A program made the position numbers and the translations under genes. The notes beneath the pieces were generated by a model. That model was not told the DNA's origin. It saw only the letters and a program-made list of their open reading frames with translations, and searched no databases. Below are positions 1 through 58,033 of a DNA stretch of 58,033 bases, in pieces (position 1 is the stretch's first letter; the number at the start of each line of letters is the position of its first letter). Origin of the DNA: Oscillospiraceae bacterium (GTDB taxonomy: Bacteria > Bacillota > Clostridia > Oscillospirales > Oscillospiraceae). Location: assembly GCA_017430985.1 (NCBI GenBank), contig JAFRLZ010000048.1:1-58033 (forward strand), written 5' to 3'.

Positions 1-140
1 GCGCGAAGAACGACGGTCTGAAGGAGGCCATCGAGCACGTGCTGAAGCTGAAGGTCGTCAACCTGAAGACCGACCCGCAGCTGATGGGCGCTCTCGGCGC
101 CGCCGAGTATGCCCGTCAGAAGGGCCTTGCCAAGAAGTAA
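1..140 (+). CDS. C-terminal end of a BcrA/BadF/HgdC-type acyl-CoA dehydratase activator ATPase (partial)
   Basis: Only the last 45 residues are in the window; the frame is open from base 3 and stops at 140. The tail has the pattern QLMGALGAAEYARQKG, which I recognise as the closing segment of BadF/BadG/BcrA/HgdC ATPases. These ASKHA-fold proteins carry a [4Fe-4S] cluster and use ATP to inject an electron into 2-hydroxyacyl-CoA dehydratases or benzoyl-CoA reductases. The catalytic part lies upstream and cannot be checked. The next genes follow on the same strand at 40 and 8 bases, so they probably share its transcript. Family assignment rests on one short motif. Confidence 0.6.
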   Translation, partial: AKNDGLKEAIEHVLKLKVVNLKTDPQLMGALGAAEYARQKGLAKK

Positions 141-179
141 GCGGATACTCCATTCCATCAACTGAAAGGAGCAAGATGA

Positions 180-347
180 ATGGCTAAATTAGTGAAGCTT
201 CTGCTGACGCTGATCAAAGTCCTGTGCATCGTCGTCGGCGTGCTTTTTGTGGTCTATTTCTGGAACCTCGATCAGAAGGTGCTCGGCTGGTGCTACAAGC
301 AGGTCAACCTGATGTTTGACCGGAAGAAAGTCGATCTCGTCTTCTAG
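180..347 (+). CDS. Small single-span membrane protein, 55 aa
   Basis: A 55-residue protein starting MAKLVKLLLTL with one hydrophobic helix at about residues 8-27, then a short polar tail with aromatic and basic residues (WNLDQK, YKQVN, FDRKK). It is preceded by GAAAGGAG at a suitable distance and lies between the activator end (stop at 140) and the CdhC-like gene (356), so it is probably translated as part of that operon. I know no function. It could anchor or stabilise the neighbouring enzyme complex, but that is inference from position alone. Confidence 0.6.
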   Translation: MAKLVKLLLTLIKVLCIVVGVLFVVYFWNLDQKVLGWCYKQVNLMFDRKKVDLVF

Positions 348-355
348 CGCACCGT

Positions 356-1096
356 ATGGAACTGTACAACTCTCTCATCAGGGATACCCAGGCATTGTTG
401 GAGAGCGGCGCGCCGAAGGCCTGGCCGTACCGGCCCGGCAGCGAGTGGAAGGACATCGGCTCGAGCGAGCTCGTGCTCCAGAAGGACGCCGCCTTCGAAC
501 TCGGCTGCTCCGGCCGCGGCTCGGCAAACTATGTGCTCTTCACCTCCTCTCCGGAGCTGGTGAAGGAGGATCAGGTCCTGCTCTACGGCAAGGACCTCGG
601 AGAGATCAGCGGTCCGGTGGACTTCGCCCGTATCGTCCTGCTGCGCGTCGGCGTGCTGGATGGGGACGACGAGGCGGTCTACCGCATCCTGAAGGATATC
701 GAGTTTGCCAAATACCACGTCTATCCCGAGGGCTACATGGTGCGCATGTCTCCGGAGAACTACCGGGAGCAGGTCCGCGTGAGCAAACAGGCCATCCGCA
801 GGGGGATCAACTTCCGGCAGATCGGCGCGAGCTACATCCAGGCCTACAAGAAGGACCCGAACGTTCTCAACGCCACGGTCATCTTCGTGACCGCACCGAA
901 CTTTGATTTCGGCGCCATGAAAGAACTGGCGAAGAAAGCCAACGCCGTGACCAACACCCTTACGCACATTCTTGAGGGCCTGAGCACCGACTGCACGGTG
1001 TGCGCGCTCAAGGACATCTGCGACGAGGTGGAGGGCATGAAGGAGCTCCACTTCGGCGTGGGCGACAAGGGCGCCGACAAGGGTCACAAGCACTGA
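356..1096 (+). CDS. CdhC-like protein with C-terminal Cys cluster ('carbon monoxide dehydrogenase'-type annotation)
   Basis: A soluble 246-residue protein. Its C-terminal half is the recognisable part: a segment around EFAKYHVYPEGYMVRMS, then an end motif DCTVCALKDICDEVEG followed by MKELHFG, giving C-x2-C-x5-C plus a conserved His. From memory, proteins of this length and ending are labelled as CO dehydrogenase/acetyl-CoA synthase beta-related, but the length is about half of CdhC and no other Wood-Ljungdahl gene is visible. The Cys cluster suggests a metal or Fe-S site. It starts 8 bases after the small membrane protein with no strong ribosome site, so it may be translationally coupled. It is followed by a strong terminator. 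Confidence 0.5.
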   Translation: MELYNSLIRDTQALLESGAPKAWPYRPGSEWKDIGSSELVLQKDAAFELGCSGRGSANYVLFTSSPELVKEDQVLLYGKDLGEISGPVDFARIVLLRVGVLDGDDEAVYRILKDIEFAKYHVYPEGYMVRMSPENYREQVRVSKQAIRRGINFRQIGASYIQAYKKDPNVLNATVIFVTAPNFDFGAMKELAKKANAVTNTLTHILEGLSTDCTVCALKDICDEVEGMKELHFGVGDKGADKGHKH

Positions 1097-1108
1097 TCTC
1101 AGCAAATC

Positions 1109-1146
1109 GAAAAAAGGAGCCGCGGTTTTCCGCGGCTCCTTTTCCG
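1109..1146 (+). terminator. Intrinsic terminator after the CdhC-like gene
   Basis: A perfect hairpin AAAAGGAGCCGCGG / CCGCGGCTCCTTTT with a short T-rich loop, followed by T-rich sequence. It closes the operon that enters from the left edge. Confidence 0.85.
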
Positions 1147-1164
1147 TTTGTTTACAGCGTGGAC

Positions 1165-1193
1165 TTGCACCTTTCGCCGGTTGGTGGTACAAT
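1165..1193 (+). promoter_or_regulatory. Sigma-A promoter for rpiB
   Basis: TTGCAC (1165-1170), 17-base spacer, TACAAT (1188-1193), with a TG one base before the -10 (extended -10). It lies just after the preceding terminator and 34 bases before the rpiB start. Confidence 0.7.
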
Positions 1194-1226
1194 AAACCGA
1201 AATCGACCATTCGGGAGGAAACGACA

Positions 1227-1652
1227 ATGATTGCGATCGGCAGCGACCACGGAGGATACGCGCTCAAGCAGGAGCTCATGGCGCATCTGGACAAGCGCGG
1301 CCTGGCCTACAGGGACTACGGCACCTATTCGGAGGCGTCCTGCGATTACCCGGTCTATGCGAAGGCCGTCGCGCAGGCGGTGGCTTCGGGCGAGTGCGAA
1401 CGGGGCATCCTTATCTGCGGCACCGGCATCGGCGTGTCCATCACGGCCAACAAGGTGCCCGGCATCCGCGCCGCTGTCTGCGGCGACTGCTTTACCGCGA
1501 AGGCGACGCGCGAGCACAACGACGCGAACGTCCTGTGCATGGGCGCGCGCGTGGTCGGCGCGGGCCTTGCGCTGATGATCGCGGACACCTTCCTCGACAC
1601 CGCGTTTTCCAACGACGAGCGGCATATCCGCCGGATCTCCATGATCGAGTGA
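1227..1652 (+). CDS. rpiB: Ribose-5-phosphate isomerase B (RpiB/LacAB family)
   Basis: Interconverts ribose 5-phosphate and ribulose 5-phosphate in the non-oxidative pentose phosphate pathway; cytosolic. At 141 residues it has normal family length. The N-terminal IGSDHGGYALK phosphate and sugar-binding motif, the catalytic cysteine loop LICGTGIGVS (Cys64) and the REHNDANVL segment are all intact. The RBS GGGAGGAAA lies 8 bases before the ATG. RpiB resembles LacA/LacB, but the isolated context with no tagatose genes favours RpiB. The DUF4015 gene follows 18 bases downstream and is probably co-transcribed. Confidence 0.92.
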   Translation: MIAIGSDHGGYALKQELMAHLDKRGLAYRDYGTYSEASCDYPVYAKAVAQAVASGECERGILICGTGIGVSITANKVPGIRAAVCGDCFTAKATREHNDANVLCMGARVVGAGLALMIADTFLDTAFSNDERHIRRISMIE

Positions 1653-1670
1653 TCCCGGGAGGGGATTGAT

Positions 1671-2801
1671 TTGGCAAGAAATTCGGAATTCTATAAAGGA
1701 CGCCGCAAACGCCGCAACCGCGTCTTGGTCCCCGCGGCTATCGCCCTGGCGATCATCAGCCTGGCGGTGGTGCTCTTCTACGGGATCCAGAAATACGCGG
1801 TCATCACCAAGGAGCGCGTTTCGGTGCGCCTGCCCTTTCTGACGGGCGAGGAGAGCCTCCTGGCCGCCAGGGACGACGAGACGGCGCTGGAGCTGGAGAC
1901 GACGAACGTTTCCATCATCTTTCAGGAGCCGGACTACAGCTCCGTGCAGCAGCAGGTCGACGGGGACGTTCCGCCCGTGCGCGCGATCTTCCTGGCGAGC
2001 AACGAGATCACGCGCGACAAGCTCGTGGAATCTGCAGGCCGGCTCATCAAGGGCAACGCCCTGGTGCTGGAGATGAAGCCTGCCAGCGGCGCGCTGATCT
2101 GGGACTCCAAGACGTCCGTGGCCGCCAGCTACGGCCTGGCGGGCAACCCGCTTTCGGATGACGTGAAGGCGGCGCTGACGGCGATCAAGGAGCAGGGCGT
2201 GTACCTCGTCGCGCAGATCAGCGTCTGCCGGGACGATCTCTTCGCCTCCCGCAGCACGATCGTCACGCTGCGCAACAAGGACACCGGCGGCAACTACATC
2301 GACGACGGCGGCGCGTGGCTGGACGCCTACAGCATGGAGCTGCGGCGCTATACCGTGGAGCTCGTGCGGGAGCTGTACTCGATGGGCTTCGACGAGGTCG
2401 TGCTCGCCAATGTGATGCACCCCACGCTGCCGGAGGGCGTTTCGCTGCTGTACACGCGCGACATGTCCACCTCGCCGGGGCCGGTGAACGCCGTCTGCGG
2501 CTTTGCGCTGGCGGTGGCGCAGGAGCTGTCCGACCGGGACGGCTATCTCTCCATTTACCTCAACTCGGCGCCCGCGCTGGTGCGCGCGGACGCGAACACC
2601 GGGCAGGACGGCCGCCTGTTCATGAAGCTCTTCGACCGCGTCTACTACAACACGGACCGTTACGCCTACACCTACAACCTCAACGATATCGCGCCCTATG
2701 TCACCGTGGGCAAGGCCACGAACCGCTTCGTGCCGGTCGTCATCAACTATCTGCCGGACAACAGCGAGACCGTCTCCTGGGTGCTCATCGACAGGGAATA
2801 A
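1671..2801 (+). CDS. Membrane-anchored DUF4015 putative glycoside hydrolase-like protein
   Basis: 376 residues starting at TTG (1671) with GGGAGGGG upstream. The N-terminus is highly basic (YKGRRKRRNR) and leads into one transmembrane helix at about 23-43, so the bulk is extracellular. Residues from about 105 onward (VRAIFLASNEITRDKL, LVLEMKPASGALIWDS, GFDEVVLANVMHP) match the TIM-barrel 'putative glycosyl hydrolase' domain DUF4015 as I remember it. The typical YxDDGGAWLD-like stretch is present. Substrate is unknown; cell-wall glycan is plausible for an anchored exoprotein. It lies 18 bases after rpiB and ends at a bidirectional hairpin. Confidence 0.75.
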   Translation: MARNSEFYKGRRKRRNRVLVPAAIALAIISLAVVLFYGIQKYAVITKERVSVRLPFLTGEESLLAARDDETALELETTNVSIIFQEPDYSSVQQQVDGDVPPVRAIFLASNEITRDKLVESAGRLIKGNALVLEMKPASGALIWDSKTSVAASYGLAGNPLSDDVKAALTAIKEQGVYLVAQISVCRDDLFASRSTIVTLRNKDTGGNYIDDGGAWLDAYSMELRRYTVELVRELYSMGFDEVVLANVMHPTLPEGVSLLYTRDMSTSPGPVNAVCGFALAVAQELSDRDGYLSIYLNSAPALVRADANTGQDGRLFMKLFDRVYYNTDRYAYTYNLNDIAPYVTVGKATNRFVPVVINYLPDNSETVSWVLIDRE

Positions 2802-2807
2802 AATGTG

Positions 2808-2860
2808 AAAAAAGAAAAGAGTGAAGAGAACGAACACTCTCTTCACTCTTTTCTTTTATC
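2808..2860. terminator. Bidirectional terminator between the DUF4015 gene and upp
   Basis: A long perfect stem AAAAGAAAAGAGTGAAGAGA with its complement, 8-base loop, A-run on one side and T-run on the other. It serves both converging genes. Confidence 0.9.
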
Positions 2861-2867
2861 TTTTCAC

Positions 2868-3497
2868 TTACTTGGTGCCGAAGATGCGGTCGCCCGCGTC
2901 GCCCAGACCGGGGACGATGTAGGCGTTCTCGTTGAGATGGTCGTCCAGCGCGGCCACAAAGATGTCCACGTCCGGGTGCTCCTTCTGCATCCGGGCCACG
3001 CCTTCAGGCGCGCCGATGATGCTCATGAGCTTGATGTGCTTGACGCCGTCTGCCTTCAGGAAGTCGATGGCGGCCGCGGCGGAGCCGCCGGTGGCCAGCA
3101 TCGGGTCGACCACGATCACGTCGCGCTCGGCGATGTCGGCGGGCATCTTGCAGTAATACTTCACGGGCTCCTTGGTCTGCGGATCACGGAAGAGACCGAT
3201 GTGCCCGACCTTGACGTTGGGCATCATGCTGACCATGCCGTCCACCATGCCGAGGCCGGCGCGGAGGATGGGCACGATCGCCAGCTTCTTGCCGGCGATG
3301 CGGTGGCATTTGGCCATGGCCACCGGAGTCTGAACGTTTACCTCCTCCAGAGGGAGATCACGGGTCGCCTCATAGCACATCAGCATGGCGATCTCGGACA
3401 CCAGTTCGCGGAATTCCTTCACGCTGGTTTTTTCATCACGCAGGATGGAGAGCTTGTGCTGGATCAGAGGATGGTCAAATACGACTACTTTGCTCAT
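2868..3497 (-). CDS. upp: Uracil phosphoribosyltransferase
   Basis: Converts uracil and PRPP to UMP for pyrimidine salvage; cytosolic. The 209 residues match the normal family size. Diagnostic parts are the N-terminal [12 protein letters not shown], the PILRAGLGM segment (76-84), the PRPP loop [11 protein letters not shown] (129-139), and the uracil-binding end [13 protein letters not shown]. The start has AAGGAGACCGAAAG upstream. It lies 32 bases downstream of tsaB on the same strand, suggesting a tsaE-tsaB-upp transcript ending in the hairpin at 2808-2860. Confidence 0.96.
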
Positions 3498-3529
3498 CTT
3501 TCGGTCTCCTTTTATTGTAAAGTTATGGG

Positions 3530-4231
3530 TCAGCCTTTTTGTTCGGCGGCGAGGCGCGCCTGCCGCTCGCGCTCGGCCTGGCTCAGCCGGAGATAGACCG
3601 GCAGCAGCGCTTCGCCGGAGATGGGGGGCTTATCCTGCGCGGCCATGGCCACGCCCCAGGCGTCCTGCCAGACGAGATCGTCCGGCGCCATACGGAAGGG
3701 GAGCCCCTGCGCGCGGAGATGCTCCGCGGTCAGAGCCGCGCCGTCTCCGACGAGAAAGACCGGGGAGGGGAGAGCCCGCAGCTCCGCCGCCAGCTCCTCC
3801 AGAGCGATCGGCCGGTCCTCGCACAGCCGCTGCGGCCGCCCGTCCCGGATCTCGAAGAGCGCGTTGTATACCTGGCGGCGTCTTGCGTCCATCACGGGGC
3901 AGATCACGCCGCCCGCGGCAAGACCGTGCCAGGCCATGGCCTCCAGGGTGCTCACGCCGACGCAGGGCTTTTCCGCAGCCCAGGCCAAGCCCTTCACGGT
4001 GCTCACGCCGATGCGCACGCCGGTAAAGGAGCCCGGGCCGTGCGCGACGGCGATGAGGTCGACGTCCCGCAGGGCGAGCTCGGCATTTTTCAGCATATCC
4101 TCCGCCATCGGCAGCAGGGTGCGGCTGTGGGTCAGGCCGCTGACCTGGATGCTTTGGCTCAGCAGCCTCCCGTCCCGCAGCAGCGCGACGGAGGCGGCCT
4201 TGGCCGAGGATTCAAAGGCGAGGATCAGCAC
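3530..4231 (-). CDS. tsaB: tRNA N6-adenosine threonylcarbamoyltransferase complex subunit TsaB
   Basis: Dimerisation partner of TsaD in making t6A37 on ANN-decoding tRNAs. I place the start at GTG 4231 ([16 protein letters not shown]), giving 233 residues and a 7-base overlap with tsaE; a longer open frame upstream is inside tsaE and does not resemble the family. The ASKHA-type N-terminal lobe has LILAFESS and the conserved segment [20 protein letters not shown] at about 62-81. The C-terminal lobe is degenerate, as is normal for TsaB. Overlap with tsaE indicates translational coupling. Confidence 0.93.
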
Positions 4232-4668
4232 GGCTCCGCCCCCTCGATGGTGATCTCGCGCCCCGTGTCGGAGAGCTTCCGGATGCTGACGCGGACCTCG
4301 TCGCCGAAAAAGGCGTCCTCCACGTTCTCGCTCCACTCCACGGCACAGACGGCGCCGCGCGCGAGGTAGTCTTCCCAGCCGATGTCAAACAGCTCGTCCG
4401 CCCCGGAGAGGCGGTACATATCGAAATGAATCAGCTCGCGCTCGCCCAGGTATTCGTTGACGATGGTGAAGGTCGGGCTGGAGACGCGGCAGTCAAGCCC
4501 CATCCCGCGCGCCATGCCGCGCACGAAGGCCGTCTTGCCGGCGCCGAGATCGCCGTACATAGCGACGACGCTGCCGCCGGGCAGCCCGGCCGCCAGGCGC
4601 GCGCCGAGCGCTTCGGTCTCCGCTTCGCTGTTTGTGATATAAGTGGGCATAGCGATACCATCCTTCAT
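4225..4668 (-). CDS. tsaE: tRNA threonylcarbamoyladenosine biosynthesis ATPase TsaE
   Basis: P-loop ATPase that cycles the TsaBDE complex in t6A synthesis. The 147 residues contain Walker A GDLGAGKT (39-46), the switch-like [11 protein letters not shown] and the HFDMYRLSG segment, plus the C-terminal [13 protein letters not shown], all typical of TsaE. A second in-frame ATG at 4650 (MPTYITNS) is an equally good start. Order tsaE-tsaB with overlapping ends is the usual Firmicutes arrangement. TsaD and TsaC are not in this window. Confidence 0.94.
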
Positions 4669-4700
4669 AAACCTTTCACATTATACACCATGCCGCCCCA

Positions 4701-4729
4701 TTGCGTAAAGAGCAAAACTGTGATAAAAT
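4701..4729 (+). promoter_or_regulatory. Sigma-A promoter for the RodA-family gene
   Basis: TTGCGT (4701-4706), 17-base spacer, TAAAAT (4724-4729) with an extended -10 TGA just before it. It is divergent from tsaE. Confidence 0.6.
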
Positions 4730-4784
4730 ACTCTGCGATCGCGGTCGTTTTTTGTAGGAGACTGCGAAGGGTAGGTTCTGACGC

Positions 4785-5939
4785 ATGAAAAAATACGCGC
4801 CTTACATAAAAATGTTCTTCAAGCGGGCGGACATGTTCCTCTTTACCGTCTGCCTGATCTGCGCCTGCATCAGCGTGTACGCCGTCCATGTGGCGACGAC
4901 AGGCCTCGCGGCCGCGGAGGTGGCCGGCATCAACCCCACGAAGATGGTGATGGTCCAGGTCTTTTCCATTTTCCTGGGGATCGGCGCCTTTGTGCTCTTC
5001 ACGGTGATCGACTGCGACATCCTCGGCGAGCAGTGGCGCTGGCTGCTGGCCCTGATCGGCGCGCTCCTCGTGGCGCTCGTGATCTTCGGCTCCGAGGACA
5101 ACACCGGCAACAAGAGCTGGATCCGCTTCTTCGGCATCGGCATCCAGCCTTCCGAGATCATCAAGGTCCTGTACATCATCATCTCGGCCAAGCTCATGAC
5201 CTGGCTCAAAGAGCACAAGGACATCAACAATGTGCTCTCGGTGGCGGAGATGGCGGCGCTTTTCGCCGTGATCTTCGTGGCCATCATGGTCGTGTCCTCC
5301 GACCTCGGCAACGCGGTCATCCTGCTGGCGATCTTCCTGGTCATGTTTTTCGCCCTGGGCGTCAAGCTCTACTGGTTCGCCATCGGCGGCGCGGCCGTTG
5401 CGGCCATGATCCCGCTGATGTGGAACTTCGTGCTCAAGGATTACCAGAAGCAGCGCCTCATCGCGCCCTACGACAAGACCATCGACCCGGACGGCTGGGG
5501 CATCACCTGGCAGAGCACCCAGAGCCGCCAGACCCTGGCTTCCGGCCGGCTGACCGGCGTCGAGGCGGGGCATCGGGTCTCGGTCTTCACCGGCAAGCAC
5601 ACGGACTTCATCTTCTCCAGCATCGGGGAGATGTGGGGCATGATCGGCTGCCTGATCGTGATCGTGCTGCTGGCGATCATCATCGTCCGCTGCTTCCGCA
5701 TCGGCTTCCGCGCCGGGCGGACCTACGATATGCTCATCTGCGTGGGCGTCGGCGCGGCCATCGCCTTCCAAACCTTCATCAACATCGGCATGTGCCTGAA
5801 CATCACGCCCGTCATCGGCATCGCGCTGCCCTTCTTCAGCTACGGAGGCTCGTCGATGGTGACGCTCTTCGCGGCCATGGGCCTGGTATCGGGCGTCAAG
5901 TTCAAACCGAAGCCGGAGCATTTTTCGCTGGCCTACTGA
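4785..5939 (+). CDS. rodA: SEDS-family peptidoglycan glycosyltransferase, RodA/FtsW type
   Basis: Polytopic enzyme polymerising lipid II into glycan strands with a class B PBP partner. 384 residues, about 10 membrane helices. Family motifs present: QPSEIIK (121-127), the extracellular loop KHTDFIFSSIGE (271-282) with the catalytic-type Asp274, and the closing GIALPFFSYGGSSM segment. The helix-rich layout and single-gene context fit RodA (elongation) somewhat better than FtsW or SpoVE, but no mreB or pbp gene is nearby to settle it. Ends shortly before the tRNA-Leu promoter. Confidence 0.88.
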   Translation: MKKYAPYIKMFFKRADMFLFTVCLICACISVYAVHVATTGLAAAEVAGINPTKMVMVQVFSIFLGIGAFVLFTVIDCDILGEQWRWLLALIGALLVALVIFGSEDNTGNKSWIRFFGIGIQPSEIIKVLYIIISAKLMTWLKEHKDINNVLSVAEMAALFAVIFVAIMVVSSDLGNAVILLAIFLVMFFALGVKLYWFAIGGAAVAAMIPLMWNFVLKDYQKQRLIAPYDKTIDPDGWGITWQSTQSRQTLASGRLTGVEAGHRVSVFTGKHTDFIFSSIGEMWGMIGCLIVIVLLAIIIVRCFRIGFRAGRTYDMLICVGVGAAIAFQTFINIGMCLNITPVIGIALPFFSYGGSSMVTLFAAMGLVSGVKFKPKPEHFSLAY

Positions 5940-6000
5940 GAGCGAGCGGCGGGAGCGTCTTCCCGCCGCCGCTTTTTGCGGAAAGAGCGAGATTTTCTTC

Positions 6001-6029
6001 TTGACAAGCGCCCGCACGGGTGCTATGAT
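6001..6029 (+). promoter_or_regulatory. Consensus promoter for tRNA-Leu
   Basis: Perfect TTGACA (6001-6006), 17-base spacer, TATGAT (6024-6029), 17 bases before the mature tRNA 5' end. Confidence 0.85.
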
Positions 6030-6046
6030 AAACAAGCTTTCCAAAT

Positions 6047-6134
6047 GCGCGAGTGGTGGAATTGGCAGACTCGCTAGATTCAGGTTCTAGTGCTCACTCC
6101 GGGCGTGCGGGTTCAAGTCCCGCCTCGCGCACCA
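6047..6134 (+). tRNA. tRNA-Leu, anticodon CAG; integration target of the downstream island
   Basis: Class II tRNA with acceptor stem GCGCGAG/CTCGCGC, anticodon stem CTAGA/TCTAG around loop TTCAGGT (anticodon CAG, reading CUG), an extra variable arm, T-loop GTTCAAGTC and an encoded CCA. Its final 23 bases (6112-6134) are repeated exactly at 24662-24684, marking it as the attachment site of a genomic island; the island end restores the full 3' end, so the tRNA should still work. Confidence 0.96.
6112..6134 (+). repeat. attL: left copy of the 23-bp tRNA-Leu direct repeat
   Basis: The T-arm and acceptor end of tRNA-Leu from TTCAAGTCCC to the CCA. Identical to 24662-24684; the flanking bases on both sides differ between copies. 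Confidence 0.9.
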
Positions 6135-6170
6135 AAACCCTGTGGTTTCAACGACCACAGGGTTTTTCTT
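6135..6170 (+). terminator. Terminator supplied by the island directly after tRNA-Leu
   Basis: Hairpin AAACCCTGTGGT / ACCACAGGGTTT with loop TTCAACG and a T5 tail, starting immediately after the tRNA CCA. It lies inside the island, so it replaces the terminator now displaced to 24689-24734. Confidence 0.88.
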
Positions 6171-6176
6171 TTGGAG

Positions 6177-6215
6177 TTGAGCGCTAGATTTTTACCCCCA
6201 TTTGAGCGCTAGATT
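6177..6215 (+). repeat. Two 14-bp direct repeats, candidate integrase arm sites
   Basis: TTGAGCGCTAGATT occurs at 6177-6190 and again at 6202-6215, a 25-bp period, between the attL core and the integrase ribosome site. This position is typical for arm-type recombinase sites or autoregulatory sites. No copy was seen at the right end. Confidence 0.5.
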
Positions 6216-6256
6216 ATTTCATAGACTGTTTTCGGCTCAAAAGGGAGGAAAAAACG

Positions 6257-7183
6257 ATGCGTAGAATGAAGATTATAAACGCCGAGGAAGTCAGGCGCAC
6301 GCCCTACACAGAGGCGGCAAATGCTTTTTTCAAACATTGTCGGGTCAAGAACTTACGCCCGCGCACCATCAACTACTACAAAGAGGATTTGACTTATTTC
6401 CACGGGAAAACGGGCATCAGGTATGTAGATGAAATCACACAGGAGGTCTTTGACGATTTCATTTTCAACGAGCTGGAAGCGGGCAAGAAAACAAGTTCCC
6501 TGAATACGCGGATTAGGGGGCTGCGGGTGTTCTTTTCATTCTGCGCCGAGCGGGAGTATATGAAGCCCATCCATCCTAAATTGATGAAAGTGGATAAGGA
6601 AATCAAGGAACCCTATACCGACGCGGAGCTGAAACGCCTCTTGAAAAAGCCGGAATCCAATAGATGGGCAGAGTGGAGGACTTGGGCGGCAATCAACTAT
6701 CTCATTTCTACTGGAAACAGGCTCAGCACGATAACAAACTTGAAGATTGAGGATATAAACTTTGAGGAAATGACGATACATCTGAAACAGGTGAAAAACC
6801 GCCATCAGCAGTTTGTCCCGCTCTCTCCCGCTCTGAAAGATGTGCTTTTAGATTATCTCAAAACTTGGGAATGGACGCGAAGCGATTATCTGTTCCCAAC
6901 TTATGAGGGGAAGAGCCTGAAAGTCCGTTCTTTCCAATGTGCCATAGAGCGATATAATAAGGGCAGGGGAGTATCAAAAACAAGCGTTCACCTGTTCCGG
7001 CACACCTTTGCCAAAAACTACATTTTAGCGGGCGGCGGGATGATTCAGCTTCAAGCCCTGCTCGGTCATTCCACGCTGGATATGACACGCCACTATGTCA
7101 ATCTCTACGGGACGGACCTACAAAAGAACTACGCCAGATTCAACCCGTTGGATAATCTAATGAAGCAAGTTGAAGCGAGTTAG
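6257..7183 (+). CDS. int: Tyrosine recombinase / site-specific integrase of the island
   Basis: 308 residues starting after GGGAGGAAAAAACG. An N-terminal SAM-like core-binding domain (about 15-105) is followed by the catalytic domain (about 115-295). The full active-site set is visible: Arg155 in STGNRLS, Lys180 in QVKNRHQ, His245 and Arg248 in HLFRHTFA, His271 in LLGHSTLD and nucleophile Tyr280 in RHYVNLY. It would catalyse recombination between the 23-bp tRNA repeats. Base composition is clearly more AT-rich than flanking genes, marking foreign origin. It reads away from the tRNA, the usual geometry. No excisionase was identified. Confidence 0.95.
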   Translation: MRRMKIINAEEVRRTPYTEAANAFFKHCRVKNLRPRTINYYKEDLTYFHGKTGIRYVDEITQEVFDDFIFNELEAGKKTSSLNTRIRGLRVFFSFCAEREYMKPIHPKLMKVDKEIKEPYTDAELKRLLKKPESNRWAEWRTWAAINYLISTGNRLSTITNLKIEDINFEEMTIHLKQVKNRHQQFVPLSPALKDVLLDYLKTWEWTRSDYLFPTYEGKSLKVRSFQCAIERYNKGRGVSKTSVHLFRHTFAKNYILAGGGMIQLQALLGHSTLDMTRHYVNLYGTDLQKNYARFNPLDNLMKQVEAS

Positions 7184-7221
7184 AACATCATCGAACATCT
7201 TTTAACATCTTTGGAACATCT
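7183..7221 (+). repeat. Four helically phased AACATC repeats at the integrase 3' end
   Basis: (G/T)AACATC begins at 7183, 7193, 7203 and 7214, so the copies are 10, 10 and 11 bases apart and lie on one face of the helix, starting at the integrase stop codon. It could be a recombinase or accessory-protein binding array, or part of an old junction. Confidence 0.5.
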
Positions 7222-7501
7222 TATTGCCAACATGAAGGACGGCGCCTGGTGCGGCTTCAAGTACTTTGCCTTTGACGGCAGCGAGAGCGAGATCACCGTT
7301 ACCGTGCGCGGCAGCGCGATGGGAATGCTGAAGGTCTATAACGAACGGGAACAAGCGCCTGTCGCCGAAATCCGCGTCACGGCGTCGCAGGACTACACGG
7401 CTTTTTCCTCCACGTTTTCCGTGTCCGCCGGCACGCAGCCTCTCTTCTTCGTCTTCGAGGGCTCCGGCGCGATGGATTTCGCTTGCTTTGAAATCGTATA
7501 A
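7211..7501 (+). pseudogene. 5'-truncated C-terminal (CBM6-like) fragment of a GH43-type enzyme
   Basis: An open frame of 96 residues with no ribosome site and only a TTG near the left end. From about residue 7 it reads like the last, beta-sandwich domain of a secreted-type or intracellular GH43 arabinosidase/xylosidase: MKDGAWCGFKYFAF, ITVTVRG, PVAEIRV, LFFVFEGSGAMDFACFEI. The catalytic five-blade propeller is missing; homology begins right after the AACATC repeats. I read it as the remnant left when the integrase module was joined to the sugar cluster. It is not a piece of the GH43 at 20865, whose C-terminus is different. Confidence 0.6.
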
Positions 7502-7532
7502 GACTAACGGAACACCTTTGCAGTCCTGACTC

Positions 7533-7561
7533 TTGCCGTTCGAAATCTTTTTCGATATAAT
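7533..7561 (+). promoter_or_regulatory. Promoter with built-in palindrome upstream of the xylulokinase gene
   Basis: TTGCCG (7533-7538), 17-base spacer, TATAAT (7556-7561). The spacer contains the inverted repeat TCGAAA-tctt-TTTCGA (7540-7555), placed where a repressor would block RNA polymerase. No regulator gene is adjacent to this promoter. Confidence 0.6.
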
Positions 7562-7596
7562 GATTTAAAATACTCGGAAAAAGCGAGGGCAAAACC

Positions 7597-9072
7597 ATGT
7601 TTTTCATCGGCGTCGATCTCGGTACCTCGGCGGTGAAGCTGCTGCTGGTGGATGAGCAGGGACGGATCGTGCGGTCCGTCACGAAAGAATATCCCATCTC
7701 CTTTCCGCACCCGGGCTGGTCGGAGCAGAACCCGGCGGATTGGTGGAAGGCGGTGCAGCATGGCATCCTCGAGCTGACCGAGCACATCGACAAGTGGGAA
7801 GTCCGCGGCATCGGCTGTGGCGGGCAGATGCACGGTCTCGTCGTACTGGACGAGCAAGACCGTGTGATCCGTCCGGCGATTCTTTGGAACGACGGACGCA
7901 CGGCGGAAGAGACAGAGTGGCTGAACACCGAGATCGGCAAGGACAGACTTTCCGCGCTGACGGCCAACATTGCCTTCGCAGGCTTTACCGCGCCGAAGCT
8001 GCTGTGGATGAAAAAGCACGAGCCCGAAAACTTCGCGCGCATCAAAAAGATCATGCTGCCGAAGGACTACATCAACTACCGCCTCACCGGCGTGCACGCC
8101 TGTGACTACTCCGACGCGAGCGGGATGCTGCTGTTGGATGTGAAAAACAAGTGCTGGTCGAAGGAAATGCTGGACATTTGCGGCCTGTCCGAGGCGCAGA
8201 TGCCGCGGCTCTTTGAGAGCTTTGAAGGCATCGGCACGATCCAGGGCTTCGTTTCCGGCGCGCTCGGACTGCCGCGCGACTGCAAGGTGGTCGCCGGCGC
8301 GGGGGACAACGCCGCCGCAGCGGTCGGAACCGGCGTCGTGGGAGAGGGCGGCTGCAATATTTCCCTCGGCACCAGCGGTACGATCTTCATTTCTTCCGAG
8401 CGTTTCGGCGTTGATCCCAACAACGCCCTGCACGCTTTTGCTCATGCCGACGGCAGATTTCACCTGATGGGCTGTATGCTCTCGGCGGCGAGCTGCAACA
8501 AATGGTTCTGCGACGAGATCCTGAGAACAAAGGACTATGCTGGAGAACAGGTTGACATAACTAAAGACGGCCTTGGCCGGAACCGCGTTTTCTTCCTGCC
8601 CTATCTGATGGGCGAGCGCAGCCCGATCAACGATACTGACGCCCGCGCCTGCTTTATCGGCATGAGTATGGATACGAGCCGCGCCGAACTGGTGCAGGCG
8701 GTGCTGGAGGGCGTGGCCTTCGCGACGCGCGACAGCTTCGAGGTGGCAAAAAGCCTTGGCCTGAACATCACGCACTCGATGCTCTGCGGCGGCGGGGCGA
8801 GGAGCCCGCTGTGGCGGACGATCCTCGCCAACGTCCTGAATATCCGCCTGGATATTCCGCAGACCGAGGAGGGTCCTGGTTACGGCGGCGCAATGCTCGC
8901 CATGGTCGGCTGCGGCGCATATGACAGCATAAAAGCCTGCGTGGACGCCTTGGTGCGCGTGACCGACAGCGTCGAGCCCGATCCCACGCTGGCCGCCAGA
9001 TACGAGGAACGTTACCAGAAATTCCGGAAACTTTATCCTGCCATGAAGAATCTGTTTCAGGAGGTCAAATAA
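7597..9072 (+). CDS. xylB: Xylulokinase (FGGY carbohydrate kinase)
   Basis: Phosphorylates D-xylulose to xylulose 5-phosphate for the pentose phosphate pathway. 491 residues, normal for XylB. FGGY features: phosphate-1 loop GVDLGTSAVK near the N-terminus, the XylB signature GGQMHGLVVLD at about 76-86, ILWNDGRTAEE, the ATP-domain NISLGTSGTIF, and LCGGGARSPLW near 400. QMHG specifically favours xylulose over glycerol or gluconate kinases. The isomerase-family gene begins 2 bases after its stop, so the two form an operon that can turn an imported sugar into a pentulose phosphate. Confidence 0.9.
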   Translation: MFFIGVDLGTSAVKLLLVDEQGRIVRSVTKEYPISFPHPGWSEQNPADWWKAVQHGILELTEHIDKWEVRGIGCGGQMHGLVVLDEQDRVIRPAILWNDGRTAEETEWLNTEIGKDRLSALTANIAFAGFTAPKLLWMKKHEPENFARIKKIMLPKDYINYRLTGVHACDYSDASGMLLLDVKNKCWSKEMLDICGLSEAQMPRLFESFEGIGTIQGFVSGALGLPRDCKVVAGAGDNAAAAVGTGVVGEGGCNISLGTSGTIFISSERFGVDPNNALHAFAHADGRFHLMGCMLSAASCNKWFCDEILRTKDYAGEQVDITKDGLGRNRVFFLPYLMGERSPINDTDARACFIGMSMDTSRAELVQAVLEGVAFATRDSFEVAKSLGLNITHSMLCGGGARSPLWRTILANVLNIRLDIPQTEEGPGYGGAMLAMVGCGAYDSIKACVDALVRVTDSVEPDPTLAARYEERYQKFRKLYPAMKNLFQEVK

Positions 9073-9073
9073 A

Positions 9074-10549
9074 ATGCAGAACATCCCGGAAGTGAAACTC
9101 GGCCTGATCGCCGTTTCCCGTGACTGCTTTCCAATCGCGCTTTCCGAGGCGCGCCGTGCCGCCATCGTAAAAACCTGCGGCGGCAACATCTACGAGTGCC
9201 CTGTTACCGCGGAAAATGAAAAAGACATGCTCAAGGCCGTTGAGGACGTCAAGGCCGCGGGCTGCAACGCTCTCGTCGTCTTCCTCGGTAACTTCGGTCC
9301 TGAGACGCCGGAGACGCTGATCGCCAAATACTTCGACGGTCCCTGCATGTTCGCGGCCGCCGCCGAGGGCGACGGCGATCTCATCAACGGCCGCGGCGAC
9401 GCCTACTGCGGCATGCTTAACTGCTCCTACAACCTCGGTATGCGTCACCTCAAGGGCTATATCCCCGAGTACCCTGTGGGCACGGCGGAAGAGATCGGCC
9501 AAAAGATCAAGGAGTTTTACCCCATCGCCCGCGCGATCATCGGCGTGAAAAACCTGAAGATCATCAGCTTCGGTCCGCGCCCGCAGGACTTCTTCGCCTG
9601 CAACGCGCCGATCAAGGGGCTGTACGAGCTGGGCGTGGAGATCGAAGAGAACAGCGAGCTCGATCTGCTGGTTTCCTACAGAGAGCACGCGAACGATCCG
9701 CGCATCCCCGCTGCCTGCTCTGACATGGCCGACGAGATGGGCGAAGGAAAATACTTCCCCGATCTGCTCGCGCGCATGGCGCAGTTTGAGCTGACCCTTC
9801 TGGATTGGGCGGAGGCGCACAAGGGCGCGCGCAAATACGTCGCTTTCGCGGACAAGTGCTGGCCGGCTTTCCCGGAGCAATTCGGCTTTGAGCCCTGCTT
9901 TGTCAACTCCCGGCTCGCTGCACGCGGCATCCCCGTGAGCTGCGAGGTGGATATCTACGGTGCGCTGAGCGAGTACATCGGCGCCTGCGTCTCGGGCGAC
10001 GCGGTGACCATTCTGGATATCAACAACAGCGTTCCCGCCTCCATGTGGGAAGAGCAGATCAAGGGCAAGTTCGACTATACGCTGACCGACACCTTTATGG
10101 GCTTCCACTGCGGCAACACCCCGAGCTGCAAGATGTGCGCGGACCGGGCGGTGAAGTATCAGCTCATCCAGCACCGCCTGCTGGAGCCGGCCGGCTCCGA
10201 GCCAGACTTCACGCGCGGCACCCTCGAGGGCGACATTGCCCCCGGCGAGATCACCTTCTTCCGCCTGCAGTGCGATTCGGACGGGAATCTCCGCTCCTAT
10301 ATCGCGGAGGGCGAGGTCCTGCCCGTGGCAACCACGAGCTTCGGCGGCATTGGCGTCTTCGCCATCAAGGAGATGGGCCGCTTCTACCGGCATGTGCTGA
10401 TCCAGAAGCGCTATCCCCACCACGGCGCGGTGGCCTTCGGCCATCACGGCAGGGCGCTGTTTGATGTCTTCAAATACTTAGGCGTGCAGGATATCGGCTG
10501 GAATCAGCCGAAGAACCTACCCTATTCGACGGAGAATCCCTGGGCGTAA
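9074..10549 (+). CDS. L-fucose/L-arabinose isomerase-family protein, partner of XylB
   Basis: A 491-residue cytosolic aldose-ketose isomerase of the FucI/AraA superfamily. The N-terminal Rossmann-like domains hold NALVVFLGNFGPETPE; the C-terminal half holds the expected metal-site neighbourhood: CEVDIYGALSEY, ILDINN, MGFHCGNTPSC and HHGAVAFGHHG, supplying Glu, Asp and His ligands. True FucI is about 590 residues, so this is a shorter relative whose substrate is unknown. Co-transcription with xylulokinase suggests it makes a ketose XylB can use, possibly D-xylulose or L-xylulose. Closest published function cannot be given without a search. Confidence 0.75.
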   Translation: MQNIPEVKLGLIAVSRDCFPIALSEARRAAIVKTCGGNIYECPVTAENEKDMLKAVEDVKAAGCNALVVFLGNFGPETPETLIAKYFDGPCMFAAAAEGDGDLINGRGDAYCGMLNCSYNLGMRHLKGYIPEYPVGTAEEIGQKIKEFYPIARAIIGVKNLKIISFGPRPQDFFACNAPIKGLYELGVEIEENSELDLLVSYREHANDPRIPAACSDMADEMGEGKYFPDLLARMAQFELTLLDWAEAHKGARKYVAFADKCWPAFPEQFGFEPCFVNSRLAARGIPVSCEVDIYGALSEYIGACVSGDAVTILDINNSVPASMWEEQIKGKFDYTLTDTFMGFHCGNTPSCKMCADRAVKYQLIQHRLLEPAGSEPDFTRGTLEGDIAPGEITFFRLQCDSDGNLRSYIAEGEVLPVATTSFGGIGVFAIKEMGRFYRHVLIQKRYPHHGAVAFGHHGRALFDVFKYLGVQDIGWNQPKNLPYSTENPWA

Positions 10550-10603
10550 CAGATCGTGCGAGGCGGGAGCTGTGCGCCTCTTTGAGCAATCCAGTCTCTA
10601 GGC

Positions 10604-10657
10604 AAGCAAGCATCAATAATGCAACAAAAATTGCAATATTGATGCTTGCTTTTCTTC
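10604..10657 (+). terminator. 21-bp inverted repeat: terminator of the xylB operon, overlapping the next promoter
   Basis: Arms 10604-10624 and 10631-10651 are complementary with a single mismatch (core AGCAAGCATCAATA), loop CAAAAA, tail TTTCTTC. It can terminate the xylB operon, but its right arm overlaps the -35 of the MATE promoter, so it might also act as a regulator binding site. Confidence 0.7.
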
Positions 10658-10674
10658 TGTGCGGCAAATAGAAT
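10646..10674 (+). promoter_or_regulatory. Promoter for the MATE-tetR operon
   Basis: TTGCTT (10646-10651), 17-base spacer, TAGAAT (10669-10674). The -35 lies in the right arm of the 21-bp inverted repeat. Confidence 0.5.
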
Positions 10675-10703
10675 AAAGACAAGATCAGGAAAGGAGGGAA
10701 AGC

Positions 10704-12059
10704 ATGGACGGCAAAAGCGCGAAAAACGAACGCCTGTTCCGTGAGGCGCCGGTATGGAAGTCGATTGCTTCGCTTGCCATCCCCTCGCTGCTCTCGATCC
10801 TGGTCATGATCTTCTACAATCTGGCCGACACCTTTTTCATCGCCCAGCTCGGCGACACGGCGAAAGTGGCCGCCGTATCCATCGTCAGCCCCGTCTTTTC
10901 CATCATCATGGCGCTGGGGACCATGCTGGGCGTCGGAGCCGGCACGGTGATCTCCGTCGCTTTCGGCGCGGGAGACGCGGAGAAAGCGAAAAATACGGCG
11001 AGCCTCTGCTTCTACGCCGGCATCGCGCTCAGCGCGCTCATCAGCGTTCTGCTGCTTGCTTTCTCCGCGCCGCTGCTGCGTTTCCTCGGCACGCAGCCGG
11101 AGATGTGGGACGACGCGGCGACCTATCTGCGCGTCCTTGCGCCGGGCACGGTCTTCATGATCAGCTCCACCACGGTTTCCGCCTTGATCCGCGCCGAGGG
11201 CGGCGTAAGAGAAGGCCTGCGCGGCTATCTCGCGGGGACGGTCACGAACATCGTGCTCGATCCGCTGTTCATCCTCGTGTTCCGCTGGGGCGTGGCCGGA
11301 GCGGCCGTCGCCACGGTGCTGGGCAACCTCGTCTCCGTCCTGATCTATCTCGCCTACATCCGCCGCCATGCGACGGTGGTCTCGCTCGATCCGAAGCGCG
11401 CGCTCGCGGACGCGGCCGTTCTGGGCAGCGTCATCGCGCTGGGGGTGCCGAACGCGGTCAGCACCCTGCTCAGCGGCTTTGCCTCCACCTTTTCCAATCA
11501 GCTTCTGTCCACACACGGCACCGACGCCATCGCCGCCATGGCTGCGGCCGGGAAATCCAGCATGCTGATTTCCATGGTCCAGATGGGCATCTGCATGGGC
11601 GTGCAGCCGCTGCTGGCCTATAATTTCGGCGCGAAAAACATCGAACGCCTGAAGGAGACGCTGCGCAAGACCGCTCTGCTGACGGTGCTGGTGGGCCTTG
11701 CCTCCGCCGCACTGTGCTTCATCTTCCGCCGCTGGGTCATTGGTCTGTTTTTGAAGGAAGCGCAGGTCGCGCAGACGGGCGAGAGCCTGATCCTCTGGCT
11801 GATCGCCGGCGCGCCATTCCTCGGTTTCGTGTACTTGAGCACCAACTATCTGCAGGCCACAAAGAAGGCGAGCGCGGCGATCCTTGTGTCGCTGCTGCGG
11901 CAGGGCCTGCTGCTGATCCCGCTGCTGTATCTGTTCCACCGGCTGCTCGGCCTGACGGGCATCGCGGCCGCGCATCTGGCGACGGACATCGGCGCGGCGG
12001 CGCTGGCCACGCTGATCTTTTTCGTTCACTATCGCCGCATGAGGAGGGAGCTTGCATGA
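10704..12059 (+). CDS. MATE-family multidrug efflux transporter
   Basis: 451 residues with about 12 predicted helices in two homologous halves, the MATE layout; it would export organic cations or drugs using a Na+ or H+ gradient. Typical segments are IPSLLSILVMIFYNLADTFF in helix 1 and GAGTVISVAFGAGDAEKAKN after helix 2, mirrored in the second half by MGICMGVQPLLAYNFGAKN. The start has AAAGGAGGGAAAGC upstream. The TetR gene begins inside its stop codon (ATGA), so pump and regulator are made together, suggesting the regulator senses a pump substrate. Role within the island may be export of released plant aglycones; that is inference. Confidence 0.9.
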   Translation: MDGKSAKNERLFREAPVWKSIASLAIPSLLSILVMIFYNLADTFFIAQLGDTAKVAAVSIVSPVFSIIMALGTMLGVGAGTVISVAFGAGDAEKAKNTASLCFYAGIALSALISVLLLAFSAPLLRFLGTQPEMWDDAATYLRVLAPGTVFMISSTTVSALIRAEGGVREGLRGYLAGTVTNIVLDPLFILVFRWGVAGAAVATVLGNLVSVLIYLAYIRRHATVVSLDPKRALADAAVLGSVIALGVPNAVSTLLSGFASTFSNQLLSTHGTDAIAAMAAAGKSSMLISMVQMGICMGVQPLLAYNFGAKNIERLKETLRKTALLTVLVGLASAALCFIFRRWVIGLFLKEAQVAQTGESLILWLIAGAPFLGFVYLSTNYLQATKKASAAILVSLLRQGLLLIPLLYLFHRLLGLTGIAAAHLATDIGAAALATLIFFVHYRRMRRELA

Positions 12060-12616
12060 ATACCGCCAACAATTCTCTTCGGCAGGACACCGACCGCCGC
12101 ATCCGGGAGGTGCTGCTCAGCTCTCTCGAACAGGGGAAGGAGCCCACGGTCGGCGAGCTCTGCGCAGGTGCGGGCGTCAACCGCTCCACCTTTTACCGGC
12201 ACTATCTGGATGTCTACGATCTGATGGAAAAGACCGAGACGGAGATCCAGAAGGGCCTGGCGCAGACGCTCGTCTCCGAGGCCGAAGGCGATCCGCTCGA
12301 GCGCTTGGTGCGCTACGTCGGCGGCTATGGCAGCTTCTATCGGATCTATCTGCAAAAGCATCTGAACGGCTCGATGGAGGCAGGCTTCCAGAGCTATTGG
12401 GAGAGCCATTTCAAGCCCGTGTTCCTGAGGGCGGGCGTCAGAGACGAGCGCCGGATGCAGTACTTTTACCAATTCGTGAAGGCTGGCGTGATGACCGTCC
12501 TGAAAATGTGGCTGGACGACGGCTACCGGGAGAGCCCGGAAGAGATCGCCCGCGTCCTGCGCTCTATGCTGAACTCAACCGCCTGGAAGAAAAACGCCTC
12601 CGATAAAAACGGATGA
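12056..12616 (+). CDS. TetR/AcrR-family transcriptional regulator
   Basis: 186 residues starting at ATG 12056 overlapping the MATE stop by 4 bases, with AGGAGGGAGCTTGC upstream. The N-terminal helix-turn-helix is clear: TVGELCAGAGVNRSTFYRHYLDV, residues about 31-53 (the FYRHY signature). The C-terminal domain (about 75-180) ends with the FVKAGVMTVLKMWLDDG pattern known from TetR C-terminal domains of the YxaF/DhaS type. It probably controls the upstream MATE gene, with the 21-bp inverted repeat at 10604-10651 as a candidate operator. Confidence 0.9.
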   Translation: MNTANNSLRQDTDRRIREVLLSSLEQGKEPTVGELCAGAGVNRSTFYRHYLDVYDLMEKTETEIQKGLAQTLVSEAEGDPLERLVRYVGGYGSFYRIYLQKHLNGSMEAGFQSYWESHFKPVFLRAGVRDERRMQYFYQFVKAGVMTVLKMWLDDGYRESPEEIARVLRSMLNSTAWKKNASDKNG

Positions 12617-12620
12617 CAGG

Positions 12621-12650
12621 AAAACTGCGCAGAACGATCTGCGCAGTTTC
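12621..12650. terminator. Bidirectional terminator between tetR and araC
   Basis: Perfect hairpin AAACTGCGCAGA-acga-TCTGCGCAGTTT between converging genes, followed by TTTAT-type sequence. Confidence 0.85.
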
Positions 12651-12651
12651 T

Positions 12652-13911
12652 TTATCGGGAGATGTCCAAGGCGGTTTTCTTTTTCTTTCGATATTGCGCC
12701 GGCGTGTAGCCCGCGGTCTCCCGGAAGCTCTGGATGAAGTAGTTGACCGTGTTGAAGGCGAGGCGTTCGGCGATCTCGCGCACGCTCATGTCGGTGGATT
12801 CCAGCAGCACCTTGGCGCGTTCGACCTTGGCGAAGCGGATGTACGTGCTGACCGGGATGCCGGTCTCTTTTTTGAACTTCTCCGTCAGATAGTATTCCGT
12901 GTAGCCCACCAGCGCGGCGAGATCGGCTACGCGGATCTTTCGGTCGAGGCTCAGCTCGATGTAATCGCAGCACTTCTGGATCGCGTGCGAATAGCCGGGG
13001 TTTGACCGCAGATGATGCACGCGGTAAATGAAATCGTGATACATGGCTGTGGCCAGCGCCGCCAACTCGCCGGAGTCGCGGCAGTCCTCCACCGATTGCA
13101 GATACGAGTCGCCCAGCGCGTAAGCGGTCTCGGGAGAGAGACCGCCTTCCATGGCCGCGCGGCTGACCAGCGTCGTGAAGACGACGATGCTGGTCTTCAT
13201 CTGCCGCAGAGGATCGGCGCCCTGCACCGGAACGCCGGGGCTGAGGTTGACGCTGCGCTGGATGACGGCGTGATAGTTGATGTCGCCGTTGCGTACCATC
13301 TGCAGCAGCGCGCGTTCGGCCAGCCAGACCTTTTCGCGGTCCCGCGCGCCCGCGGTCGAGGCCTGGATCTCCGCGCCCACAGATACGGAGCCCAGCGCCT
13401 CTGGGCCGAGCTGATCGCCGGTGAGCGTATTGTGCACCATCACGACGTAGCGGGAGAAAATGGCGTAGGGGATCACCGGCAGACGCGGCAGCGAAGCGAT
13501 CAGCTCGCTTCCCCAGCGCGCTCCATCGAGCGTGTCGGTAAAGGTACGCAGCGAGGCGCGCAGCTGCCGCTCCGACGGCGCGGCGTAGAAGACCGGGCCG
13601 ACCACAAAGAGCAGGCTGCGCTTACGCTCCGTCTCAAATGTCACGGCCCACTGCATCCCAATCGGCGAGCCGAGCAGGAAGGGCGCCTTCTGCTCCGCAT
13701 TTTTTGCCATTTCCTTTGCCTTTTCCTTTGCGCCGAGGATAGAGAAGGAGCGGGAAAGGAGCGCCTCGTCCTCCTTCGGGCAGGAGGAGGCGATCAGCTC
13801 GCCGGCGTCGTCGAAGCACCAAACGTACAGTTTTTCGCTGCCGGAAATGACAGATTCCAGCAAAAGCAGATTTTGTTCTCCCTGCGTCATGCGCTGTTCC
13901 ATCCGCGTCAC
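12652..13911 (-). CDS. AraC-family regulator of the glycoside cluster
   Basis: 419 residues. The C-terminal ~105 residues form the double helix-turn-helix of AraC proteins: KIRVADLAALVGYTEYYLTE, then MSVREIAERLAFNTVNYFIQ and the closing FRETAGYTPAQYRK. The N-terminal ~300 residues are a sensor with no recognised cupin; residues 15-150 (LYVWCFDDAGELIAS, AVTFETERKRSLLFVVGPVF) resemble a PAS/GAF-like small-molecule pocket. It is transcribed divergently from the GPH transporter gene over a 165-base region, the standard place for a pathway activator. Confidence 0.88.
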   Translation of the reverse strand: MTRMEQRMTQGEQNLLLLESVISGSEKLYVWCFDDAGELIASSCPKEDEALLSRSFSILGAKEKAKEMAKNAEQKAPFLLGSPIGMQWAVTFETERKRSLLFVVGPVFYAAPSERQLRASLRTFTDTLDGARWGSELIASLPRLPVIPYAIFSRYVVMVHNTLTGDQLGPEALGSVSVGAEIQASTAGARDREKVWLAERALLQMVRNGDINYHAVIQRSVNLSPGVPVQGADPLRQMKTSIVVFTTLVSRAAMEGGLSPETAYALGDSYLQSVEDCRDSGELAALATAMYHDFIYRVHHLRSNPGYSHAIQKCCDYIELSLDRKIRVADLAALVGYTEYYLTEKFKKETGIPVSTYIRFAKVERAKVLLESTDMSVREIAERLAFNTVNYFIQSFRETAGYTPAQYRKKKKTALDISR

Positions 13912-13981
13912 CTCTCTCTGTGTTCCACTCTATCACACTTTTTTCTGCCAGACAAGATTATTCCTGAATTTTTGTAACTTT

Positions 13982-14026
13982 GCCGGGATTATTGGCTTTA
14001 CCGCCCTCCCGGCTTTTTCGTACAAT
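13982..14026 (+). promoter_or_regulatory. Candidate AraC-controlled promoter region of the glycoside operon
   Basis: A good -10 TACAAT (14021-14026) has no proper -35 at 17 or 18 bases (best is TTTACC-like). An inverted repeat GCCGGGA (13982-13988) / TCCCGGC (14007-14013) lies where the -35 and activator should sit. Weak -35 plus a divergent AraC gene is what an activator-dependent promoter looks like. Confidence 0.45.
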
Positions 14027-14076
14027 ACAGCTGCAAGTGAAAAACCTCATATCAATACAGAACAGGAGAAATCATC

Positions 14077-15597
14077 ATGGCTAAGGAAAAAATCACCCAA
14101 AGCGAGATCGACGGCGTTCAGTACCGCCGTGCAAAACTGTGGCAGATCATCCTCATCGCCTTCAACGCTCTCAATGGCATGGCCGTCTATATCCTGATCG
14201 GCCAGGCTTCCTACGCGGCCAGCATCGGCTTCGGCATCTCCACGCTGCTCGTCGGCGGTCTGCTGACATTCACCCGTATCTTCGACGCCGTCACAGACCC
14301 GCTGCTCGCCTTCCTCTATGACCGTGTCAACACCCGCTGGGGAAAGGTCCGCCCCCTGATGCTGCTCGGCTGGGCGATCCAGTCCCTGGGTATTATGGCC
14401 ATGTTCTCCTGGACGGCCAGCAAGGGCTTCGGTGTGGGCATGTTCCTCATCACCTACATGGTCTATGTCATCGGCTACACCATCGTGAACATGACGGCGC
14501 AGACCCTGCCCGCTCTGCTCACCAACGACCCGAAGCAGCGCCCGACCGTCGGCGTGTGGCAGACCGTGTTCAATTACATCGTTCCCATGGCCTTCACCAT
14601 CGTGCTCAACACTGTGCTGCTTCCCCGGCACGGCGGTGAGTACAATCAGGCCTATTTGACCGCCGCGGCCACCGTGACCGTTCTCGTCGCCCTTGTCGGC
14701 GTGCTGCTGGTCTGCGTGGGCGTCTCCGCCTACGATAAGCCGGAGTTTTTCAAAGGCACGAACAAGACCGAGGAGCGGCTGAAGTTCAGAGACATGTGGG
14801 CCGTCCTCTCCAAGAACAAGCCCCTGCAGGCCTACATCATCTCCGCCTCCTCCGACAAGATCGCCCAGCAGGCGGGCTCCGCCGCCATCGTCGGCACCAT
14901 GCTCTCCGGCATTCTGATCGGCAACATGACGATCGCGACCTATCTCTCCGTCGGCGGCATGCTGCCTTCGATCATCTTCGCCATCATCGGCGCGAAGTAC
15001 TGCGGGCGGCACGGCAACAAGGAGGCCATCGTCAACTGGGCCAAATACTGCATCTATGCAAACCTCGTCATGATTGCCTTCTTCGCGGTTACCTGGTTCA
15101 CCGTCGGCACGCATTCCATCGCGCACCTCGGCGTCACGATGATCCTCTATATCCTGCTGACGCTGGTCTGCAACGGCTTCATGATGGCCGGCACTACTGC
15201 CAACACAGCCTTCATGGCGGATATCATCGACTATGAGCTCGACCGCAGCGGCAAGTATATCCCGGCGGTCGTCTCCGGCACCTACAGCCTTGTTGACAAG
15301 ATCGTCTCCTCCTTCTCCGCGCTGATCGCCACCGCCTGCGTGGCGCTGATCGGCTACACGACCACGATGCCTCAGCCCAGCGACAGCCCCACCGGCGGCA
15401 TTTTCTGGGTGACCATGTTCCTGCGCTACGGGCTCGCCATCCTCGGCTGGCTCTGCACACTGTGGGCCATGCGCAAGTGCCGTCTCGGCAAGGCCGAGAT
15501 GGTCGAGGTGCAGAAGCGCATCGAGGACAAGAAGGCCGAGGCCAAGGCCGAGCTGATCGAAAAGGAGCTCCACAAGGGAGATCCCGTCGATGCGTAA
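14077..15597 (+). CDS. GPH-family (MFS_2) glycoside:cation symporter
   Basis: 506 residues, about 12 helices, cytoplasmic charged C-terminus. The GPH/MelB-type hallmark is the loop after helix 2: FTRIFDAVTDPLLAFLYDRV, followed by NTRWGKVRPLML. It should import glycosides or sugars with Na+ or H+. It opens the operon GPH-GH2-TIM barrel-GH78-GH43-GH1, in which each gene overlaps or nearly touches the next; none of the enzymes has a signal peptide, so this is the route by which their substrates enter. The RBS is ACAGGAGAAATCATC. Confidence 0.9.
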   Translation: MAKEKITQSEIDGVQYRRAKLWQIILIAFNALNGMAVYILIGQASYAASIGFGISTLLVGGLLTFTRIFDAVTDPLLAFLYDRVNTRWGKVRPLMLLGWAIQSLGIMAMFSWTASKGFGVGMFLITYMVYVIGYTIVNMTAQTLPALLTNDPKQRPTVGVWQTVFNYIVPMAFTIVLNTVLLPRHGGEYNQAYLTAAATVTVLVALVGVLLVCVGVSAYDKPEFFKGTNKTEERLKFRDMWAVLSKNKPLQAYIISASSDKIAQQAGSAAIVGTMLSGILIGNMTIATYLSVGGMLPSIIFAIIGAKYCGRHGNKEAIVNWAKYCIYANLVMIAFFAVTWFTVGTHSIAHLGVTMILYILLTLVCNGFMMAGTTANTAFMADIIDYELDRSGKYIPAVVSGTYSLVDKIVSSFSALIATACVALIGYTTTMPQPSDSPTGGIFWVTMFLRYGLAILGWLCTLWAMRKCRLGKAEMVEVQKRIEDKKAEAKAELIEKELHKGDPVDA

Positions 15598-17776
15598 GAT
15601 CACAAACATCAACGCGGGCTGGCGGTTTTTGAAAGCCGCCATGCCCCCGGCGACCGCCATCCACTTCGCCCCGCAGGGCGAGGCGGTCAGCCTGCCCCAC
15701 ACCTGGAACGCGGTGGACGGTCAGGACGGCGGCAACGACTATCACCGCGGCTTCTGCTGGTACGTCCGCGAACTGACGGCGGAGGAGACGCGAGGCGAGC
15801 GCCTGTTTCTGGAAGTGAACGGCGCGGCGCATACCTGCCATGTCTACCTCAACGGCGAGCTGCTGACAAAGCACGAGGGCGGCTATTCCGCCTTCCGCGT
15901 GGAGCTGACGGAGCATCTGCGAGGGAAAAACGTCCTGTCCCTCTGCGTCAGCAACGAGGACAACGACAGCGTCTATCCCCAGAAGGCGGACTTCACCTTC
16001 TACGGCGGTCTCTACCGCGACGTGAACCTGATCTCCGTCCCCGCCGAGCACTTTGAGCTCCTGAAGGACGGCACGCCCGGCATTAAGGTCACGCCGGTCG
16101 TCGATCTCGAAAAGAAGACCGCGACTGTCAGGGTCGAGACCTGGCACAACGCGGAATCTGTTGATATCACGGTGAACGGCGAGACGAAGACCGTCGAGCG
16201 CACGGCGGAGTTCGTGATCGAGAACGTGCACCTCTGGGACGGCCTCGACGATCCCTTCCTCTATACCGCGACCGCGAAGCTGCCCTCCGGCGACGAGGTC
16301 TCGACCCGATTCGGCTGCCGTGTGTTCGCCTGCGATCCCGAAAAGGGCTTCTTCCTCAACGGCCGCAGCTACCCGCTGCGCGGCGTCAGCCGTCACCAGG
16401 ACCTCAAGGGCAAAGGCAACGCTCTCAGCTATGAAGATCACAAGGCCGACATGGCCATCATCCGCGAGCTCGGCGCGAACACGCTGCGCCTGGCCCACTA
16501 CCAGCACGCGCAGGAATTCTACGATCTCTGCGACGAGAACGGTCTCGTCGTCTGGGCAGAGATCCCGTACATCACCATGCACATGCCAAACGGGCGGCAG
16601 AACACCCTCGACCAGATGCGCGAGCTGATCACCCAGTGCTACAACCATCCCTGCATCGCCGTATGGGGCCTCTCCAACGAGATCACGGCCGCCAGTGCGG
16701 TGAACGAGGATCTTCTGGAAAACCATCGGGCGCTCAACGAGCTCTGCCACCGCATGGACAAAACCCGCCCGACCACGATGGCGGACGTCTTTATGCTGGA
16801 GATCGACAGCCCCATCCTCGAAATCCCCGATATCAACAGCTACAACCTTTACTTCGGCTGGTACCTCGGCGAGCTGGAGCAGACCGACGAGTTTTTCGAC
16901 GAATACCACGCCAAATATCCGAACCGCGTCATCGGCTTTAGCGAGTACGGCGCTGACGCCAACCCCGCCTTCCACAGCAGCCGCCCCGAGAAGGGCGACT
17001 ATACCGAGGAATACCAGGCGCTCTACCATGAGCACATGCTCCAAATGATTGAGGCGCGGCCCTACCTCTGGGCGACCCACGTGTGGAACCTCTTCGACTT
17101 TGCGGCCGACGGACGGGACGAGGGCGGCAAGCACGGCGAGAACCAGAAGGGCCTTGTGACCTTCGACCGAAGCCTGCGCAAGGACGCCTTCTGGCTCTAC
17201 AAGGCCGCCTGGAACAGGACGGAGCCCTTCGTCCATCTCTGCGGCAAGCGCTATGAAAACCGCGCCGAGGACGAAACCGAGATCAAGGTCTATTCCAACT
17301 GCGGCGAAGTCACGCTCTGCGTGGACGGCACGCCGGTTGGAACCGTGAAGGGAAAGACGGTCTTTCGTTTCCGCATCCCGCTGCTGGGCGAGCACCTGAT
17401 CCGCGCCGAGGCGGACGGCTGCGGCGACACGATGGTGATCCGCCGCGTCAGCGAGCCGGACGAGAGCTATATCTTCAACAAGGCCGCGGCCAATGTTACC
17501 AACTGGTTTGACGCCGACGAGCTTGACCCGGCCTGCTTTTCCGTCAGCGATACGCTCGGCGAGATCCGTCAGCACCCGCAGGCCGGTCCGATCGTCGAGG
17601 CCATGATGGCCAAGGGCGCCTCCGAGCGCGGCGACGTGGCCGACGCGGTCAAGGACAATCCAGCGCTGCAGCGCATGATGGGCCGCATGACCATGCTGAG
17701 CCTTCTCAAGCAGGGCGGCGCGGACGAAGAATCCATCAAGCAGCTCAACCGTGTGCTTCAGGGAATCAGGAAATGA
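15590..17776 (+). CDS. GH2 glycoside hydrolase (beta-galactosidase/beta-glucuronidase type) with helical tail
   Basis: 728 residues, no signal peptide, so cytosolic. Order: GH2 sugar-binding jelly roll (about 10-150), Ig-like sandwich (about 160-250), TIM barrel (about 255-565), then a small sandwich and a helical tail. The acid/base Glu364 is in AVWGLSNEI and the nucleophile Glu452 in GFSEYGAD. The segment RGVSRHQD is the conserved opening of the barrel. The last ~80 residues (from TLGEIRQHPQ to the end) are a Met/Leu-rich helical domain not part of the GH2 core. Substrate is undecided; the usual specificity residues do not let me separate galactosidase from glucuronidase. It overlaps the transporter gene by 8 bases and the next gene by 4. 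Confidence 0.9.
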   Translation: MRKITNINAGWRFLKAAMPPATAIHFAPQGEAVSLPHTWNAVDGQDGGNDYHRGFCWYVRELTAEETRGERLFLEVNGAAHTCHVYLNGELLTKHEGGYSAFRVELTEHLRGKNVLSLCVSNEDNDSVYPQKADFTFYGGLYRDVNLISVPAEHFELLKDGTPGIKVTPVVDLEKKTATVRVETWHNAESVDITVNGETKTVERTAEFVIENVHLWDGLDDPFLYTATAKLPSGDEVSTRFGCRVFACDPEKGFFLNGRSYPLRGVSRHQDLKGKGNALSYEDHKADMAIIRELGANTLRLAHYQHAQEFYDLCDENGLVVWAEIPYITMHMPNGRQNTLDQMRELITQCYNHPCIAVWGLSNEITAASAVNEDLLENHRALNELCHRMDKTRPTTMADVFMLEIDSPILEIPDINSYNLYFGWYLGELEQTDEFFDEYHAKYPNRVIGFSEYGADANPAFHSSRPEKGDYTEEYQALYHEHMLQMIEARPYLWATHVWNLFDFAADGRDEGGKHGENQKGLVTFDRSLRKDAFWLYKAAWNRTEPFVHLCGKRYENRAEDETEIKVYSNCGEVTLCVDGTPVGTVKGKTVFRFRIPLLGEHLIRAEADGCGDTMVIRRVSEPDESYIFNKAAANVTNWFDADELDPACFSVSDTLGEIRQHPQAGPIVEAMMAKGASERGDVADAVKDNPALQRMMGRMTMLSLLKQGGADEESIKQLNRVLQGIRK

Positions 17777-18618
17777 AAACTTACGTTCAACAGATCATGC
17801 TGGGCTCCGTGACCTCGAACGAGGCGCAGGCCCGCGAGACCTTACAGAAAATCAAGGCCGCCGGATACGACGGCCTTGAGCTCAATTCCTTTATGATCCA
17901 CCCCACCGGGCTGCTGGTGCGCATGCTGACGAAAGCGGCCGGAATGCCCACCGGCAAGGGCGGAAAGCTCGACTGGAACGCGCTGCTCCGTGACACGGAT
18001 CTGGGCGTCGTGAGCCTCCATACCGACCTCGGCTCATTGGAAAGAGACGCGGCCGCCGTCGCGGCGGAAGCGAAGAGCTTTGAGACAGACAGGGTCGTGA
18101 TCACGGGCATGTACCGCTTCGACTATGGTGACGAAAAAGCCGTGCGCGAGCTGGCGCAGCGCCTGAACAAAGCCGGCGAGACGCTGAAAGCCGAGGGCGC
18201 GGAGCTCCTGTACCACAACCACAACATCGAACTGCTGCCGCTCGGGAACGGAAAACGCGCCTATGACCTGCTGATCGAGGAAACGGATACGAATTATGTA
18301 AACTTCGAGTTCGACAGCTACTGGTTCACCGACGGGGGAGCGGACGCGAAGGACTGGATGAAAAAGCTCGGCAGCCGTATGATGCTCTGGCACGTCACCG
18401 ACCGCGGCAGCCGCCAGAAGGGCGCGGCCATGACGCCGATCTTGAAATGCGACAGCATGGAGCTCGGCACCGGGAACATAGATCTCGACGGTCTGCTTTC
18501 CCTGGCCCGCGAAAACGGCGTGGAGAACGTCATTCTGGAGAGCCATAAGAACTGGACTGACAAAGACCCGGTCAAAAGCCTGGAAACGAGCGCCCTCTGG
18601 CTGAATGCGAGGAAATGA
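17773..18618 (+). CDS. Sugar phosphate isomerase/epimerase, xylose-isomerase-like TIM barrel
   Basis: 281 residues of the AP_endonuc_2/xylose isomerase-like fold. The metal-site pattern of the family is present: YHNHNIEL (about 140-147), NFEFDSYWFTDGG, MLWHVTDRG and ILESHKNW, supplying His and Glu ligands. Such proteins isomerise or epimerise sugars and inositols, and some act on 3-keto-glycosides. The ATG overlaps the GH2 stop (ATGA), so synthesis is coupled with GH2. Substrate is unknown. No Gfo/Idh/MocA oxidoreductase, the common partner for keto-sugar chemistry, is present in the cluster. Confidence 0.82.
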   Translation: MKTYVQQIMLGSVTSNEAQARETLQKIKAAGYDGLELNSFMIHPTGLLVRMLTKAAGMPTGKGGKLDWNALLRDTDLGVVSLHTDLGSLERDAAAVAAEAKSFETDRVVITGMYRFDYGDEKAVRELAQRLNKAGETLKAEGAELLYHNHNIELLPLGNGKRAYDLLIEETDTNYVNFEFDSYWFTDGGADAKDWMKKLGSRMMLWHVTDRGSRQKGAAMTPILKCDSMELGTGNIDLDGLLSLARENGVENVILESHKNWTDKDPVKSLETSALWLNARK

Positions 18619-18619
18619 T

Positions 18620-20881
18620 ATGAGTATGCTTTTGGAAAACCGCCTGCCCGCGCGCTGGGCGGCCAAATGGATCGACCCGGAGCTCCCGCACGACAAAGAG
18701 CAGCGGCAGCCCGCCTCCGTGCTGCGCCGCCGCTTTACGGTGGACAAAACCGAAAACGCCGTGCTGTACATCACCTGCCACGGCCTGTATGAGGCTGTGC
18801 TGAACGGGCAGCGCGTCGGCGATTTCGTGCTGGCACCCGGAACGGGAGACTACGCCAAACGCCTGTGCGTGCAGGCCTACGACGTGTCCGATCTGCTCTG
18901 CGAGGGCGAAAACGAGCTGCTCGTCACCCTGGGCGACGGCTGGTACCGGGGCAGCGTGGGCGTGGACGGCCTGTGCAACTATTACGGGGAAGATGTCGCT
19001 CTGCTCTGTCAGCTGGAGATCGACGGCGAAGCCGTCCTCTGCAGCGATGAGCGCTGGGAGGCGAGCCAGAGCGGCCCGACGCGTGAAAACGATCTCCAGC
19101 AGGGTGAGGCATACGACGCCCGCCGGGAGACGATTGCCGAATGGCACTTTGTCACCGTGCGGGACTACAGATACGAAAAGCTCTGCGGCGAGTCCTTCGT
19201 GCCGATCACTGAGCACGAGCGCTTTGAAGGCAAGCTCCTTACCACGCCGAACGGCGAGACCGTGATCGACTTCGGGCAGAACCTCGCGGGCTATACGGAG
19301 ATCCGCCTCAACGCAAAGGCCGGGCAGCGGATCACGCTCTGGCACGGCGAGACGCTGGACGAACAGGGAAACTTCACGCAGAAAAACTTCGACCCGGGCG
19401 AGCGCAACAAAAACGGCATCCCGCAGAAGATGGAATACATCTGCAAAGACGGAGAAAACGTCTGGAAGCCGCGCTTCACGATCTTCGGCTTCCGCTATGC
19501 GAAGCTTGAGACCGACGCAGATCTCACGGACGCGCGCTTCACCGCGATCGCCGTCTATTCCGACATGGCGCAGACCGGCTTTTTCGAGTGCGGGAACGCC
19601 GACGTGAACCGGCTCTTTGAAAACAGCCTCTGGTCGATGCGCTCGAACTTCTGCGATGTCCCCACCGACTGCCCCACCCGCGAGCGCGCGGGCTGGACGG
19701 GCGACGCGGGCGTCTTCGCACCCACGGGCCTGATGCTGATGGACTGCGCCCCTGTCCTGCGCAAGTGGCTGGGCGAGTGCCGCTTGGCCCAGCGTGAGGA
19801 CGGTCTGGTCGAGAACATCGCCCCGGTGAACAATACCGGCTCGATGATCTCCAACATGCTGCAGGGCTCCGCCGGTTGGGGCGACGCCTGCGTACTGGTG
19901 CCCTGGGCCGTTTACGAGGCCACGGGCGACCGGACGATCCTTGAAGAGAACTATGAGATGATGCGCCGCTGGCTGGCCTTCTGCGGAAAGAGAGCCTCGA
20001 AGACGCGGCCGCACAATCTCCTGAACCCCTACAAGAAATATCTGGTGGACGAGGGCTTCCACTTCGGCGAGTGGTGCCAGCCCGGCGTGGACAACATGGA
20101 CGTGATGAAAAAGACCATGATGTTCGGCGCGCCGGAAGTGGCCACGGCTTATTATTTCAAATCCGCCTCGCTGCTCTCCGAGATTGCCGCGATCCTCGGC
20201 AAACAGGAGGACGTGAAGAAGTACAGGGAGATCGCGGAGGGAGCGAAAAAGGCCTACCGCCATTGCTGCACCAAAAACGGCGCAATCAAGTCCGACCGCC
20301 AGTGCGAGTACGTGCGCCCGATCGCTTTCGGGCTGCTGGACGGCGAGGAGGCGCAGACCGCGGCCGACGCGCTGAACGAACTGGTCGTGAAGAACGGCTG
20401 TCACCTGAACACCGGCTTCCTCTCCACGCCCGAGCTCTGCCGCGTGCTTTCGGAGCACGGGCACACGGACACGGCCTACAGGCTGCTGCTGCAGACCGAG
20501 TGCCCGGGCTGGCTCTACGCGGTCAGGCACGGCGCGACCACGATCTGGGAGACCTGGGACGGCGTGCGGCCCGACGGCACGGTGCATGACTCGCTCAACC
20601 ACTATTCCTACGGCGCGATCAGCGGCTGGCTGCTCGACGGCGTCTGCGGGATCCGGCTTCACGCCGGGAAGCTGACGGTGAAACCGCAGCCGCACCCCTC
20701 GCTGGGCTTTGCGGAAGGGGAGTGGCGCAGTCCCGTCGGCACGATCCGCAGCGCCTGGCGCTATGAAAACAACAGGCTGGTCTTCGAGATCTCCGTGCCC
20801 GTCCCGGCTATCATCGAGCTGCCGAACGGAGAGACGCATGAAGTGAACGCGGGGGAACATCGCTATGAAGTACTTTTGTAA
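18620..20881 (+). CDS. GH78 alpha-L-rhamnosidase
   Basis: 753 residues from ATG 18620, chosen because GCGAGGAAATGAT precedes it; an in-frame ATG at 18605 lies inside that ribosome site. Layout: N-terminal beta-sandwich carbohydrate domains (about 30-310, with GDGWYRGSVG), then the (alpha/alpha)6 barrel. The catalytic signature DCPTRERAGWTGD (350-362) carries general acid Glu355, and TIWETWDGVRPDG carries the partner Glu. No signal peptide: it acts inside the cell on imported rhamnosides, releasing L-rhamnose. No rhamnose isomerase or kinase gene is in the island. It overlaps the GH43 gene by 17 bases. Confidence 0.92.
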   Translation: MSMLLENRLPARWAAKWIDPELPHDKEQRQPASVLRRRFTVDKTENAVLYITCHGLYEAVLNGQRVGDFVLAPGTGDYAKRLCVQAYDVSDLLCEGENELLVTLGDGWYRGSVGVDGLCNYYGEDVALLCQLEIDGEAVLCSDERWEASQSGPTRENDLQQGEAYDARRETIAEWHFVTVRDYRYEKLCGESFVPITEHERFEGKLLTTPNGETVIDFGQNLAGYTEIRLNAKAGQRITLWHGETLDEQGNFTQKNFDPGERNKNGIPQKMEYICKDGENVWKPRFTIFGFRYAKLETDADLTDARFTAIAVYSDMAQTGFFECGNADVNRLFENSLWSMRSNFCDVPTDCPTRERAGWTGDAGVFAPTGLMLMDCAPVLRKWLGECRLAQREDGLVENIAPVNNTGSMISNMLQGSAGWGDACVLVPWAVYEATGDRTILEENYEMMRRWLAFCGKRASKTRPHNLLNPYKKYLVDEGFHFGEWCQPGVDNMDVMKKTMMFGAPEVATAYYFKSASLLSEIAAILGKQEDVKKYREIAEGAKKAYRHCCTKNGAIKSDRQCEYVRPIAFGLLDGEEAQTAADALNELVVKNGCHLNTGFLSTPELCRVLSEHGHTDTAYRLLLQTECPGWLYAVRHGATTIWETWDGVRPDGTVHDSLNHYSYGAISGWLLDGVCGIRLHAGKLTVKPQPHPSLGFAEGEWRSPVGTIRSAWRYENNRLVFEISVPVPAIIELPNGETHEVNAGEHRYEVLL

Positions 20882-22655
20882 TCCCGTCAACGTCAACTAC
20901 CGCTACCAGTTCAATCAGGATCCGCGCAAGGGCGGCGCGCTGCAGATCTGCCGCGAGGCGGCCGACCCCTCGATGATCCTCTTTAAGGGACGCTACTATA
21001 TCTTCGCGTCCATGACGCTGGGCGTCTGGGTCTCGGACGACCTCGTGAACTGGGAAAACCGCCGGCTGCCGGAGGGCTTGCCCTTCTACGATTACGCGCC
21101 GGATGTGCGCGTGATCGGAGACTATGTGTATTTCTGCGCCTCCGCGCGGGAGCACAACTGCGACCGCTGGCGCACGAAGGATATCCTGAACGGTCCCTAT
21201 GAAAAGCTCGAGGGCAGCTTCCCGTTCTGGGATCCGAACCTGTTCCTCGACGACGACGGGCGCGTGTATTTCTATTGGGGCTGCTCCAACGAGACGCCGA
21301 TCTGGGGCGTCGAGCTCGATTCCGAAACCATGCTGCCCAAGGGCGAAAAGATCGCCGTTGTCGAAGGCCATCCCTACGAGATCGGCTACGAGCGCATCGG
21401 CGAGGACAACAGCACGCTGCCGGCCTCCGCGGATGTGATCGAAGCTAAGTATCAGGCCTTTGTGAAGGCGCAGGGCGTTCCGGAGGAATACATCCCCGCC
21501 GACGTGCGCCCCCTGATCCGCGGCATGTTCTCGGACAAACCCTATATCGAGGGTGCGTGGATGGACAAGCACGAGGGGAAGTACTATCTCCAGTACGCCG
21601 CCCCCGGCACGCAGTACAACACCTATTCCGACGGCGTCTATGTGGGCGAGAGCCCGCTCGGGCCCTTCCGGCTCGCGGAGAACAACCCCTATTCCTACAA
21701 GCCCGGCGGCTTCCTGCCCGGGGCGGGCCACGGCTCAACCATGCGGGATCGGGAGGGGAACTGGTGGCACACCGCCACGATGCGCATTTCCAAAAACCAT
21801 GATTTCGAGCGCCGCGTAGGTCTTTGGCCCGCGGGCTTCGATGAAGACGGCGAGCTCTTCTGCAACCAGCGCTACGGCGACTGGCCGATGGCGCTCGAGG
21901 GCGAGCCCTGGCGCGGCCCGGCCTGGATGCTGCTGAGCGTCGGCAAGGCGGCTTCCGCCTCCTCCTGCGTCCCCGGCCATGAGCCGGACAAAGCCACAGA
22001 GGAGAACGTGCAGACCTGGTGGCGCGCGGCGTCGAACAGCCGGGATGAGTGGCTGTGCGTCGACCTCGGAAAGCGCTTCGACGTGCACGCCGTACAGGTG
22101 AACTTCGCCGACGATATAATCGACGTGCCCTGCCCCGGCGAGATCCACCCCGGCTCGCAGGCACGCTACATTGACGAGGACGAGCATGTCACCCGGTGGA
22201 AGCTGGAGGGCAGTCTCGACGGCGAGAACTGGTTTGTCGTTGAGGACAAGTCCGAGGCCGGGACCAACCTTTCGCATGATCTCATCGTACGCGAAGAGGG
22301 CTTTGCCGTCCGGTATCTGCGCCTCAGCGGCATGGCCGTTCCATTTGAGCAGGCACCCTGCATTTCCGGCCTGCGCGTCTTCGGTCTGGGCGACGGAGAA
22401 AAGCCCGCCGGGCCGGTCTTCACCGCAACGCGTATGGGCGACCTGGACATGGTCGTACAAATCAAAGAGCAGCCGGACGCCCTGGGCTATAACATCCTCT
22501 TCGGTTCGTCGCCGGAGAAACTGTACCACAGCTATATGGTCTTCGAGGCCGGTTCCCGGCGCGTCGGTGCGCTGGTCAGGGGCCGGGAGGTTTACGTCCG
22601 CGTGGACGCCTTCAACGAGAACGGCATCACGGCAGGCAAGTGCGTGATACTGTAA
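20865..22655 (+). CDS. GH43 glycoside hydrolase with F5/8-type carbohydrate-binding domain
   Basis: 596 residues, no signal peptide. The five-bladed propeller (about 25-330) has the three GH43 acidic residues: Asp34 in EAADPSMI (base), Asp123 in FWDPNLFL and Glu229 in YIEGAWM (acid). Residues about 355-505 form an F5/8 type C (CBM32-like) sandwich (WWRAASNSRDEWLCVDLGK, RYLRLSG), and the last ~80 look like a fibronectin-III-like module. Probably an exo-acting arabinofuranosidase, xylosidase or galactosidase on imported oligosaccharides. The start has GGGGGAACATCGCT upstream inside the GH78 gene. Confidence 0.88.
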   Translation: MKYFCNPVNVNYRYQFNQDPRKGGALQICREAADPSMILFKGRYYIFASMTLGVWVSDDLVNWENRRLPEGLPFYDYAPDVRVIGDYVYFCASAREHNCDRWRTKDILNGPYEKLEGSFPFWDPNLFLDDDGRVYFYWGCSNETPIWGVELDSETMLPKGEKIAVVEGHPYEIGYERIGEDNSTLPASADVIEAKYQAFVKAQGVPEEYIPADVRPLIRGMFSDKPYIEGAWMDKHEGKYYLQYAAPGTQYNTYSDGVYVGESPLGPFRLAENNPYSYKPGGFLPGAGHGSTMRDREGNWWHTATMRISKNHDFERRVGLWPAGFDEDGELFCNQRYGDWPMALEGEPWRGPAWMLLSVGKAASASSCVPGHEPDKATEENVQTWWRAASNSRDEWLCVDLGKRFDVHAVQVNFADDIIDVPCPGEIHPGSQARYIDEDEHVTRWKLEGSLDGENWFVVEDKSEAGTNLSHDLIVREEGFAVRYLRLSGMAVPFEQAPCISGLRVFGLGDGEKPAGPVFTATRMGDLDMVVQIKEQPDALGYNILFGSSPEKLYHSYMVFEAGSRRVGALVRGREVYVRVDAFNENGITAGKCVIL

Positions 22656-22667
22656 GGAGGATATAAC

Positions 22668-23963
22668 ATGGCATTTCCAAAGGGATTTATGATCGGCGCG
22701 GCGACCGCCGCCCATCAGGTCGAGGGCAACAACATCCACAGTGATTACTGGATCCAGGAGCATCTGCCGCACACGAGCTTCACCGAGCCCAGCGGCGCGG
22801 CCTGCGACCACTATAACCGCTATGAAGAGGATATCAAGCTGCTGGCCGGGGCCGGACTGAACGCCTACCGTTTTTCGATCGAGTGGGCCCGCATAGAACC
22901 GAAAGAAGGAGAATTCGACGAGCGCGAGATCGAGCACTACCGCGACGTGATCCATTGCTGCAAGGCAAACGGCGTGGAGCCCATCGTGACGCTGCTGCAC
23001 TTTACCAGCCCCGCGTGGCTGATCCGCAAGGGCGGCTGGGAAGCGGAAAGCACCGTCGAGTACTTCCGCCGCTACGCCGCCTATGTGACCGAAAAGCTCG
23101 GCGCAGAGCTGAACTATATCTGCACGATCAACGAGGCCAACATGGGCCTGCAGCTGGCGGCCATTTCCAAGCGCTTCCGGCTCATGGCCGAGCAGGCCGC
23201 AAAGGCCGCGGCCTCGGGCGCGAAGAAGGCCGAGGGCACCGTACAGGTCGGCATGAATTTTGAGAAGATGATGGAGAACATGAAGTTCGCCGCCATGGAG
23301 AACGCGCAGGCCTTCGGCACGCCCCAGCCGCAGGTGTTTGTCTCCTCCCGCACACCGGAGGGCGACGCGCTGGTCTTCCGCGCGCACCGGACGGCGAAGG
23401 CGGCCATCAAGGCGCTGTATCCCAACATCAAGGTCGGTATCACGCTCTCGATGCATGATCTGCAGGCGCTGCCCGGAGGGGAGCGCTTCGCCGAGGCTGC
23501 CTGGGACGAGGAATTCCGGCACTACCTGCCGTTCATTCAGGACGATGATTTCCTCGGCGTGCAGAACTACACCCGTACGCAGTACGGACCCGCCGGACAG
23601 CTGCCCTGCCCGGAGGGTGCGGAGCTGACGCAGATGGACTACGAGTTCTATCCCGAGGCGCTCGAGCATGTGCTCCGCCGCGTACACGAGGATTTCAAGG
23701 GCGATCTGATCGTCACGGAAAACGGCGTGGCCGTCTCGGACGACAGCCGCCGCGTCGAGTTCATTCGACGCGCGCTGCAGGGCGTGGAAAACTGTGTCAG
23801 CGACGGCATCCTGGTGAAGGGCTACATGTACTGGAGCCTGATGGACAATTTTGAGTGGCAGAAGGGCTTTTCGATGACCTTCGGCCTCATCGCTGTTGAC
23901 CGCGCGACGCAAAAGCGTACACCCAAGGAAAGCCTTGCCTTCCTCGGCAGCTATACGGAATAA
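22668..23963 (+). CDS. GH1 beta-glycosidase (beta-glucosidase type)
   Basis: 431 residues, cytosolic, normal GH1 size. The N-terminal FPKGFMIGAATAAHQVEG motif, acid/base Glu156 in TINEAN, and nucleophile Glu351 in IVTENGVAVSDD are intact, as is the YWSLMDNFEWQKGF aglycone-side motif. The usual NEP is NEA here, a common variant. The His/Arg/Ser residues that bind a 6-phosphate group are not obvious, so it is more likely a beta-glucosidase than a 6-phospho-enzyme. Last gene of the glycoside operon, preceded by AAGGAGGATATAAC and followed by a terminator. Confidence 0.9.
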   Translation: MAFPKGFMIGAATAAHQVEGNNIHSDYWIQEHLPHTSFTEPSGAACDHYNRYEEDIKLLAGAGLNAYRFSIEWARIEPKEGEFDEREIEHYRDVIHCCKANGVEPIVTLLHFTSPAWLIRKGGWEAESTVEYFRRYAAYVTEKLGAELNYICTINEANMGLQLAAISKRFRLMAEQAAKAAASGAKKAEGTVQVGMNFEKMMENMKFAAMENAQAFGTPQPQVFVSSRTPEGDALVFRAHRTAKAAIKALYPNIKVGITLSMHDLQALPGGERFAEAAWDEEFRHYLPFIQDDDFLGVQNYTRTQYGPAGQLPCPEGAELTQMDYEFYPEALEHVLRRVHEDFKGDLIVTENGVAVSDDSRRVEFIRRALQGVENCVSDGILVKGYMYWSLMDNFEWQKGFSMTFGLIAVDRATQKRTPKESLAFLGSYTE

Positions 23964-24006
23964 GCAGATAGCATATGCCCGCCAAAGCAAACAGCTTACA
24001 CATATA

Positions 24007-24059
24007 AAAGTCTCCCGCCCGTCGGCCCTGTTTGAACCGGTGAGCGGGAGAGCCTTTTT
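24007..24059 (+). terminator. Terminator of the glycoside operon
   Basis: Stem AAAAGTCTCCCGC / GCGGGAGAGCCTTTT with imperfect upper part and a T5 run; also lies 3' of tnpV on the other strand, so it may act both ways. Confidence 0.75.
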
Positions 24060-24100
24060 GCAGGCTCCTCTTGGAAGTCACCTTTCCAAAGGAGCTTGGC

Positions 24101-24520
24101 TTATGGTACAATACAGTTACATGAAACTTTGGTATCTTCGGTCTCCTCGGGGTAGATCAGCTCGCGCATCACGATCTCCTCGGCGCGGCTGCGGATGCTG
24201 TTCATGCGGCGTACCCATTCCATCTGATCGGCAGCCTTGAGAGCTTCAGTCACGTTCTCTTGCTTTTTCATCTGTCGGATGATACACTCAAGACGGTCCT
24301 CGCAGGCACGGTCGATCTCGGAGAGGTGCTCAAAGAGCCCTCCGACCATAAGCAGATTTGTGTACAGCACCGGCCGATGCTCGTTCAAATAGCGTTTGCG
24401 CATCCGGCCATACTTGCCGAGTAGATTCTGCTCGGCCTCTTCGATCGTGAGATCGGGCAGGAAATAATCGCCGACCTGCGTGTATGTCCCGCCGAGTTCT
24501 TCGTATGTTGATTTACCCAT
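24101..24520 (-). CDS. tnpV: TnpV-family element protein
   Basis: 139 residues from ATG 24520, which has GGAGGAAAAAC upstream; the frame stays open further left but that part has no family resemblance. The sequence follows the TnpV pattern I know from clostridial transposons and integrative elements: STYEELGGTYTQVGDYFLPD, then a helical domain with GKYGRMRKRYL, YTNLLMVGG, VTEALKAADQMEWVRRMN and AEEIVMRELIY. Biochemical role is not established. Its place 142 bases inside the right repeat supports its being part of the mobile module. Confidence 0.88.
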   Translation of the reverse strand: MGKSTYEELGGTYTQVGDYFLPDLTIEEAEQNLLGKYGRMRKRYLNEHRPVLYTNLLMVGGLFEHLSEIDRACEDRLECIIRQMKKQENVTEALKAADQMEWVRRMNSIRSRAEEIVMRELIYPEETEDTKVSCNCIVP

Positions 24521-24661
24521 GTTTTTCCTCCTTGGTTTTGACCCTTTACAGGATGAGATGTATTGGAAACATGGGTTGATACAGGTACAGGAAAACACTG
24601 AAATTTGATAAAATAATGCGGTTTTGAGTTGAAAAAGTACTATTAGACGTTGCCCGAGGAA

Positions 24662-24684
24662 TTCAAGTCCCGCCTCGCGCACCA
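24662..24684 (+). repeat. attR: right copy of the 23-bp tRNA-Leu repeat
   Basis: Exact copy of 6112-6134 ending in the tRNA CCA. The bases before it (CGAGGAA) do not continue the tRNA, so this is a bare attachment remnant. Confidence 0.9.
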
Positions 24685-24688
24685 TAAT

Positions 24689-24734
24689 AGTTCCGGAAAC
24701 AACTCGCAGCGAGTTGTTTCCGGAACTTTTTTTC
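24689..24734 (+). terminator. Probable original terminator of tRNA-Leu, displaced by the island
   Basis: Perfect 16-bp stem TTCCGGAAACAACTCG-cag-complement followed by CTTTTTTT, starting 5 bases after the right tRNA repeat. In the empty site it would directly follow the tRNA. Confidence 0.88.
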
Positions 24735-24790
24735 TGCGCACATACGTCGACCCATAGCCCCGAGGAGCGCCCGAAAAGGAGGAGCGAAGG

Positions 24791-25273
24791 ATGAGCAAAA
24801 AACTGGTCGCCTATTTCAGCGCGAGCGGCAGCACCGCGAAGCTGGCGAAGACCCTCGCGGCCGCCGCCGATGCCGCGCTGTATGAGGTCCGCCCGGCCGT
24901 GCCCTACGAACGGAAGGATCTGAACTGGATGAACAAAGGATCCCGCAGCACGCTGGAGATGCAGGACAGGAACTGCCGCCCGGAGCTGGCCGATACCGAC
25001 GCGCCCGTTGCGGACGCCGACGTCGTCTTTCTCGGCTTCCCCATCTGGTGGTATCGCGAGCCCAGCATCATTGACAGCTTTCTGGACGCCTATGATTTCG
25101 GAGGGAAGACGGTCGTGCCCTTCCTGACCTCCGGCGGGAGCGAGCTCGGCGAGGGACAGGAGCGGATCGAAGCGCTCGCCGGAGGGGCGAAGGTGCTGCG
25201 CGGCAGGCGCTTCAGCGCCCGCGCTTCCGAGAAGGAGCTCAGAGACTGGATCTCCGGGCTGGAGCTGGATTGA
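24791..25273 (+). CDS. Flavodoxin / flavodoxin-like FMN protein
   Basis: 160 residues with a flavodoxin fold. The N-terminal phosphate loop is VAYFSASGSTAKLAK, the second FMN-contacting stretch is GFPIWWYREPSIIDSFL, and the C-terminal FLTSGGSELGEG loop completes the site. These match the long-chain-like flavodoxins (Flavodoxin_4) common in gut Firmicutes; electron partner is unknown. The RBS is AAAAGGAGGAGCG. The GH3 gene starts 22 bases after it, so the two are likely one transcript. Confidence 0.88.
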   Translation: MSKKLVAYFSASGSTAKLAKTLAAAADAALYEVRPAVPYERKDLNWMNKGSRSTLEMQDRNCRPELADTDAPVADADVVFLGFPIWWYREPSIIDSFLDAYDFGGKTVVPFLTSGGSELGEGQERIEALAGGAKVLRGRRFSARASEKELRDWISGLELD

Positions 25274-25295
25274 GAGACGCGTGAGGAAAACGGAA

Positions 25296-27710
25296 ATGAA
25301 CGATTACGAAAGAGAACACAACGAGATCATGCGGCGCCTCGGCGCCGGGTGCGCCGTGCTGCTCAAAGCCGACGGCGCCTTCCCGCTGGCCGGACCCTGC
25401 CGTCTGGCTCTCTTCGGCAGCGGCGCGCGCCGCACGATCAAGGGAGGCACGGGCTCCGGCGAGGTCAATTCCCGCTTTTTTGTGACGGTCGAGCAAGGCC
25501 TCGAGGCCGCGGGCTTCACGATCACCAGCAAGGTCTGGATGGACGACTACGACAGCCTCTACGCCTCCGCGCGCAGGGACTTTGTCCGCTCGCTCAAGCG
25601 GCAGGCCAGAGAACACCATACGCTGGCGGTGCTGGAGAGCATGGGCGCCGTGATGCCGGAGCCGGAGCACAACATCCCGCTCTGGGGCAAGGGCGAGGCC
25701 GCCGTCTATGTGCTGTCCCGCGTTTCCGGCGAGGGCTCGGACCGCAGGGCCGTCCCCGGCGACATCCTGCTGAGCGAGACGGAAAAGCGCGACATCCTGG
25801 CGCTCAGCGCCAGGTATGAAAAGTTTCTGCTGGCGCTGAACGTGGGCGGCCCGGTCGATCTCTCCCCGGTCATGGAGGTCGGCAACATCCTGCTGCTCAG
25901 CCAGCTCGGCGTGGAGACGGGCGATATCCTGGCGGATATCATCCTCGGGAAGAGCGCGCCGTCCGGCAGACTGACGACGACCTGGAGTGCCTGGGAGGAC
26001 TATCCCTCCGTCGGCAGCTTCGGCGAAAAGGACGACACGCGCTACCGGGAGGGCGTCTACGTCGGCTACCGCTACTTCGACAGCGTTGGCAAAAAGGCGC
26101 TGTTCCCCTTCGGCTTCGGCCTGAGCTACACGGAGTTTTCCCTCGCGGCGGGCGAGGCCGCGGAGGAAAACGGGCGGGTCACGCTGAAATGCGCCGTGAA
26201 AAACACGGGGCGTTTTCCCGGCAGAGAGGTCGTGCAGCTCTACGTCTCCGCGCCGCAGGGAAAGCTGGACAAGCCGTATCAGACGCTCGCGGCCTTTGAA
26301 AAGACTTCCGAGCTGCAGCCGGGCCAGGCGCAGGAGCTGACGCTGTCCTTCGACCTGCGCGAGCTCGCCTCCTATGACGAGGCGCACGCGAACTGGATCC
26401 TGGAGCCGGGCGACTATGTGCTGCGCCTCGGCAGGTCCAGCGCCGACACGGAGGCGACCGCCGTCCTCCGCCTGGACGGAGAGGCCGTCGTTCGGCAGGT
26501 CAAAAACTGCCTCGGCAGGCCGGACTTCACCGATTGGAAGCCGGAGGCGCGCCCGGCGGAAACGCTGCCGGAGCTGCCCGTGCTCCCCGTCAGCGCCGCC
26601 GCCTTTGAGACGGAGCGCGTCGATTACGCGCCGGCCGGGGAGATCGATCCGGAGATCGAAGCGCTGAGCGACGTGGAGCTCTGTCTCCTGAGCATCGGCG
26701 CGTTCAAGCTGAAGGGCTCCCTGAGCGTGATCGGGGAGGCTTCGCAGTCCGTGGCGGGCGCCGCGGGCGAGACCGTGCGTCTGAAAGACAGGGGCATCCC
26801 GGCCATGGTCATGGCGGACGGGCCCGCCGGTCTGCGCCTGAGCCGTCAGTATATCCGGGATGAGACCGGCGCACGCGCCGTGGACGGCGGCATGCTGGAG
26901 AGCATGAGAGAGCTGATGCCCGCCCCCGCGGCCTTCGCGATGAAGCTGCTGGACGGCAGAAAGAAGACGAAAAGCGAGATCTTCGAGCAATTCTGCACGG
27001 CTATCCCCATCGGGACCGCCCTGGCGCAGAGCTGGGACCTCGCGTTTGCCGAGCTGTGCGGCGACGTCGTGGGAGACGAGATGGAACGCTTCGGCGTGCA
27101 TCTGTGGCTCGCCCCGGCGCTGAACATCCACCGGGACGTCCGCTGCGGCCGCAACTTTGAATACTTCTCTGAGGACCCGCTGATCGCCGGCCGCTTTGCG
27201 GCCGCCCTCACCCGCGGCGTGCAGAAGCATCCCGGCTGCGCGGCGACGGTCAAGCATTTCGCGGCCAACAACCAGGAGACCAACCGCTACAACAACAACA
27301 GCCAGGTCAGCGAGCGCGCCATGCGCGAGATCTATCTGCGCGGCTTTGAGATCGCCGTCAGGGAGAGCCAGCCGCACGCGCTGATGACCTCCTACAACCT
27401 GCTCAACGGCGTGCATACCTCCGAGCGGCGCGACCTGATTGAGGATGTCCTGCGCGCCGAGTTCGGCTACGAGGGGATCGTGATGACCGACTGGATCCTC
27501 GTCTATCTGAACGGCAGGGACAGCAAATACGCCGCGCCGAACGCCGCGAGGATCGCCGCCGCAGGCAACGATCTGACGATGCCCGGCGGCAGGAACGACC
27601 TGAAGGCCATGCTGAGAGGGCTGCTGAAGGAGGGCCTCGTGGATCGCCGCCAGCTTGAGATCAACGCCACGCGCATCGCCCGCATGGCGAGGAAGCTCGC
27701 CGGCGAGTGA
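25296..27710 (+). CDS. GH3 beta-glycosidase with swapped domain order (C-domain first)
   Basis: 804 residues from ATG 25296 (GAGGAAAACGGA upstream; a GTG at 25281 is possible). The usual GH3 C-terminal alpha/beta domain comes first: LALFGSGARRTIKGGTGSG near 40, ADIILGKSAPSGRLTTTW near 220, GFGLSYTEF near 275, then a fibronectin-III-like domain (about 295-395). The TIM barrel follows (about 455-800), with GPAGLRLSRQ, KHFAANNQE and nucleophile Asp732 in GIVMTDW. This circularly permuted order is known from Ruminococcus and Butyrivibrio beta-glucosidases. No signal peptide. Confidence 0.9.
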   Translation: MNDYEREHNEIMRRLGAGCAVLLKADGAFPLAGPCRLALFGSGARRTIKGGTGSGEVNSRFFVTVEQGLEAAGFTITSKVWMDDYDSLYASARRDFVRSLKRQAREHHTLAVLESMGAVMPEPEHNIPLWGKGEAAVYVLSRVSGEGSDRRAVPGDILLSETEKRDILALSARYEKFLLALNVGGPVDLSPVMEVGNILLLSQLGVETGDILADIILGKSAPSGRLTTTWSAWEDYPSVGSFGEKDDTRYREGVYVGYRYFDSVGKKALFPFGFGLSYTEFSLAAGEAAEENGRVTLKCAVKNTGRFPGREVVQLYVSAPQGKLDKPYQTLAAFEKTSELQPGQAQELTLSFDLRELASYDEAHANWILEPGDYVLRLGRSSADTEATAVLRLDGEAVVRQVKNCLGRPDFTDWKPEARPAETLPELPVLPVSAAAFETERVDYAPAGEIDPEIEALSDVELCLLSIGAFKLKGSLSVIGEASQSVAGAAGETVRLKDRGIPAMVMADGPAGLRLSRQYIRDETGARAVDGGMLESMRELMPAPAAFAMKLLDGRKKTKSEIFEQFCTAIPIGTALAQSWDLAFAELCGDVVGDEMERFGVHLWLAPALNIHRDVRCGRNFEYFSEDPLIAGRFAAALTRGVQKHPGCAATVKHFAANNQETNRYNNNSQVSERAMREIYLRGFEIAVRESQPHALMTSYNLLNGVHTSERRDLIEDVLRAEFGYEGIVMTDWILVYLNGRDSKYAAPNAARIAAAGNDLTMPGGRNDLKAMLRGLLKEGLVDRRQLEINATRIARMARKLAGE

Positions 27711-27745
27711 GCCGCTTCATCCCGCCCCTCCCGCGCCGGGCTCCG

Positions 27746-27785
27746 GATAAAAAAACGCCCTGTCGGCTGATCTGCCGACAGGGCG
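27746..27785 (-). terminator. Terminator of the SLC13/ArsB-like transporter gene
   Basis: Perfect stem CGCCCTGTCGGC / GCCGACAGGGCG with a TTTTTT run when read on the minus strand. Confidence 0.88.
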
Positions 27786-27790
27786 CTGTG

Positions 27791-28894
27791 TTACAGGAGC
27801 GTGTGAGCAAGGGATAAAACGAGCAGGAAGAGCAGATTGACGAGGTAGAAGCCGAGCAGATAGCGTCCGGTCTGCGCCTGCTCCGTGTGCGAATAGAGCT
27901 TCATGCTGATGAGGCTCGCGAGGCTCGCAATCGGGGTGCCGAGCCCGCCGATGTTCACGCCGAGCAGCAGCTCGCCCGCCTGATCGGTAAAGCCCGAGAG
28001 CAGCAGCGCCGCCGGGACGTTGCTGATGATCTGGCTCGTCAGCAGCGCCGTCAGATACTCCCGCCCCTGCAGCAATCGGCGGAGCAGGGCGTTCACGCCC
28101 TCCATCCGCGCGAGATTCCCGGCGAAGACGAAAAAGGCCACAAAGGTCAGCAGCAGCATGAAATCAGCCTTCAGCAAAATCCGCCGGTCGAAAACGGCAA
28201 GCACGGCGATCAGCCCGACGAGCATCAGAGGCCAGTCGATCACATGCAGCACGACGAGGAGACACAGGACGAACAGGCCCGCGTACAAGAGCAGCGAGCG
28301 CCGATCCAGCCCGGGCTCCTCGCCGAGAAAGAGGGAGATCCGCTCCCGCGGGAGGGCGAGGCAGGCGAGCGCGGTCAGCAGCAGACTCAGCAGCCAGATC
28401 GGGAAGGTCAGGCGGAGGAAAGCGGAAAAGCCGAAGCGATAATACGAGTACAGATAGAGGTTCTGCGGGTTGCCGACCGGTGTGAGCATGCTGCCGAGAT
28501 TGGCCGCCACGGTCTGCAGCACGACGACCCGGCGCAGCTCCTGCGAATGCTCGGCCAGACCCAGCACGACGACGGCGAAGGGGACGAAGGTCAGCAGGGC
28601 GACGTCGTTCGTGACGAGCATGGAGCTGAAGAAGCAGAGCATGACCAGCAGCAGACCGAGGAGACGGACGCTGCCGGCTTTCTCGCAGAGACGATGTGCC
28701 AGATGGGCGAAGAGCCCGGCCTGCCGCAGCCCGATGACGACGGTCATCAGACAGTAGAGCAGGGCCAGCGTGCGAAAGTCGATATAGTGCAGATAGCCCG
28801 CGTCGGGCGGGACGAAAAAGCAGCTGACGAGAGCGGCGAGCGCAGCGATGAGCAGCACGGGCTCCCGCTTGACAAAGCTTCGGATCGTAGACAT
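27791..28894 (-). CDS. SLC13/ArsB-type (CitMHS-like) anion transporter
   Basis: 367 residues from ATG 28894 (AGGGAG 13 bases upstream), about 10-11 helices. Family landmarks of the ion transporter superfamily: LVTNDVALLTFVPFAVVVL in the first half and its inverted repeat LLTSQIISNVPAALLLSGF in the second, the re-entrant loops that form the substrate site, plus NLGSMLTPVGNPQNLYLY. Related proteins move arsenite, citrate, other dicarboxylates or Na+. No ars gene is adjacent, so substrate is open. Confidence 0.82.
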   Translation of the reverse strand: MSTIRSFVKREPVLLIAALAALVSCFFVPPDAGYLHYIDFRTLALLYCLMTVVIGLRQAGLFAHLAHRLCEKAGSVRLLGLLLVMLCFFSSMLVTNDVALLTFVPFAVVVLGLAEHSQELRRVVVLQTVAANLGSMLTPVGNPQNLYLYSYYRFGFSAFLRLTFPIWLLSLLLTALACLALPRERISLFLGEEPGLDRRSLLLYAGLFVLCLLVVLHVIDWPLMLVGLIAVLAVFDRRILLKADFMLLLTFVAFFVFAGNLARMEGVNALLRRLLQGREYLTALLTSQIISNVPAALLLSGFTDQAGELLLGVNIGGLGTPIASLASLISMKLYSHTEQAQTGRYLLGFYLVNLLFLLVLSLAHTLL

Positions 28895-29058
28895 GTTTCG
28901 GCAGAATCTCCCTGTGTCGGTCTTTCTGCAGTATACGCTCCGCACGGCGGGATGGCAAGAACAAATGAGGGCCAAAGAGATCTTTTGCCGGATTCGGGAA
29001 CTTTTTCCGGGCCGCCGCGTCAGAATAGACGAGAAAACAAAGCAAGGAGGGCTTCGCG

Positions 29059-29538
29059 ATGCTGGGAAAGGAAAAATGCAGGATCCTCAAGGAGATCCGT
29101 CGGCAGATCGCCGACGCCAACGACATCCCCTATGTGACCCGCGACTGCCGCTTCCAGGGCGAGTGCAGGGGGACCTGCCCGCGCTGCGAGAGCGAGCTGC
29201 GCTATCTGGAAAAACAGCTCGAGGCCAGGGCGGCGCTGGGGAAAAAGGTGAGCGTGGCGGCGCTGTGCGCGGGCATGGCGCTGAGCGCCGCGGGCTGCGC
29301 GCCGATCGGACGGATCGTCGAGAAGCCGGTCGAAGAGACCGAGCTTTCGGGCGCGGTGGCCTACTACGAGCCCACGCCCGAGCCGACGCCGGAGATCGAG
29401 ATCGAGACCGGCGAGGTCGCCTGGCCGGAGGATGAGCTGAGCGGCATGGTCGCTTCTGAGCCCGAACCCACAGATTATACGTCCGATCTGACGGGGGACG
29501 TGGCCTGGCCGGAAGGCGCAGGGGTTCCCAATGGCTGA
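29059..29538 (+). CDS. Cys-knuckle membrane/lipoprotein-like protein with C-terminal GxVAWPE repeats
   Basis: 159 residues in three parts. Residues 1-60: helical, with Cys7 and a knuckle C30-x5-C36-x3-C40-x2-C43 (GECRGTCPRC), probably Zn or Fe-S binding. Residues 62-80: a hydrophobic helix ending in a lipobox-like LSAAGC, unusually far from the N-terminus. Residues 90-159: acidic, Pro-rich, with alternating motifs SGAVA (97), TGEVAWPED (117), SGMVA (128), TGDVAWPEG (145). The RBS is AAGGAGG with 9 bases before ATG. It overlaps the radical SAM gene by 8 bases. I know similar pairs in Clostridia but no function; a substrate or anchor of the radical SAM enzyme is possible. Confidence 0.7.
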   Translation: MLGKEKCRILKEIRRQIADANDIPYVTRDCRFQGECRGTCPRCESELRYLEKQLEARAALGKKVSVAALCAGMALSAAGCAPIGRIVEKPVEETELSGAVAYYEPTPEPTPEIEIETGEVAWPEDELSGMVASEPEPTDYTSDLTGDVAWPEGAGVPNG

Positions 29539-30151
29539 GCCGCTCTATCCGCTGCTGAGCCTGACCCGCCTGCGCATGGGCATCGACGGCACCGGCGTCG
29601 TCACGCTCGCCGCGGGCGCCGGCTGCCCGCTGAACTGCCGTTGGTGCATCAACAAACGCCTGCTGCGGGAGGCTCCCGCGGAAATGGTGACGGCGGAAGA
29701 GCTGCTGGAGCGGGTGCGGGTCGACGACCTGTACTTTCGCGCGACCGGCGGCGGCGTCACCTTCGGCGGGGGAGAGTCGCTGCTGCACGTGGCCTTCCTG
29801 AAGCGCTTCCGCGAGCTCTGCCCCGCGGAATGGCACCTCTCGGCCGAGACCAGCCTCGCGGTGCCGCCGGAGCAGGTGCGGCTGGCCGCCGGAGCGATCG
29901 ACGCCTTTATTGTCGACTGCAAGGACATGGACGGGGCGATCTACCGCCGCTATACCGGCGGCGACGGCGCGCTGATGGAGAGCAACCTTCGGCTGCTGCT
30001 CTCTCTCGTGGGGCCGGAGCGCATCCGTGTGCGCGTGCCGCGCATCCCCTCGTTCAACACCGCCGAGGACCAGCGCCGCAGCGCCGAGCGCCTGCGCGCC
30101 CTGGGCCTGAGCGATCTGGAGCTCTTCGATTATGTGGTCCGGGAAGAATAA
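29531..30151 (+). CDS. Small PflA-like radical SAM enzyme
   Basis: 206 residues, shorter than PFL-activating enzymes (about 245). The cluster motif is C32-x3-C36-x2-C39 (GCPLNCRWCIN), followed by GGGVTFGGGESLL, which matches the glycyl-radical-activase segment GGVTFSGGEPLL, and DCKDMDGAIYRRYTGG. It should bind a [4Fe-4S] cluster and SAM and make a 5'-deoxyadenosyl radical. There is no glycyl radical enzyme gene in the window. Its start lies within the Cys-knuckle gene, so translation is coupled and that protein is the obvious partner. Ends at a strong hairpin. Confidence 0.85.
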   Translation: MAEPLYPLLSLTRLRMGIDGTGVVTLAAGAGCPLNCRWCINKRLLREAPAEMVTAEELLERVRVDDLYFRATGGGVTFGGGESLLHVAFLKRFRELCPAEWHLSAETSLAVPPEQVRLAAGAIDAFIVDCKDMDGAIYRRYTGGDGALMESNLRLLLSLVGPERIRVRVPRIPSFNTAEDQRRSAERLRALGLSDLELFDYVVREE

Positions 30152-30189
30152 AACGGCAGTCTTTCCGCCGGAGAGACTGCCGTTTTTGC
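30149..30189. terminator. Bidirectional terminator between the radical SAM and SDR genes
   Basis: Stem AAAACGGCAGTCT / AGACTGCCGTTTTT around an 11-base loop, serving converging genes. Confidence 0.88.
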
Positions 30190-30195
30190 CACGGT

Positions 30196-30957
30196 TTATT
30201 CGATGCCCTGCTGTTTGCACCAGATGCGCATGACAAGCTTGACGGGCAGGAACTTCACGAGCCGCACCTGGCGGCGCACCGGATGGCCGAGGATGGAGAC
30301 CATCTTTTTCTTTTTCAGGTCCTTCATGGCCTGCGCGGCCACCTCGTCCGGCCCGTACCAGCGGTCGACGTAGCGGATATACTCGTCGTGCTGTGCCACA
30401 GCCTGGAACTCCGTCTTGATCCAGCCGGGGCAGACGCACATCACGTGGATGCCGCGCGGCTGCAGCTCGCGCCACAGCGCGCGGGAGAAGTTGAGCACAT
30501 AGCTCTTGCTCGCGCCGTACACCGTCTGATAGGGGACGGGCTGCCAGGCGGAGTTGGAGCCCATGTTGACGATGCGCGAGCCGGCGCGCATGTAGGGCAG
30601 GCTCACGTGGCACATGGCCGTGAGCGCGAGCGCGTTGAGCGTCGCGCTGTTGAGCTGCTTGTGCAGGTCCTTTTCCGCGAAGGGGCCGAACACACCGCAG
30701 CCCGCGGCGTTGATGAGCAGAGCGATCTCCGGCTTTTCCGTCTCGAGCAGCGCTTTGTACTCGTCGACGCTCCTCAGATCGGACAGGTCGAGCGGGAGCG
30801 GGCGCAGGGGATTGCGGCAGCGCTCGCGCAGCTCCTCCAGCCGCTCCTTCCGGCGGGCGACGACCCAGATCTCGTCGAAGGACTCCTCCCTGTCGACGGC
30901 GTAGACGAACTCTCTCCCGATCCCGGCGGACGCGCCGGTGATGACTGCGATCTTCAT
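30196..30957 (-). CDS. Short-chain dehydrogenase/reductase (classical SDR, DltE/YqjQ-like)
   Basis: 253 residues from ATG 30957, chosen for CAGGAGGATCGGAGC upstream. NAD(P)-binding TGASAGIGREF at the N-terminus, the structural NAAGCG motif, catalytic Ser in MGSNSAW and the YGASK motif carrying the active Tyr and Lys, then CPGWIKTEF. An Arg-rich stretch after beta-2 (ARRKERLEEL) favours NADPH. The C-terminal tail is basic with a hydrophobic stretch (KFLPVKLVMRI), as in membrane-associated SDRs. Substrate unknown. Confidence 0.88.
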   Translation of the reverse strand: MKIAVITGASAGIGREFVYAVDREESFDEIWVVARRKERLEELRERCRNPLRPLPLDLSDLRSVDEYKALLETEKPEIALLINAAGCGVFGPFAEKDLHKQLNSATLNALALTAMCHVSLPYMRAGSRIVNMGSNSAWQPVPYQTVYGASKSYVLNFSRALWRELQPRGIHVMCVCPGWIKTEFQAVAQHDEYIRYVDRWYGPDEVAAQAMKDLKKKKMVSILGHPVRRQVRLVKFLPVKLVMRIWCKQQGIE

Positions 30958-31117
30958 GCTCCGATCCTCCTGTGTGGTTTTGACGCTTGTCAATTATAGC
31001 ATGGAAGCGGAGAAAAGAAAACCGGATCCGCGGAAATCTTTTACGGAAGGTGTGTATTTCCTTTTGCCGGACACTGTGATACAATGCAGCTATCCCGTTT
31101 GTTTGAGGGGGAAAACG

Positions 31118-32812
31118 ATGAAAAAGAGATGGATCACCGCCGTCGCCATGCTGTTGGCGCTGCTGATGCTCTGCAGCTGCGGCTGGAGCGCGCCGGAGCC
31201 GGATGTCGAGGCGGTCCCTTTCGAGGAGATGGTCTACACCCGCCCGGATCTGAGCGAAATGGACGCGCTCATGGCGGAGCTCAACGAGCTGCTCGACGGC
31301 GGAGCCTCCTACCGGACGGTCGAAGCGAAGCTCGACGAGTGCTTCGACTGGTATTACACCTTCTCCACGATGTACGCGCTGGCTGAGGTCTACAGCTATC
31401 TGGACATGACGGACAACGCCCGCGCAGAGGAGTACGAATGGATCAGCACGGCCTCCGCGGCGGTGCAGCAGGCCTACGACAAGCTCTACTATGCCTGCGC
31501 GGGCTCCGCGCTGGCCGACAAGCTGGAACGGCGCTATTTCTGGGAGGGCTTTGTCGAGGAGTACAGCGATCCCGAGGACTCCGCCTACTCCGACGAGTAT
31601 GTGGCCCTGCTGGAGAAAGAGAGCGAGCTGCTGGCGCGCTATCACGAGCTCGTCGCCGCGCCCGTCATCAACTTCCGCGGCGAGGAGACCGAGGTCTATG
31701 AGCTCCTCCCGGGGCTTGACGGCTGGGATTACAACGACGCGGTGCGGGTCTATTACGAGACCTACAACGCGCCGCTGGCGGAGATCTTCATCGAGCTGGT
31801 GCGCGTGCGCCAGGCGATGGCCGAACAGCTCGGCTACGACAGCTATGAGCAGATGCAGTACGAGTTTTACTTTGAGCGGGACTACAGCCCGGAGGATGCG
31901 AGGGGCTATCTGGAACAGATCAAGCAGGACGCCGTGCCCTTCTATCAGCTGCTGTCGTCTCTGGACGCGTACCGGCAGGTGTGGTATGACGAGGTCGATG
32001 AGCCGACGCTTTACAGCCTGCTGTCCAATGCGAGTGGCGAGATCGGCGGCGAGGTGGAGAGGGCTTTCACCTTCATGAGCCTGTTCAATCTCTATGACAT
32101 CAGCGTGAGCTCAAAGAAGGCTCAGATGTCCTTCGAGACCTATTTCCCGGATTACGAGGAGCCGTTTCTGTTCCTCGGGGCCTCGGGCGACACGGAGGAC
32201 ATCCTGAGCTTCGCGCATGAGTTCGGTCATTTCTGCGACGCCTATGTCAACAACGGCGCGATGAGCGAGACGATCGACCTGGCCGAGGTGTATTCGCAGG
32301 CCATGGAGCTGCTGGTCCTCTCCCGGCTCGGGGACTCCATGAGCGGGGAGGACGTCGCCAACATCGCCCGCATCAAGGCGATCGGCCTGGCGGATATGTA
32401 CGTCCAGCAGGCGGCCTTCGCCGAATTCGAGATGCGCGTCTACGCGTTGGACGCGGAAGAGCTCAGCGCAGACAAGCTCAACGAGATCATGCTGGAGCTG
32501 AGCCGGACATACGGCTTCTGCGAGAAGGGCTTCGAGTGGGCCTACGCGATGGGCTGGATCGACATCACGCATTTCTTCGAGGCGCCCTTCTATGTGATCT
32601 CCTACCCCGTCTCCAGCGACCTGGCCATGCAGATCTGCGCCATGGAACTCGAGGAAGAGGGGAGCGGCATGGACAAGTATCTGGAAGTGCTGCCGCACGA
32701 CTATACGAAGATCATGGAGCTCGTGGAAGAGGGCGGCTTCGCCAGCCCCTTCGGCGAGGGGCGCGTGGCGGACGCGATGCGCGTTATGAGACAGCTCTAC
32801 GGGATGGTATGA
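31118..32812 (+). CDS. M3-family metallopeptidase lipoprotein (oligoendopeptidase F-like)
   Basis: 564 residues from ATG 31118 (GAGGGGGAAAACG upstream). A lipoprotein signal peptide (MKKRWITAVA... LMLCSC) puts Cys21 as the acylated residue, so the enzyme sits on the outer face of the membrane. The Zn site is HEFGH (His367, Glu368, His371) with the third ligand probably Glu390 in AEVYSQ. The rest is helical as in M3 peptidases, which cut short peptides in a closed cavity. A surface-anchored M3 enzyme is less usual than the cytosolic PepF; it may trim peptides for uptake. Ends at a strong hairpin. Confidence 0.9.
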   Translation: MKKRWITAVAMLLALLMLCSCGWSAPEPDVEAVPFEEMVYTRPDLSEMDALMAELNELLDGGASYRTVEAKLDECFDWYYTFSTMYALAEVYSYLDMTDNARAEEYEWISTASAAVQQAYDKLYYACAGSALADKLERRYFWEGFVEEYSDPEDSAYSDEYVALLEKESELLARYHELVAAPVINFRGEETEVYELLPGLDGWDYNDAVRVYYETYNAPLAEIFIELVRVRQAMAEQLGYDSYEQMQYEFYFERDYSPEDARGYLEQIKQDAVPFYQLLSSLDAYRQVWYDEVDEPTLYSLLSNASGEIGGEVERAFTFMSLFNLYDISVSSKKAQMSFETYFPDYEEPFLFLGASGDTEDILSFAHEFGHFCDAYVNNGAMSETIDLAEVYSQAMELLVLSRLGDSMSGEDVANIARIKAIGLADMYVQQAAFAEFEMRVYALDAEELSADKLNEIMLELSRTYGFCEKGFEWAYAMGWIDITHFFEAPFYVISYPVSSDLAMQICAMELEEEGSGMDKYLEVLPHDYTKIMELVEEGGFASPFGEGRVADAMRVMRQLYGMV

Positions 32813-32816
32813 ACAG

Positions 32817-32860
32817 ACAAAAAAAGCAGGTGTGGATCGTCCACACCTGCTTTTTTTATC
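32817..32860. terminator. Bidirectional terminator between the M3 peptidase gene and the eight-gene minus-strand unit
   Basis: Perfect stem AAAAAAAGCAGGTGTGGA-tcg-complement with A and T runs on both sides. It ends the operon running from 42930. Confidence 0.92.
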
Positions 32861-33434
32861 CCTCGGCCGGAGACTCCTCCGCGTGACGGAGGAAGACGCT
32901 GCCCGAGACCCTGGTGACGGTGAAGTTCTCCAGATAGAGGATGTAAGTATCGCTGTAGTTGCCGAAGGTCCAGACGCTGGTGCGGTCCCCCTTCGGCCAG
33001 AAGACGAAGCTCTCGCTGACCGGCTTGCGCTCGGTGGAGGCGGGCGTACCGCTCCATTGGAGCGTCTCGAAATCCACGGTGAAGCGGCCGCTGTTGATCA
33101 CCTGCTCGGCCGTGAAGTCGATGCGCAGCGTGTCCTTGTGCCGGGGGTCGTTGGCGGCGGTCCAGCCTTCCCGCAGGGCGAAGCCGTAGGCGATCTGCAC
33201 GTTGCTGATCTCGCCGTTGTTCTCGCCCTTGACCTCGCTCGGGAACTCGCGGTACTCGAAGTAGTCGTACAGATTGTCCCGCGTGAGCTTGACCTCGACC
33301 ACGTCGTCGTCCTTCGGAAGATCCGCCGGCAGGCCTTCCGGCTCGGCCGGCGCCCGCTTCCCGCAGGCACAGAGCCCGAGCGCCAGCAGGGCGCACAGAA
33401 GCAGCGCCGCCGCGCGGCGCGCAAGGGCGCTCAT
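32856..33434 (-). CDS. Lipoprotein of unknown function, last gene of the eight-gene unit
   Basis: 192 residues with a clear lipoprotein signal: basic start, hydrophobic AALLLCALLALGL and lipobox LCAC with Cys24. After that come acidic linker residues and a beta-rich domain (about 45-185: VVEVKLTRDNLYDYFEYREF, FVFWPKGDRTSVWTFGNYS, YILYLENFTVTRVSGSVFLR). I do not recognise the domain. Its ATG overlaps the thioesterase stop by 4 bases, tying it to the acyl-processing genes; it might hold or receive an acylated product outside the cell. Confidence 0.75.
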   Translation of the reverse strand: MSALARRAAALLLCALLALGLCACGKRAPAEPEGLPADLPKDDDVVEVKLTRDNLYDYFEYREFPSEVKGENNGEISNVQIAYGFALREGWTAANDPRHKDTLRIDFTAEQVINSGRFTVDFETLQWSGTPASTERKPVSESFVFWPKGDRTSVWTFGNYSDTYILYLENFTVTRVSGSVFLRHAEESPAEG

Positions 33435-34156
33435 GGCAGAGCCTCGGGCGCATAGCCCAGACGCATGCGGAACACGCTGCGATCGGTCTCGCCGGTCACA
33501 TACCAGTCGTCGCCGGACTGCCCCCAGCGGACGTTCATCTCCTGCCCGAAGCGCGCCTCGTTGGCGTACTCGATGACGACGGAGCGCAGCGCACGGCCGG
33601 CGGCGGCAGCCGGGACGCTGTCCTCCGCCAGATCGAAGTAGCAGGTGTTGTTCATGTGGCCGTTGATGTCGACATAGCTGTACGGCACGATGAAGCGGCG
33701 TTCCTCCGTACAGGAGAGCTTCGCCGGGGCCGAGGGGAGGGCGATCTCCTCTCCTGTGGCGACGCCGTCGATAACGATGCCGTATTTTTCGGGAAAGATC
33801 ATTTTGCGGGTGCGCGCGTCCACCAGCCCCCAGAGGGCGCTGGCCTTCAGCAGCGGCTCGCCCGCGGCCGTCTCCATGCTGTAATAGCGCGGGAAGAGCA
33901 GATGCAGGGTCTTGCCCGGCCAGCTTTTGAGCACGATGGTCTCATCGTATTCCGGCATGCGGACGATCTCCGCCCGCTGCTGGAGCAATATCCACAGCAG
34001 CCCCTTGTCCAGCGTTTTTTCGCGGCCCATGCCGAGCTGCTCCGTGTGCCGGATGGAGGCTTCCTGCAGGAGAAGAAAGAGCGTCGAGGTGCGCAGGCGG
34101 CGATACATGTCCACGTCCTTGCTGCGCAGCAGCAGCTCCTGTTGATAGACGCTCAT
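33431..34156 (-). CDS. Acyl-ACP thioesterase (FatA/FatB-like double hot-dog)
   Basis: 241 residues from ATG 34156, overlapping the ACP gene by 4 bases. Two hot-dog repeats: the first with LLLQEASIRHTEQLGMG and DKGLLWILLQQRAEI, the second with YVDINGHMNNTCYFDLAEDS, where the Asn-His catalytic pair (NGHMNN) lies. This is the bacterial acyl-ACP thioesterase pattern: it hydrolyses the thioester on ACP to release a fatty or other acyl acid. The dedicated ACP and ligase next to it suggest a closed acyl-loading and release cycle. Confidence 0.88.
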   Translation of the reverse strand: MSVYQQELLLRSKDVDMYRRLRTSTLFLLLQEASIRHTEQLGMGREKTLDKGLLWILLQQRAEIVRMPEYDETIVLKSWPGKTLHLLFPRYYSMETAAGEPLLKASALWGLVDARTRKMIFPEKYGIVIDGVATGEEIALPSAPAKLSCTEERRFIVPYSYVDINGHMNNTCYFDLAEDSVPAAAAGRALRSVVIEYANEARFGQEMNVRWGQSGDDWYVTGETDRSVFRMRLGYAPEALP

Positions 34157-34404
34157 GCCTTCGGCAGCCGCTTCATGATGGCGTCGGCCACATCGCCGAG
34201 GGTGAGCAGCTTCTGCCACTGGCGCTCGGGGATGCGGACGTCAAAGAGCGCCTCCAGCTTGCAGATGATGAGGACAAAGCCCATGGAGTCGATGGCGGTC
34301 TCGGTGTTGATGACGCTCTCTTCGGTCAGTTCCGTCCCCGCCATGTCGGGGAAGCAGTCAAAGATGACGCCCTTGATCTTTTCGATGACTTCCTGTCTGT
34401 TCAT
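34153..34404 (-). CDS. Acyl carrier protein (dedicated copy)
   Basis: 83 residues, acidic, four-helix. The phosphopantetheine attachment site is Ser40 in TAIDSMGFVL (the DSM motif; the usual DSL has Met here). It overlaps the ligase gene upstream and the thioesterase gene downstream by 4 bases each, so it is probably a pathway-specific carrier and not the housekeeping AcpP. Confidence 0.92.
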   Translation of the reverse strand: MNRQEVIEKIKGVIFDCFPDMAGTELTEESVINTETAIDSMGFVLIICKLEALFDVRIPERQWQKLLTLGDVADAIMKRLPKA

Positions 34405-35741
34405 GCGAGCCCTACTTTCTGCTGGAGTTCCCAGCGTTTTATTTTTCCCGTCGCGGTTCGCGGCAGGGGTTCGTCCGTGATGAGGATATCCTTCAGCTGC
34501 TGGCCGCGCGGCAGCTCCGCCATCAGCGGCTTGAGCGCCTCGAGAAGGGCGGCCTTGTCGGCCTCGCCGCTGTAGACGAGCAGCGGACGCCCGTCTTTGA
34601 GCGTGACGGCCAGCTCCGTGTGCCCGAGGCCCTTCATGAGCCGGGCTTCGTACTCGGGCAGGAAGATCTTGGTGCCGTCCGGCAGCACGAGCATGTCCTT
34701 TTTGCGCCCGGTGATGTGCAGCTTTCTGTCAGCATCGAGATAGCCGAGATCGCCCGTGTGCAGCACGCCGTCGCGGAGCACCGCGGCCGTCGCGTCGGGG
34801 CGCTTGTAGTAGCCCTGCATGATGCAGGTGGGGGCTTCGATGAGGATCTCGCCGTCCTCGGCGAGGGTGATCGTATCGTCCGGGCAGATCTCCATCGCGA
34901 AGGGGTCGCCCCGTACGCTGATGGCCACGCCCGAGCTCGTCTCGGTCAGGCCGTAGCCGAAGCTGACGCGGATGCCCATGGCCGTCGCCGCGGCGAGCAG
35001 GGGAGCGGGACAGTCGCCCGCGCCGACAAGGACGAGCTTCAGCTCCGGATTGACGCATCTTTGCTGGATGAGGAAGCCCAGCAGCAGCGGCACGACCGAA
35101 ACGGCCGTGGGCCGATAGAAGGCGCAGTCGTCGATATAGTGCCGCGCGCCGCGCCCCAGCGCCACGCAGGCCCCGCAACTGAGACCCCACAGCAGCCCGC
35201 ACACGAAGCCGAACACATGGCCCAGCGGCAGCAGGCACAGCAGCGTATCCTCCGGCGAGAGCGGCAGCTTGGCCGAGCCGTTGTAGGCGCTCTGGCAGAG
35301 GCTGTGATCCGTCAGCACGACAGCCTTGGAGCGCTCCGTGGTGCCGGAGGTGAAGAAGAGGATGCGCCCGGCGCCGTCCTTCACCCCGCCGGTCAGGCAG
35401 GGCTCCAGGGCTTCGGTCAGGTCCTCGTCGCCCCAGAGAGCGTCGATATCCGTATAGGCGATCAGCGCGCCCAGCAGAGCCTCAGGCGCGTTCTCGTCGA
35501 GCAGCACGAGCTGCAGCCCGGCAAGGTTGGCAGCGAAGATCGTCACGACGCAGTCGAGACTCCCGTCGCACAGGACGCCGAGACAGCTCTTGCCGCCGGC
35601 GCGCAGCACAGCGGCCTTCTCCTGCACGGCCTGCCAGAGAGCGGCGAAACTGTACGACTGCCCCTCGTATCGCAGGGCGGCCCGGTCCGGCGTCTGCTCC
35701 GCCCAGTAGGACAGCAGATGACGAAAAGACTCGAAGCGCAT
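34401..35741 (-). CDS. Adenylate-forming acyl-ACP/CoA ligase (AMP-binding family)
   Basis: 446 residues from ATG 35741 (AAGGAGGTACCGCC upstream). ANL superfamily signs: phosphate loop ILFFTSGTTERSKAVVLTD, the FGYGLTETSSG core, TGDLGYLDADRKLHITGRKKDM hinge region, and a C-terminal lysine motif RTATGKIKRWEL. It activates a carboxylic acid as acyl-AMP and passes it to a thiol, here most simply to the ACP encoded next. Slightly short for the family, with a compact N-terminal domain. Substrate may be a fatty acid; not settled. Confidence 0.88.
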   Translation of the reverse strand: MRFESFRHLLSYWAEQTPDRAALRYEGQSYSFAALWQAVQEKAAVLRAGGKSCLGVLCDGSLDCVVTIFAANLAGLQLVLLDENAPEALLGALIAYTDIDALWGDEDLTEALEPCLTGGVKDGAGRILFFTSGTTERSKAVVLTDHSLCQSAYNGSAKLPLSPEDTLLCLLPLGHVFGFVCGLLWGLSCGACVALGRGARHYIDDCAFYRPTAVSVVPLLLGFLIQQRCVNPELKLVLVGAGDCPAPLLAAATAMGIRVSFGYGLTETSSGVAISVRGDPFAMEICPDDTITLAEDGEILIEAPTCIMQGYYKRPDATAAVLRDGVLHTGDLGYLDADRKLHITGRKKDMLVLPDGTKIFLPEYEARLMKGLGHTELAVTLKDGRPLLVYSGEADKAALLEALKPLMAELPRGQQLKDILITDEPLPRTATGKIKRWELQQKVGLA

Positions 35742-35815
35742 GGCGGTACCTCCTTGTGTCGCTTTTATCAATATATCACAGTTCCCCGGCTGTGAAAAGA
35801 GCCGGAGGGAAGTTT

Positions 35816-37630
35816 TTACGGTTCCTCACCGCGCAGCGCCTCGAGCGTGAGCACCTCGAAGCCCTCGGCCTTGCCCTTGAGGCGGACGCTCCCGCCGAGA
35901 GAGCGGACGACGGCCCGCTCGCCCAGCGCGTCGGCTACGGCGCGGCTGATGTAGATCGTTCCGCCGGGGGCGTTCGCCTCCAGCCGGGCGGCGGTATTCA
36001 CCGTGTCGCCGATGGCGGTGTAGTCCATACGGCGTTCGCTGCCCATGTTCCCGACGACGGCAGGACCGAAGTGTACGCCGACGCCGACCTTGAGCTCCTC
36101 GCCGCGCTCCCGGCGCAGTTCTTCGGAGAGCTCCTTCGCGCCGCGGACGATGTCCTCGGCGGCCAGGCACGCGAGCATGACGGGATCTTCCTGGTGCAGC
36201 GGCGCGCCCCAGAAGGCCATCGTCGCGTCGCCGACGAACTTGTCCAGCGTGCCGCGCCGCGCGGCGACGCAGCGGCTGGTCATGGACAGATAGCGGTTGA
36301 GGATCGAGACGACGTCCTCGGGCGGGAGCCGCTCAGACAGCGTGGTGAAGCCGCGGATGTCGACGAAGAGCACGGCGATCTCGCAGAGCTTTCCGCCGAG
36401 CGAGAGCGCGGCTTCGCCCTCCTTGAGCACCTCGCTCACGATCTCGGGAGCGACGTAGCGCTCAAAGGTGCGCCGGATCCTGCGCCGCTCGCGCGCGGCG
36501 AGGACGTAATGGCGCGCGAGGGCCGCCACATACAGCAGAGCGACAGAGAGCGGGATCCACAGCGGATGTGTCACGAGTCCCGCGGCGTACAGGCCGAGGG
36601 AGAGCGCCGGAGCGCCGAACACGAGCCCCGCGCAGACCAGACCGGAGACGCCGGGGCGATGCCGCAGGAAAAAGAGCAGCGCAGCGAGGCAGACGGCGAA
36701 AAGGACGAGCGCCTGCGGCCAGACGCCGGGCTCGCGCTTCTGCGTCCCCTCCAGGAGACTCTGGATCACGTTGGCCTGCACTTCGACGCCGTACATGGCC
36801 GCGCCGCGGTCGATCGGTGTGAAGTATGCGTCCTGCAGCCCGGCGGCCCAGGGACCGATGAGGACGATCCTCCCGGCATAGACCTCCGGCGACAGCTCGC
36901 CGCGAAGCAGCCGGATGAGAGAGGCGTCGTAAAACATGCCCGGGCGGGCCGTGTAGGGGATGTAATAGTTCCCGTGCGCGTCGGTCTGCGGCAGGGCGCA
37001 GCCCTCTTCGCCGCGGCTGAGCGCGAAGAGACGGGCCGTCTCCCAGGCCATGGAACAGACCCGGCCCCGCTCCGGCACCTCCGCATACAGCAGAGCGTGG
37101 CGCACGACGCCGTCGCGGTCGGGCATGACGTTGATATGTCCCTGCACCGTCGCCGCAGACAGAGCGGCGTATGGCTCCGTGTACTGGAGCACGGCAAAGC
37201 TGTCCTCCGCTACGCGGCCGCGCGCGTCGTAAGCATAGCTCGTACCGAACTCCGCGACCGAGGCTGTGACCACACAGCCGAGCTCTTCCGCCGCGGCCGC
37301 CAGGCGCGCGTCGGCCTCCGGACTGCTCTCGCCGGAGAAGATCACGTCGATCGCGACCGCGGCGGGCCGCTGCGTCTCATCGGCGGCGAGCGCCTCCAGC
37401 GCGGCGGCGAACACCCCGCGGTCCCAGCCGGTATAGGGGCCGAGAGCGGCCAGACTTTCCTCGTCGATGCCGATCACGACGATGTCCTCCGAGGGAGCGT
37501 TCGGCCGCTGGAACAGCGCGTCCTGCAGCCATTTGTCCGGGCGCTTTACGAGACCGAGCGCGCAGCAGAGCGTGACCGCCAGCGCCGCGAGCGCCGGAAG
37601 CAGATAGCGGTGAAAGGTTTTTTGCTTCAT
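35816..37630 (-). CDS. CHASE2-domain class III adenylate cyclase
   Basis: 604 residues. One N-terminal helix (about 9-27), an extracellular CHASE2 sensor (about 35-300: DIVVIGIDEESLAALGPYTG, RPAAVAIDVIFSG, GRIVLIGPWAAG, EVQANVIQSLLEG), three helices (about 308-385), then the cyclase domain (about 420-600). Catalytic residues are intact: metal Asp in LFVDIRGFT and KFVGDATMAFWG, the purine-binding Lys, and the transition-state Asn/Arg pair in GDTVNTAARLE. The Lys/Asp purine set suggests ATP, so cAMP. It starts 32 bases after the FecR gene; the pair CHASE2 cyclase plus FecR is a known association. Confidence 0.93.
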   Translation of the reverse strand: MKQKTFHRYLLPALAALAVTLCCALGLVKRPDKWLQDALFQRPNAPSEDIVVIGIDEESLAALGPYTGWDRGVFAAALEALAADETQRPAAVAIDVIFSGESSPEADARLAAAAEELGCVVTASVAEFGTSYAYDARGRVAEDSFAVLQYTEPYAALSAATVQGHINVMPDRDGVVRHALLYAEVPERGRVCSMAWETARLFALSRGEEGCALPQTDAHGNYYIPYTARPGMFYDASLIRLLRGELSPEVYAGRIVLIGPWAAGLQDAYFTPIDRGAAMYGVEVQANVIQSLLEGTQKREPGVWPQALVLFAVCLAALLFFLRHRPGVSGLVCAGLVFGAPALSLGLYAAGLVTHPLWIPLSVALLYVAALARHYVLAARERRRIRRTFERYVAPEIVSEVLKEGEAALSLGGKLCEIAVLFVDIRGFTTLSERLPPEDVVSILNRYLSMTSRCVAARRGTLDKFVGDATMAFWGAPLHQEDPVMLACLAAEDIVRGAKELSEELRRERGEELKVGVGVHFGPAVVGNMGSERRMDYTAIGDTVNTAARLEANAPGGTIYISRAVADALGERAVVRSLGGSVRLKGKAEGFEVLTLEALRGEEP

Positions 37631-37662
37631 GGCTTGCTTCTCCTTGTCAGACGGCGTGGGGA

Positions 37663-40659
37663 TCAGTGCGTGACCAGCAGACCTCCGAGATTGTAGGTGA
37701 CGGAATAGTTGGCGGGATTGGCCGAGCCCCAGTTGACCGCGCAGGTGTTCGTGCTGTAGCCCTCGTACAGCTGCGAGCCGGTGGCCGTCACGGTGACGCC
37801 CTCGTCGATCGCGCAGTTGACGCCGCAGTCCGGACAGACCAGAGGATACCCGGCGTAGGTCATCGTGGCGCTGCCGGTCCAGATCACCATCGGCCGGCGC
37901 TCCACGGTCAGGGTGCCGAGGGTCTCATTGATCATATAGTTGTTGGGATTCTGACCGTTCCAGTTGATAACGTAGGTGTTTGCGCTTGTCCCGGCGTTGG
38001 TCTGGCTGCCGGTGGCAGCGGCGGTCACGCCGGCGGGCGCGCCGGTCAGCTTGATCGCGCTGCTCGCCAGAGGCGTACCGTCATAGAGCTTGCTCGAGGA
38101 GCCGGTGGTCACTGTAAAGGAGAGCTTCGTAACGGTCAGCGTGCCGAGGTTTTCTGTGACCTCATAGTTCTTCGGGTCATGGCCGTTCCAGTTGATTCGA
38201 TAGCCATTCCGGCTCGTTCCGGCGTCGGTCCGGCTGCCGGTGGCCCTGGCGGTCACACCGTCCGGCGCGCCGCTGAGCGAGATCGCGCCGTTCGTCAGCG
38301 GCGCGCCGTCGTAGGGCTTGCTCGCCGAGCCGGTGGTCACCGTGACGGGGATCTTCGTGACAGTCAGATCGCCGAGGCGCTCTGTGACTTCATAGTTGTT
38401 GGGGTCGTTGTCGCCCCAGTCGATCTCATAGGTATTCTGGCTCGTCCCGGCGTCGGTCTGGCTGCCGGTGGCCATGACCTCCACATCGCTCGGCGCGCCG
38501 ATGATCCGCACGCTCTGGTTGAGCAGCGGCGTACCGTCGTAGCGCTTCGAAGAGCCGCCCGTCGTGATGGTCACGGGGACCTTTGTGACGGTCAGCGTCC
38601 CAAGCTCGTCGATCAGCTGATAGTTGCTCGGATCGATCCCGTTCCAGTCGATCTCATAGGTATTGTCGCTGCTGCCGGCGTCGGTCTGGCTGCCGGTGGT
38701 CCACAGCTCCACGCCCGGCTCCAGAAGGCCCTTCACCGTGATGCGCTCGTCCGTCAGCGGCTCACCGTTGTAGCGCCTGATCCGGCTCGAGGTCGTGACG
38801 GTCACCGGCGCGGGCCGCACCGTCAGCGTGCCGTATTCCACGCGCGGCTCATAGTTGTTCGGGTCGAGCTCGCCCCAGTCGGCCTCGCAGGTGTTGTCGC
38901 TGCTGCCGGCGTCGGTCCGGCTGCCGGTGACCAGCACGGAGGGCAGGGCGGGCAGTTCGGGCACGATCAGCCTCGCCTCGCCGTCGCTGAGGAAGCGGCC
39001 CCGGAACTGCGCGGCGTCGCTGTCGACGCAGATCTGATAGCAGGCGCCCTGGCAGACGCCCAGACGCTGGATATAGGGATCGTCCGGCGCGTCCGCGCTT
39101 TCGCTTTCGCGCGACAGGGCGGCGATCCGTTCGGTGAGCAGTTCGCCGTCAAACACGGCTTCCTCGAGGATTTGCCCGAGGAGGGTCCGGTCGGAGGCGA
39201 TGTGCCGCAGGACCTCCTCCGGGAGCCCGGCGCTGTCGACCGGTTCGCTGAGGAAGACGAGAGAATCCTTCTCGCGGTCGCCGAAGAGCAGCAGCCGGAC
39301 GAGGCGCCCGGCGTCGACGCGGGTGCACACGGTCTCCTGCGTCAGCGGGTTGACGCCGAGAAGCTGAACGGAGCCTGTGAGGACCCACAGCGCCTCGTTC
39401 CCGTCCTCGTCGGCGCAGACGAAGGCGCGGTCGGCCCCGGATACGCGCTCCTTGACGCGGGCGGAGATGAACGGATGGGTATAGGCGAAGACCGAATAGC
39501 TGCCCTCCGTGAGGGGCGTTGCATCATAGACCTTTTCGGCGCTGCCCGTGAGGAGCAGCACGGGCAGGGGCTTGATCGTCAGTGTCCCCTCCCGGATGTT
39601 CAGATTGAGAAAATAGCGGGTGACGTCCTCGTCCTCGGCGTTGCGGATGACGAGCTCGCTGAAGGCGTTGGCCGTGCTGCCGGCGTCGGTGATCGTGACA
39701 GGCAGCAGGGCCTCGACCCGGTAGCCGGCGTCCAGCCCTTCGACCCGGTAGCCGGGCGCGGAGAGCGGCGTCCCGTCGTAGACGCGCGCGGCGCTGTCGG
39801 AGCTGATGAACACGGCCCGCTCCTCCACCGCGTGGCCCGCGGTGTTGACGGGGACGTTGACGCCCATATCGGCGCCCTTCTCCTTGTATCCGTCGGCCAG
39901 CTCGCACAGCTCCTCCGCGTCCCAGCCGGTCACGGCGCAGACCTTTTCCCGCAGAACCTCGTCCTCCGAGAGAGACACGGGGATCAGACAGGGCAGCGTA
40001 TCCTCGCCGCCGACCTCCTCCACGAAGAATACGATGCTGTCGCGGTCCTTGTCGTTGAAGAGATAGACCGTGACGCGTTCTCCGGCAGAGATATCGATCT
40101 CCCTGACCTCGCCCGTGGCGGGGTTGGTGCCGGTGATATGGACGGTGCCGTCGGTCACATAGACCCGTTCGTGCCCGTCCTCGTCCACGCTCACATAGCC
40201 GGAGGTGCCGCGGATGCCGACGACCATGGTGGAGGTGCGGATATCGAAGCTCTCGTTGTGGGCGAGCTTGCGGCTCACCTGAAAGAAGAGCCGCCCCTCG
40301 GTCAGATGCAGCTGGATCTTTTTACCGCGCTTGAGGAACTCAGCGCGGCTGTTTTCGTTCATGGTGATGATCTTGGACTCGTCCAGCCCGACCGAGGCCA
40401 GACTGCTGCTCTCGGTGCGCAGGGCGTTGCCGCTGCGGAAGCGCATGTTCTCCGCGGGCGCCGTCTCCCGGCCCTCGGCGGAGGAGAGGAAGACCGTCCC
40501 CTTCATCTGCAGCAGCCTTGCCGTCGAGCCGATATAGCGTCCGGCGGCCAGCGCGCCGATCAGCGCGGCCAGCGCCAGAACGGCGCAGAGGATCAGGATG
40601 AGCCGGGTCTTCTTCGGCAGAGGAGACAGGGACTTTTTCTCTTGGACAGCAGGATCCAT
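37663..40659 (-). CDS. FecR-domain exoprotein with seven YDG/MBG-type repeats and an internal FecR duplication
   Basis: 998 residues from ATG 40659 (GGAGGAACCC upstream). One helix at about 19-40, then a FecR domain (about 45-210: KGTVFLSSAEGRE, LASVGLDESKIITMNENSRAEF, GRLFFQVSRK, TSTMVVGIRGTSGYVSVDED). Then about seven beta-sandwich repeats with YDGTPL, YDATPL, YNGEPL, YDGTPL, YDGAPL, YDGTPL and YAGYPL signatures, the last five in tandem at the C-terminus. A second, degenerate FecR half (FVCADEDGNEALWVLTGSVQ) is nested in repeat two. A surface sensor or adhesive stalk partnered with the CHASE2 cyclase is likely; no sortase motif is seen. Confidence 0.88.
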   Translation of the reverse strand: MDPAVQEKKSLSPLPKKTRLILILCAVLALAALIGALAAGRYIGSTARLLQMKGTVFLSSAEGRETAPAENMRFRSGNALRTESSSLASVGLDESKIITMNENSRAEFLKRGKKIQLHLTEGRLFFQVSRKLAHNESFDIRTSTMVVGIRGTSGYVSVDEDGHERVYVTDGTVHITGTNPATGEVREIDISAGERVTVYLFNDKDRDSIVFFVEEVGGEDTLPCLIPVSLSEDEVLREKVCAVTGWDAEELCELADGYKEKGADMGVNVPVNTAGHAVEERAVFISSDSAARVYDGTPLSAPGYRVEGLDAGYRVEALLPVTITDAGSTANAFSELVIRNAEDEDVTRYFLNLNIREGTLTIKPLPVLLLTGSAEKVYDATPLTEGSYSVFAYTHPFISARVKERVSGADRAFVCADEDGNEALWVLTGSVQLLGVNPLTQETVCTRVDAGRLVRLLLFGDREKDSLVFLSEPVDSAGLPEEVLRHIASDRTLLGQILEEAVFDGELLTERIAALSRESESADAPDDPYIQRLGVCQGACYQICVDSDAAQFRGRFLSDGEARLIVPELPALPSVLVTGSRTDAGSSDNTCEADWGELDPNNYEPRVEYGTLTVRPAPVTVTTSSRIRRYNGEPLTDERITVKGLLEPGVELWTTGSQTDAGSSDNTYEIDWNGIDPSNYQLIDELGTLTVTKVPVTITTGGSSKRYDGTPLLNQSVRIIGAPSDVEVMATGSQTDAGTSQNTYEIDWGDNDPNNYEVTERLGDLTVTKIPVTVTTGSASKPYDGAPLTNGAISLSGAPDGVTARATGSRTDAGTSRNGYRINWNGHDPKNYEVTENLGTLTVTKLSFTVTTGSSSKLYDGTPLASSAIKLTGAPAGVTAAATGSQTNAGTSANTYVINWNGQNPNNYMINETLGTLTVERRPMVIWTGSATMTYAGYPLVCPDCGVNCAIDEGVTVTATGSQLYEGYSTNTCAVNWGSANPANYSVTYNLGGLLVTH

Positions 40660-40681
40660 GGGTTCCTCCTTTCGCAGGAGC

Positions 40682-42133
40682 TCAGTCTTTCTTCCATGCG
40701 CCGCTGCGCTTGAACAGAGCCAGCAGTTCGCCGTCGAGCTTGCCCTCATCCCGCATGCTTTCAAGCACAGAGAACGCACGCTCGGGCGGCATGGGCGGCT
40801 TGTAGGGACGGTCCTCGGCGGTCAGCGCGTCGTAGATGTCCAGGATCGTCAGCAGACGGACTTCGCGCGGGAGCTGCGCGGCCGAGAGATGCTCCGGATA
40901 GCCGCTCCCGTTCAGAAATTCGTGGTGCGCGCCCGCCCAGAGCGGGACGGAGGCGTAGTCGCTGCCGAAGCGCATCTGCCCCAGCAGGCGCGCCGTATAG
41001 ACGACGTGATTTTCGATCTCTTTCCGCTCGTCGGTGGTCAAGGTGCCGCGGCGGACGCAGAGCGACTCCAGCTCATCGGGACTGAGCAGGGGAACGCGCG
41101 CACCGTCCGCCGTCAGACAGTCCTGCCCGGCCAGAGCCCGGAGCGCGGCGAGCGTATCGTCGTCCAAAAAGGGCGCGGCGTTCGCGCGCCGGATCAGCGC
41201 GGCCGTTTCCCGCAGCCGCTCGCTCTCGCGCAGGGCCTCTTCGGCCTCCTCCGGCCGCGTCGCCGCGCGCAGGCGCTCGCTCAGCTCGGCGATACACAGC
41301 CGGCTGAGCACCCGTTCCCCGGCGCTGCCGAGGCGTGTGGGCTTGTCCATGATCTCCAGCGGGATCACGAGCTTGCCGATGTCGTGCAGCCACACGCTCA
41401 TCAGGAAGGGATCCTTCTCCTCCTCGGCAAAGCGCAGCGGCGAGCCTGTCTCATCCAGCCAGGCGAGGAAGCGCTCCGCGCAGCGGACCATGCTGCGGGT
41501 GTGATTGGCGTTGTAGGGGCTGCGGGCGTCGACGGCATCCACCATCACGGTGACGAAGGAGTGCAGGATGTCGTAGACCGCCTTGGACAGGCGGCTGTTG
41601 TTCAGGCTGACCGCCGCGAGGGAGGTCAGCGCGGAGACGATCTTCTCATAGCCCGCGTCGAAGGGGATGAGCGCCCCCTCGTCGTCCATGGCGTTGATGA
41701 GCTGCAGTACGCCGATGCAGCGGCCGCGCTCGTCCTCCATGGGGACGACGAGCATCGAGCAGGTGCGGTAGGCGTTGAGCGCGTCGTAGCGGCGAGGCCC
41801 GGAAAAATCAAAGTCCGCGGCGCTGTAAACGTCCGGGATGTTGATGATCCTCTTGTCGAGCGCCGCGCAGGCGCAGACGTGATGCCGGTCGAGCGGGACG
41901 GGCGGGAGAACGTCCCCGCCCTCGTCCGAGACGGTGACCCGGATCCCCTTGGAGAGCGTGACCATGTTGCCGAAACGCAGGACCTCGCCCTCGCGGATGT
42001 AGACCGTGCCCGCGTCGCAGTGCGTGAGGGACATGGCCTCGCTCAAAATCAGGTCGAGCAGGGCGCCGAGGCGCTTTTCCGCCGACAGGGCGATCGCGAT
42101 CGCCGTCAGCCTGTCCGAATCATAGGGTCTCAC
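40682..42133 (-). CDS. GAF-HD-GYP phosphodiesterase with an insertion in the HD domain
   Basis: 483 residues from GTG 42133, whose GTGA overlaps the MBL gene stop. Residues about 10-170 form a GAF sensor (AGTVYIREGEVLRFGN, CSMLVVPMEDERGRCIGVLQLIN). The HD-GYP domain follows: NHTRSMVRCAERF, SVWLHDIGKLVIP, HHEFLNGSGYPEHL and DIYDALTAEDRPYKP, all metal residues present. A helical insertion of about 90 residues lies between IMDKPTRLG and TLTTDERKEIE. It probably degrades c-di-GMP or another cyclic dinucleotide, but the insertion may alter specificity. Confidence 0.9.
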   Translation of the reverse strand: MRPYDSDRLTAIAIALSAEKRLGALLDLILSEAMSLTHCDAGTVYIREGEVLRFGNMVTLSKGIRVTVSDEGGDVLPPVPLDRHHVCACAALDKRIINIPDVYSAADFDFSGPRRYDALNAYRTCSMLVVPMEDERGRCIGVLQLINAMDDEGALIPFDAGYEKIVSALTSLAAVSLNNSRLSKAVYDILHSFVTVMVDAVDARSPYNANHTRSMVRCAERFLAWLDETGSPLRFAEEEKDPFLMSVWLHDIGKLVIPLEIMDKPTRLGSAGERVLSRLCIAELSERLRAATRPEEAEEALRESERLRETAALIRRANAAPFLDDDTLAALRALAGQDCLTADGARVPLLSPDELESLCVRRGTLTTDERKEIENHVVYTARLLGQMRFGSDYASVPLWAGAHHEFLNGSGYPEHLSAAQLPREVRLLTILDIYDALTAEDRPYKPPMPPERAFSVLESMRDEGKLDGELLALFKRSGAWKKD

Positions 42134-42930
42134 AGTTCGATCACGTCTCCTTCCCGGGCATAGCGCGCCGAAGCGTCCGGCAGCGCGCGCTCCATGGCCA
42201 GCAGCTCCGCGTCGCTGCGCGCGGGGGCATGGTGGATCAGCAGCAGGCGGCCGACCCCGGCCTCGCACGCGATGCGCAGCGCCATGGCGGCCGTCGAATG
42301 GCCGTAGCCGCGGTGCGCGTCATACTCCGCTTCGGTGAACTGGGCGTCGCACAGCAGCAGGTCCGCGCCCCCGGCCAGCGCGATCAGCCGCGCCGCAGCG
42401 GCCTCGTTCGCCTCAAAGTCCGTTGCGTAGACGAGGCTTTTTCCCGCGCGGTCTAGGCGAAGAAGCGCCGCGCCGCCCGGATGGTCGGATTCGGCGCTGC
42501 GGATGCGGAGATCGCCCAGGCAGAAGTCCTCCGGCAGTTCGCACGGCAGGAGCCGGGCGGGATAATCCCCGATCCGGCAGGGCCAGAGCGGCGGGGAGAG
42601 GAAGCGCGCCAGCTGCTGCGCGGCGTCGAGATCTCCGCAGCTGCGGCAGTACAGGGCGATCTCCCGCCCCTGTTCCGTCAACGCGGAAAAGCAGGGGAGC
42701 CCTAAGATGTGGTCGATGTGCGTGTGCGACAGCAGGATCGTCACGCGCCTGCCGCGCAGCGCGGCCGAGGGGACCTTGAGCAGCCCGCTCCCGGCGTCGA
42801 GAAAGAGCGTCTGATCGCCGGCCTCGAGCATATAGCAGGAGCTCGCGCCGCCGAAAAGGCGCTTGTCCGCGCCGCTGACGGGGCAGGAGCCCCGCGTTCC
42901 CAGCACCGTGAGGCGCAGCATGCCGTCCAT
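42130..42930 (-). CDS. MBL-fold metallo-hydrolase (PhnP / class II phosphodiesterase-like)
   Basis: 266 residues from ATG 42930 (GGGAGGGATCGGTC upstream). The metallo-beta-lactamase metal set is present: LLSHTHIDHILGL (motif 2), ESDHPGGAALL (motif 3), VYATDFE (motif 4) and LLLIHHAP (motif 5). The N-terminal LTVLGTRGSCPVSGAD plus CYMLEAGDQTLFLDAGSG resembles cyclic phosphodiesterases and RNase Z relatives. As first gene of a unit with an adenylate cyclase, a cyclic-nucleotide phosphodiesterase role is attractive but unproven. Confidence 0.85.
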   Translation of the reverse strand: MDGMLRLTVLGTRGSCPVSGADKRLFGGASSCYMLEAGDQTLFLDAGSGLLKVPSAALRGRRVTILLSHTHIDHILGLPCFSALTEQGREIALYCRSCGDLDAAQQLARFLSPPLWPCRIGDYPARLLPCELPEDFCLGDLRIRSAESDHPGGAALLRLDRAGKSLVYATDFEANEAAAARLIALAGGADLLLCDAQFTEAEYDAHRGYGHSTAAMALRIACEAGVGRLLLIHHAPARSDAELLAMERALPDASARYAREGDVIEL

Positions 42931-43164
42931 GACCGATCCCTCCCACTTTTTTGACATTATTATCATTATTGTATAACAGCCGGGAGGTCCTTTGCAAGCC
43001 TTTTGGCGCTTTTTCTCGTCTTTGGTCAGACAGAGCGGCCGCATGGCGACCCGCACAAAAAACTTCGCGGTTTTTTCAAAAAAATAGTGATTTTTTCGCC
43101 GGGATATTGTATAATATTTCTATCTGAGCAAAAAACGCAAAAAACAAAAAACGGAGGATACACA

Positions 43165-44553
43165 ATGGACAAGAACATTCGCATCGCCATCATCGGCGGC
43201 GGCCCCGCGGGCCTCTCCGCCGGCATGTATCTCGAGCAGAAGGGCTACGAGAACTATGTGATCTTCGAGCGCAACGACCGTGTCGGCGGCAAGTGCTGGA
43301 GCCCTTACTACAACGGCAGACGTTATGAGATGGGCGCCATTATGGGCGTGCCGTCCTACTATGCCGTGGAGGACGTTGAAAAGTTCTGCGGCATCACCCA
43401 CGACGGCCCGAAGCTCAATCGCAACTACAAGGACGGGCAGGGCAACGTGATCGAGCCCTTCGCCAAGACCCTCGGCAACATCATCCGCAACCCCTGGCTC
43501 CTGAAGATGAAGAAGCAGCTCACGAAGTTCGGCGAACTGCTCGAGACCAAGTACAAGGGCTATGACGTCAACGGCCACCGCGGCGTCGCCGAGGGCCGTT
43601 ACGACGGCTATGCCGTCACCCCGGGCCGTGAGAAGATCGAGGGCGAGAACCCCAACCTCAAGGATCTGGCCATGCCCTTCAAAGACTTCTGCGAGATGAA
43701 CGGCGTTCCCCTCGTGCAGAAGATCTGGATCGGGCCCTTCACGTCCTTCGGCTACGGCTACTTTGACGAGATCCCCGCGGCCTACGTCCTCAAGTATCTG
43801 GACTTCCAGACCTGCATGAACTTTGTCAAGGTCAACCTCTGGACCTGGGAGCAGGGCACCCAGTACATCTGGGAGCAGCTCAACGACCACATCAAGAATC
43901 CCGCCCGCCTCAACAGCAGCATCGAGAAGGTCGAGCGCCGCGACGGCAAGGTCTTTGTCACCGTCAACGGCGAGGTCGAGGAGTTCGACAAGATCATCGT
44001 CACCGCGCCTCTGCACATCCCCGGCAAGCGCGCCGACGGTCAGAAGGGCATGGACGAGTACTTCGACGTGCGTGACGACGAGAAGGAGCTCTTCTCCAAG
44101 ATCGACTACGAGCGCTACGACGTGCAGGCCTTCCTCACGAAGCCCGAGAACCATCCCGAGATCTCCTACTATGTGTTCGACAACATGGTGCCCGAGAAGC
44201 TCGGCCGCCTGATGGTTTACTACCGCCGCTGGAGGGACGAGATCGACCAGGTCATCACCACCTACGCGCTGCGCAAGCACAAGAACATGGAGGAGATCCC
44301 CTACGAGAAGTGCCGCGAGATGGTGCAGGAAGACCTCAAGATCATGCACAACCCCGCCGAGGAAGTCATCAACGAGTGGTCCGTGTACTACTTCCCCCAT
44401 GTCTTCTCCGAAGACTACGCCGCCGGCTGGTACGACAAGGTCGAGGCCATGCAGGGCAAGTACGACACCTACTATGCCGGCGAGGTCATGAGCTTCGGCG
44501 ACATGGACGAGACGGCCGAGTACTCCCGCGAGCTGGTTGAGAGATTCTTCTGA
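43165..44553 (+). CDS. FAD-dependent oxidoreductase, amine-oxidase/protoporphyrinogen-oxidase-like
   Basis: 462 residues from ATG 43165 (ACGGAGGATACACA). The FAD dinucleotide motif IAIIGGGPAGLSAGMYLEQKG is at 7-27, FERNDRVGGKCWS follows, and a C-terminal FAD-closing segment YAGEVMSFGDMDETAEYSRE is present. The middle contains an FAD-NAD(P)-oxidoreductase-type substrate domain. Codon choice is strongly biased (CTC, AAG, GAG, GGC), as in highly expressed genes. A TATAAT lies at 43110-43115. It opens a three-gene redox operon; the substrate is unknown. Confidence 0.82.
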   Translation: MDKNIRIAIIGGGPAGLSAGMYLEQKGYENYVIFERNDRVGGKCWSPYYNGRRYEMGAIMGVPSYYAVEDVEKFCGITHDGPKLNRNYKDGQGNVIEPFAKTLGNIIRNPWLLKMKKQLTKFGELLETKYKGYDVNGHRGVAEGRYDGYAVTPGREKIEGENPNLKDLAMPFKDFCEMNGVPLVQKIWIGPFTSFGYGYFDEIPAAYVLKYLDFQTCMNFVKVNLWTWEQGTQYIWEQLNDHIKNPARLNSSIEKVERRDGKVFVTVNGEVEEFDKIIVTAPLHIPGKRADGQKGMDEYFDVRDDEKELFSKIDYERYDVQAFLTKPENHPEISYYVFDNMVPEKLGRLMVYYRRWRDEIDQVITTYALRKHKNMEEIPYEKCREMVQEDLKIMHNPAEEVINEWSVYYFPHVFSEDYAAGWYDKVEAMQGKYDTYYAGEVMSFGDMDETAEYSRELVERFF

Positions 44554-44572
44554 GCTTCTCACCGCATAACAA

Positions 44573-44660
44573 TGTCATCCTGAGCGAAGCGAAGCGGAGC
44601 GAAGGATCTTTCCAAAGCTTTTCGGCAAGATTCTTCGTCGCTTCGCTCCTCAGAATGACA
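44573..44660. repeat. Intergenic hairpin repeat (REP/MITE-like) between the first two redox genes
   Basis: TGTCATCCTGAGCGAAGCGA at the left pairs with CGCTTCGCTCCTCAGAATGA at the right, making a long imperfect hairpin of about 88 bases ending before a T7 run. The GTCATCCTGAGCGAAG-type sequence is known as a dispersed repeat in many bacteria. Here it could reduce read-through or protect the upstream mRNA. Confidence 0.75.
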
Positions 44661-44683
44661 TGTTTTTTTGAAAGGAAGATGTT

Positions 44684-46237
44684 ATGAAGTTTTATAAAGA
44701 CCATTACGACGTGGTCATCATCGGCGGCGCGCTGGCCGGCATGTCCGCCTGCCTGCAGCTGCAGGCCTGGGGCATCAAGGATATCCTGATCCTTGAGAAG
44801 CACAACATGCCCGGCGGCCTCGCCACCGATTTCGTACGCAACGGTTTCGAGATCGAGGCGACGCTGCACGAGATGATGTCCATCGGCACGCCCGACAAGC
44901 GCCTCAAGGTCGGCAAGTTCTTCGACGACATGGGCGTCGATATCGACTGGCTGCCCGTGCCCGAATGCTACCGCGTGGCCCTGCCCAACTCCGGCATCGA
45001 CAAGGTCCTGCACCCGGACTATGACGACAGCTACACCACCGTCGCCAAAGAGATCGACGAGGTCTGCCCCGGCACCTATGACAAGGTCCACGAGCTGATG
45101 CTCCTTTGCCGCCGCGTGTACGACAGCATGAACATCCTCTCCGTCACGCCGATGAGCAAGGTGCAGATGCTCCTCAAGCACCCCGACTTCGTCAAGACCG
45201 TGGGCTACTCGGCCACCGAGGTCATCAACACCTTCAACCTGCCCAAGAAGGCCGTCGAGATGCTGACCCCGTACTGGATCTACGTCGGCAACCGTATGGA
45301 CGATCTGCCCTTCACCATTTACGCTTTCCTGATGGCCGACTACTTCACCGGCTCCTACGTCTGCCGCGGCTTCAGCCATGAGATGAGCATGAAGATGCAG
45401 GCCAAGTGCGAGGAAAACGGCGCGCAGTACGAGTTCAACCAGGAGGTCGAGAAGATCCTCGTCAAGGACGGCAAGGTCTACGGCGTGCGCACCCGCCGCG
45501 GCGACGAGATCCACTGCGACTACGTCATCTCCGGCCCGTACCCCAACAAGGTCTACACCCAGATGATCGAGCCGCTCAGCGAAGTGCCCGAGGGCGCGAT
45601 CAAGATGATCAACAACCGCAAGCTCTCCGTGGTGCCCGTGTCCGTCATCATGGTCATCGAAGGCACGCCGGAGGAAAACGGCATCACCGATTACTCCACC
45701 TTCTCCGGCACCACGATGGACACCAACAAGATCTGGGAAAACTACGCCAACATCACCGAGCCCTACAACTACATCACCACCATCTGCCTCAACTACGCCA
45801 ACCCGACTCTGCCGCAGGATTACACCCAGCTCTCGATCACGGCGCTCGTCCCCTCCAAGCCCTTCCACGAGGTCAGGGAGGAGGAGTACCACGATCTCAA
45901 GCGCCGCCTGGCCAATGAGATGATCGAGGAGTGCATCCGCATCACGAAGGTCGACTTTCGCCCCCGCATCACCGAGATCGAGGTCACCACGCCCATGACG
46001 GTCTCCCACTATGTGGGCGCCTGGAAGGGCAACATCTACGGCTACCTCCACTCCATGGAGGACCACGCGGTGGCGCGCCTGCAGATGAAGGAGAAGGATC
46101 ACTTCATCGAGGGCCTCGAATTCGCCGGCGCGCACGGCATGTCCGGCGACGGCATGGGCCCGCAGATCACCAACGGCCGCGCCGCGGCCAAGGGCGTCAA
46201 AGAGGATCGCGAAAAGAAGGAGGCGGCGAAGAAATGA
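44684..46237 (+). CDS. CrtI-like FAD oxidoreductase (phytoene desaturase/carotene isomerase fold)
   Basis: 517 residues. The N-terminal FAD motif VVIIGGALAGMSACLQLQ has Ala in the third Gly-region position; LEKHNMPGGLATDFVRNGF follows as in phytoene desaturases. The C-terminal FAD-binding segment is LEFAGAHGMSGDGMGPQITN. No carotenoid synthesis genes are near and the organism should be anaerobic, so a carotenoid role is unlikely; it may reduce or saturate an unknown lipid or steroid-like substrate. Its stop overlaps the start of the reductase gene (ATGA). Codon bias as in the preceding gene. Confidence 0.82.
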   Translation: MKFYKDHYDVVIIGGALAGMSACLQLQAWGIKDILILEKHNMPGGLATDFVRNGFEIEATLHEMMSIGTPDKRLKVGKFFDDMGVDIDWLPVPECYRVALPNSGIDKVLHPDYDDSYTTVAKEIDEVCPGTYDKVHELMLLCRRVYDSMNILSVTPMSKVQMLLKHPDFVKTVGYSATEVINTFNLPKKAVEMLTPYWIYVGNRMDDLPFTIYAFLMADYFTGSYVCRGFSHEMSMKMQAKCEENGAQYEFNQEVEKILVKDGKVYGVRTRRGDEIHCDYVISGPYPNKVYTQMIEPLSEVPEGAIKMINNRKLSVVPVSVIMVIEGTPEENGITDYSTFSGTTMDTNKIWENYANITEPYNYITTICLNYANPTLPQDYTQLSITALVPSKPFHEVREEEYHDLKRRLANEMIEECIRITKVDFRPRITEIEVTTPMTVSHYVGAWKGNIYGYLHSMEDHAVARLQMKEKDHFIEGLEFAGAHGMSGDGMGPQITNGRAAAKGVKEDREKKEAAKK

Positions 46238-47430
46238 GCAAGAGCATCAAAGTCAAAGGGTTTCTGCAGGACGTCGGCGGCGCCTCCCGCGTGACCAAGC
46301 TGAGAGAGGAGAACTTTGCCAAGGGCTCTCCGATCCCCGATCCCCACGATCCCATCCGCGAACTGGCCGACAAGCTGCACCCGGAGCACATGATCTTCAA
46401 GGTCGTGGACATCCGCGAGGCTTCTCCGAGCTCCCGCGTCTTCCGCTTCGAGAGCGCCGACGGGCACATCCCCGTGTTCCAGAGCGGCCAGTACGTGAAC
46501 TTCCGCCTGCAGATCGGCGAGAGCCTTCTGTCCCGCCCCTACACCATCTCCTCCGCGCCCTATGAGGCGAGAGGGGAGCATCCCTTCTTCGAGATCACCG
46601 TGCGCCGCAATGTGCCGTACCTCGTGCCCGACTACCTGTTCGAGAACGTCAAGGTCGGCGACGAGCTCGAGGGCGCGCTGCCCTTCGGCTTCTTCTACTG
46701 GGAGCCGATGCGCGATTCCCGTGAGATCGTGGCCCTGGCCGGCGGCTCGGGCATCACGCCCTTCCACTCCATGGCCAAGGAGATCGCCAACGGCAAGATG
46801 AAGGGCTGCAAGCTCACCATCCTCTACGGTTCGGTCAAGGCCAACGACATCGTCCTCAAGGACGAGCTCGCCGCCATCGAGAAAGCCTGCCCGGATGTGA
46901 AGGTCGTGCATGTGCTCTCCGACGAGCCCGACTGGCCCGGTGAGAAGGGCTTCATCACGCGCGAGATCATCGAGAAATACTCCACGCCCGACTGCACCTA
47001 CATGTTCTGCGGCCCGCTGCCGATGTTCCGCTTCGTCAAGAAGGCGCTGGACGACATGGGCGTGCCGGTGCGCCGCTTCCGCCACGACGTGGTCAACAAC
47101 CCGGCCGACGTCTCCACGCTGCCTGGCTATCCGAAGGGCACCGAGGAGAAGACCTTCAAGATCACCGTCGTCCGCGGCATCCACGAGGACGTGATCGACG
47201 CGAAGGCCTCCGAGCCCGTAGCCGTGGCGCTCGAGCGCGCCGCGATCAAGATCGACACGCACTGCCGCAACGGCGAGTGCGGCTTCTGCCGCAGCCATCT
47301 GCTCGAGGGCGAGATCTTCGTCTCTCCGATCGGCGACGGCCGCCGCCGCATGGACAAGGAGATGGGCTGGTTCCACGCCTGCTCCTCCTGGCCGCTGAGC
47401 GATCTGAAGATCAAGATCCCCATCATGTGA
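46234..47430 (+). CDS. FAD/NAD(P)H reductase with C-terminal [2Fe-2S] ferredoxin domain
   Basis: 398 residues. Ferredoxin-NADP reductase core (about 45-290): flavin motif LLSRPYTISSAP, nucleotide motif VALAGGSGITPFHSMAKE and MFCGPLPMFRFVKKAL. The C-terminal plant-type ferredoxin domain (about 305-398) has C-x4-C-x2-C in THCRNGECGFCRSHLLEG and the fourth Cys in FHACSSWP. It should pass electrons from NAD(P)H through FAD to the cluster. Overlap with the CrtI-like gene suggests it feeds the two flavoproteins upstream. A first ~40 residues before the FNR core are unassigned. Confidence 0.93.
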   Translation: MSKSIKVKGFLQDVGGASRVTKLREENFAKGSPIPDPHDPIRELADKLHPEHMIFKVVDIREASPSSRVFRFESADGHIPVFQSGQYVNFRLQIGESLLSRPYTISSAPYEARGEHPFFEITVRRNVPYLVPDYLFENVKVGDELEGALPFGFFYWEPMRDSREIVALAGGSGITPFHSMAKEIANGKMKGCKLTILYGSVKANDIVLKDELAAIEKACPDVKVVHVLSDEPDWPGEKGFITREIIEKYSTPDCTYMFCGPLPMFRFVKKALDDMGVPVRRFRHDVVNNPADVSTLPGYPKGTEEKTFKITVVRGIHEDVIDAKASEPVAVALERAAIKIDTHCRNGECGFCRSHLLEGEIFVSPIGDGRRRMDKEMGWFHACSSWPLSDLKIKIPIM

Positions 47431-47438
47431 TGCACATA

Positions 47439-47474
47439 CAAAACTCCGGCGGGATGACCCGCCGGAGTTTTGCT
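47439..47474 (+). terminator. Terminator of the redox operon
   Basis: Perfect stem CAAAACTCCGGCGGG-atga-CCCGCCGGAGTTTTG directly after the reductase stop. Confidence 0.9.
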
Positions 47475-47546
47475 GTGCGCGGCAAATGGGGATTTACCAA
47501 CTCCCCTACAACCTCAAATTTGAAAACTCCGCGCCTCCGTCTCCCC

Positions 47547-47574
47547 TTGCTTTTTTCTTCGGACTTGGTATAAT
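47547..47574 (+). promoter_or_regulatory. Promoter for the GT4 gene
   Basis: TTGCTT (47547-47552), 16-base spacer, TATAAT (47569-47574) with extended -10 TGG. Confidence 0.7.
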
Positions 47575-47604
47575 CTAGGAAATCAACCCTCCAGGAGAAC
47601 TGTC

Positions 47605-49074
47605 ATGGACAAACTCAACGTCTGCCTGATCAACGATTCCTTCCCGCCGATGATCGACGGGGTGGCCAACGCCGTCACGAACTACGCGCAGATCATCACG
47701 CGCTCGCACGGCCGCGCCGCGGTCGTCACGCCCTATTACCCGGATGCGGACGACAGCGTCTATCCTTTCCCGGTCTTCCGCTATCCGAGCCTCGATCTGA
47801 CAAAATATGTCGGCTACCGCGCCGGGATGCCCTTCTCGCCGGAGCTGATGCAGAAGCTCAAGGAGCAGCGCTTCGATCTGATCCACAGCCATTGCCCCGT
47901 CGCCTCAACCATGCTGGCCCGCGTGCTGCGCGAGCAAATCTGCGTGCCGCTGGTGTTCACCTATCACACCAAGTTCGACATCGACATCGCCAACGTCGTG
48001 CGCAGCAAGCTCCTGCAGGAGGAGGCTGCGCGGCTGCTGGTGGCGAACGTCGCTGCCTGCGACGAGGTCTGGACGGTCAGCCGCGGCGCGGGGGAGAACC
48101 TTGAAAAGCTCGGCTATCAGGGCGAGTGGTCGGTCATGCCGAACGGCGTGGACTTTCCGCGCGGCCGCGTGAGCGAGGAGCAGATTGCGCAGATCGGCGC
48201 GGCCTGCGATCTCCCGGCGGAGCTGCCGCTGTTCCTGTTCGTCGGCCGCATGATGTGGTACAAGGGCATCCGTATCATCCTCGACGCGCTCAAGGCCCTG
48301 CGCGAGAGCGGGCGGGACTTCCGCATGGTCTTCGTGGGAGGCGGCGGCGACAAGGACGAGATCGTGGACTACTGCGCCTCGCTCGGCTTGTCCGACTGCG
48401 TCTTCTTCGAGCCGCCCATCCGCGACCGCGAGCTCATCCGCGCCTGGTACTGCCGCGCGGACCTCTTCCTCTTCCCCTCGACCTTCGACACCAACGGCCT
48501 CGTTGTGCGCGAGGCGGCGGCCTGCGCGCTGCCCAGCGTGCTGGTGCGCGGCAGCTGCGCGGCCGAGGACGTGACGGACGGCGTCAACGGCTTCCTGATC
48601 GAGGAAAACGCCGACTCCATGGCCGCCATGCTGCGCGAGCTCATCGGCGAGCGCGAGACGATGAAGCGCGTAGGCGAATACGCCCAGCGCGAGCTGTACA
48701 TCTCCTGGGAAGAGTCCGTGGCGCGCGCCTATGAGCGCTACGGCGCCGTGCTGGAGCGCTGGCGCGGCGGGGGATACCCCGAGCACGCGAACTTCTCGGA
48801 CGAGGTGTTCCGCGCGACCGCGCAGGCCATGGACAGCTACAACCGCGCCCACGAGCGCCTGCTGGACCGGCGGCATGAGCTCGAAGCGGAACGCCGCGCG
48901 CTGCGCGAGGAGCTGCAGAGCGGACGCGGAGAGATGCTGCGCGGCCTGAAGGACGGCGGACAGGAGCTGCTGCGGGATCTGAAGGGCAGCGGGCAGGAAC
49001 TGCTGAGCGGCGCGATGGAAAAGCGCCGGAAGGTGCTCGAGTCGCTCGAGGACTACTACGACCGCTTCCTGTGA
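47605..49074 (+). CDS. GT4 glycosyltransferase with C-terminal amphipathic/coiled-coil tail
   Basis: 489 residues. GT-B fold: N-lobe opens NVCLINDSFPPMIDGVANAV, includes IHSHCPVAS and FTYHTKFDID; the C-lobe has FVGRMMWYKGIRIILDAL and the donor site FPSTFDTNGLVVREAAAC. This is the pattern of lipid glycosyltransferases such as diacylglycerol glucosyl- or mannosyltransferases. The final ~85 residues are a charged helix with a repeated RGLKDGGQELL-like unit (RGLKDGGQELL, RDLKGSGQELL), probably a membrane-surface or oligomerisation helix. The RBS is CCAGGAGAACTGTC. Confidence 0.88.
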   Translation: MDKLNVCLINDSFPPMIDGVANAVTNYAQIITRSHGRAAVVTPYYPDADDSVYPFPVFRYPSLDLTKYVGYRAGMPFSPELMQKLKEQRFDLIHSHCPVASTMLARVLREQICVPLVFTYHTKFDIDIANVVRSKLLQEEAARLLVANVAACDEVWTVSRGAGENLEKLGYQGEWSVMPNGVDFPRGRVSEEQIAQIGAACDLPAELPLFLFVGRMMWYKGIRIILDALKALRESGRDFRMVFVGGGGDKDEIVDYCASLGLSDCVFFEPPIRDRELIRAWYCRADLFLFPSTFDTNGLVVREAAACALPSVLVRGSCAAEDVTDGVNGFLIEENADSMAAMLRELIGERETMKRVGEYAQRELYISWEESVARAYERYGAVLERWRGGGYPEHANFSDEVFRATAQAMDSYNRAHERLLDRRHELEAERRALREELQSGRGEMLRGLKDGGQELLRDLKGSGQELLSGAMEKRRKVLESLEDYYDRFL

Positions 49075-49087
49075 TCCCTGACAAAGC

Positions 49088-49123
49088 CCGAGCCGGGAGC
49101 AATATGCTCCCGGCTCGGTTTTA
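49088..49123 (+). terminator. Terminator after the GT4 gene
   Basis: Perfect 14-bp stem CCGAGCCGGGAGCA-ata-complement followed by TTTTA; also abuts the spoIIID stop from the other side. Confidence 0.88.
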
Positions 49124-49372
49124 TGTCTCGCCCCGATATTTCCGCTTCGTGGCGAGGCCGCCGCGGATGTGACGCTCCGCCTTGTTCCGGTCCAGAAGCT
49201 CCCGGACCTGGCGGTAGAGCGCCGGGTTGATCTGCGGCAATCGCTCGGTGAGGTCCTTGTGGACCGTGCTCTTGGATACGTCAAAGCGCGCGGCTGCGGC
49301 ACGTACCGTCGCATCGTTTTCCAACAGGTACACGGCCAGATCGCAGGCCCGCTCCTCTATGTTGTTTCGCAC
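49121..49372 (-). CDS. spoIIID: Sporulation transcriptional regulator SpoIIID
   Basis: 83 residues from GTG 49372, chosen because GGGGAG lies 8 bases upstream and the alignment to SpoIIID begins there (RNNIEERACDLAVYLLEN). The helix-turn-helix VRAAAARFDVSKSTVHKDLT and the following ERLPQINPALYRQVRELLD are near-identical in pattern to SpoIIID of Bacillus and Clostridium, as is the end HIRGGLATKRKYRG. It is a DNA-binding regulator of mother-cell genes, so the organism should form spores. A longer open frame to its left has no resemblance. Confidence 0.92.
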   Translation of the reverse strand: MRNNIEERACDLAVYLLENDATVRAAAARFDVSKSTVHKDLTERLPQINPALYRQVRELLDRNKAERHIRGGLATKRKYRGET

Positions 49373-49513
49373 GAACACCACTCCCCGTGCGCGGCCGGGC
49401 CGCGCGGCATCTGCTCCATCTATATGTGCGGCGGGAGGGGAGTATGAAAGCGAAGCGCGGGGCCGTGCCGACGGGATCCCGCAAAAAAACCGGAGCGGGC
49501 GGAAGACTTCCTC

Positions 49514-49574
49514 TTGACAAACGGCGCCTTTCGGTATATTCTCCAAATATGAACATATGAACGAACATTCAAAT
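49514..49574 (+). promoter_or_regulatory. Promoter and ArsR/SmtB-type operator for the P-type ATPase gene
   Basis: TTGACA (49514-49519) and TATTCT (49537-49542, 17-base spacer) are followed at 49555-49574 by ATATGAACG-aa-CATTCAAAT, a 9-2-9 imperfect palindrome like metal-sensor operators (ATGAA...TTCA). No ArsR-family gene is in the window, so the sensor would be encoded elsewhere. Confidence 0.55.
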
Positions 49575-49600
49575 GTTGCCGCAAGGCTGAGGGTGATCGT

Positions 49601-51562
49601 ATGAAGAAGAAACAAAAGAAGATGCTGTGGCGCATCCTGATCGCGGCCGCGCTGATGATCGCGCTGCACTTTGCCGCGGAGGCCTTCGGCGAGCGGCTGC
49701 ACGAGCCGGCTTGGTTCCTCCTGTACCTGGTCCCGTATCTGACGGTCGGCTGGGATATCCTCCTCAAGGCGGGGAAGGGCATCAAAAACCGCCAGGTCTT
49801 TGACGAGAACTTCCTCATGGCCGTCGCCACGATCGGCGCGATCGCCATCGCGCTCATCAGGCAGAACGGAGACTATACCGAGGCCATCGCCGTCATGCTT
49901 TTCTACCAGGTGGGCGAGCTCTTCCAGAGCTACGCCGTCGGCAAGAGCCGCAGGAACATCAGCGCGCTCATGGACATCCGTCCGGATTATGCCAATATTG
50001 AGGCGGACGGAGAGCTTGAGCAGGTCGACCCCGACGAGGTGGAGATCGGCACGGTCATCGTCGTGAAACCCGGCGAGAAGATCCCCATCGACGGCGTGGT
50101 GGTCGAGGGCGTGAGCACGCTCGACACCAGCGCCCTCACGGGCGAGAGCGTCCCGCGCGAGGTGCGGCCGGACGACGAGGTCATCAGCGGCTGCATCAAC
50201 CTTGACGGCCTGCTGCGCCTGCGCACGACGAAGGAGTTCGGCGAGTCCACCGTTTCAAAGATCCTCGACATGGTGGAGAACGCGACCTCCAAGAAATCGC
50301 GTTCCGAGGCCTTCATTTCGCGCTTCGCCCGCATCTACACCCCGGCGGTCTGCCTCGGCGCGCTTGCCCTGGCGGTCCTGCCGCCGCTGTTCTTCCTCGT
50401 GCGGGGTCTCTCGCCCGACTGGGGCGACTGGATCTACCGCGCACTGACCTTCCTCGTGATCTCCTGCCCCTGCGCGCTGGTGATCTCCATCCCGCTGAGC
50501 TTTTTCGCGGGCATCGGCGGCGCGAGCCGCGAGGGCGTGCTGGTGAAGGGTTCAAACTATCTCGAAGCGCTCTCCAAGGCGCAGACCGTGGCCTTTGACA
50601 AGACGGGCACGATGACCATGGGCGTCTTCGAGGTCAACGGCATCCACCACAGCAGCATGGACAACGACCAGCTCCTGGAGCTGGCCGCCCACGCGGAGAT
50701 CTATTCCACGCATCCGATCGCCCGCAGCATCCAGAAGGCCTGGCTGGAGGGCGCGGTCTTCCGGGACGACGGCGAGCCCGCCGAAAAGGCGGACGCCGCG
50801 GGCCGCCGACTGGATAAAGAGCGCGTTGCCAACGTGAAGGAGATCGGCGGCAACGGCATCGTGGCCGAGGTGGACAGGCGGCAGATCGCCGCGGGCAACA
50901 CGAAGCTGATGGACAGCCTGGGGATCGCGTACATAGACTGCCATCACGTCGGCACCATCGTCCACGTGGCGGTGGACGGCGCCTACGCGGGCCATCTGCT
51001 TATTTCCGACGTCATCAAGCCCACGGCGAAGGAGGCCATCCGCGCCCTGCGCGCCGCGGGCGTCACGAAGACCGTGATGCTCACGGGCGACGCGAGAAAG
51101 GTGGGCGAGGCGGTCGCCGGAGAGATCGGCATCGACGAGGTGCGCGCCGAGCTCCTGCCGGGCGACAAGGTCGCGGCGGTGGAGGAGCTTCTGGCGAAAA
51201 AGCCGGAGCGTTCGGTGCTGGCCTTCGTCGGCGACGGCATCAACGACGCGCCGGTGCTGACGCGCGCCGACGTGGGCGTCGCCATGGGAGCCCTCGGCTC
51301 CGACGCGGCCATCGAAGCGGCCGACGTCGTGCTGATGGACGACGATCCGAAGAAGATCGCGCTCGCCGTCCGCATCGCGAAAAAGTGCATGCGCATCGTG
51401 TACGAGAACATCTGGTTCGCCATCGGCGTAAAGCTGATCTGCCTCGTCCTCGGCGCCGCGGGCGTGGCCAACATGTGGCTCGCGATCTTCGCGGACGTGG
51501 GCGTGATGGTGCTCGCGGTGCTCAACGCGATCCGCGCCCTGTTCACGAAAAACCTGCGGTAA
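49601..51562 (+). CDS. P1B-type heavy-metal ATPase (Zn/Cd/Pb exporter, CadA/ZntA-like) without HMA domain
   Basis: 653 residues, about 8 helices. Transport motif C289-P290-C291 in VISCPCALV, actuator TGES (in SALTGESVPRE), phosphorylation Asp333 in FDKTGTMT, and GDGINDAPVL hinge are intact. CPC with a following DKTG and the C-terminal HP-type His in THPIARSI mark a metal P1B pump. The N-terminus starts close to helix 1 with only a basic patch (MKKKQKKMLWR) and no CxxC metal-binding domain, shorter than usual CadA. Upstream operator suggests metal induction. Confidence 0.93.
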   Translation: MKKKQKKMLWRILIAAALMIALHFAAEAFGERLHEPAWFLLYLVPYLTVGWDILLKAGKGIKNRQVFDENFLMAVATIGAIAIALIRQNGDYTEAIAVMLFYQVGELFQSYAVGKSRRNISALMDIRPDYANIEADGELEQVDPDEVEIGTVIVVKPGEKIPIDGVVVEGVSTLDTSALTGESVPREVRPDDEVISGCINLDGLLRLRTTKEFGESTVSKILDMVENATSKKSRSEAFISRFARIYTPAVCLGALALAVLPPLFFLVRGLSPDWGDWIYRALTFLVISCPCALVISIPLSFFAGIGGASREGVLVKGSNYLEALSKAQTVAFDKTGTMTMGVFEVNGIHHSSMDNDQLLELAAHAEIYSTHPIARSIQKAWLEGAVFRDDGEPAEKADAAGRRLDKERVANVKEIGGNGIVAEVDRRQIAAGNTKLMDSLGIAYIDCHHVGTIVHVAVDGAYAGHLLISDVIKPTAKEAIRALRAAGVTKTVMLTGDARKVGEAVAGEIGIDEVRAELLPGDKVAAVEELLAKKPERSVLAFVGDGINDAPVLTRADVGVAMGALGSDAAIEAADVVLMDDDPKKIALAVRIAKKCMRIVYENIWFAIGVKLICLVLGAAGVANMWLAIFADVGVMVLAVLNAIRALFTKNLR

Positions 51563-51582
51563 GCGGCGGGACGGTATAAACG

Positions 51583-51616
51583 AAAAAAGGGCTGTGCCTT
51601 CGGCACAGCCCTTTTG
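51583..51616. terminator. Bidirectional terminator between the P-type ATPase and hydrolase genes
   Basis: Stem AAAAGGGCTGTGCC-ttc-GGCACAGCCCTTTT between converging genes. Confidence 0.9.
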
Positions 51617-51631
51617 CTGCTCATTTTTGGA

Positions 51632-52540
51632 TTATTTGAAATACAGGGAGATCATGCGGTCCAGCTTGCGCTGGTAGGCCTCGGGCGCGACGTGCATGCT
51701 CTCGACGTGCTTGGCCTTTTCGGGGAAGAGACAGTCCTTTTCCCCGCGGTAGAGCGCGAAGAGCGCGGGGCCGTTCTTATAAGGCACCGTCGGGTCCTCC
51801 TGCCCGTGGACGAAGAGGATGGGCATGCGCGCCTTGGCCAGAGCCGGGCGGGTGTCGGCCTGCCGCAGGTCGCAGTGCGCGATGCGCCGGTGGATGGCCG
51901 CGACCGGCGCGTACATCGGGCCGAGCTGCTTTTTGAGCTGGCCCGGCGCGTCGCTGAAGCCGCTGTCCTCCACGATCATGCGGACGTTGTCCGGGCAGCG
52001 GTCGCTCATCAAAAGCACGGTGGCCGCGCCCATGGAGAAGCCGTGCAGCAGGACCTGGATGTCCTCGCCGAATTTGTGGCGCAGGAAGTCCAGCCAGAGC
52101 AGGCAGTCCTCGCTCTCGAAAACGCCGAAGCCGATATAGCGCCCCTGGCTCTCGCCGTGAGCCGTGTGGTCGCAGGCGAACACGTCGAAGCCGCGGGAGG
52201 CGTAGTAGTCGTAATACATGCCCGCCGTGTCTGCGTACTCGGAGTGGTAGCCGTGCACGATGAAAACGATGCGCTTTCCCTGGCCGCCCCCCGGGATATA
52301 GTGCCCGGTGAGCTGCTCGCCGCGCGCGGAGCGGATCACGAAGCGCTGCTGCGGCAGCGTGCGCAGCCGCTCGGCCAGCGAGTCGCGGTGCTCGTAGTAA
52401 TCCTCCGCGTGCGTCTTCTTGTCCAGCAGCGCGCTGAAAACCTTCGAGCCGCCGCGGCAGAAGACGTAGCGGTACAGCTCGGTCGTAAAGGCGACGGCCG
52501 CCCCGGCGGGCAGCAGCAGAACGGGGAGCAGCTTTTTCAT
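51632..52540 (-). CDS. Alpha/beta hydrolase with N-terminal membrane anchor
   Basis: 302 residues from ATG 52540 (GGAGGAAAAACACC upstream). A hydrophobic N-terminus (LLPVLLLPAGAAVAFT) is a signal anchor without a lipobox. The hydrolase core has IVFIVHGYHSEYADT, the nucleophile elbow LLHGFSMGAATV, and late ILFVHGQEDPTVP carrying the acid Asp; the catalytic His is in AKHVESMH. Similar BAAT/serine-hydrolase proteins of Firmicutes are poorly characterised. Substrate unknown. It is divergent from the S9 peptidase gene with overlapping -35 boxes. Confidence 0.87.
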   Translation of the reverse strand: MKKLLPVLLLPAGAAVAFTTELYRYVFCRGGSKVFSALLDKKTHAEDYYEHRDSLAERLRTLPQQRFVIRSARGEQLTGHYIPGGGQGKRIVFIVHGYHSEYADTAGMYYDYYASRGFDVFACDHTAHGESQGRYIGFGVFESEDCLLWLDFLRHKFGEDIQVLLHGFSMGAATVLLMSDRCPDNVRMIVEDSGFSDAPGQLKKQLGPMYAPVAAIHRRIAHCDLRQADTRPALAKARMPILFVHGQEDPTVPYKNGPALFALYRGEKDCLFPEKAKHVESMHVAPEAYQRKLDRMISLYFK

Positions 52541-52585
52541 GGTGTTTTTCCTCCAAAATGATCGACTGCGTTTTGCCTTGTCCCC

Positions 52586-52637
52586 AGTATACTCTATCCG
52601 GGGCGGCCTTGACAAGCGCGGAGCGCAATTTTATAAT
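52586..52637. promoter_or_regulatory. Divergent sigma-A promoters sharing their -35 region
   Basis: Plus strand: TTGACA (52609-52614), 17-base spacer, TATAAT (52632-52637), a full consensus. Minus strand: TTGTCA (52615 down to 52610), 18-base spacer, TATACT (52591 down to 52586). The two -35 hexamers overlap by five bases, so the polymerases must exclude one another. Confidence 0.7.
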
Positions 52638-52670
52638 TTGAGCAGACAAAAACAGAACAGGAGGAGCGCG

Positions 52671-54671
52671 ATGAAAGGCGTTGAAAGCAGAGATATCCTG
52701 AACTATCGTTTCCTCTCCGGGCTGCGGTATGCGCCCGGCGGCCGGCGCGCGGCCTTCGTGGTCTCGACGGCCGACGAGGAATCGAACGCCTACGAGGCGC
52801 GGCTCTGGCTGTATGAAAACGGGAGCGTCCGGCAGCTGACCGATCTCGGACAGGAGAAGAGCTTCGCGTGGCTGGACGAAGACCGGCTGCTCTTCCCCGC
52901 CGTGCGCACGGCGAAGGAGAAGAAGCGGGCCGAGGCCGGAGAGCCCTTCAGCTCTCTCTATGTGCTGGACCTGCGCGGCGGCGAAGCGATCCGGCTTATG
53001 GAGTTGCCCTTTGCCGTCGGCGGCCTGCGCGTCCTGGACGCGGAGCATCTCGCGGTGACGGCCGCTGTGGACAAGAACCGCCCCGGCCTGTACGCCGCGG
53101 ACAAGGACGAGCGCGAGCGGGCGCGGAAGGAGCGCGAGGAGGAGAAGGACTACGAGGTGCTCGACGAGCTGCCCTGGTGGTTCAACGGCGCCGGCGTACG
53201 GAACGGGGAGCGCAAGGCGCTCTTCCTCGTGGAGCTTGGCAGCGGGAGGATCAGCGCGCTGACCGCCCCGCCGGAGGACCTCGACGCGCTGACCGTGCTG
53301 GGGGACGAGCTGTATTACGCGCTGCGCTCCTGGGAGGCGGTGTCCCCGCTGCGCGGCTTCGAGCTGCGCGCCGTCAACTGGAAAAGCGGCGAGACGCGGA
53401 CGGTCTGCCGGAACGACGATCTCATGCTCCAGGCGCTGGAGGCGGTCGGAGAGCGGCTGCTGGTCGTCGGCACGGAGGGAAAGCGCTACGGCCTGAACGA
53501 GAACGCCTGGGTCTACGAGCTCGACAGAGACAGCGGCGCGCTGCGTCTGCTGCGGCGGGAGGAATGCAATCTCTACAACAGCGTCGGCACGGACTGCCGC
53601 CTGGGCGGCGGCCGCGAAGCCGTCGCCGCCGGCACGAGCCTCTACCATCTCGCGACGCGGGAGGGCAGCAACCTGCTCTGCCGCCTGGACGCCGACGGCA
53701 CGGACACGCCGATCGTCACAAAGCCCGGCTGCATCGACTGCTTCGATCTGTCCGGCGGCGAGCTGCTGCTGATCGCTTTCTACGACATGAAGCTGCAGGA
53801 GCTCTATCGCTATGATCTCGAGAGCGGTGAACTCACGCAGCTCAGCCGCTTCAACGAAGAGGTCCTGCGGGACGTTTACGTGGCGCAGCCGAAGCCGCTG
53901 CGCGTCGAGAGCGCGGGGCTGATGATCGACGGCTGGGTGCTCGAGCCGAAGGACTATGATCCGGCGAAGCGCTATCCGGCGGTGCTGGACGTCCACGGCG
54001 GCCCGAAGACGGTCTACGGCCCGATCTTCTGTCACGAGATGCAGCTCTGGGCCTCGAAGGGCTATTTCGTCTTCTTCTGCAACCCCAAGGGCAGCGACGG
54101 ACGGGACAACGCCTTCGCGGACATCCGCGGCGCCTACGGCTGCACGGACTATCAAAACCTCATGGACTTCACCGACGCGGTGCTGGCGGCATACCCGCAG
54201 ATCGATCCCGCGCGCGTCTGCGAGACGGGCGGCAGCTACGGCGGCTTTATGACCAACTGGATCGTCGGGCACACCGACCGCTTCTGCTGCGCGGCCTCGC
54301 AGCGCTCCATCTCCAACTGGCTGAGCTTCTGGGGCGTGTCGGACATCGGCGCGTTTTTCACGCCCGATCAAAACGCGGGCGATCTCTGGGAGAGCCCGGA
54401 AAAACTCTGGGAGCGCTCGCCGCTCAAATATGCGGACAGGGCCGTCACGCCGACGCTGTTCATCCACTCGGACGAGGACTACCGCTGCCCGCTTGACCAG
54501 GGGCTGCAGATGTACGCGGCGCTCAGGCAGCGGGGCGTTCCCGCGCGGCTGTGCCTGTTCCACGGCGAGAACCACGAGCTCTCGCGCTCCGGCAAGCCGA
54601 AGCACCGCCTGCGCCGCCTGAAGGAGATCACCGACTGGTTCGATACTTACAGCAAGGAGAGGGAAGCATGA
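52671..54671 (+). CDS. S9-family serine peptidase (acylaminoacyl-peptidase/prolyl oligopeptidase type)
   Basis: 666 residues from ATG 52671 (CAGGAGGAGCGCG), cytosolic. An N-terminal beta-propeller (about 10-390, with many short LYVLDLRGGEAIRL-type blades) covers a C-terminal alpha/beta hydrolase (about 410-660). The catalytic Ser is in CETGGSYGGFMTNW, Asp in FIHSDEDYRCP and His in FHGENHELS. Such enzymes cut short peptides inside their closed cavity. It lies under a consensus promoter and overlaps the following Nif11-like gene by 4 bases. Confidence 0.93.
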   Translation: MKGVESRDILNYRFLSGLRYAPGGRRAAFVVSTADEESNAYEARLWLYENGSVRQLTDLGQEKSFAWLDEDRLLFPAVRTAKEKKRAEAGEPFSSLYVLDLRGGEAIRLMELPFAVGGLRVLDAEHLAVTAAVDKNRPGLYAADKDERERARKEREEEKDYEVLDELPWWFNGAGVRNGERKALFLVELGSGRISALTAPPEDLDALTVLGDELYYALRSWEAVSPLRGFELRAVNWKSGETRTVCRNDDLMLQALEAVGERLLVVGTEGKRYGLNENAWVYELDRDSGALRLLRREECNLYNSVGTDCRLGGGREAVAAGTSLYHLATREGSNLLCRLDADGTDTPIVTKPGCIDCFDLSGGELLLIAFYDMKLQELYRYDLESGELTQLSRFNEEVLRDVYVAQPKPLRVESAGLMIDGWVLEPKDYDPAKRYPAVLDVHGGPKTVYGPIFCHEMQLWASKGYFVFFCNPKGSDGRDNAFADIRGAYGCTDYQNLMDFTDAVLAAYPQIDPARVCETGGSYGGFMTNWIVGHTDRFCCAASQRSISNWLSFWGVSDIGAFFTPDQNAGDLWESPEKLWERSPLKYADRAVTPTLFIHSDEDYRCPLDQGLQMYAALRQRGVPARLCLFHGENHELSRSGKPKHRLRRLKEITDWFDTYSKEREA

Positions 54672-54985
54672 CGAACGTAGAGCAATTCTTTGAACGCTAC
54701 AACGCCGACGAGGCGCTGCGCCGCCGAGTGGCGGAGGCGGAGGCCGCCTATCCCGGCTCGCTCGAGATCCGCGAGTCCGTGGTCGAGGAGGTGCTGCTGC
54801 CCGTCGCCGCGGAGCTGGGCCTGCCCTTCACGGTCAAGGAGCTGCGCGGCTACGAGCTGAAGCTCAAGCTGAAAAACGCGAAGCCCGACGTCCCCTTTGA
54901 GGAGGGCGAGGAGATCGAGGAGCAGGCGTCCTACTGGCTGCTCGACCGCGGCTGGGAGATCAACGAGGACGACTACAAGAGATAG
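54668..54985 (+). CDS. Small Nif11-like protein coupled to the S9 peptidase
   Basis: 105 residues; its ATG overlaps the peptidase stop (ATGA). Residues 4-60 have a Nif11-like layout: VEQFFERYNADEALRRRVAE, then LLPVAAELGLPFTVKELRGY. Nif11 domains serve as leader regions of some RiPP precursors but also occur in ordinary small proteins. The C-terminal 40 residues are acidic and end YWLLDRGWEINEDDYKR, with no GG cleavage site and no Cys, so a classic core peptide is not evident. The conserved-looking end suggests a defined folded function. Linked to a peptidase by coupling, it might be a substrate, inhibitor or regulator. Confidence 0.65.
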   Translation: MTNVEQFFERYNADEALRRRVAEAEAAYPGSLEIRESVVEEVLLPVAAELGLPFTVKELRGYELKLKLKNAKPDVPFEEGEEIEEQASYWLLDRGWEINEDDYKR

Positions 54986-55028
54986 AAAAACAGACGGGCG
55001 CGGCCGTTCACGCCGCGCCCGTTCCTTA
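54986..55028 (+). terminator. Terminator of the S9-Nif11-like operon
   Basis: Stem ACGGGCGCGGC-cgttcac-GCCGCGCCCGT followed by TCCTTA, only weakly T-rich. Confidence 0.65.
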
Positions 55029-55049
55029 TGCGCGGCCCGGCCGGACGAT

Positions 55050-55079
55050 TTGACAGGAACGGTCCGTTTGTGCTACAGT
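55050..55079 (+). promoter_or_regulatory. Promoter for the multidomain lipoprotein gene
   Basis: TTGACA (55050-55055), 18-base spacer, TACAGT (55074-55079) with extended -10 TGC. Confidence 0.65.
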
Positions 55080-55123
55080 ATGCGGGAAAAAGCTGCAAAA
55101 GCGGAAAGGGGAGAAGAGCGGTC

Positions 55124-57037
55124 ATGCACGGAGCAAGGCGCCTGATGCTCGGCCTTATATTGATCCTGTCGGCCCTGCTGCTGGCCGCCTGCGCGTTTTC
55201 GCGCTCCGAGAAGGAGGCTGCTCCGGAGCCTGCCGCGATTGACGAGGCGGCGGCAAAGCCGCCCTTTTCTGCGCACGTTCCTTTCCTGTTTGTTGACGAA
55301 AACGGCTTCCTGCGGCCGAACGACCCGCTCACCGCCGACGAGCTCCGCGCCGCGCTGTCCGCGCTCTCTGCGGAGACCGGGAAAGCGGGGCTCCCGGAGG
55401 GAGAACAGACCGTCACAGCCGAGAGCCTGCGGGCATGCCTGCAGGATGTTTTGAACGAGCAACAGCTGGCCGCGTTCCCGGCGGAGGGAACGCTCAGCCG
55501 GGCAGATCTCGCGGTCGGCGTCTGCCGGGCGCTCGGCAGCGGCGCGGGCGAGAGGCTCGTTCCGTTAGAGGGGGCCCTCGCCCCCGTCGACCTGCCGACG
55601 GACGCGCCGCACTACGCGGAACTGATGGAGGCCTGCGTGCCTCACGAGCCGGGCGAGGGCTCCTCCTGGGCGGAAGCCGACCTCGTCACGGGCCGCGAGC
55701 CGGGTGTTTTCCGGCTCGACGGGGCGCTCTTCTGCTGCGGCGAGGACGGCAGGCTCCTGCTGGATGCGTATTCGGGGCCGCTGTACTTCGACGGGAACGG
55801 CCGCTATACCTCCGGCGATGGGGAGCTGGACGCGCGCTGCGCCGATATCCTGGACTGGCTGCGTCTCAAATACCCCGCCGACGCGGAGGACCGGGCGGCC
55901 ATGCTGCGGCGCGCCTATGACTACGCGGTGAAAAGCTTCAGCTTCGACGAGGAGAGCGAGGAGGAGGAAGAACTCATCCCCGCCGCCAAAGCGATGCTGG
56001 AGACAGAGCACGGCGGCGAATACGGATACGCCGCCGGCTTTACCATGCTCGCCCGCGCGCTCGGCTATCCGGCCTATCCGGTCGCCCGCCCGCTGGCCGG
56101 GGAGGAAGAGGATCATTTCTGGACGGACATCGTGATCGACTGCGTCCCCTATATCTTCGATGCACAAAAGGACCAGCGCTTCCGGGACGGCCGCTTCATG
56201 CTCGGCTACAAGAAGGCCGAGCGCTCCGGCTATCGCCGCCCGATCGACGCGCCGGGCGACCTCCGCGGTCAGCCCTATCAGGATCTCGCCTATACGCCGC
56301 CGACCGAGCGGGGCCATCTGGACGTCGCCACGGGCGAGAACGGCTTTATCTATCTGATCTATCTGCCCTATGACTATGACGAGAGCAGGCAGTACAAGGT
56401 CATCATCTACCTGTACGGCGCGGACGGGAACCCGTACAAGATTCTGGGCGACACCAACACCTACTCCCACCAGAACCGCTACCTGGGGCACTACTTCACC
56501 ACGCCGGACTATACGGACTTCCTGGTGCAGCGGGGCGACTGCGCGGGCGTGATCTTCGCGTCCACCAACACGACCATGGCCTCGGGCGACGGGAGCCGCT
56601 ACATCGCGCTGCTGCAGTATGTGGTCGATCACTACTCCACTTACGCGGAGAGCTCCTCGCTGGAGGATCTGATCGCCGCCCGCGACAGCTTCTGCATCGC
56701 GGGCCCCTCCAGCGCCTCGCAGTCCCTCTGCGTGTGCCTGCCCACCATGCCGGACGTGTTCGGGACCGTCGGCCTCTTTTCCGGCATTTCCCATCTGGAC
56801 AAGGCGGTCGAGGGTATGGCGAAGAAGGATCATATCCGCCTCGTGATGGGCGTGGGAGGGCTGGAATCCATCTACCCGTCGGTGGTAAAGGCCTACGAGC
56901 GCTTTTCCGAGCTGGATAACGTTGACGCCAGCCTCTCGGTCTTTGACAACTCAGGCCATGAGTGGTCGGCTTTCGACGGCACCCTGCGGGATCTTCTGTT
57001 CGAGTTTTCCCCCGCGGAGCAGGCCGACGAAGGATGA
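55124..57037 (+). CDS. Multidomain lipoprotein: transglutaminase-like and esterase-like regions with degenerate sites
   Basis: 637 residues from ATG 55124. Lipoprotein signal with lipobox LLLAAC. Residues about 45-165 look like two weak SLH-type helical motifs (FLFVDENGFLRPNDPLTADE, TLSRADLAVGVCRAL). About 290-380 resembles a transglutaminase fold (YAAGFTMLARALGYPAYPV, EDHFWTDIVIDCVPYIFDA) with His and Asp kept but no Cys at the nucleophile position. About 410-630 resembles an esterase-D-type hydrolase (YLIYLPYDYDESRQYKVIIYL, IAGPSSASQS in place of GxSxG, SGHEWSAF). It may be a binding protein or a diverged hydrolase. Confidence 0.6.
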   Translation: MHGARRLMLGLILILSALLLAACAFSRSEKEAAPEPAAIDEAAAKPPFSAHVPFLFVDENGFLRPNDPLTADELRAALSALSAETGKAGLPEGEQTVTAESLRACLQDVLNEQQLAAFPAEGTLSRADLAVGVCRALGSGAGERLVPLEGALAPVDLPTDAPHYAELMEACVPHEPGEGSSWAEADLVTGREPGVFRLDGALFCCGEDGRLLLDAYSGPLYFDGNGRYTSGDGELDARCADILDWLRLKYPADAEDRAAMLRRAYDYAVKSFSFDEESEEEEELIPAAKAMLETEHGGEYGYAAGFTMLARALGYPAYPVARPLAGEEEDHFWTDIVIDCVPYIFDAQKDQRFRDGRFMLGYKKAERSGYRRPIDAPGDLRGQPYQDLAYTPPTERGHLDVATGENGFIYLIYLPYDYDESRQYKVIIYLYGADGNPYKILGDTNTYSHQNRYLGHYFTTPDYTDFLVQRGDCAGVIFASTNTTMASGDGSRYIALLQYVVDHYSTYAESSSLEDLIAARDSFCIAGPSSASQSLCVCLPTMPDVFGTVGLFSGISHLDKAVEGMAKKDHIRLVMGVGGLESIYPSVVKAYERFSELDNVDASLSVFDNSGHEWSAFDGTLRDLLFEFSPAEQADEG

Positions 57038-57050
57038 AAGGAAGAGAAGC

Positions 57051-58033
57051 ATGAAAACTGTGCTGCGCGGGATGCTTGCCGCGCTCCTGTGCGGGCTGCT
57101 CCTGCTGGCTCCGCTCCGGGAGGCCCGGGCGGAGGAGAGCGCACCCCCGGCCGCGGAGGACGGCTTCACCGTGATCCGCAAAGGGGAGCTTGAAGAGCTG
57201 ATCGGCGACTACATCGAGGAGAACCGCATCTACCCCTACAGCATCGGCATCGGCTTCCTCTACACGGCGACGGGCGAGGAATGGTACTACAACGGGGACC
57301 AGGCCTTTTACAGCGCCAGCCTCTACAAGGTGCCGCTGCTGATGTGCGTGTCCAACATGGTGGCGCGCGGCGAGCTGGAGCAGGATGCGCTGATCCAGGG
57401 GCGCCCGCTCACGGAGATGGAGGAATACATCCTGACCGTCTCCAACAACAGCTACGCGCATATCCTGATGAATTACTTCTGGCCGGACAATCGCGACTGC
57501 CGCGAGCTCTGGCCGGCGCTGGCCGGGATGGAGCTCGAGGACATGCCGAAGGGCTTTGCCAAGACCAGCGAATTTACGCCGCGCTTCATGACTCGGCTCA
57601 TGTACACGCTCTACTCCGATCCGGACAGTTATCCGATGATGATCGATTTTCTCAAGCAGGCCACGCCGGAGAAGTTCTTCCGCTATCAGCTTGAGGGCCA
57701 GTATGAGATCGCTCAGAAATTCGGCGACTACGAGGAATTCCGGCACGTCGCCGGGATCATCTACACGGAACACCCGATCATCGTGACCTATATGACGGAG
57801 AACGTCAGGGCCCACGGGCAGTTCAGCTCGGACCTGGCGCTGCGCCTGGTCGAGTACAGCAAGATCCTCGATCAGCGCCTGGAGGAGCACGAGGCGGAGC
57901 TGCAGGCGCAGCGGGAAGCGGAGGAAGAGCGCCTGCGCCTCGAGGAAGAGGCGAGAGCGGCCGCGGAGGCCGCCGCCAGAGCGGAGGAGGAGGCGGCTGC
58001 GGCCGCGGAGGCCGCCGCCAGGGCGGAGGCGGA
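57051..58033 (+). CDS. Exported beta-lactamase-fold serine hydrolase (class A/PBP-like), 3' end cut by window
   Basis: At least 327 residues; runs off the right edge. A cleavable signal peptide (AALLCGLLLLAPLREARA) precedes the domain. The Ser-x-x-Lys motif is SLYK, the SxN motif is SNN in LTVSNNSYAHIL, and the third motif is KFG in IAQKFGDYEEF where KTG is normal. This fits the class A beta-lactamase-related family often found as cell-wall hydrolases; the altered KTG argues against true beta-lactamase activity. After about 265 residues comes a helix of E/R/A-rich repeats (AEAAARAEEEAAAAAE), a long coiled coil or spacer of unknown end. It follows the lipoprotein by 13 bases with AAAGGAAGAGAAGC. 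Confidence 0.85.
   Translation, partial: MKTVLRGMLAALLCGLLLLAPLREARAEESAPPAAEDGFTVIRKGELEELIGDYIEENRIYPYSIGIGFLYTATGEEWYYNGDQAFYSASLYKVPLLMCVSNMVARGELEQDALIQGRPLTEMEEYILTVSNNSYAHILMNYFWPDNRDCRELWPALAGMELEDMPKGFAKTSEFTPRFMTRLMYTLYSDPDSYPMMIDFLKQATPEKFFRYQLEGQYEIAQKFGDYEEFRHVAGIIYTEHPIIVTYMTENVRAHGQFSSDLALRLVEYSKILDQRLEEHEAELQAQREAEEERLRLEEEARAAAEAAARAEEEAAAAAEAAARAEA

Follow-up and report, generated by a model that had tools for sequence, protein, structure and literature searches.

In the genome of an Oscillospiraceae bacterium, an intact tRNA-Leu gene is followed by an integrase gene, a series of sugar-use genes and a gene for the mobile-element protein TnpV, after which the end of the tRNA gene is repeated, raising the question of whether an integrase inserted this segment and whether the sugar genes arrived with it as one unit in one step, as the initial annotation of this DNA had proposed. 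The window, which here means the whole analysed stretch of 58,033 nucleotides, belongs to a draft assembly of 93 contigs and 1.81 Mb (80.9% complete, 2.3% contamination) and was compared with the genus in a set of 102 genomes, the source genome (G000) being counted among them. The features of the locus are listed in Table 1.

Table 1. Features of the tRNA-Leu(cag) locus, in window coordinates.
Feature	Position	Strand	Evidence and remarks
tRNA-Leu (cag), integration target	6047-6134	+	ARAGORN
attL core, 23-bp 3′ end of tRNA	6112-6134	+	Repeat and genome-wide copy search
Element-borne terminator	6135-6172	+	Hairpin and T run; putative present end of the tRNA transcript
Candidate integrase arm sites	6177-6215	+	Pair of perfect 14-bp direct repeats, TTGAGCGCTAGATT, at positions 6177 and 6202 (25-bp spacing)
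Tyrosine integrase, 308 aa	6257-7183	+	PF00589, E 7e-28
GH43-CBM6 gene, 3′ fragment	7211-7501	+	~93 codons remain of ~490; scar at the junction
Xylulokinase (FGGY)	7597-9072	+	NCBIfam XylB, 573 bits (cut-off 380)
Isomerase, L-fucose isomerase C-terminal family	9074-10549	+	Pfam; widespread in genus
MatE family protein	10704-12059	+	Pfam
AraC family regulator	12652-13911	-	Divergent from glycoside operon
GPH-type sugar symporter (MFS_2)	14077-15597	+	Pfam, NCBIfam
GH2	15590-17776	+	Best NCBIfam model beta-glucuronidase LacZ4, below that model's cut-off
Xylose-isomerase-like TIM barrel (AP_endonuc_2)	17773-18618	+	Pfam
GH78, alpha-L-rhamnosidase family	18605-20881	+	Pfam
GH43 with F5/8 type C domain	20865-22655	+	Pfam
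GH1	22668-23963	+	Pfam
TnpV	24101-24520	-	PF14198; inward-reading, with 142 bp between start codon and attR
attR core, second 23-bp copy	24662-24684	+	Repeat and genome-wide copy search
Displaced usual tRNA terminator	24689-24735	+	Same hairpin type directly 3′ of tRNA in six relatives

Attachment Sites and Empty Sites

The exact repeat of the tRNA 3′ end, described earlier with a spacing of 18.55 kb, was recovered by repeat search as two identical 23-bp copies in the same direction, with starts 18,550 bp apart. Rather than occurring at many unrelated places, this word has exactly two copies in the assembly at up to three mismatches, and its reversed control has none at the same threshold. The expectation by chance is ~1e-4 pairs of 23-mers per window and ~4e-9 for this particular word. 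A coincidental repeat, for which nothing but its shortness speaks, can practically be dismissed, being ruled out by the genome-wide count, this expectation and the tRNA-terminator junctions of relatives described below; the location at a tRNA 3′ end, the integrase inside and the displaced terminator stand equally against it. The usual terminator of the tRNA now lies 3′ of the far att copy, so the 23-bp repeat marks an integrase-made insertion.

In six of the 102 genus genomes, the tRNA gene runs directly into the type of terminator found to the right of attR in the window, and the empty site predicted for strains without the island therefore exists. The likeness is, however, confined to the first ~15-47 bp past the tRNA, and the genes farther downstream differ among the ten genomes compared, so that the prediction holds for the junction itself and not for its surroundings. 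Among the matches listed from the 101 genomes searched, no tRNA or att copy other than that of the window runs into the flavodoxin gene located to the right of attR. At 15 of 22 loci in relatives, this gene is preceded by one or two others, indicating that the right junction also shows rearrangement. An operon beside flavodoxin in G032 was considered as an arrangement without the island and rejected, since flavodoxin there seems to close a small separate operon. Additionally, a possible inversion involving 29-31 kb was considered, and no gene was identifiable in that stretch.

Integrase, Left Arm and TnpV

The complete tyrosine integrase announced for the left end was confirmed by its family match; its reading frame is open across the full length, and its scores against the XerA, XerC and XerD models fall below their cut-offs. 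Close relatives of this integrase adjoin tRNA-Leu(cag) in G023 (81% identity over residues 1-168) and in G450, a genome of another genus of the same family (71% across residues 1-306; the search reported a single in-frame stop). A partial relative in G077 (64% over residues 3-190) lies behind a repeated tRNA 3′ end. In G023, the contig breaks off within the integrase gene, making this genome uninformative on the island as a whole. In G450, the next tRNA tail is of a longer, 61-bp type, so that tail length and integrase type do not go together.

Between the attachment site and the integrase gene, the arm repeats contain TAGATT motifs, which are spaced by exactly 25 bp in four of the five left arms carrying this integrase or its remnant (the window, G077, contig C32 of G123 and G450) and by 12 bp in the fifth (G023). 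The motif is absent from the left end of G107, which has 33 bp in common with the window. Mononucleotide shuffling of the window arm (20,000 replicates) produced no TAGATT pair at 25 bp.

TnpV, likewise placed correctly within the right end by the initial annotation, was recognised through a longer open reading frame, 24101-24685, which extends through the att copy and gave the PF14198 match at E 2e-46, the start of the gene being assigned by reading. It adjoins attR in 13 of 26 tails examined, always pointing away from the att site. Sequence and fold searches with TnpV returned no significant match, and none in the PDB at E 0.001 or better, so that no Xis-like fold was recognised.

Cargo Genes and Their Distribution in Relatives

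Domain scans agree with the cargo families named earlier (GPH transporter, GH2, GH78, GH43, GH1 and xylulokinase). The pumps, announced in the plural, are reduced to one pump family, MatE, and four items are added, namely the fucose-isomerase-C protein, the AraC regulator, the AP-endonuclease-2-type TIM barrel and the 5′-truncated GH43-CBM6 gene, which abuts the integrase gene. Two plus-strand reading frames at 12613 and 13012 were rejected as operon genes, as relatives carry stops in them and the real gene is the minus-strand AraC regulator. The regulator, the transporter and several glycoside hydrolases stand together in a cluster that is kept in relatives, and judging from their families, the sugar genes probably serve the import and breakdown of plant oligosaccharides bearing rhamnose and glucuronate. 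Pfam scans of the island genes detected neither relaxase or conjugation genes nor a TnpX-type large serine recombinase, the tyrosine integrase being the sole recombinase found, which makes the island at most non-autonomous and excisable.

Orthologues of the GH78 gene (at least 71% identity) were found in 27 of 100 other genomes. Among 20 of these places that were fetched, many of them cut by contig ends, an att copy was present at one (C32 of G123) and TnpV at one (G012). Contig C32 carries an att tail, the same kind of left arm and a truncated integrase of ~20 codons, followed by UxaC, a PfkB kinase, an SDR protein, UxuA, MatE, GH1, GH43 and GH78. No second copy of the same whole island was found in the genomes searched.

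These data bear on whether the integrase, the sugar package and TnpV arrived and still move together as one intact mobile unit. The full-length open integrase and the identical att cores are consistent with this reading, as are the linkage in G123 of this operon to a left end of the same type, the sugar packages in other inserts at the same tRNA, and GH43-CBM6 genes of the truncated type that adjoin TnpV in G031, G016 and G095. However, the integrase joins the cargo at a truncated gene, the junction in G123 is different and its operon lies in the opposite orientation, and the alleles within the window operon match different relatives. The GC content is 47-53% in the integrase windows versus 55-67% in the cargo, which resembles the host, and the isomerase, with a single copy above 31% identity in its own genome and a wide distribution in the genus, would be odd as mobile cargo. 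Taken with the lack of a mobilisation gene in the scans, these observations leave an intact unit rather unlikely, with odds overlapping those of the explanation preferred below; the claim of a single delivery is only partly supported, among other things by the shared operon and left end in G123.

Alternatively, a deletion or inversion in the chromosome might have brought the ends of two different elements around resident sugar genes. In relatives, the kinase, the isomerase and the operon are clustered away from tRNA-Leu, with the same order in G072, and the right end of the window is most like that of G062, while its left end is like those of G023, G107 and C32 of G123. The usual tRNA terminator immediately to the right of attR would nevertheless hardly be expected from a random join, and such a capture appears doubtful, its odds overlapping with the patchwork part of the preferred explanation. 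Far less probable is an assembly or binning artefact that joined unrelated DNA at the tRNA repeat: the assembly is fragmented and slightly contaminated, and the contigs of several relatives break at tRNA-Leu(cag), but the words commonly used in assembly are longer than the 23-bp repeat, the adjacency of left arm and operon recurs in C32 of G123, and both ends have relatives elsewhere.

The segment 6135-24684 is thus probably a tRNA-Leu(cag) integrative island with a patchwork body, whose sugar genes were cargo of hotspot elements and have since been rearranged. The island reading follows from the intact tRNA, whose 3′ end is present a second time, the close integrase relatives adjoining tRNA-Leu(cag) in two genera, the displaced terminator and the empty sites, all of which uphold the earlier view of an integrase-mediated insertion at a tRNA 3′ end. 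In the proposed mechanism, the integrase would bind the paired TAGATT arm sites and recombine within the shared tRNA 3′ block, after which the element's own terminator would end the tRNA transcript, with TnpV possibly serving as an accessory or excision factor at the right end. The element ends would enclose genus-type sugar genes (AraC, GPH, GH2, TIM barrel, GH78, GH43, GH1, kinase, isomerase and MatE), joined raggedly to the integrase and most likely carried by elements at the tRNA-Leu hotspot before being rearranged. Such an island would leave the cell only with the help of another element, its own capacity extending at most to excision as a circle.

tRNA-Leu(cag) as an Insertion Hotspot

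tRNA-Leu(cag) is an insertion hotspot in the genus, with seven further inserts of the tRNA-plus-tail type, 8-39 kb in length, the two that were scanned (G033 and G089) carrying other sugar packages. In G005, G033, G089 and G123, the same tRNA is associated with an unlike integrase in reverse orientation, which we take to be Tn916-like, and with a 61-bp tRNA tail instead of the 23-bp one. The unlike integrases, the TnpV module at set distances from attR and the inserts with their own tRNA terminators tentatively suggest a shared dock at which species swap sugar-use operons, a possibility held with low confidence; were it true, the usable range of plant sugars would be set in part at one locus. 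The hotspot is concrete and testable in a genus of ~100 sequenced species, allowing sugar-gene traffic to be tracked at one locus, and the recurring place of TnpV beside attR provides a handle on the function of a common, unexplained mobile-element protein.

Comparison with Known Systems

Among the papers listed by literature searches on sugar islands at tRNA genes, no fitting case was found. Several known systems share individual features with the window. The elements with the Tn916-like integrase have the target tRNA in common with it, as well as TnpV near the right end (G033, G089 and G123) and sugar cargo (G033 and G089), but differ in integrase, its orientation and tail length as described above; Mob_Pre and DUF5906 proteins were identified by a family scan of the G033 element, and similar reading frames occur in G005 and G123.

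In the Ruminococcus gnavus nan cluster, transposase and TnpV genes lie nearby, and its authors suspect horizontal acquisition (PMC12323340). This cluster resembles the window in placing sugar-use genes near tnpV, whereas it has a DDE-type transposase/integrase instead of a tyrosine integrase, and the passages on the cluster describe no tRNA site (PMC12323340). In Tn4451 and Tn6104, which also carry tnpV, a role of TnpV in excision is postulated from its likeness to lambda Xis (PMC3158075). As characterised there, these elements possess a large serine recombinase and mob, in contrast to the tyrosine integrase, the tRNA target and the lack of mob in the island (PMC3158075). Another parallel is provided by the genomic islands in tRNA genes catalogued in Islander, which have a tyrosine integrase at one end, an intact tRNA on one side and a displaced 3′ fragment on the other (PMC4383910). 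Compared with that description, the window differs in its cargo, a mosaic of genus-type sugar genes, and in the element-borne and displaced terminators that mark its ends (PMC4383910).

The Flanking Repeat and Gene Content of the Island

The sole tRNA identified by ARAGORN in the window is tRNA-Leu(cag), and its last 23 bases recur as a second exact copy downstream. Across the whole 1.81 Mb assembly (G000), this 23-mer occupies exactly two places when up to 3 mismatches are allowed, and not many unrelated ones, while the reversed 23-mer, serving as a control, occupies none; by computation, about 1e-4 such 23-bp pairs are expected by chance per window of 58-kb size. In combination with Pfam searches, these results bear out the arrangement described in the initial annotation, namely a repeat with an integrase at its left end and TnpV at its right end. 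Pfam and NCBIfam searches, by which the island genes were named, revealed no relaxase or conjugation families among them. The GC content, calculated in 500-base windows, is 47-53% over the integrase and 55-67% over the cargo, the latter being similar to the flanks.

Features of the window and of two compared loci, with island genes in left-to-right order
Feature	Position	Remarks
Gap between FtsW and tRNA-Leu	5939-6047	~0.1 kb
tRNA-Leu(cag)	6047-6134	
First 23-bp copy (attL core)	6112-6134	
Island	6135-24684	
Tyrosine integrase		308 aa; starts 122 bp past the tRNA-Leu end
GH43-CBM6 gene		3' end only
Xylulokinase		
Protein with fucose-isomerase C domain		
MatE		
AraC regulator		divergent
GPH-type symporter, GH2, xylose-isomerase-like TIM barrel, GH78, GH43, GH1		all in one direction
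TnpV		starts 142 bp ahead of the second copy; oriented inward
Second 23-bp copy (attR core)	24662-24684	
Usual terminator hairpin	24689-24735	
Flavodoxin gene, right of attR	24735-24790	solitary
Stretch with no Pfam match on either strand	29.0-31.6 kb	
CHASE2-guanylate cyclase, FecR-domain protein, GAF-HD protein	35816-42268	in a row
Exact internal repeats in the FecR-domain protein gene	near 38.2-38.9 kb	>=23 bases
Three tRNA-tail copies, locus L272 (G006:C26)	5081-5409	inside 330 bp; terminator-like hairpin after each
Tyrosine-recombinase-like open frame, locus L097 (G082:C92)	292-750	E 6e-18; at contig end, beside the operon's MatE/GH1 end

Two observations concern the surrounding DNA. The gap between FtsW and tRNA-Leu measures about 0.9 kb in six relatives carrying both genes on one contig (G025, G035, G005, G030, G021, and G026), reflecting either loss in the window's lineage or gain in other lineages. 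Relatives of the DNA at 29.0-31.6 kb adjoin a UPRTase gene in G099, G031, G109, and G122, in an orientation opposite to that gene's place here, and an inversion around this stretch is possible.

Insertion between the tRNA and Its Terminator

Direct reading of G002, G099, G096, G095, and G032, all relatives, shows a AGTTCCGAAAA...TTTTCGGAACTTTTTC-type hairpin immediately 3' of the tRNA, whereas in the window this type lies past the second 23-bp copy. Because the usual hairpin follows the tRNA in relatives and the second copy here, the DNA that separates the repeats is an insertion, placed behind the tRNA and ahead of the terminator that normally ends it. The same hairpin type is also found behind displaced tRNA tails in G089, G123, G005, and G062, and behind shorter tails in G124, G006:C26, and G082.

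The initial annotation predicted an empty site in which the tRNA is joined to the sequence at 24685. A 145-base query, composed of the window tRNA fused to the sequence past the second copy, was matched in one piece in 6 of 102 genus genomes (G000 included), with bases 1-135 aligned in G099, G096, G002, and G095, and bases 1-103 in G032 and G006. The join to the terminator was thereby recovered, but none of the matches listed contained a join reaching the flavodoxin gene, and among them the window alone has an att copy running into that gene. Gene content past the terminator varies among the ten genomes compared, with some in common between G062 and G005 and between G095 and G123.

Among 41 inspected tRNA-Leu(cag) loci, 4 were absent or too short, and 36 of the remaining 37 carry a terminator-like hairpin directly behind the tRNA, 6 of them of the usual type; hairpins of other types could have been brought in by elements or be particular to certain clades. 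In 15 of 22 loci of relatives, the flavodoxin gene stands behind one or both of two genes, read here as encoding a monooxygenase and a protein of the decarboxylase-cupin kind, and its solitary position here is perhaps a second rearrangement junction. The triple tails of L272 may be what is left of inserts that were nested or emptied.

Relatives of the Integrase and the Position of TnpV

Among 101 genus genomes, the closest integrases are those of G023 (81% identity over residues 1-168, the contig end falling within the gene), located behind tRNA-Leu(cag), and G077 (64% over residues 3-190), located behind a 23-bp core copy with other DNA ahead of the core; the remaining relatives among the matches listed reach at most 40%. 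In an order-wide sample of 394 genomes, three besides G000 contain a match reaching E 1e-60. The best, from another genus of the same family (G450; 71% over residues 1-306, one in-frame stop reported), also lies behind tRNA-Leu(cag), with a 61-bp-type tail 7.7 kb further on. The integrases of G356 and G315 show 42-43% identity; the stretch fetched for G315 contains tRNA-Pro, and no tRNA was found in that for G356.

In the left arm of the window, the perfect repeat TTGAGCGCTAGATT occurs twice at a spacing of 25 bp. G077, G123:C32, and G450 have left arms with TAGATT pairs at exactly this spacing, the spacing is 12 bp in G023, and the left end of G107, with 33 bp in common with the window, has no TAGATT; as the motif was spotted by inspection, its significance is post hoc.

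Of 26 att tails inspected, 13 have TnpV less than 400 bp away, a rate biased by the many loci fetched for closely spaced TnpV and att matches; in all 13, TnpV reads away from the tail. The distance to its aligned start is 142 bp in the window, 155 bp in six cases, or 157 bp for 23-bp tails, and 303-367 bp (five cases) for 61-bp tails, a constancy less affected by locus choice. A PDB search with the AlphaFold model of the window TnpV (mean pLDDT 84) gave no match with an E value of 0.001 or less. In PMC3158075, a role in excision is postulated for the TnpV of Tn4451.

Assembly and Predicted Function of the Cargo

The initial proposal that the whole island moves as one unit and delivers its sugar cargo in one step is only partly supported. 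In its favour, in G123:C32 an att tail, a window-type left arm, and about 20 codons of a same-kind integrase run directly into UxaC, PfkB kinase, SDR, and UxuA, after which MatE, GH1, GH43, GH78, and the TIM-barrel protein follow in opposite orientation, and at a contig end of G012 about 0.4 kb separates a fragment of a TnpV gene from the operon's regulator end. The operon, which extends from symporter to GH1 with its divergent regulator, has thus come together with elements of this kind on at least two occasions, through joins that differ.

Several observations, however, argue against one-step delivery. Directly next to the integrase stands a GH43-CBM6 gene truncated at its 5' end; the best-matching relatives of this gene (55% identity) are ORFs of about 500 aa, which adjoin TnpV and a GH2 gene in G031, G016, and G095. 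Near-full-length isomerase orthologues at >=80% identity occur in 53 of 101 other genomes, with pieces at that identity in 10 more (both counted among the matches listed), and no second copy above 31% identity was found in G000, an assembly 81% complete. Among the matches listed, 27 of the 100 other genomes carry GH78 orthologues at >=71% identity (G092, with pieces only, left out), and at the 20 loci fetched, from 20 of these 27 genomes, operon order is kept as far as contigs extend but the neighbours differ. In G072, the kinase, isomerase, and operon follow the same order on a contig other than that of its tRNA-Leu. Moreover, operon alleles resemble different relatives: the symporter is closest to G106 and G072 (85-87% identity; 69-75% elsewhere), and the TIM-barrel protein to G012, G088, G106, G120, and G123 (83-84%; 71-78% elsewhere).

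The best NCBIfam model for GH2 is beta-glucuronidase LacZ4, with a score below its cut-off. Judged from gene families, the combination of GPH import, rhamnose removal by GH78, a beta-glucuronidase-like GH2, GH43, GH1, and the neighbouring glucuronate genes of G123 suggests that the cargo serves to use plant oligosaccharides of the rhamnosyl-glucuronyl type, for instance the side chains of arabinogalactan.

Other Inserts at tRNA-Leu

Inserts with tRNA and tail on one contig were also found in G005 (22 kb), G033 (29 kb), G061 (11 kb), G068 (23 kb), G089 (39 kb), G107 (8 kb), and G123 (30 kb), and G032 has a tail 2.3 kb past a tRNA that retains its usual terminator. A reverse-oriented integrase, read as Tn916-like, adjoins the tRNA in G005, G033, G089, and G123. 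The cargo scan covered two inserts picked for sugar-like ORFs: that of G033 encodes Mob_Pre and DUF5906 proteins, MFS_2 symporter, AraC, GH2, AraA, FGGY kinase, and a class II aldolase read as AraD-like, and that of G089 encodes GH78, GH43, GH3, fucose-isomerase-C, FGGY, an aldolase, and others.

The more interesting part is the broader pattern, in which one tRNA has taken up different inserts and at least 3 of 8 carry sugar packages. The tRNA-Leu island of the window is real, was made by an integrase, and occupies a hotspot across the genus; its details are new, while its kind is already known.
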